From a bacterium (lineage in GTDB: Bacteria; CG2-30-53-67; CG2-30-70-394), in the NCBI GenBank assembly GCA_024278555.1, contig JAJRSX010000073.1, forward strand, positions 1 through 17,007: a stretch of 17,007 nt of DNA, in the 5' to 3' direction. Of this stretch, positions 1-17,007 are shown one piece after another. Every line of letters starts with the position of its first letter. Within the stretch, counting starts at the first letter, position 1. The notes under the pieces are model-generated. The model did not search any database and was not told where the DNA came from. It saw nothing but the letters and a program-made list of their open reading frames with translations. Made by a program: the position numbers and the translations under genes.

Positions 1-1
1 C

Positions 2-120
2 CCCCGGCCCTCCGGGCCGGCCGGGGCCTCCGGCCCCGGATCGCGGGTGCAACCCGCTCCCACCCACTCCACGCACATCGCGGCCCCCCCATCCCCGGCT
101 CGCGCAGCGAGCCCGAGCCG
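2..120 (+). repeat. Composite hairpin leader upstream of ftsE
   Basis: Positions 2-74 form three adjacent mini-hairpins: GGCCC-TCC-GGGCC, GGGGCC-TCC-GGCCCC and GCGGGT-GCA-ACCCGC. Each has a 5-6 bp stem and a 3-nt loop. This 73-bp block recurs at 11424-11496 with three mismatches (positions 30, 61 and 70), one of them in a hairpin loop and the others outside the stems. After a C-rich spacer comes a perfect 7-bp hairpin, GGCTCGC-GCA-GCGAGCC (97-113), whose core GCGCAGCG ends 11 nt before the ftsE ATG. No purine-rich Shine-Dalgarno is seen. Whether it acts as DNA or RNA is unknown. Confidence 0.8.
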
Positions 121-807
121 ATGATCCGCTTCGACCACGTCACCAAGGACTTCGGCCATGGCGAGCCGGTCCTCCGTGACCTCTCGTTTCATATCGAGCC
201 GGGGGAGCTCTCCTTTCTGATCGGCCGCTCGGGGGCGGGAAAGACGACCCTCCTGCGGCTGATCTACGGCGCCGAACGGCCCGACTCGGGCACCATCCGG
301 GTGGCCGGCCGCGACGTGTCGCGCCTGCGCAAGGGGTCGGTGCCGTACCTGCGGCGCAACATCGGGATCATCTTCCAGGACAGCAAGCTCCTGGAGAGCC
401 GCACGGTGGAGGGCAACATCCTCTTCGCCCTGCAGGTGGCGGGGATCGGCGGCCGCATTGCCCGCCGCCGGGTGGGCGAACTCTTGGAACGGGTCGGGAT
501 GGCCGGACGGGAGGAGAGCTGGCCCGCGGAGCTCTCCGGCGGCGAACAGCAGCGGGTGGCGATCGCCCGGGCGCTCGCCAACGAGCCGGCCCTGATCCTC
601 GCCGATGAGGCGACCGGCAACCTCGACCCGGACGTGAGCGAGGAGATCCTCAACCTATTCGACGCGATCAACCAGGCAGGGACCACGATCCTCTTCGCCA
701 CCCACGACATGGACGTGGTGCGCGAGATGCGCAAGCGCGTCCTCACCCTGGTGGCCGGCGAGGTGGTGAGCGACCGGCCGCCGGAGCTGGAGGCGGCATA
801 TGGATAG
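121..807 (+). CDS. ftsE: Cell division ATP-binding protein FtsE
   Basis: This is an ABC-type ATPase of 228 aa, close to the usual FtsE length of about 220. Walker A is GRSGAGKT (35-42), the Q-loop Gln lies in IIFQD (around 86), the signature is LSGGEQQR (138-145), Walker B is LILADEAT (158-165) and the switch His is in ATHD (around 195). FtsE binds ATP on the cytoplasmic side of FtsX. In known systems the pair relays the state of the division ring to periplasmic peptidoglycan hydrolase activators. The next genes are ftsX and an EnvC-type activator, which supports FtsE over a generic ABC exporter ATPase. The ATG at 121 follows a hairpin module rather than a Shine-Dalgarno. The last G of the TAG stop is the first base of another mini-hairpin (807-821). 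Confidence 0.96.
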   Translation: MIRFDHVTKDFGHGEPVLRDLSFHIEPGELSFLIGRSGAGKTTLLRLIYGAERPDSGTIRVAGRDVSRLRKGSVPYLRRNIGIIFQDSKLLESRTVEGNILFALQVAGIGGRIARRRVGELLERVGMAGREESWPAELSGGEQQRVAIARALANEPALILADEATGNLDPDVSEEILNLFDAINQAGTTILFATHDMDVVREMRKRVLTLVAGEVVSDRPPELEAAYG

Positions 808-997
808 GGGCCTGCGGCCCCAGGGGGTGGGGGGTGGGGGATGGACGGCCCTGGCGGGCCGACGGAGATGACGATGAGCACGACCCCGGAAAATTGTGTT
901 GGCCGCGCAACGGCCAACCGGCCCCTCACCCCCCATCCCGCGCGCGTAGCGAGCCCACCCCGGCGCGCCCCATCCCCACGAGCGTAGCGAGCCCCCC
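807..997 (+). repeat. Mini-hairpin array between ftsE and ftsX
   Basis: This 190-bp gap contains GGGGCC-TGC-GGCCCC (807-821, the same hairpin as in the thiS leader), CGGCCC-TGGC-GGGCCG (846-861) and TGGCCG-CGCAA-CGGCCA (900-916). These are followed by two copies of the GCGTAGCG-core module (core at 944-951 and 982-989), each in a C-rich context with CCCCAT. The second copy runs through C's straight into the ftsX ATG at 998, so the start codon looks like part of the repeat (CCCCCCATG against CCCCCCATC at the first copy). The module order matches the yggT and thiS leaders. I see no canonical ribosome-binding site and no credible ORF. Confidence 0.75.
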
Positions 998-1903
998 ATG
1001 TCCCGTCCCCTCTACCGCCTGGCCTACCTCTTTGCCGAGGGGGTGCGCGCGGTGCGTACCCACCTGGCCCTGGCGGTGATGACCGGTCTCACGATCGCCG
1101 TCACCCTGCTCCTCCTCGGCCTCTTTGGGGCCGTCTACCACGACCTCGCCGGGGTGGCGGAGCGGATCCACGACGAGCTGGGGATGGTGGTCTTCCTCAC
1201 CGACGACTGCGCCCCTGCCCAGCGCGCCGCCCTCACCGCCTGGCTCCACCACCGCCCGGAGGTGGCGCGGATGGAGGAGACGAGCAAGGAGGAGGCGGCC
1301 GCCGCCTTCGCCAGCCGCCACCCGGAGAGCGCCCAGCTCCTCGCCCTGTTGGAGGAGAACCCCCTGCCGGCGAGCCTCGAAATCCACCTCGACCCGGCGG
1401 TGACCGCCTCGGCGATGACCGCCCTGGTCCACGAGGTGGAGGGGTTTGCCGGGGTCGACTCGGTGCGCTACGGCAAGCAGTGGCTGGCCACCCTCCTGAG
1501 CCTCACCCGCTGGCTGCGCGGTGCGGGCGCGGCGGTAGGCGCCCTGCTCGCGGTCGCCGCCCTCTTTATCGTCTCCAACCAGGTGGCGATGTCGATCTAC
1601 GCCCGCCGGGAGGAGATCGACATCATGCGCCTGATCGGCGCCACCAACCGTTTCATCCGCGCCCCCTTCTACCTTGAAGGGGCGATCACCGGCCTCTTCG
1701 GCGGGGTGGTGGCGGCACTCCTACTCTCCGCGGCCCACGCCCTGATCGGGCCGCTGCTCGCCGCCGGAGGCGGCGGCCTGCTGGTCGGCTCCCTCGACCT
1801 CATCTCCTGGAGGGCCGGCCAGGTGGCGGTCTTCGCGGGCGCCGGGGCGCTCCTTGGGATGGTCGGCTGCTGGGCCTCCCTCGGCCGCTTCCTGAAGGGA
1901 TGA
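998..1903 (+). CDS. ftsX: Cell division protein FtsX (permease-like)
   Basis: This 301-aa inner-membrane protein has the FtsX layout: a short cytoplasmic N-terminus, TM1 at about 24-47, a periplasmic loop at about 50-170, then TM2 (173-196), TM3 (226-248) and TM4 (272-294). The stretch with RREEIDIMRLIGATNRFIR (203-221) is the conserved FtsX/MacB-fold segment between TM2 and TM3. FtsX is the membrane partner of FtsE, and its periplasmic loop contacts EnvC-like coiled coils. The stop overlaps the start of the next gene (ATGA at 1900-1903), indicating translational coupling to the EnvC homologue. The 190-bp gap to ftsE is unusual, since the two genes normally abut or overlap. Confidence 0.94.
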   Translation: MSRPLYRLAYLFAEGVRAVRTHLALAVMTGLTIAVTLLLLGLFGAVYHDLAGVAERIHDELGMVVFLTDDCAPAQRAALTAWLHHRPEVARMEETSKEEAAAAFASRHPESAQLLALLEENPLPASLEIHLDPAVTASAMTALVHEVEGFAGVDSVRYGKQWLATLLSLTRWLRGAGAAVGALLAVAALFIVSNQVAMSIYARREEIDIMRLIGATNRFIRAPFYLEGAITGLFGGVVAALLLSAAHALIGPLLAAGGGGLLVGSLDLISWRAGQVAVFAGAGALLGMVGCWASLGRFLKG

Positions 1904-3066
1904 TCGCCCTCGCGCCACTGCTTTTGTGCTGGGTTACCGCCGCTGCCGCGGCGCCGGCGGAGGTGGGCGAGATCGAGGCGCAGGTGAAGTCACGCCAGGC
2001 AGGGCTGGCGGCGATCGAGAGCGAGATCGACGCCGCCCAGGCGGCCCGCGACGCGAACCAGAAGGAGGGTCGCGACCTCGCCCGCCGGCTGCACAAGGTG
2101 GAGGCGGAGCTCACCGCGCGGCGCCGGGCGGTGGCCCGCCTCAACCAGGCCACCACCGAGCTCACCGAAGAGGTGGCCCGCCTGCGCGAGCGGCTCGCCG
2201 CCGCCACCGACGCGGTCCGCAAAGAGCGCACCCTGCTCGCCGCCCGCCTGCGCCAGCTCCACAAGGAGGGGGATCCGCCGCCGGCCATCGCCCTGCTCGC
2301 CAGCCGCCTCGACCCGTGGGCGGTGCTCCTCGACACCCGCTACCAAGAGGCGGTGGCAGCGGCCACCGGCCGGCGCATCGACCACCTCACCGAGGAGCAG
2401 ACCCGGCTAGAGACGGTGCGCCGGGAGCTCGCCGCCCGCCAACTCCGCCTCGACGAGGAGGGCCGCGCCCTCACCGCCGCCCGCACCCGCCTCGCCGAGA
2501 AGGTAACGGAACAGCGGGCCCTGCTCGCCAAGAGCCGGCGGGCGGGGCAGACCCTCGAAGAGCGGATCGCCACTCTGCAGGGCGACCGGAAACGGCTCGC
2601 CGCCATGCTCGACGACCTCTCCGCCCGCCGCCAGGCGGTGGCGACCCAAGGCCGGATCGCCGCCAGCCGCGGCCACCTGCCGTGGCCCCTGGTCGGCGAC
2701 GTGGTCGGCTTCTTCGGCGCCACCCCGGAGGGGGGGGGGGCCCCGGCCAACGGCATCCGCATCCAGCCCACCGCCAAGGGGAAGGTGCGGGCGGTGTGGG
2801 AGGGCGATGTGATCTTCGCCGATTGGTTTGAGGGGTACGGGCTCCTCCTGATTGTTGACCACGGATCGGGGTACTATTCGCTCTACGGCCACGCCTCGGG
2901 GCTCCTCGCCGCTGCCGGGGACCACGTACACCAGGGCGAGGCCATTGCCGATACGGCAGGTTTGCAGGCCGATCCCCTCTACTTCGAACTTCGCCAAGAT
3001 GGCCGTCCCATCGACCCCCTTCACTGGCTTGAAGGGCTCGCGGCCGTGGCCAGCACGGCGGACTAG
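1900..3066 (+). CDS. envC: EnvC-type murein hydrolase activator (degenerate LytM/M23)
   Basis: The protein is 388 aa. A signal peptide (about 1-18, ending in an Ala-rich cleavage site) is followed by a long Arg/Glu/Ala-rich coiled coil (about 20-255) and a C-terminal LytM fold (about 262-380). Zinc ligands of active M23 peptidases are missing: the HxGxD-like segment reads NGIRI, and the HxH position reads LYFELR. This matches EnvC, which activates amidases rather than cutting peptidoglycan itself. Coupling to ftsX (4-nt overlap) fits FtsEX-EnvC control of septal amidases. Codons 277-281 contain an uninterrupted 11-G run (2730-2740) in the linker at the start of the LytM domain. One inserted G would end the protein at the TGA at 2829-2831. 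Confidence 0.9.
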   Translation: MIALAPLLLCWVTAAAAAPAEVGEIEAQVKSRQAGLAAIESEIDAAQAARDANQKEGRDLARRLHKVEAELTARRRAVARLNQATTELTEEVARLRERLAAATDAVRKERTLLAARLRQLHKEGDPPPAIALLASRLDPWAVLLDTRYQEAVAAATGRRIDHLTEEQTRLETVRRELAARQLRLDEEGRALTAARTRLAEKVTEQRALLAKSRRAGQTLEERIATLQGDRKRLAAMLDDLSARRQAVATQGRIAASRGHLPWPLVGDVVGFFGATPEGGGAPANGIRIQPTAKGKVRAVWEGDVIFADWFEGYGLLLIVDHGSGYYSLYGHASGLLAAAGDHVHQGEAIADTAGLQADPLYFELRQDGRPIDPLHWLEGLAAVASTAD

Positions 3067-3068
3067 AC

Positions 3069-3240
3069 CGCATCTCTCGCCATGAATCTGCTCCGAACGC
3101 GCAATCACCCGCAGCTCCCGGCCGTGTCCTCGCCGGACGCCTCGCCGCACCGCAAGTGCACCTGCGCCGTTTGGCTTGCGGGCCGGCCAGGATCTGCGGA
3201 CGCTTGCACGCTCTCGCGACGATCCCTGGCGAGAGATGCG
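3069..3240. repeat. 172-nt segment bounded by a 14-bp inverted repeat; candidate structured RNA
   Basis: A perfect 14-bp inverted repeat, CGCATCTCTCGCCA (3069-3082) and its complement (3227-3240), encloses the whole envC-ctpA gap. Further complementary segments nest inside it in order: GCAA/TTGC (3101-3104 with 3204-3207), CCGCAG/CTGCGG (3109-3114 with 3194-3199), CCGGCC/GGCCGG (3118-3123 with 3181-3186), GTCC/GGAC (3126-3129 with 3135-3138) and CCGCAAG/CTTGCGG (3150-3156 with 3175-3181, sharing one base with the previous stem). The nested arrangement suggests an RNA fold. A small inverted-repeat element is the alternative. No ORF is credible here. Confidence 0.6.
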
Positions 3241-3285
3241 ATCTAACCCCTACCCCGTCGGCGCATGAAGCGCCTGGAGACCATC

Positions 3286-4647
3286 ATGCGTAGATTTCTC
3301 GTCTGGCGCTTCGCGCCTGCCGCCCTTGTTGTCGCCCTCCTCCTGTTGAGCGGCGCGGTCTCCCGCGTCCCCGACGTGCGCGGCGACGAGGCGGCACCGT
3401 ACAAGGCCCTCAAGCGGTTCTCCGAGGTCCTGGAGATCGTTGAGCGCAACTACGTGGAGCCGGAGGAGACGGACGACCTGATCGACGGTGCGATCAACGG
3501 GATGCTGCAAAACCTCGACCCCCACTCGTCGTTCATGACCCCCGACCTCTACCGCGAGATGCAGGTGGACACGAAGGGCGAGTTCGGCGGCCTCGGGATC
3601 CAGATCGGCATCAAGGACGGCCAGCTCACGGTCATCGCCCCGATCGAGGACACCCCCGCCTACAAGGCCGGGATCGAGGCGGGTGATTTCATCATGAAGG
3701 TGGACGACCACTTCACCAAGGGGATGTCCCTGATGGAGGCGGTGAAGCTGATGCGCGGCCCCAAGGGGATGAAGGTCACCCTCACCATCGTTCGCCGCGG
3801 CCTCAAGGAGCCGAAGGAGATCACCATCGTTCGCGACATCATCGCCATCAAATCGGTGCGCTCGGAGGTCCTCGACGACACAGTCGGCTACATCCGTATC
3901 TCCCAGTTTCAGGAGAAGACCGACAAGGAGCTCGCCAAGGCGATCGCCAAGCTCCAGGAGGCGCACGTGGAGGGCTACCTCCTCGACCTGCGGAACAACC
4001 CCGGCGGCCTCCTGGACCAGGCGGTGAAGGTCTCCGACGCCTTCCTGCCGGCGAAGAAGCTGGTGGTCTACATCCAGAATCGCAAGGGGCAAAAGCGGGA
4101 GTACTTCACCGAGAACAACGGCCTCGCCGAGTCGATCCCCCTGGTGGTGCTGGTCAACGGCGGCTCGGCCTCGGCGAGTGAGATCGTCTCCGGCTGCCTC
4201 CAGGACCACCACCGGGCGGTGATCCTCGGGACCCAGACCTTCGGCAAGGGGTCGGTGCAGACGGTGATCCCCCTCTCCGGCGGCTACGGCCTACGGCTCA
4301 CCACCGCCAAGTACTACACGCCGCGCGGCACCTCGATCCAGAACACCGGCATCACCCCGGACATCGAGGTCGCCCAGGAGCTGATCGTCGCCCACCAAGA
4401 GAACGGCGCCTCCTTCCACATCAAGGAGCGCGACCTGCGCCACCGCCTGGAAAACAAGGACCTCCCCAAGGACGAGGAGGCCGCTCCCAGCGACGCGGGA
4501 GAGGGTGACGACCAGGAGGCGACCGGCGAGGAGGAGCGGCGCGACTACCAGCTCCAGCGTGCCATCGACCTGATCAAGTCGATCGCTGTCTACGAAAAGC
4601 TCGGCCAGCCGACGCCGGTCGAGGCGGCCGCCGCCGCCAACGGCTGA
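3286..4647 (+). CDS. ctpA: Carboxyl-terminal processing protease CtpA (S41 family)
   Basis: The protein is 453 aa from ATG 3286. That start has GGAG (3276-3279) 6 nt upstream, whereas the in-frame ATG at 3265 has no such site. The N-terminus carries an uncleaved anchor or signal segment (about residues 9-25). The PDZ domain (about 93-175, with GGLGIQIG) and the S41 core follow. The NPGG motif is at 238-241, the catalytic Ser is in SASASEI (Ser296) and the general-base Lys is in FGKGSVQ (Lys321). The 25-residue Ser-Lys spacing matches Tsp/Prc. An acidic, charged C-terminal tail (from about 390) is variable in the family. These periplasmic proteases trim C-termini, often of peptidoglycan hydrolases, and ctpA after envC is a recurrent neighbourhood. 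Confidence 0.94.
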   Translation: MRRFLVWRFAPAALVVALLLLSGAVSRVPDVRGDEAAPYKALKRFSEVLEIVERNYVEPEETDDLIDGAINGMLQNLDPHSSFMTPDLYREMQVDTKGEFGGLGIQIGIKDGQLTVIAPIEDTPAYKAGIEAGDFIMKVDDHFTKGMSLMEAVKLMRGPKGMKVTLTIVRRGLKEPKEITIVRDIIAIKSVRSEVLDDTVGYIRISQFQEKTDKELAKAIAKLQEAHVEGYLLDLRNNPGGLLDQAVKVSDAFLPAKKLVVYIQNRKGQKREYFTENNGLAESIPLVVLVNGGSASASEIVSGCLQDHHRAVILGTQTFGKGSVQTVIPLSGGYGLRLTTAKYYTPRGTSIQNTGITPDIEVAQELIVAHQENGASFHIKERDLRHRLENKDLPKDEEAAPSDAGEGDDQEATGEEERRDYQLQRAIDLIKSIAVYEKLGQPTPVEAAAAANG

Positions 4648-4675
4648 GGCTGCCCTGCAACGAGCCACACAGCGA

Positions 4676-4716
4676 GGGCCGCGGCGGCACGGGAAGGGTC
4701 CCGGCCACCGCGGCCC
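4676..4716. terminator. Compound hairpin between convergent ctpA and trxA
   Basis: GGGCCGCGG (4676-4684) pairs perfectly with CCGCGGCCC (4708-4716). Inside it CGGGA-AGGG-TCCCG (4690-4703) forms a second stem. It lies 29 bp after the ctpA stop and between converging genes, so termination in one or both directions is plausible. There is no U-run, so it is not a textbook intrinsic terminator. Confidence 0.45.
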
Positions 4717-4728
4717 ACTGTCTGGGGA

Positions 4729-4745
4729 TGCCCCGCGACGGGGCA
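4729..4745. terminator. Second short hairpin in the ctpA/trxA gap
   Basis: TGCCCC-GCGAC-GGGGCA forms a 6-bp stem with a 5-nt loop, 15 bp beyond the trxA stop on the minus strand. It is a possible weak terminator or mRNA end stabiliser for trxA. No T-run follows it. Confidence 0.3.
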
Positions 4746-4760
4746 CGGCCCAATGAGAGG

Positions 4761-5084
4761 CTACGCCCCGAGCTCGTTGAGGATGTTCACGTAGCTCGAC
4801 TTGGGCTGGACACCCACGGTCTGCTTGGCGATCTTGCCGTCCTTGAAGAAGATCACCGTGGGAATCGACATGATCCCGAACTTCGCGGCAACAGCGCGGT
4901 TGTGGTCGGTGTTCAACTTGCCCACCTTCACCCGACCGTCAAACTCCTTCGCAACCTCCTCGATGGTCGGCCCCAACATCCGACACGGGGCACACCACTC
5001 GGCCCAAAAATCCACCATGACGGGGATGTCGGACTGGAGAACCTCGGCATCGAAGTTGTCATCCGTCAACGTCAACTCACTCAT
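4761..5084 (-). CDS. trxA: Thioredoxin
   Basis: This is a single-domain thioredoxin of 107 aa, the standard length. The redox motif is WCAPC (residues 30-34) rather than the more common WCGPC, a variant present in many bacterial thioredoxins. The buried Asp is in VDFWAEW and the cis-Pro is in SIPTV (Pro75). It should reduce cytoplasmic protein disulfides with NADPH via thioredoxin reductase, which is not in this window. The start is supported by GGAG 7 nt upstream of ATG 5084 on the minus strand. It is transcribed alone, divergent from the LysM gene and convergent with ctpA. Confidence 0.96.
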   Translation of the reverse strand: MSELTLTDDNFDAEVLQSDIPVMVDFWAEWCAPCRMLGPTIEEVAKEFDGRVKVGKLNTDHNRAVAAKFGIMSIPTVIFFKDGKIAKQTVGVQPKSSYVNILNELGA

Positions 5085-5286
5085 GTGCTGGCTCCATTAG
5101 ATTTTCAAAGGGGACAGGATGTTCGCTTACCACACCCTACAATGCCAAGTACGGGGGCACACGAGAACCACCTGCCGGAAATCACAGCCACTGCCGATGC
5201 CAAGATGGCACAGTGCTCTCGTGCAAGCCGTAAAGAACCAACAAGGAGCCCAACGATTCACCTGCAGCGCCAATTGCCGATAAGCC

Positions 5287-5315
5287 CTCATGGACTCGCC
5301 AGGCGGGTCCATGAG
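5287..5315. promoter_or_regulatory. Strong hairpin in the trxA / LysM divergent region
   Basis: CTCATGGAC (5287-5295) pairs with GTCCATGAG (5307-5315). A T-G pair and two more GC pairs extend this to 12 bp around a CCAGG loop. It lies 47 bp before the LysM start and 200 bp before trxA in an otherwise gene-free 278-bp stretch that is visibly less GC-rich than its surroundings. It could be a leader hairpin or an operator. I could not identify convincing -35/-10 boxes nearby. Confidence 0.4.
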
Positions 5316-5362
5316 GAGCACCGTGTCCTAAACCTGACATGCTCCCAACACCGAGGTTGCCC

Positions 5363-6469
5363 ATGTCCCCTACCGCCGACCGTCTCATCCCCGCCATCGC
5401 CCTCGTGGTGGCCTCCTTCGCCATGGCCGCCAGCGCCACCACCATGGAGGAGCGCCTCAACCATGGAGACCACATCCACGGCCTCTACCCGAGCAAGGAG
5501 CACGTGGTGGTCCACGGCGACACCCTGTGGGACCTCTCGGGAAACTACCTGAAAGACCCCTTCATCTGGCCGGAGATCTGGCAGGTCAATCCGCAGATCG
5601 ACGACCCGGACCGGATCTACCCCGGCAACCAGGTCCAGCTCCCGGGCCACGCCCGGGGAACGCCACCGACCCCCCGCCTGCCCCACCTTGCCGCCCCGGC
5701 CCCGCCACCGGCCCCGCCGACGTCCGCCGAGGCCGCGGCCCCCGAGACGCCACCGGCGCCACCGGCGCCGCTGGTGGCTTCCACTGATCGCATCGCCCAT
5801 ACCGGCTGGCTCGCCGGCCTCCACGAAGAGGTGGGGGTGGGCCGCATCCTCGGGAGCTGGCACGGCCAGCGCAAGATGCTCGCCACCGACGCCTCGGTCT
5901 ACCTCAACCTCGGGAACCGCGACGGGGTAGTCGCGGGGGACCGTTTCCAGGTGGTCGAGAGGGGCGATGTCATCCGCCACCCGGTGACCGACGAACCGGT
6001 GGGTCGTCTGATCCGGGTCGTCGGTGAGATCGAGCTCACCGAGATCCACGACGCCACCTCCTCCGGCCGCATCATCCGCGCCTTCGCCCCGATGACCGCG
6101 GGAGATCGCGTGATGCCGGTACCCAGCCCGCCGCCGGTGGCGGCGCGACCGCGCGGCGACGGCCCCGACGGTCTCAAGGCGACGGTGGTCGCCACCCCGG
6201 ACAAGCGGGTGGCGATCGCCACCAACGACGTGATCTTCCTCGACGTCGGCACCGACCAGGAGGTACGCCCCGGGGACCACTTCTACCTCATCCGTGACAA
6301 CACCCTGTTCGCCGAGGCCGGCCCGATGCGCTACGCCAGCGAGGCGGTGGTCCTCGATGCCCGCGCCCACACCAGCACGGCGCTGATCACCAAGAGCCTC
6401 ACCGAGGCCTACGTGGGCAACCGGGCCGCCTACGCCAGCGCGCCGCTGCCCAACATCTACCACCAATGA
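5363..6469 (+). CDS. LysM and FlgT_C-like protein, TsaP-like secretin-associated factor
   Basis: The protein is 368 aa from ATG 5363, which has GAGG 6 nt upstream. An in-frame ATG at 5339 lacks a site and would spoil the signal peptide. Layout: signal peptide (about 1-25), LysM peptidoglycan-binding domain (about 45-95, with HGDTLWDLSGNYLKDP and WPEIWQVNPQI), Pro/Ala-rich linker (99-137), then two beta-rich segments (about 155-253 and 270-355). The phrases VYLNLGNRDGVVAGDRF and FLDVGTDQEVRPGDHFYLI in these segments resemble FlgT C-terminal domains. This is the architecture of TsaP, which anchors type IV pilus secretins to peptidoglycan. A generic LysM cell-wall protein is the alternative. No pilus genes are in the window. 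Confidence 0.8.
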   Translation: MSPTADRLIPAIALVVASFAMAASATTMEERLNHGDHIHGLYPSKEHVVVHGDTLWDLSGNYLKDPFIWPEIWQVNPQIDDPDRIYPGNQVQLPGHARGTPPTPRLPHLAAPAPPPAPPTSAEAAAPETPPAPPAPLVASTDRIAHTGWLAGLHEEVGVGRILGSWHGQRKMLATDASVYLNLGNRDGVVAGDRFQVVERGDVIRHPVTDEPVGRLIRVVGEIELTEIHDATSSGRIIRAFAPMTAGDRVMPVPSPPPVAARPRGDGPDGLKATVVATPDKRVAIATNDVIFLDVGTDQEVRPGDHFYLIRDNTLFAEAGPMRYASEAVVLDARAHTSTALITKSLTEAYVGNRAAYASAPLPNIYHQ

Positions 6470-6493
6470 ATCGCGATCCTCGCGATCCATAAA

Positions 6494-6530
6494 AAAGGGG
6501 GGCGCCACCTACTAGGTGGCGCCCCCCTTT
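6494..6530. terminator. Bidirectional intrinsic terminator
   Basis: A 14-bp perfect stem (6497-6510 with 6514-6527) closes a 3-nt ACT loop, with A-runs on the left and T's on the right extending the pairing to 17 bp. Read on the minus strand it ends in six T's just after tRNA-Asp. Read on the plus strand it ends the LysM gene with TTT. It is the clearest intrinsic terminator in the window. Confidence 0.9.
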
Positions 6531-6535
6531 ACGTA

Positions 6536-6612
<77 letters not shown>

Positions 6613-6671
6613 GAAGGGTGGTGCGTTGGAGGCGGAATCTTATCGTGTTTCCCGCAAAGGTAAAGGGCCGC

Positions 6672-7061
6672 TCACGCCTCCCAGACCGCCTCCGGGTAGT
6701 GCTCTCGAATGAGCACATCCTTGGTGAGGAGGGGGGTACTGTCGATGGCGGCCTGGGCGACAATCAACCGGTCGAAGGGATCCCGGGTCCACGTCTGGCC
6801 GAGGGCCACGGCGACCACCTCGGGAAACGGCCTATCGCTGCGGGTGAGGCCGAGACGTCGGTGCAGATCTTCGACCACCTCACCACCGGGGATCGCGGTT
6901 CGGCCGATCTCGCAGAGGTACTCCAGCTCCAACTCGACCATGGGGGAGATCACCAGAGCGTGGTCCTGGAGCAGGGCCCGGTTCCCCTCTCCGAGGCATT
7001 CGAGGTCGCCGGCAAAGAGCCACGCGACCACGTGGGTGTCGAGGTGGATCACGGCCTCCAC
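6672..7061 (-). CDS. vapC: PIN-domain toxin, VapC-like ribonuclease
   Basis: A PIN-domain protein of 129 aa, the usual VapC length. The acidic metal-binding residues expected of PIN nucleases are present: Asp8 in HLDTHV, Glu43 in SPMVELELEYL, Asp94/Asp97 in RDPFDRLIVAQA and Asp115 in LLTKD. VapC toxins are Mg-dependent RNases, often cutting tRNA or rRNA, held in check by a co-translated antitoxin. The gene overlaps the antitoxin by 13 nt, typical of such operons. It looks intact. It sits between tRNA-Val and tRNA-Asp on the same strand as the tRNAs. The RNA target cannot be inferred. Confidence 0.9.
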   Translation of the reverse strand: MEAVIHLDTHVVAWLFAGDLECLGEGNRALLQDHALVISPMVELELEYLCEIGRTAIPGGEVVEDLHRRLGLTRSDRPFPEVVAVALGQTWTRDPFDRLIVAQAAIDSTPLLTKDVLIREHYPEAVWEA

Positions 7062-7270
7062 TCGCCGGACCAGTCTCGGTGCACCAGCTCCTCGGGGTCA
7101 CACTTGAGGTAGTCGGAGCGCCTGGGGAGATGGTCGAGAGGGCTGCCCCCCACCGGCACGATGCGCAACAGATGACCCCGCCGCTCCACCTCAAGGGGGA
7201 TGCCCGATTCCAGCACCTGGTCCAGAAGGCGGTAGATATTCGCCCGAAGCTTCGATGCGTTCATGGGCAT
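7049..7270 (-). CDS. Phd/YefM-like antitoxin (VapB role)
   Basis: This is a 73-aa protein from ATG 7270, chosen because GAGG lies about 8 nt upstream and the conserved N-terminus (MNASKLRANIYRLLDQVLES) begins just after it. A longer frame to 7342 would start inside the probable promoter. The N-terminal half resembles the Phd/YefM DNA-binding fold (ASKLRANIYRLLD, then PLEVERRGHLLRIVP). The C-terminal tail (LVHRDWSGEW) is likely the toxin-neutralising part. It directly precedes and overlaps the PIN toxin. Autoregulation through the CGTACG-rich upstream DNA is likely but inferred. Confidence 0.85.
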   Translation of the reverse strand: MPMNASKLRANIYRLLDQVLESGIPLEVERRGHLLRIVPVGGSPLDHLPRRSDYLKCDPEELVHRDWSGEWRP

Positions 7271-7313
7271 GGCCAATTCCTCGATCTCCACTCTCCCCAA
7301 CAGCACGAAATCG

Positions 7314-7356
7314 AGGGTATCGCAACCACGTACGTACGTCAACGATACTACGTACG
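7314..7356 (-). promoter_or_regulatory. Probable vapBC promoter with CGTACG operator repeats
   Basis: On the minus strand TTGACG (complement of 7337-7342) and TACCCT (complement of 7314-7319) are separated by 17 bp: a good -35 and a weak -10. The overlapping DNA holds self-complementary repeats ACGTACGTACGT (7328-7339) and TACGTACG (7349-7356), positioned as an operator for antitoxin autorepression would be. Confidence 0.45.
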
Positions 7357-7437
7357 CCCCTAATCGTCGGGTGGGAATCTCGCGCAGAGAGGATCAGCGG
7401 AAATAGCCCCGAGCGTTCCGTCGTCCTTCACACCGCT

Positions 7438-7524
7438 GGAACACGAAACCACGAAAGGAGGAAAGCACGAAAAACAACCGATTGAATTCTTTCGTGTTTT
7501 GAACTTTTCGTGCTTTCGTGTTCC
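7438..7524. repeat. Mirror-symmetric CACGAAA array (87-bp interrupted palindrome)
   Basis: Three direct CACGAAA units (starting 7442, 7450, 7466) face three inverted units (7490, 7506, 7514). All three pairs are symmetric about position 7481, with spacings of 8 and 16 bp in each arm. The outermost arms extend to GGAACACGAAA, and AAAGCACGAAAA (7462-7473) also has a perfect 12-nt inverse at 7505-7516. The stretch is AT-richer than its surroundings. The rest of the 588-bp gene-free gap (7271-7858) holds no credible gene. Confidence 0.8.
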
Positions 7525-7858
7525 CACCCCCTCGAGGTCTCGGGAACATCGACTTTCTCGCCAGCCATGATTTCCGCTGCTCCTCGGAGGGAGGGAGATA
7601 TGGAGGGCGTGGCGCCGTCCTCGCTACCCCGGACGCCCATTCCGGCCCGGAGGGCAGGGCCGCACGCGAAGCCGCGAAGCTCTCTCCCGACCACCGCGGG
7701 CGCGGGTGACCTCACCGGTCCACTCGGCGTCCGGCCGGAGGCGCGTACGCCGCAGCAGGCGCTCCGAAGGCCCGCTTCACCCCTCGTCACCTCAGCCCTC
7801 CGAGGCCCACGGTTCCCCCCTTCGGAGCGGCTGCGCTACCAGCCGGAACGGACACGCA

Positions 7859-7934
7859 TGGTGGGCGAAACAGGGCTCGAACCTGTGACCCCCGGCTTGT
7901 AAGGCCGGTGCTCTCCCAGCTGAGCTATTCGCCC
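7859..7934 (-). tRNA. tRNA-Val (TAC)
   Basis: A 76-nt tRNA with acceptor GGGCGAA paired to TTCGCCC, discriminator A and encoded CCA. The anticodon stem CCGGC/GCCGG encloses CTTACAA, giving TAC. The D-arm has AGCTCAGCTGGGAGAGC and the T-arm GGTTCGAGCCC. It is third in the Lys-Glu-Val run and 29 bp from tRNA-Glu. Confidence 0.97.
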
Positions 7935-7963
7935 GGTGCGCAAATAAAGCCAGCGAAAAAATA

Positions 7964-8041
7964 TGGCGTCCCCAAGGGGATTTGAACCCCTGTCGCCGCC
8001 GTGAAAGGGCGGTGTCCTAGGCCTGACTAGACGATGGGGAC
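7964..8041 (-). tRNA. tRNA-Glu (TTC)
   Basis: A 78-nt tRNA with acceptor GTCCCCA paired to TGGGGAC, discriminator G and encoded CCA. The anticodon loop CTTTCAC lies in stem CCGCC/GGCGG. The D-loop is about two bases longer than in the E. coli tRNA. It lies between tRNA-Lys (46 bp upstream) and tRNA-Val. Confidence 0.97.
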
Positions 8042-8087
8042 AGGGTTCCTCTTCAGTTGGCTTCCTCGGGTCTATCCCCCGGCGGTG

Positions 8088-8163
8088 TGGTGAGCCGTGA
8101 AGGGATCGAACCTTCGACCCGCTGCTTAAAAGGCAGCTGCTCTACCGACTGAGCTAACGGCTC
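8088..8163 (-). tRNA. tRNA-Lys (TTT)
   Basis: A 76-nt tRNA with acceptor GAGCCGT paired to ACGGCTC, discriminator A and encoded CCA. The anticodon stem GCTGC/GCAGC holds CTTTTAA. It begins 49 bp after the purA stop on the same strand, so purA and the tRNAs may share a transcript. Confidence 0.97.
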
Positions 8164-8212
8164 CCTCCAGGCGATGAGATGCCGACGAGTCGCGGGTTAT
8201 AGGCAAGGGACC

Positions 8213-9505
8213 CTAGAAAGGCAAGTCGTTGATGATGGTCGACTCGCGCTCCGGGCCGGTGGCGACCAGGCCGATCGGTACCCCGACCAGCCGCTCGATC
8301 TCCTTCAGGTAGGCACGCGCCTGCTTCGGCAGCTTGGCCAGATCGGTGATCCCGTGGGTGGTGGTCTCCCACCCCGCCATCTCCTTGTAGACCGGCTCGC
8401 AGGCGGCGAAGAGCTTCCCCTGGGTGGGGAAGGTGGCGAGCTCCTCGCCATCGACCCGGTAGCCGGTGCAGATACGCAGGGTCGGCAGCTCGTCGAGGAC
8501 GTCGAGCTTGGTGATCGCCAGGGTGGTGAGGCCGTTGAGCTGCGCCGAGCGACGCACGAGGACCGCGTCGAACCAGCCACAGCGGCGGGTGCGGCCGGTG
8601 GTGGCGCCGAACTCGCCGCCGGTGGTCTGCAGGCGGACGCCGATCTCGTCGTTGAGCTCCGTGGGGAAGGGGCCCTCGCCCACCCGGGTGGTGTACGCCT
8701 TGACGATCCCCACCACCCCGTCGATCTGGGTCGGGCCGATGCCCAGGCCGGTGCACGCCCCGCCGGCGGTGCAGTTCGACGAGGTGACGAAAGGATAGGT
8801 GCCGTGGTCAATGTCCAGGTGGGTCCCCTGGGCGCCTTCGATGAGGAGGTTGCGGCCCGCGGCCATCGTCTCCTGCACCACCGTCACCGTGTCGGTGATG
8901 TGGTCCGCGAGCCGCTGGCCGTAGCCGAGGTAGACCTTGCACACCTCCTCCACCACCAGGGGCGGGGTGGCGTACCGCTGCACCATGATCGGGTTCACCT
9001 CGTCGAGGACCCGCTTCACCTTCTCCTTCAAGAGGGCCGGGTCGAGGAGATCCCCCATGCGGATCCCGCTACGGTCCATCTTCGCGGTGTAGGTGGGGCC
9101 GATGCCACGGCCGGTGGTGCCGATCTTGGTGGTACCGCTCTGCGCCTGCGCCTCGCGCCCCTGATCGATGACCACGTGCCACGGCATGATCACGTGCGCC
9201 GCGTTGCTGATGGAGAGCCGGCCGGCGAGGCGGATGCCGCGCTCCTCCAGGCCGTCGATCTCCTCGATCAGGTCGCTTGGCGAGATCACCACCCCGTTGC
9301 CGATCACCATCTGCTTGTCCTCGGCGAAGACCCCCGAGGGGACAAGGTGGAGGATGAATTGCCCCTTGTCGTTGATCACCGTGTGGCCGGCGTTGTGGCC
9401 GCCTTGAAAGCGCGCCACCACGTCGGCGTGCTCGGTGAGGAGATCGACGATCTTCCCCTTGCCCTCATCACCCCACTGACTTCCGACGACGACGACAGTC
9501 GACAT
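8213..9505 (-). CDS. purA: Adenylosuccinate synthetase
   Basis: The protein is 430 aa, the family length. It joins IMP and aspartate using GTP, the first committed step to AMP. Signatures are GSQWGDEGKGK at residues 8-18 (P-loop and catalytic Asp), GHNAGHT at about 36-42 (catalytic His), GTTGRGIGP in the middle and the TTGEFGATTGRTRRCGWFD-type region near 300. Start ATG 9505 has GAGGAG 6 nt upstream on the minus strand. It is divergent from proC, and tRNA-Lys, -Glu and -Val follow downstream on the same strand. A long open frame on the opposite strand is only its shadow. Confidence 0.97.
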   Translation of the reverse strand: MSTVVVVGSQWGDEGKGKIVDLLTEHADVVARFQGGHNAGHTVINDKGQFILHLVPSGVFAEDKQMVIGNGVVISPSDLIEEIDGLEERGIRLAGRLSISNAAHVIMPWHVVIDQGREAQAQSGTTKIGTTGRGIGPTYTAKMDRSGIRMGDLLDPALLKEKVKRVLDEVNPIMVQRYATPPLVVEEVCKVYLGYGQRLADHITDTVTVVQETMAAGRNLLIEGAQGTHLDIDHGTYPFVTSSNCTAGGACTGLGIGPTQIDGVVGIVKAYTTRVGEGPFPTELNDEIGVRLQTTGGEFGATTGRTRRCGWFDAVLVRRSAQLNGLTTLAITKLDVLDELPTLRICTGYRVDGEELATFPTQGKLFAACEPVYKEMAGWETTTHGITDLAKLPKQARAYLKEIERLVGVPIGLVATGPERESTIINDLPF

Positions 9506-9590
9506 GACACACTCCTCGTAGGCCGATCCCTACCTTCAATTTGCCGCTTGCCGCTCCACACAGGGCCTGGGCACGGGCGGCCGTTGCATT

Positions 9591-9606
9591 CCCCACGTGG
9601 GTGGGG
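9591..9606. promoter_or_regulatory. Hairpin in the purA/proC divergent region
   Basis: CCCCAC-GTGG-GTGGGG forms a 6-bp stem in the 189-bp region between the two starts. A direct repeat TTGCCGC-TTGCCGC lies at 9541-9554. Neither resembles a known operator I can name, and promoter boxes are not convincing. Confidence 0.25.
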
Positions 9607-9694
9607 CACGGTACGCAAGTCTAAGAAAATGCACGGTCTCACACGCCCTTCGAGGGTGTCAAGAAAGCCACCAACTCCCGGCTACGGAGCGCAC

Positions 9695-10486
9695 ATGAAG
9701 ATCGGCGTCATCGGCGTGGGCAATATGGGGGAGGCGCTGGTACGGGGGATCCACGGCGCCGGCGGCCACACCCTCCTCCTCCACGACCTGCGCGCCGACC
9801 ACCTGCGGGCGGTGGCGAGCCGCTACAACGCCCACCCGTGCGCCGCCGCCACCGAGGTGGTAAGCGAGGCCGAGGTGGTCCTCCTGGCGATGAAGCCGCA
9901 GCAGATGGGCGCGGCAATGGCCTCGATGGCCGCTGCCGGCCGCCCGGAGACCCTGTGGGTGAGCGTCGCCGCCGGCATCACCCTCGCCACCCTCGCTGCC
10001 TCCCTGGGCAGCGACCGGGTGGTCCGGGTGATGCCCAACACCCCGGCGCTGATCGGCGAGGGCATGGTCTGCTTTGCCTGCGCCCCCGACCTCCCCGAGG
10101 GAGAGCGGCGAACGGTCGCCGCCCTCCTCGCCCCCCTGGGCAGGGTCGAAGCGGTCGACGAGGCGCAGATGGACGCGGTCACCGGCCTCTCCGGCTCCGG
10201 CCCCGCCTACGGGCTCCTGATCATCGAGGCCCTCGCCGAGGCAGGCGTCGCCGAGGGGCTCGCCGCCCCCCTCGCCCTGGAGCTCGCCGCCCAGACCCTG
10301 CGCGGCACCGCCACCCTCGCCCTGGAGTCCGACGACCACCCGGCCCTCCTGCGCCAACGGGTCACCTCACCCGGCGGTACCACCGCCCGCGGCCTCGCCG
10401 CCCTGGAGGAGGGCGGCGTGCGCGCCGCCCTGGCCGCCGCGGTCCGGGCCGCCACCGCCCGCTCCCGGGAGCTGGGGGAGAGGTAG
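9695..10486 (+). CDS. proC: Pyrroline-5-carboxylate reductase
   Basis: The protein is 263 aa from ATG 9695, with GGAG 5 nt upstream. The frame stays open far upstream, but only because it runs antisense to purA. The N-terminal Rossmann motif is GVGNMG (7-12), followed by AMKPQ, VVRVMPNTPA, GLSGSGPAY and SPGGTTA, the P5CR signature set. It makes proline from pyrroline-5-carboxylate with NAD(P)H. The order proC-yggT is a common neighbourhood in proteobacteria. It is followed after 161 bp by yggT. Confidence 0.96.
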   Translation: MKIGVIGVGNMGEALVRGIHGAGGHTLLLHDLRADHLRAVASRYNAHPCAAATEVVSEAEVVLLAMKPQQMGAAMASMAAAGRPETLWVSVAAGITLATLAASLGSDRVVRVMPNTPALIGEGMVCFACAPDLPEGERRTVAALLAPLGRVEAVDEAQMDAVTGLSGSGPAYGLLIIEALAEAGVAEGLAAPLALELAAQTLRGTATLALESDDHPALLRQRVTSPGGTTARGLAALEEGGVRAALAAAVRAATARSRELGER

Positions 10487-10496
10487 GAGCTAGGGA

Positions 10497-10647
10497 TGGA
10501 CAGCCCGTCGGGCTGAATGGACCCTTCAATGAACGCTCCCCACGAAACAGACCGCTGGCCGCACAGCGGCCAACCGCCCCCCCATCCCCCATCCCGCGAG
10601 CGAAGCGAGCCCATCCCCCACCCCTGCGAGCAAAGCGCGCCCCCCCC
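10497..10647 (+). repeat. Modular hairpin leader upstream of yggT
   Basis: The modules in order are CAGCCC-GTC-GGGCTG (10501-10515), a linker with CACGAAACAG, TGGCCGC-ACA-GCGGCCA (10556-10572), then GCGAGCGAAGCGAGC (10596-10610) and a second core module GCAAAGCG (10630-10637). The second core is followed by a C-run into ATG 10648. The first hairpin differs from its relatives at 846 and 11337 by a compensating pair (CGGCCC/GGGCCG against CAGCCC/GGGCTG). No Shine-Dalgarno is visible. Confidence 0.75.
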
Positions 10648-10950
10648 ATGTTCATCATCGGCAACCTGCTCACCGCCGTCGCCACCCTGCTCCATTTGGT
10701 GATCTTCTTCCTCTACCTGGTCCTCATCTTCCAGGCGGTGATCTCCTGGGTGAACCCGGACCCGTACAACCCGATCGTCCGCACCCTGAACGCGGTCACC
10801 GGGCCGATCCTCGGCCGCATCCGCGCCCGCCTGCCGTGGCTCGCCTCCGGCGGCATCGACTTCTCCCCCCTCGTGGTCCTCCTCGGCCTCCTCTTTGTCG
10901 ACCAATTCCTGGTGGCGACCCTGCGGGAGCTGGGCCAGCGGCTCCATTGA
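10648..10950 (+). CDS. yggT: YggT family membrane protein
   Basis: A small integral membrane protein of 100 aa with one YGGT unit: a hydrophobic helix at about 8-34 ending in ISWVNPDPYNPIVRTLNAVT, and a second helix at about 68-92. E. coli YggT has two such units, while single-unit forms are common elsewhere. The conserved loop WVNPDPYNP followed by TGPILGRIR is diagnostic. The function is not firmly known. Links to osmotic tolerance and, in some bacteria, to division-site proteins have been proposed. It lies between proC and yggU, as in many proteobacteria. Confidence 0.9.
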   Translation: MFIIGNLLTAVATLLHLVIFFLYLVLIFQAVISWVNPDPYNPIVRTLNAVTGPILGRIRARLPWLASGGIDFSPLVVLLGLLFVDQFLVATLRELGQRLH

Positions 10951-11255
10951 GTGCCCCGTTGCCGTGTCGTGACGGGCGCGGCGGCGCCCACCTGGCCCTC
11001 CACGTCCAGCCGCGGGCAAGCCGCTCGCGGATCACCGGCCTCCACGGTGGGGCGATCAAGGTGCAGCTCACCGCCCCGCCGGTCGAGGGGAAGGCGAACA
11101 AGGCGCTCATCGCCTTGCTCGCCAAGCTCCTCCGCCTCCCCAAGGGGTCGATCACCGTGGCCCGCGGCGACACCGGCCGTGATAAAGTACTCCGCTTTGA
11201 AGGGGTCACCTGCGCCGACCTGGCCGAGCGCCTCGGGGAGTATCTGGGGGGCTGA
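10947..11255 (+). CDS. yggU: YggU / DUF167 family protein
   Basis: The protein is about 102 aa. The diagnostic DUF167 stretch LALHVQPRASRSRITGLHG is followed by IKVQLTAPPVEGKANKALI and a C-terminal alpha/beta segment. There is no ATG in a sensible place. TTG 10947, overlapping the yggT stop (TTGA), gives an N-terminus SAPLPCRDG that matches the family start well. TTG 10959 is the alternative. The nearby GTG codons are out of frame. Function is unknown. Overlap with yggT implies translational coupling. Confidence 0.85.
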   Translation: MSAPLPCRDGRGGAHLALHVQPRASRSRITGLHGGAIKVQLTAPPVEGKANKALIALLAKLLRLPKGSITVARGDTGRDKVLRFEGVTCADLAERLGEYLGG

Positions 11256-11333
11256 GGCGGCACAAGGGGGTGGGGGTGTCGAATGGAACAGAGCGGGCGA
11301 AGGGGCTAGGAATTAGGGCGTACAGGTTAGGGA

Positions 11334-11603
11334 GGACGGCCCTGTGGGCCGGATGAAATGCCAATGGTAGCCGTCACGAAACACGACTTCCGGCCGCGTG
11401 GTAGGAGGGGATTGTACCCCCGACCCCGGCCCTCCGGGCCGGCCGGGGCCTGCGGCCCCGGATCGCGGGTGCAACCCGCTCCTACCCACTCTACGCGCAC
11501 CGTGCCCTCCTCCCGGCGCGCGTAGCGCGCCACCCTCTGGCCGCGCAGCGGCCAGCCAACCTCAACCCCTAATCCCCATCCCCCGGCGAGCAGAGCGAGC
11601 CCC
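11334..11603 (+). repeat. Largest modular leader, upstream of thiS
   Basis: The 348-bp yggU-thiS gap has no gene. It holds CGGCCC-TGT-GGGCCG (11337-11351) and a palindromic composite (11401-11485) whose ends GTAGGAG and CTCCTAC are complementary and which contains four small hairpins. It also holds GGCGCGC-GTA-GCGCGCC (11515-11531), TGGCCGC-GCA-GCGGCCA (11538-11554) and the core GCAGAGCG (11590-11597), 6 nt before the thiS ATG. Positions 11424-11496 are the near-identical copy of 2-74. No TPP riboswitch is seen. The first about 75 bp after yggU show nothing notable. Confidence 0.8.
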
Positions 11604-11804
11604 ATGCACATCACCCTCAACGGCGAGCCCTACCCGGTGAACCCCGGGACCACCGTGGGCGACCTCCTCGCCCTCCTGGCCCTCGACCCGGAGCGGGTGG
11701 TGGTCGAGCACAACCGCGCCATCCTCGACCGCACCACCGCCCCGGCGCAGCCCCTGGCCGACGGTGACGAGGTGGAGATCGTCACCATGGTGGGGGGCGG
11801 ATGA
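11604..11804 (+). CDS. thiS: Sulfur carrier protein ThiS
   Basis: A 66-aa ubiquitin-fold protein, the standard ThiS size. The N-terminus MHITLNGEPYPV and the middle VVVEHNRAILDR are typical. The C-terminus DEVEIVTMVGGG carries the required terminal Gly-Gly, which is adenylated and thiocarboxylated to deliver sulfur for thiazole synthesis. Its partner thiG lies 192 bp downstream across another hairpin leader. In many genomes the two genes are adjacent or nearly so. The start is preceded by a repeat core and C-run rather than a Shine-Dalgarno. Confidence 0.94.
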   Translation: MHITLNGEPYPVNPGTTVGDLLALLALDPERVVVEHNRAILDRTTAPAQPLADGDEVEIVTMVGGG

Positions 11805-11821
11805 GCCGGTTTCCCGAGGTT

Positions 11822-11996
11822 GCCTCCGGCTAAAAGCCGGCTCCCGTAGGCGATCCCGGCCCGCAGGGCCGGCCGCGCCCGCGGCGCGGTTCGCGAGCAG
11901 GAGCTCGCTCCTACCACACCCCCAACAACCGAAGTCCTCCCCGGCCGCAAGCCGGCACCACCCCCCTCACCCCCCCGCGAGCCAAGCGAGCCCCCC
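11822..11996 (+). repeat. Modular hairpin leader upstream of thiG
   Basis: Hairpins in order: CCGGCT-AAA-AGCCGG (11826-11840), CCGGCCC-GCA-GGGCCGG (11856-11872), CCGCGCC-CGC-GGCGCGG (11873-11889) and GCGAGC-AGGA-GCTCGC (11893-11908), then CTCCTACC. This follows the plan of the 2-74 and 11424-11496 copies, but the arms have changed on both sides so that pairing is kept. After a C-rich spacer the core GCCAAGCG (11981-11988) sits 8 nt before the ATG at 11997. Confidence 0.75.
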
Positions 11997-12776
11997 ATGA
12001 CCGACGACACCCCCCTGCAGATCGGCGACCACACCTTCCACTCCCGCCTCATCATCGGCTCCGGCAAGTACAAGGACTTTGCCGAGACCCGGGCGGCGCT
12101 GGACGCCTCGGGCGCCGAGATGATCACCGTGGCGGTGCGGCGGGTGAACATCACCGACCCGGCCAAGGAGAACCTCCTCGACGCCCTCGACCTCGAGCGC
12201 ACCACCATCCTCCCCAACACCGCCGGCTGCACCACCGCCGACGAGTGCGTCCGCACCGCCCGCCTGGCCCGCGCCGCCGGCATCACCGACCTGGTGAAGG
12301 TGGAGGTGATCGGCGACCCCAAGACCCTCTACCCGGACACCGCCGCCACCCTGGAGGCGACCGAGATCCTCGCCAAGGAGGGGTTCACCTGCCTGCCCTA
12401 CACCACCGACGACCCGGTGGTGGCGCAGCGGCTGGTCGATGCGGGCGCCGCCGCCATCATGCCCCTGGCCGCCCCGATCGGCTCGGGGCTCGGCGTCTGC
12501 AACCCCTACACCCTGCGCATCCTCCTGGAGATCCTCACCGTGCCGGTGATCGTCGACGCCGGCGTGGGCACCGCCTCCGACGCCACCGTGGTCATGGAGA
12601 TGGGAGCCGACGGGGTCCTGATGAACACCGCCATCGCCGGTGCCGAGGACCCCATCGCCATGGCCCGCGCCATGAAGCTCGGCGTCGAGGCGGGCCGCCT
12701 CGCCTACCGCGCCGGCCGCATCCCGAAGAAGCTCTACGCCACCGCCTCCTCGCCCCTGGAGGGGGTGGTGCGGTAG
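11997..12776 (+). CDS. thiG: Thiazole synthase ThiG
   Basis: A TIM-barrel protein of 259 aa, the family length. The N-terminus has the characteristic [10 protein letters not shown]. The mid-segment has VAVRRVNI and LPNTAGC. The Schiff-base Lys is in LVKVEVIGD (Lys101). The phosphate-binding end has [11 protein letters not shown] and [11 protein letters not shown]. It condenses deoxyxylulose-5-phosphate, dehydroglycine and ThiS-thiocarboxylate into the thiazole moiety. The gene supplying dehydroglycine (thiO or thiH) is not in the window. Confidence 0.97.
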
Positions 12777-12857
12777 GGACGCGGGTGACACGCCCCCCCC
12801 CAGGCCACCGAGTCACCACGGGGAGATCGTCGGCGGTGGTGGGGCGAATGGCTCGCC

Positions 12858-12894
12858 TTGACCTCCCATCGCATTGGTTCTACATTTTTGTAGA
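12858..12894 (+). promoter_or_regulatory. Promoter and palindromic operator of the RHH/GNAT operon
   Basis: TTGACC (12858-12863) and TACATT (12881-12886) are 17 bp apart, a good sigma-70-type promoter. Overlapping the -10 box is the 16-bp palindrome TCTACATTTTTGTAGA (12879-12894), well placed for repression by the RHH antitoxin. The stretch is markedly AT-rich compared with its surroundings. The 81 bp before it (12777-12857) show nothing else. Confidence 0.65.
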
Positions 12895-12912
12895 TTAATT
12901 TGGAGTTGAAAA

Positions 12913-13200
12913 ATGGCTACGCCTCCAACACAGATCTCGGCGTACATCTCGGCGGAAACCAAGGCGCTCGTGGAACGGTACACACGCGCGCACGGCATCA
13001 AGAAGGGGTTCCTCATTGAGACCGCCCTTCTTCACCACCTGGAGGCGCTCCAGGAGATCCCCGCAGACGTCATCATCCCGCCGCGACTGGTGGTGAGCCG
13101 CGCCAGCGGCGAGGCGCTTGTCGATCGCCTCGCCACCCCGCCCGAGCCCACGCCCGCGATGAAGGAGCTCTTCACCGAGGCCGACGATGACGACGGTTGA
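12913..13200 (+). CDS. Ribbon-helix-helix antitoxin of a GNAT toxin pair
   Basis: The protein is 95 aa with GGAG 7 nt before ATG 12913. The N-terminal half (TQISAYISAETKALVERYT, then IKKGFLIETALLHHLEAL) reads as a ribbon-helix-helix DNA-binding domain: a beta strand followed by two helices. The C-terminal half is Pro-rich, then acidic (PTPAMKELFTEADDDDG), as expected for an unstructured toxin-binding tail. It overlaps the GNAT gene by 14 nt. It probably represses its own operon through the palindrome over the -10 box. The subfamily is not certain. Confidence 0.82.
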   Translation: MATPPTQISAYISAETKALVERYTRAHGIKKGFLIETALLHHLEALQEIPADVIIPPRLVVSRASGEALVDRLATPPEPTPAMKELFTEADDDDG

Positions 13201-13711
13201 GGTACGGCGGCTACTGCCCGATGACAACCGATCGACCTTCCGCTCCGGCAACCCAGACCTCGACCGCTTTTTTCACCGATATGCAGGACAAAACCAGTTT
13301 CGCCACTACGTGGGCATCACCTACGTCGCCATTGAGGGAGCAGCGATTCTAGGTTACGTGACGGTGGCCGCCTCCCACATCGAGATCGAGGAGCTCCCCC
13401 CATCCCACCGCCGGCGCCTCCCTCGCTACCCCCTGCCCATCCTCCGGGTGGCACGTCTCGCCGTGGCCGAGTCCGTCCAGGGTAGCGGTGTGGGACGCAC
13501 ACTCCTGCGGGCCGCGTGCATCCTCGCTCGTGAGCAGGCGAACCGCACCGGCTGTATCGGCGTGGTCGTCGACGCCAAACCCGATGCGGTCCAATTTTAC
13601 CGCCGGTACGGCTTCGAGCCCCTCGAGATCGTCGAAGGGGGCCTCGGGGACCGCCCACAACCGCGGCCCCTCTTCCTCCCGGTGGAGGCCATCCCTGGGG
13701 CGACAAGCTAA
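13187..13711 (+). CDS. GNAT acetyltransferase toxin (TacT/AtaT-like)
   Basis: The protein is 174 aa. FRSGNPDLDRFFHRYAGQNQ near the N-terminus and the GYVTVAASHIEIEELP and RYPLPILRVARLAVAESVQGSGVGRTLL segments match toxin-type GNAT proteins. The acetyl-CoA loop is QGSGVGRTL, and FYRRYGFEPL holds the Tyr near the active site. Such toxins acetylate the amino group of charged tRNAs and stop translation. GAGG lies 6 nt before the ATG, inside the antitoxin gene. The stop overlaps the stop of the convergent 64-aa gene by 4 nt (13708-13711). Confidence 0.87.
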   Translation: MTTVEVRRLLPDDNRSTFRSGNPDLDRFFHRYAGQNQFRHYVGITYVAIEGAAILGYVTVAASHIEIEELPPSHRRRLPRYPLPILRVARLAVAESVQGSGVGRTLLRAACILAREQANRTGCIGVVVDAKPDAVQFYRRYGFEPLEIVEGGLGDRPQPRPLFLPVEAIPGATS

Positions 13712-13902
13712 TCCGCCTCCTCCCGGCGCGGCGCGCCGATCGCCCGCCCCTGGAGACGACGCATCTCCGCCATCGTCTCCTCCAGCCAGCGCAGCCGCTC
13801 GGCCGGCGTCATCGCCAGACCACGCCGCGCCTGGCGGGCCGCGTGGCCCGACCAGCCACGGTCAAAGCCGGAATCCTCAGCGGTCTGCCGCTCGTCATCC
13901 AT
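13708..13902 (-). CDS. Small protein with TPAERLRWLEE motif, probably an orphan
   Basis: The product is 64 aa. The segment GFDRGWSGHAARQARRGLAM followed by TPAERLRWLEETMAEMRR resembles small proteins I know mainly as the first gene of pairs with AbiEii-type nucleotidyltransferases. No such partner is here: the gene converges on the GNAT toxin and its upstream side is occupied by thiE on the other strand. It may be a leftover of a toxin-antitoxin-like pair or act alone. Start ATG 13902 has GGAAGAGG immediately before it, so initiation spacing is short. Confidence 0.6.
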   Translation of the reverse strand: MDDERQTAEDSGFDRGWSGHAARQARRGLAMTPAERLRWLEETMAEMRRLQGRAIGAPRREEAD

Positions 13903-13987
13903 CCTCTTCCGCCTCGGCCCTCTCCCCCTCGCATTGCTTCGCCACGGCATCGAGCGCCGCCACACCCTCTTCGACTTCCCCGACCAT
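13895..13987 (-). CDS. Possible 30-codon acidic ORF overlapping the 64-aa gene
   Basis: ATG 13987 opens a 30-codon frame (MVGEVEEGVAALDAVAKQCE, then an acidic end). It stops 8 bp inside the 64-aa gene, an arrangement seen in coupled pairs. Codon third positions are GC-rich, as in the neighbours. It could be a leader peptide, the tail of a lost gene, or chance. I found no family match from memory. Confidence 0.25.
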   Translation of the reverse strand: MVGEVEEGVAALDAVAKQCEGERAEAEEDG

Positions 13988-14032
13988 CGCGCCATCATAA
14001 CCCGGTCACCACTCCCACCGACCACACCTCCC

Positions 14033-14650
14033 ATGCCCCTTCTCCCCCGCCTGATGCTCATCACCGACGGCAGCGCCGCGGACGGCGATGCCGACCTCTC
14101 CGCGGTGGAGCGGGCGGTGGAGGCGGGCGTGGGGATCGTCCAGCTTCGGGAGAAGCGGCTCGCCGACCGCCCCCTCCTCACCCTCGCCCGCCGCCTGCGG
14201 GCGCTCACCCGCGACCGCGGGGCGCTCCTGCTGATCAACTGCCGCGCCGATATCGCGCTGCTCGCCGAGGCGGACGGCGTCCACCTGCCGGCCGCCGGCC
14301 TGCCGGTGGGGGTGGTCCGGCGGCTCCTCGGCCCGGCGCGCCGTATCGGCCGCTCCTGCCACTCGCTCGCCGAGGTGCAGGCGGCGCAGGCGGAGGGGGC
14401 GGACTACGCCACCTTCGGCCCCCTCTACCCCACCCCGTCGAAGGCGGCCTACGGCGCCCCCCCGGGCCCCGCCGCCCTCGCCGAGGCGGTCGCCGCCACG
14501 ACGCTGCCCCTCTTCGCCCTCGGCGGCATCGACGCCGCCCACCTCGGGGAGGTCGCCGCCACCGGCTGCTTTGGTGTCGCCGCCATCCGCGCCCTCCACG
14601 CCGGCGGCGGCGCCACCGCCTTCGCCGCCGCCTTCCCAGCGACCGGTTGA
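14033..14650 (+). CDS. thiE: ThiE/TenI family: thiamine-phosphate synthase or thiazole tautomerase
   Basis: The protein is 205 aa from ATG 14033, chosen because MPLLPRLMLITDGS starts the first strand of the barrel. A longer frame begins in sequence without conservation. The diphosphate/pyrimidine-binding elements are QLREK, TFGPLYPTPSKAAYG and FALGGID. In canonical ThiE the middle carries Asn-Asp followed by GVHLGQxD. Here it reads LINCRADIAL and DGVHLPAAGLPV, so the Asp and Gln-Glu-Asp positions are lost, as in TenI-like proteins. ThiE joins HMP-PP and thiazole phosphate; TenI isomerises the thiazole. It lies between thiG and thiD but with accessory genes on both sides. Confidence 0.85.
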   Translation: MPLLPRLMLITDGSAADGDADLSAVERAVEAGVGIVQLREKRLADRPLLTLARRLRALTRDRGALLLINCRADIALLAEADGVHLPAAGLPVGVVRRLLGPARRIGRSCHSLAEVQAAQAEGADYATFGPLYPTPSKAAYGAPPGPAALAEAVAATTLPLFALGGIDAAHLGEVAATGCFGVAAIRALHAGGGATAFAAAFPATG

Positions 14651-14660
14651 AGGGATCTTG

Positions 14661-14697
14661 CCTTGAAAAACGTTTACCAGTAGTCCGTTTTTCAAGG
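14661..14697 (+). promoter_or_regulatory. 12-bp perfect inverted repeat before the ATPase remnant
   Basis: CCTTGAAAAACG (14661-14672) and CGTTTTTCAAGG (14686-14697) are perfect complements around a 13-nt loop. Adjacent bases (TTG with TAA) extend pairing by two A-T pairs and one G-T. It starts 10 bp after the thiE stop and ends 13 bp before the ATPase ATG, and is AT-rich. It could be an operator or RNA switch of the ATPase gene. Acting as a thiE terminator is possible but no U-run follows. Confidence 0.55.
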
Positions 14698-14710
14698 TAA
14701 AACACCCTCC

Positions 14711-15050
14711 ATGATCTCGCGTGAGCGCCACCTCCGCCGGCTGGAGCACCTTCTGGCAGACCACCCGGTGGTCGCCATCCTCGGGGCACGGCAGGTGGGG
14801 AAGACGACCCTGGCACGGGCGCTCATGGCCCGTGCCGCCGGCCCGGTCACACGTTTCGACCTCGAAGACCCCGACGACCTGGCGCGCCTGGAATGGCGCC
14901 GGGATCGGCCGCTCCATGCACAGCGCCCATGAAGCCCTGCAACTCGACCACCTCTACATGATCCATGCTGGACAGCACACCTTCCCCCTCGCCGACGACA
15001 CCCGCGCCATCGCCTTGGACCGCCTCCTCGACGACCTGCCGCCACTGTGA
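14711..15050 (+). pseudogene. AAA ATPase (DUF4143 type), internally deleted and frameshifted
   Basis: The first 60 or so codons (14711 to about 14890) encode a normal start: RHLRRLEHLLADHPVVAILG with Walker A GARQVGKTT (residues 25-33), then VTRFDLEDPDDLARL. The frame then ends in unrelated residues at 14932. From about 14910, in another frame, the expected C-terminus appears (RSMHSAHEALQLDHLYMIHA, then GQHTFPLADD and a stop at 15050). Intact relatives are roughly 380-400 aa, so Walker B and the whole middle are missing. The junction lies at about 14891-14910. It is non-functional as an ATPase. Both ends and the palindromic leader survive, suggesting one recent deletion. Confidence 0.8.
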
Positions 15051-15240
15051 CGCAGAAAACCTCGAAGTGCACAACATGTGCGGAGAGGAAAGGAGCGCGC
15101 GTTCCTCCACACCAACATCCTGATTGACTCCGAGCCAACAACCTTCAACATGGACAGCGGATCAACGGCATCCGTATCACCAAACCCTTTGCGGCAGGGC
15201 GAGAATGACGACTCGTCTCGTTGCCAGCGGCGTGACACAT

Positions 15241-15263
15241 CTTTTTTCGCGCAGCGAAAAAAG
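15241..15263. repeat. CTTTTTTCGC-GCA-GCGAAAAAAG hairpin
   Basis: A perfect 10-bp stem with a GCA loop, followed by GGCGAAAGGTGACCGAAAG. The centre GCGCAGCG is the same core as in the start-adjacent modules, but the arms are A/T-rich. It lies in the 268-bp gene-free stretch before thiD. It may help terminate upstream transcripts, or be another member of the repeat family. The rest of 15051-15318 shows no credible gene. Confidence 0.6.
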
Positions 15264-15318
15264 GCGAAAGGTGACCGAAAGTAACTAGCTCACCCCCACC
15301 CGTCACCCGTGCCCTGCC

Positions 15319-16095
15319 ATGCCCGCTCGCCCCCCCATCGTCCTCACCATCGGCGGCTCCGACCCCACCGCCGGCGCCGGGGTGCAGGGGGATCTGAAGA
15401 CCATCGACCGGCTCGGCGGCTACGGGGTGTGCGCGATCACCTCGGTGACGGTGCAGGACACCTGCGGCCTCACCGCCCGCGAAGACGTGAGCGCAGAGCT
15501 CCTCGCCGCCCAGCTCGCGGCCCTGGCCGGGGACCTGCCGATCAAGGCGATCAAGGCGGGGATGCTCGGCACGGCGGCGAACGTGGAGGCCCTCGCCCGC
15601 CTCCTCGACGCCCACCCAAAGCTCCCCTTCGTCCTCGACCCGGTCCTCGCCGCCACCGCCGGCGGGCCGCTCCTGGACCCGGAGGGGGCGGAGGCCCTGG
15701 TCGCCGAGCTCCTCCCGCGCGCCACCCTGATCGCCCCCAACCTCCCCGAGGCCGCCTACCTCGCGGGCCGCCCCGAGGCCGCGGGGGCGAGCGCCGAGGC
15801 GCTGGCGCGCGCCCTCCACGGCCGCGGCGCCGGGGCGGTCCTGATCACCGGCGGCCACCGCCCCGGCGGCGAGGTGGTGGACCTCCTCTTCGACGGCGAC
15901 ACCGCCCGCCGCCTGCCCACGCCGCGTCTCGCCGTCGCCGCCCACGGCACCGGCTGCTGCCTCACCGCCGCCATCGCCACCCACCTCGCCCTCGGCGACG
16001 ATCTGCCGGCGGCGGTGGAGCGCGCCCGCGACCACCTGCTCGCCCGGCTGGCCGCCGCCCTCCACCTGGGCCACGGCCAGCGGCTGCTGCCGTAA
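15319..16095 (+). CDS. thiD: Hydroxymethylpyrimidine / phosphomethylpyrimidine kinase
   Basis: The protein is 258 aa of the ribokinase-like ThiD fold. TIGGSDPTAGAGVQGDLKT near the N-terminus is the ThiD signature with the substrate-binding Gln. AGMLG, FVLDPVLAA and the anion-hole motif HGTGCCLTAA (with GTGC) follow in order. It phosphorylates HMP to HMP-P and HMP-PP, the pyrimidine half for thiamine, feeding the ThiE step together with ThiS/ThiG thiazole. ATG 15319 has no clear Shine-Dalgarno and no repeat core; the preceding 30 bp are C-rich. Confidence 0.95.
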   Translation: MPARPPIVLTIGGSDPTAGAGVQGDLKTIDRLGGYGVCAITSVTVQDTCGLTAREDVSAELLAAQLAALAGDLPIKAIKAGMLGTAANVEALARLLDAHPKLPFVLDPVLAATAGGPLLDPEGAEALVAELLPRATLIAPNLPEAAYLAGRPEAAGASAEALARALHGRGAGAVLITGGHRPGGEVVDLLFDGDTARRLPTPRLAVAAHGTGCCLTAAIATHLALGDDLPAAVERARDHLLARLAAALHLGHGQRLLP

Positions 16096-16157
16096 ACGCC
16101 CGGCCACCACGGGCGCGACCGCGGTGACGCACCACCGCCTCGCTCAACACCACGCCC

Positions 16158-17007
16158 ATGGACCGCTCCATCCACCCCTCCCGCCGCACCATGGCGCTCC
16201 TGGCAGCGCTCACCGGCCTGCTCCTGCTGCCCTTCATCCACAAGGCGTTCCACATCGACGACCCGGTCTACCTCTGGGTCGCACGGCAAATCCGCAGCCA
16301 CCCCCTGGATTTCTTCGGCTTCCAGGCCAACTGGTACGGCCATCTCATGCCGATGGCGGAGATCAACGAGAATCCGCCTCTGGTCTCCTACTACATCGCC
16401 CTCGCCTCGTGCATCGCCGGCTGGGGTGAGGGGGCCCTGCACACCGCCTTTCTCCTCCCGGCGATGGTGGTGGTGGTGACCACCTACCTCCTGGCGGCAG
16501 AGCTCACGCCACGGCCGGTGGCCGCGGCCATGGTGGTGCTCCTGTCGCCGGTCTTCCTGACCTCAAGCACCAACCTCATGTCCGACACCATGATGCTCGC
16601 CTTCTACATGGGCGCCGTCCTCTTGTGGCACCGCGCCGTGGTCCGCGAGTCGATCACCCACGCCTGGGCCGGGGCGCTCCTCGCCACCCTGGCAGCCCTC
16701 ACCAAGTACTACGGCATCACCCTCATCCCCCTCCTCGCCCTCTACACGGTGGCGACACGGCACCGGCGTGGTCTCCCCCTCCTCCTCCCCCTCCTCCTGC
16801 CGGTGGCGCTGCTCGCCGGCTACGAGGCTCTCGGCCACCACCTCTACGGCGACGGCCTCATCGGCCATGCGGCCCACTACGCCCTCCAACGCACCCCTGG
16901 CGATGCCCAACGCCTCCTCGGCCGCCTCCTCTCCGGTCTCGCCTTCTGCGGTGCGGCGACGATTGCCACCCACCTCGCCGCCCCCCTCCTGTGGCGCCGC
17001 CGGTGGA
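16158..17007 (+). CDS. GT-C glycosyltransferase, family 39-like (partial, runs off the window)
   Basis: The frame is open from ATG 16158 to the window end (283 codons seen, no stop). A first TM helix (about 12-29) is followed by FHIDDPVYLWVARQIRSHP, where the Asp-Asp pair (34-35) sits where GT-C enzymes such as ArnT/PMT carry catalytic acid residues. Next come FGFQANWYG, ENPPLVSYYIALAS and several hydrophobic helices (about 100-120, 126-145, 168-190, 205-220). Such enzymes move a sugar from a lipid-linked donor to a lipid or protein on the outer side of the inner membrane. The substrate cannot be told. It starts 62 bp after thiD. Confidence 0.82.
   Translation, partial: MDRSIHPSRRTMALLAALTGLLLLPFIHKAFHIDDPVYLWVARQIRSHPLDFFGFQANWYGHLMPMAEINENPPLVSYYIALASCIAGWGEGALHTAFLLPAMVVVVTTYLLAAELTPRPVAAAMVVLLSPVFLTSSTNLMSDTMMLAFYMGAVLLWHRAVVRESITHAWAGALLATLAALTKYYGITLIPLLALYTVATRHRRGLPLLLPLLLPVALLAGYEALGHHLYGDGLIGHAAHYALQRTPGDAQRLLGRLLSGLAFCGAATIATHLAAPLLWRRRW

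What the first reader, a model, noticed from the sequence alone, without database searches (positions are those of the whole stretch)
2..11999. One modular hairpin 'leader kit' in front of five unrelated genes
Seen directly: the leaders of ftsE, ftsX, yggT, thiS and thiG draw on shared modules in a consistent order. (A) GGAC[G/A]GCCC-loop-GGGC[C/T]G at 846, 10501 and 11337. (B) TGGCCG...CGGCCA at 900, 10556 and 11538. (D) The 73-bp triple-hairpin block at 2 and 11424, with a diverged relative at 11826. (C) A GC-N-N-AGCG core in a C-rich context, once or twice, always last before the ATG. Loops are usually 3 nt. Arms differ between loci but stay complementary (for example CGGCCC/GGGCCG and CAGCCC/GGGCTG), which suggests selection on pairing. 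The modules are confined to gaps directly before start codons, unlike ordinary REP elements, which mostly lie after genes. Inference: a genome-wide family of small mobile or templated RNA modules that builds 5' UTRs.
Basis: partly seen in the sequence, partly recalled or inferred. Interest (0 to 1): 0.8.

Follow-up and report, generated by a model that had tools for sequence, protein, structure and literature searches.

The report
Dispersed palindromic repeats between operon genes
The hairpins in front of these genes belong to a family of about 110 small mobile-looking DNA repeats that sit between neighbouring genes read in the same direction, so they are a new family of a known kind of bacterial repeat rather than a kit for building gene leaders.

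Summary
The modules are real, at the stated places, and far beyond chance. They are parts of two dispersed repeat families. Family 1 holds modules A, B and C. Its core is an ~86-nt unit: hairpin A, a ~40-nt linker with conserved blocks, hairpin B. Most copies have a G-rich tract 5' and a C-rich tract 3'; in this species they often end in the C module. A covariance model finds at least 111 copies (E<=0.001) in this 3.06-Mb genome, 21 in the sister species CG2_30_70_394, and none convincing in six other same-class genomes. Seven occupied gaps could be compared; the sister lacks the A/B core at all seven. Family 2 is block D, most of an ~84-bp GTAG-tagged REPIN. The '5' UTR builder' reading fails: 28 of 31 sampled cores lie between co-directional genes, filling stop to start; 1 is convergent and 2 divergent. 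D has 0 of 20 copies in divergent gaps. Core covariation is limited to one pair in hairpin A. Pairing of the G and C tracts is barely above chance. Best reading: a genus-restricted, non-autonomous palindromic repeat (ERIC/REPIN-like) retained at operon junctions, probably transcribed as an intercistronic structure. Its driver, and any regulatory effect, remain unshown.

The parts
2..63 (+). Right part of a GTAG-tagged REPIN (block D) in front of ftsE; its left end is cut off by the contig start
   Evidence: 96% identical to 11424-11496; ends CGCGGGTGCAACCCGCTCCCAC
98..112 (+). C module (GCTCGC-GCA-GCGAGC) before the ftsE ATG
   Evidence: sequence
808..997 (+). Complete composite element filling the ftsE stop to ftsX start gap
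   Evidence: core scores 72.3 bits with model R1
823..842 (+). G-rich tract (5' arm) of the ftsX element
843..861 (+). Hairpin A, ftsX element
862..899 (+). Linker with conserved blocks (GATGACGATG..)
   Evidence: alignment A1
900..916 (+). Hairpin B, ftsX element
940..954 (+). C module, first copy, ftsX element
978..992 (+). C module, second copy, 5 nt before the ftsX ATG
   Evidence: the sister keeps GCGAGCCCAGCGAG before its ftsX ATG
10487..10647 (+). Complete composite element filling the proC stop to yggT start gap; about 27 nt in the sister species
   Evidence: core 79.1 bits; sister gap
10498..10515 (+). Hairpin A (CAGCCC/GGGCTG form), yggT element
10556..10572 (+). Hairpin B, yggT element
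10596..10610 (+). C module, first copy, yggT element
10626..10640 (+). C module, second copy, yggT element
11330..11400 (+). A/B core interrupted in hairpin B by a REPIN (thiS leader)
   Evidence: 58.6 bits with an insertion; sequence
11401..11485 (+).
   Evidence: 22 such units of about 84 bp in the sample
11515..11531 (+). C-type palindrome GGCGCGC-GTA-GCGCGCC
11538..11554 (+). Hairpin B copy, thiS leader
11586..11600 (+). C module, 3 nt before the thiS ATG
11826..11917 (+). Diverged REPIN-like block in the thiG leader, ending GAGCTCGCTCCTACC
11977..11991 (+). C module, 5 nt before the thiG ATG

Best explanation
Two families of small dispersed palindromic repeats occupy these gaps. The first, absent outside the genus as far as searched, is a composite element. 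Its core is an ~86-nt unit: hairpin A, a ~40-nt linker, hairpin B. In most copies a G-rich tract precedes the core and a C-rich tract follows it; in this species the ends often carry the palindromic C module. It spread as a non-autonomous element (inferred; the mobilising enzyme is not identified). It survives mainly between co-directional genes, where it fills the space from stop codon to start codon without breaking either gene (shown). There it would be co-transcribed and act, if at all, as a structured intercistronic spacer on stability or relative expression of the two cistrons, as described for REP and ERIC repeats (inferred; this functional step alone about 0.35). The second family, block D, is a GTAG-tagged REPIN of ~84 bp of the usual REP kind, in one case inserted inside a copy of the first.
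For: Dispersed families: A pattern 43 times in the own genome against 1 in the sister; core model at least 111 hits at E<=0.001 in own, 21 in sister, one borderline hit (E 0.00125) in six other same-class genomes and two at E about 0.09 in one of 18 more distant genomes. D at 40 or more scored places, both strands, and 22 complete GTAGGAG..CTCCTAC units in a 0.89-Mb sample. Mobility: the sister lacks the A/B core at L095:11495 (243 nt against 3 nt), proC-yggT (161 against 27), ftsE-ftsX (190 against 60), L095:8296 and three gaps of L066, although it holds the same architecture at other places. Junction bias: 28 tandem, 1 convergent, 2 divergent against 65/18/17% expected (p=0.0014); genome-wide A hits 35 tandem, 3 convergent, 0 divergent. 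Fill: median about 40 nt from stop to core and about 50-60 nt from core to start. G tract before C tract in 28 of 29 tandem gaps that hold both. One genome RAYT passes the NCBIfam REP_Tyr_transpos cut-off; four Y1_Tnp genes in all.
Against: None of the four Y1_Tnp genes has an A/B core in the flanks shown, at most ~1.5 kb on each side, so no driver is identified. The one clean empty site shows no target-site duplication. Copies are only about 70% alike, so transposition is not recent, and template-switch growth of palindromes in place could explain part of the pattern. In several compared gaps the sister has other sequence of similar length, so these need not be simple insertions. No RNA data were available.
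Confidence: 0.8

Rival explanations
1. One reading: a modular kit of RNA hairpins that builds 5' UTRs and acts on the downstream gene only.
For: The C module sits a median of 7 nt before the start codon. Core orientation is biased with the genes, 30 to 5 genome-wide and 20 to 8 in the sample. Genes behind elements have fewer Shine-Dalgarno-like motifs, 5 of 26 against 112 of 168.
Against: Elements also directly follow a stop codon; only 2 of 31 sampled cores are in divergent gaps where 5.3 are expected, and 0 of 38 genome-wide A hits. In convergent gaps the same element runs from stop to stop (L066:242-404, L119). Several orthologous genes in the sister do without it.
Confidence: 0.07
2. RNA bridge: the G-rich and C-rich tracts pair in the mRNA and bring the upstream stop next to the downstream start, so that translational coupling survives the insertion.
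For: Tracts are G-rich then C-rich in 28 of 29 tandem gaps. Some single elements fold into one long hairpin, for example L208, z about -7. Orthologous gaps without the element can be very short (3 and 27 nt).
Against: The folded stop-to-start distance is no shorter than in shuffled sequences or in gaps without elements (median 12, 13.6 and 10). Matching tracts of the same copy pair only slightly better than swapped ones (p about 0.03).
Confidence: 0.1
3. Growth in place: replication slippage and template switching at palindromes made the G/C tracts and perfected the hairpin arms, without transposition of the whole unit.
For: Tract types vary widely between copies (GGGATGGGG, TAGGGATT, GTAGAAAG). 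The G-C/A-T switch in hairpin A is independent of the B type, 9:7 against 5:5, as expected if arms are corrected to match.
Against: The core, with conserved linker blocks, recurs at over 100 places, which needs copying between loci. It may still explain the tracts and the arm matching.
Confidence: 0.2
4. Ordinary vertically inherited leaders that happen to look alike because the genome is G+C-rich.
For: CC before the start codon is common in this genome without elements. The sister keeps a C-like motif before ftsX and at L095:8296.
Against: Model scores up to 95 bits; the A pattern occurs 43 times against 2 for its reversed control; the core is absent from orthologous gaps.
Confidence: 0.03

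Closest known systems
GTAG-tagged REPs and REPINs with RAYT transposases (PMC3733652, PMC3116915)
   Same: Block D: two inverted hairpins ending GTAGGAG/CTCCTAC, fixed length of about 84 bp, in tandem and convergent gaps but not divergent ones; a REP-associated tyrosine transposase is encoded in the genome.
   Different: D carries two further inner hairpins and none of the four Y1_Tnp genes is flanked by a pair of D-type REPs. The A/B core resembles an inverted hairpin pair but has neither a GTAG nor a CGTC tag.
ERIC/IRU and other bacterial MITE-like intergenic repeats (PMC2229807)
   Same: Size of roughly 130-190 bp, imperfect palindrome, intergenic, mostly between co-directional genes, orientation bias, many copies of moderate divergence.
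   Different: No sequence relation is known to me and none was tested; G-rich and C-rich tracts are part of the unit; no target-site duplication seen at the one clean empty site; ends vary between species.
Heptad G-rich repeats (GGGAATC type) of Xanthomonas and Nostoc (PMC4692102)
   Same: Short G-rich units of about seven bases, intergenic, mostly between co-directional genes, close to the end of the upstream ORF.
   Different: Here the tracts come as an opposed G-rich and C-rich pair around a hairpin core.
REP dimers inserted in host palindromes (PMC3733652: H. neapolitanus, A. variabilis)
   Same: An inverted hairpin pair inside a larger palindrome.
   Different: Sequences and tags differ; the arms here are low-complexity tracts.

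Membership tests
GTAG-tagged REPIN (block D) | Two inverted REPs with GTAG at the outer ends, fixed spacing | tested here: met
   22 units GTAGGAG..CTCCTAC, median 83.5 bp, in the 0.89-Mb sample; window 11401-11485
GTAG-tagged REPIN (block D) | Located in tandem and convergent gaps, rarely divergent | tested here: met
   12 tandem, 8 convergent, 0 divergent, 2 at contig edges
GTAG-tagged REPIN (block D) | A RAYT gene flanked by the same REP | tested here: inconclusive
   Four Y1_Tnp genes; one tested, passes NCBIfam REP_Tyr_transpos; a single GTAG hairpin lies near one Y1_Tnp gene (L111), whose flanks otherwise carry GGGGTCAGGCTTGCAA repeats
GTAG- or CGTC-tagged REP (A/B core) | GTAG or CGTC tetranucleotide at the foot of the hairpin | tested here: not met
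   The foot of hairpin A is GGAC and of B (reverse strand) GGTT or GGTG; no conserved GTAG or CGTC tag at the hairpin feet in alignment A1
MITE/ERIC-like mobile repeat (A/B element) | Many dispersed copies with empty orthologous sites | tested here: met
   At least 111 copies; sister lacks the core at seven compared gaps
MITE/ERIC-like mobile repeat (A/B element) | Terminal inverted repeats | tested here: inconclusive
   G-rich and C-rich tracts and C-type ends oppose each other in many copies, but pairing within a copy is only slightly better than between copies
MITE/ERIC-like mobile repeat (A/B element) | Target-site duplication on insertion | tested here: inconclusive
   One clean empty site (L095:11495) shows none; too few sites
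Known structured RNA family | Match to an Rfam model | tested here: not met
   Only four tRNAs reach the gathering score in the window
5'-UTR regulatory element | Linked to 5' ends of genes, including divergent gaps | tested here: not met
   28 tandem, 1 convergent, 2 divergent

The most novel reading that the evidence does not exclude
The composite element is a mobile intercistronic module whose opposed G-rich and C-rich tracts and terminal C module act as a portable translation and RNA-stability junction, supplying the spacing and start context of the downstream gene wherever it inserts between two operon genes.
Probability: 0.12. Interest if true: 0.75.

Novelty: new variant of a known kind. 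Interest (0 to 1): 0.42.

Why it matters
It adds a family of intergenic palindromic repeats, with an unusual G-tract/hairpin-pair/C-tract build, in a little-studied lineage (a Nitrospirae-labelled candidate genus), and gives a dense natural set, over 100 copies in one genome, for asking how bacterial operons tolerate insertions between stop and start codons. It also corrects a tempting reading: a repeat that fills the whole gap between two co-directional genes looks like a leader if only the downstream gene is considered.

Tried and rejected
RNA-bridge idea: exterior-loop distance and shuffles gave no support. Tract covariation: weak. RAYT as driver of the A/B core: no core in the flanks shown around the four Y1_Tnp genes. 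CGTC-tagged REP: tag not present at the hairpin feet. Known RNA family: none. An early G/C-tract regular expression was too strict and was replaced. Of seven sister comparisons flagged automatically, L046 and L056 are probably not elements and L085 is ambiguous; they were not counted. Searching the DUF167-thiS-thiG stretch in the sister found no conserved order beyond yggT because contigs end there. The two sister flank searches of L202 gave no usable comparison.
Full report
What was checked. The window is contig C42 of a 3.06-Mb draft genome of 211 contigs. Its closest named relative by FtsX is Nitrospirae bacterium CG2_30_70_394 (79% identity), which is also the held sister genome G001, since G001:C123 has the same length as that record and its first 1.9 kb read as the reverse complement of the record's end.

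In 200 order-3 Markov versions of the window, hairpin A is never seen (3 observed), B averages 0.04 (6 observed) and C 0.3 (9 observed), both strands counted.

Two families, not one kit. Hairpins A and B are the ends of one ~86-nt core joined by a linker with conserved blocks (consensus near GATGAGATGACGATGGAAGCCACCCACGAAA). Twenty-seven cores align over their whole length with 70% mean column identity. Around most cores lies a G-rich tract on the 5' side and a C-rich tract on the 3' side, often ended by the C module (GCGAGC-NN-AGCGAGC) and sometimes by its complement at the 5' end. Some copies lack one tract or carry other inserts. Block D is the right part of a different element: an ~84-bp unit GTAGGAG..CTCCTAC with two inner hairpins, complete at window 11401-11485, with 22 full copies in the sample. 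At thiS it interrupts the B hairpin of an A/B copy.

Copy number and range. A model of the core finds at least 111 places at E<=0.001 in the own genome (a lower bound, because only 150 of 4496 candidates were scored), 21 in the sister, one borderline hit (E 0.00125) among six other genomes of the class, and two hits near E 0.09 in one of 18 more distant genomes. The exact A pattern occurs 43 times in own, once in the sister, and twice for the reversed control in own. An exact C pattern occurs 23 times in own and never in 40 other genomes. Six sister matches were inspected. Five lie in tandem gaps and one in a convergent gap; most carry a G-rich tract before the core and a C-rich tract after it, with other end sequences. 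So core and tracts are shared within the genus, while the C module is largely particular to this species.

Mobility. Sister sequence was available for seven gaps that hold an A/B core here: ftsE-ftsX, proC-yggT, L095:8296, L095:11495 and three gaps of L066. None has the core in the sister. At L095:11495 the sister has 3 nt between stop and start where this genome has 243; at proC-yggT 27 against 161; at ftsE-ftsX 60 against 190. At L095:8296 and the L066 gaps the sister has other sequence, sometimes of similar length, so those are not simple empty sites. At ftsX and L095:8296 the sister keeps a C-rich stretch and a C-like motif before the start, so the C end may be older than the core there. 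Upstream of ftsE the sister's preceding gene ends in an overlapping ATGA, whereas the window has D and C; the window's own preceding gene lies off the contig.

Placement. In a sample of 72 contigs (0.89 Mb) with genes called by a trained codon-pair score, 31 core matches were classified: 28 between co-directional genes, 1 convergent, 2 divergent, against 65, 18 and 17% of available intergenic positions (p=0.0014). Two further weak matches (E 0.005-0.009) were left out. Genome-wide A hits give 35 tandem, 3 convergent and 0 divergent, plus 3 at contig edges and 2 in predicted coding sequence. The core is near the middle of the gap, about 40 nt from the stop and 50-60 nt from the start as medians. 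In convergent gaps the element likewise runs from stop to stop (L066:242-404; L119). That the C module lies next to the ATG (median 7 nt) is therefore a result of filling the gap, not a mark of start codons as such. D has 12 tandem, 8 convergent and 0 divergent copies, the pattern published for REPs (PMC3733652).

Structure. Within the core, only one pair of hairpin A changes on both sides (14 G-C, 12 A-T, 1 A-C). That switch is independent of the B subtype (9:7 against 5:5), so it probably happened more than once or was reshuffled. The A pattern used to collect copies fixes most of the A stem, so invariance there is partly by construction. The outer tracts pair slightly better within a copy than between copies (p about 0.03). 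Folding the whole gap does not bring stop and start closer than in shuffled or element-free gaps. Pairing may be maintained by template-switch correction as well as by selection.

How it probably works. Shown: dispersed copies, absence of the core at orthologous gaps, tandem-gap preference, filling from stop to start, core orientation bias with the genes (30 to 5; 20 to 8). Genes behind elements have fewer Shine-Dalgarno-like motifs (5 of 26 against 112 of 168 in close tandem pairs), though the C module retains a GAG at SD-like spacing; whether that matters is inference. Inferred: spread as a non-autonomous element by an unidentified enzyme; retention where it breaks no gene and no promoter; transcription as an intercistronic structure with a possible effect on the stability of the two cistrons, by analogy with ERIC in Yersinia (PMC2229807) and with REPs. 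The G-rich tracts resemble the heptad repeats of Xanthomonas and Nostoc, which also lie close behind the upstream ORF (PMC4692102).

Verdict. A real and well-defined repeat family, new in sequence and build as far as the library searched shows, of a known kind. The proposed 5'-UTR builder is not supported.

Noticed in passing
window 1 (contig start); also G000 C142:1, C48:85 and C102:85: Several contigs begin within or near D-type repeats, including this window, so the repeats probably break the assembly and copy numbers are lower bounds.
   Followed up: partly
window 12913-13711: A small TacA-like (weak match) gene followed by a GNAT acetyltransferase lies between thiG and thiE, resembling a TacA/TacT-type toxin-antitoxin pair.
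   Followed up: partly
window 6672-7342 (-): A PIN-domain gene with an overlapping gene that weakly matches the Phd/YefM antitoxin family, beside a cluster of four tRNA genes (6539-8163).
   Followed up: partly
window 14711-14932: A truncated AAA_14-type ATPase fragment near an inverted pair CCTTGAAAAACG/CGTTTTTCAAGG, perhaps a decayed element.
   Followed up: no
L108, L109, L110, L111: The Y1_Tnp genes are bounded by other repeats (GGGGTCAGGTCTT, GGGGTCAGGCTTGCAA, GGGGACAGGACCCTTTT), suggesting further transposase-linked repeat families in this genome.
   Followed up: partly
L183, L198, L120, L202:1783, L213: Several A/B copies carry a GTAGAAAGTAGAAAG heptad run inside the linker, at about the same place.
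   Followed up: no
L219 around 12,000-12,330: An A/B copy with a nearly perfect GTAG-bounded palindrome of over 90 nt inserted in its B region.
   Followed up: no

Follow-up and report, generated by a model that had tools for sequence, protein, structure and literature searches.

A palindrome at the envC stop codon is very probably a decayed MITE with IS1380-type ends

RUP is counted among the MITEs. These elements are under 300 bp in size, non-coding and present in several copies, carry terminal inverted repeats like those of insertion sequences (IS), and can form a long hairpin (PMC4133298, PMC11578231). Palindromes of the REP/BIME type, associated with RAYT transposases, are described as GTAG-tagged in PMC3733652. 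The locus compared here with these systems lies in a 17-kb window, the whole stretch of DNA analysed, which is contig C42 of a 3.06-Mb draft genome (G000); all coordinates of the element refer to this window. On sequence grounds, we consider it very probable that the palindrome between envC and ctpA is an old, decayed and non-autonomous foldback MITE (miniature inverted-repeat transposable element) of the IS1380 type, which came to lie at the envC stop codon before the species of the window and its nearest sequenced relative split. The upstream gene, envC (1900-3066, + strand), encodes an M23 peptidase (Pfam PF01551, E 4e-19), for which the best NCBIfam match was EnvC, under its cut-off. The downstream gene, ctpA (3265-4647, + strand), encodes an S41 peptidase (TIGR00225, 356 bits against a cut-off of 219; PF03572) and may start at ATG 3265 or ATG 3286. 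Elsewhere in the window, the translations of adjacent small genes at 6672-7342 (- strand) and 12913-13711 resembled, by eye, toxin-antitoxin pairs, of the PIN-domain and acetyltransferase types.

The initial annotation had described a perfect 14-bp inverted pair, with further stems nested inside it in a consistent order. Both were recovered. The pair consists of CGCATCTCTCGCCA at 3069-3082 and TGGCGAGAGATGCG at 3227-3240, and the nested stems correspond to arms 3095-3124/3184-3213 and 3140-3156/3175-3191. That the structure exceeds chance was also confirmed, as none of 200 dinucleotide shuffles folded as stably as segment 3069-3240 on either strand. The fold of this segment reached -91.8 kcal/mol on the + strand (z -6.1) and -110.4 kcal/mol on the - strand (z -7.9), and the z values of the slightly longer segment 3064-3245 were -6.8 and -9.35, respectively, the strand opposite to the genes folding better than the mRNA strand. 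One detail had to be corrected: the palindrome does not begin right after the envC stop, it begins inside this codon (TAG, 3064-3066).

The natural edges of the palindrome are positions 3067 and 3242, with flanks CTAG and CTAA. Since the window copy reads CTAG-ACCGCATCTCTCGCCA...TGGCGAGAGATGCGAT-CTAA, the element proper was placed at 3067-3242 (176 bp, + strand), a long imperfect hairpin with full-length relatives in the sister species. The left terminal inverted repeat, ACCGCATCTCTCGCCA (3067-3082, + strand; family consensus CCCGCATTTCTCACCA), was defined by alignment, and copies of this terminus exist elsewhere in both genomes. The right one (3227-3242, - strand; reverse complement ATCGCATCTCTCGCCA) was defined by the sequence, an inverted-repeat search and alignment. 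The same type of search placed the 14-bp perfect pair within longer arms at 3064-3088 and 3221-3245 (25 nt, 88%), as expected of the terminal inverted repeats of a MITE. On the outside are two short direct repeats visible in the + strand sequence, CTAG at 3063-3066, which includes the envC stop, and CTAA at 3243-3246, one change away from CTAG. Without coding signal, the element falls in the size range of MITEs (about 30-300 bp, no transposase gene).

An open frame does run through the element from ATG 3082 to TAA 3243-3245. Its 54 codons are open and the first seven (MNLLRTR) are unchanged in the ortholog, as could be expected of a small protein gene. The substitutions were nevertheless distributed 9/13/6 by codon position, third positions not being in excess. 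In the ortholog the frame is disrupted by a 2-nt indel and ends early. As no Pfam match was obtained either, a protein is almost certainly not encoded here.

The family terminus, TAG followed by CCCGCATTTCTCACC, relates the element to a known group of transposons. Annotated insertion sequences of the IS1380 family, bordered by CTAG direct repeats, have ends that match CCCGCATTTCTCACC. The sequence CCCGCATTTCTCACAG ends a 1.6-kb element on pKF715A, a P. putida plasmid, and on a megaplasmid of Stutzerimonas; both enclose an annotated IS1380-family transposase (WP_034018616.1) and have CTAG flanks, and the P. putida-type transposase scored 406.8 bits with the NCBIfam IS1380 model (cut-off 180). 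On Bradyrhizobium and Rhizobium plasmids, the same or similar ends are found about 1.6 kb apart with CTAG flanks and no transposase listed. In more distant members of the IS1380 family, the ends are CCCGGATTTCTCAT or CCCGCCTTATTCACCA and the flanks TTAG/CTAG. The exact terminus of the element, taken alone, was present in three IMG/VR contigs, in two of which it closes a contig-end repeat and carries CTAG, and no similar whole element was found in the phage and plasmid collections. Two phage-like IMG/VR contigs both start in the same repeat, which ends exactly in GGTGAGAAATGCGGGCTAG and is probably an unassembled IS1380-like insertion.

The flanks of the element are also readable as TA duplications, the signature of an IS630/mariner-type MITE like RUP or the Correia elements. 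We hold such an origin to be extremely improbable, as no DDE_3 (PF13358) transposase match was obtained in G000 or in the sister species, and as the termini match IS1380 elements, whose repeated bases are four, CTAG. The window's own genome carries an IS1380 transposase (contig C4; NF033539, 195.2 bits, cut-off 180). This gene is bounded by inverted repeats unlike those of the MITE and its frame appears broken; direct parentage of the element is therefore not claimed, and this IS1380 copy was dropped as a direct parent because of its different ends. No autonomous IS1380 element with exactly the terminus of the element was found in G000 or in the sister species, which, like the differing repeats and broken frame on C4, counts against an IS1380-type MITE.

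The third reading considered in the initial annotation, a small element with terminal inverted repeats, is supported by these ends, by the short flanking direct repeats and by the existence of copies at unrelated loci. The search of the genome for other copies that it had suggested returned related sequence on other contigs, the lowest E value being 1e-12. Relatives, both full-length and partial, are found repeatedly in G000 and in Nitrospirae bacterium CG2_30_70_394 (G001), the nearest sequenced species and the only other genome of the genus compared; the copy numbers given here come from similarity searches. The inner stem region (3109-3211, + strand) was 76% identical to C192:27412-27514 of G000 (E 1e-12), with more matches in C150 and C133, and a reciprocal search of G000 with one related sequence gave 19 places at E<=0.1. 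The right-arm module (3181-3240, + strand), which exists elsewhere alone or split by nested REP palindromes, showed 78% identity (E 1e-7) with a query constructed from its relatives, with 10 places in G000. In G001, the copy at the orthologous site occupies C123:6481-6669, and three further full-length copies were located at C123:12890-13079, C69:1629-1892 and C151:28209-28386. With a covariance model built on five copies, the matches numbered 12 in G000 and 17 in G001; another 5 came from G005, which belongs to a sister family of the class. Some of these matches are the two strands of one palindrome. The other five class members gave none. Several copies thus sit at unrelated sites, as in a MITE family. 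The orientation of the element is not fixed, the C34 copy lying opposite to the others.

The inner stem region is also part of a second palindrome family, likewise dispersed but shorter (about 115-125 bp), with the apex CGTAC-AACNAG-TACG. These palindromes are often located directly after stop codons (C189 and C21 in G000, C131 in G001) and can be in tandem (C21 and C131). Foldback elements were also present in G005, with an IS1380-like terminus, CCCG(A/G)ATATTGCATGAG, after TTAG/CTAG. Their apex was weakly similar to that of the element (E 1e-4 over 48 nt), and one G005 copy shared the termini only.

An origin as a palindrome of the REP/BIME type, moved by a RAYT (Y1) transposase, might be considered, because G000 possesses four Y1_Tnp genes above the family cut-off and because many GTAGGAGC...GCTCCTAC palindromes are present in the genome, one of them nested in a related element on C69 of G001. 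We judge this origin highly improbable. The window element is devoid of the GTAG tag and showed no association with RAYT genes, near which the matches to its relatives detected by blastn and a self-inverted-repeat comparison were all of chance length (14 and 20 nt); one RAYT gene is bordered on each side by a palindrome of 56-59 bp of a different type. The 16-bp transposon-type termini and 4-bp flanking repeats of the element also argue against it. The four RAYT-like genes of G000 are on C27, C70, C185 and C170, the C70 gene being the one between the two palindromes. The REP palindrome on C69 of G001, GTAGGAGC...GCTCCTACC, is nested in the apex of the full-length copy at 1629-1892, and C13, C73 and C188 of G000 look like similar REP-in-element composites. 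The window itself holds a REP-like palindromic stretch at 11815-11916, CCGGCTCCCGTAGGCGATCC...GGAGCTCGCTCCTACC, similar to the nested one.

A structured RNA that could control ctpA or be a processing site had been put forward in the initial annotation. The strong fold, the copy kept at the same site in the sister species with 78% identity and the 11 pairs with two-sided changes across five copies would fit a conserved RNA controlling ctpA from the gap (leader, processing site or riboregulator). The comparison of the two species makes it very unlikely. The 78% identity of the envC-ctpA gap is to be compared with 75% at the four-fold degenerate sites of ctpA and 63% at those of envC, and the gap is therefore not clearly slower than synonymous sites. 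The + strand of the ortholog folded at the shuffled mean (z 0.0 and -0.4) whereas its - strand kept z -4.3 to -4.8, so that in the ortholog, as in the window, the antisense strand folds better. Of the terminal pairs, 10/16 were kept in the ortholog versus 15/16 in the window. In the consensus fold of the five copies, 11 of the 56 pairs showed a two-sided change in at least one copy. Such changes are ambiguous, since arm copying or subfamily descent can also produce them; as the five copies are dispersed elements, they may reflect subfamilies and do not show a function before ctpA.

Other observations point in the same direction. The copies adjoin unrelated genes. The search of the window with Rfam, at gathering and relaxed thresholds, returned only four tRNAs and one weak animal microRNA model far under the cut-off, and neither a promoter-like site nor an intrinsic terminator (GC-rich stem and T run) was found. 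In G003 and G005, two species of the sister family whose ctpA is preceded by an envC-like end, the intervening gap measures about 100 nt and gave no covariance-model match; the element is absent from it.

The direct repeats are CTAG/CTAA in the window and CTAA on both sides in the orthologous copy. The flanks of other copies were TTAG/CTAG, GTAG/CTAG, TGAG/CTAG, CTTA/CTAA, CTAA/TGAA and TTAG/CTAG, centred on YTAR. Most of them are imperfect, which counts against a MITE and is, as expected, what old duplications would look like. The C69 copy of G001 was absent at the orthologous locus of G000 (C139), where the gene ends in TAA without an element terminus after it and the next block of conserved sequence can be made out beyond that point; the rest of the intergenic region differs, so that the exact empty site is illegible. 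At the window site, both G000 and G001 carry the element. The only relatives without it are distant and too diverged for the exact empty site between envC and ctpA to be legible, a further point against the MITE reading.

Analysis of the open reading frames and of third-position GC showed that the upstream gene ends in the flanking repeat also at C69, C123b and C34, and that the elements at C194, C198 and C83 start directly at a stop or no more than about 6 nt from it. The tetranucleotide CTAG was rare: base composition predicts 47.8 sites for the window, and 10 are present. This rarity would account for the location of the elements, since TAG stops preceded by a C supply CTAG. With the target supplied by the stop codon, insertion leaves the upstream gene intact. 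Target choice, together with selection against disruptive insertions, would suffice to explain the stop-codon position.

We propose that the element inserted in the common ancestor of the window species and CG2_30_70_394, before their split. An IS1380-family transposase acting in trans would most likely have carried it into a CTAG/CTAA target provided by the envC stop codon, four bases being duplicated, with the result that envC would have kept its stop codon and ctpA its own upstream region. The element would have drifted afterwards. Alongside what was observed directly (the dispersed copies, the family termini with their IS1380-like ends, the flanking repeats, the same-site copy of the sister species and the loss of its mRNA-strand fold), we infer the direction of the event, an insertion, and the lack of a selected function in the element.

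According to the predicted folds, the co-transcribed element should still fold into a strong hairpin, lying between the messages of envC and ctpA, and a passive effect of this hairpin on the mRNA is possible. It could be supposed in addition that an element of this same mobile origin was co-opted, the hairpin now stabilising the envC 3' end or insulating ctpA. Its site directly at the stop codon, its strong hairpin and its presence in both species are compatible with this idea, and for TIMEs, hairpins of this kind have been predicted in co-transcribed RNA, with a suggested effect on expression (PMC4133298). Co-option nevertheless seems unlikely, as retention over one species split needs no selection and the mRNA-strand fold was lost in one of the two species. 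The sequences provided no positive support for a regulatory role.

With an inserted and decayed MITE, the idea of a riboregulator for ctpA turns out to be a false lead, and a set of palindromes from a bacterial lineage that has been little studied finds its explanation in miniature transposons of the IS1380 type, the CTAG target providing a simple reason for their position on stop codons. There is a small chance that the hairpin family is more than debris: foldbacks with IS1380-type ends and a related apex (CGTAC...GTACGCCTGCGG) exist in two families of the class, that of G000/G001 and that of G005, and differ there in their termini. They would share a preference for stop codons because CTAG, their rare target, has mostly survived at these positions. 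If the apex were under selection, it could be a binding site for the transposase or a host factor, or an RNA 3'-end element, and insertion at stop codons would be a safe-haven strategy.

The MITE is a known kind of element, and this IS1380-ended family appears to be undescribed in the literature searched, a partial coverage in which no IS1380-type MITE was found. Like CREE/Correia, RUP, TIMEs and MITEPye1, the window element is short, non-coding and multicopy, with IS-like termini and a long hairpin. It has IS1380-type ends, whereas the TIMEs are Tn3-derived and MITEPye1 is of the IS1182 type. As a dispersed intergenic palindrome it resembles the REP/BIME sequences, which are abundant in the same genome, but it is much longer, is not tagged by GTAG and possesses transposon-type termini and flanking repeats. 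With the IS1380-family insertion sequences (the WP_034018616.1 element, ISSp1 and IS1380A) it has in common the CCCGCATTTCTCAC termini and the CTAG or TTAG/CTAG flanks, and it differs from them in being a 176 bp sequence without transposase that folds on itself over its whole length.
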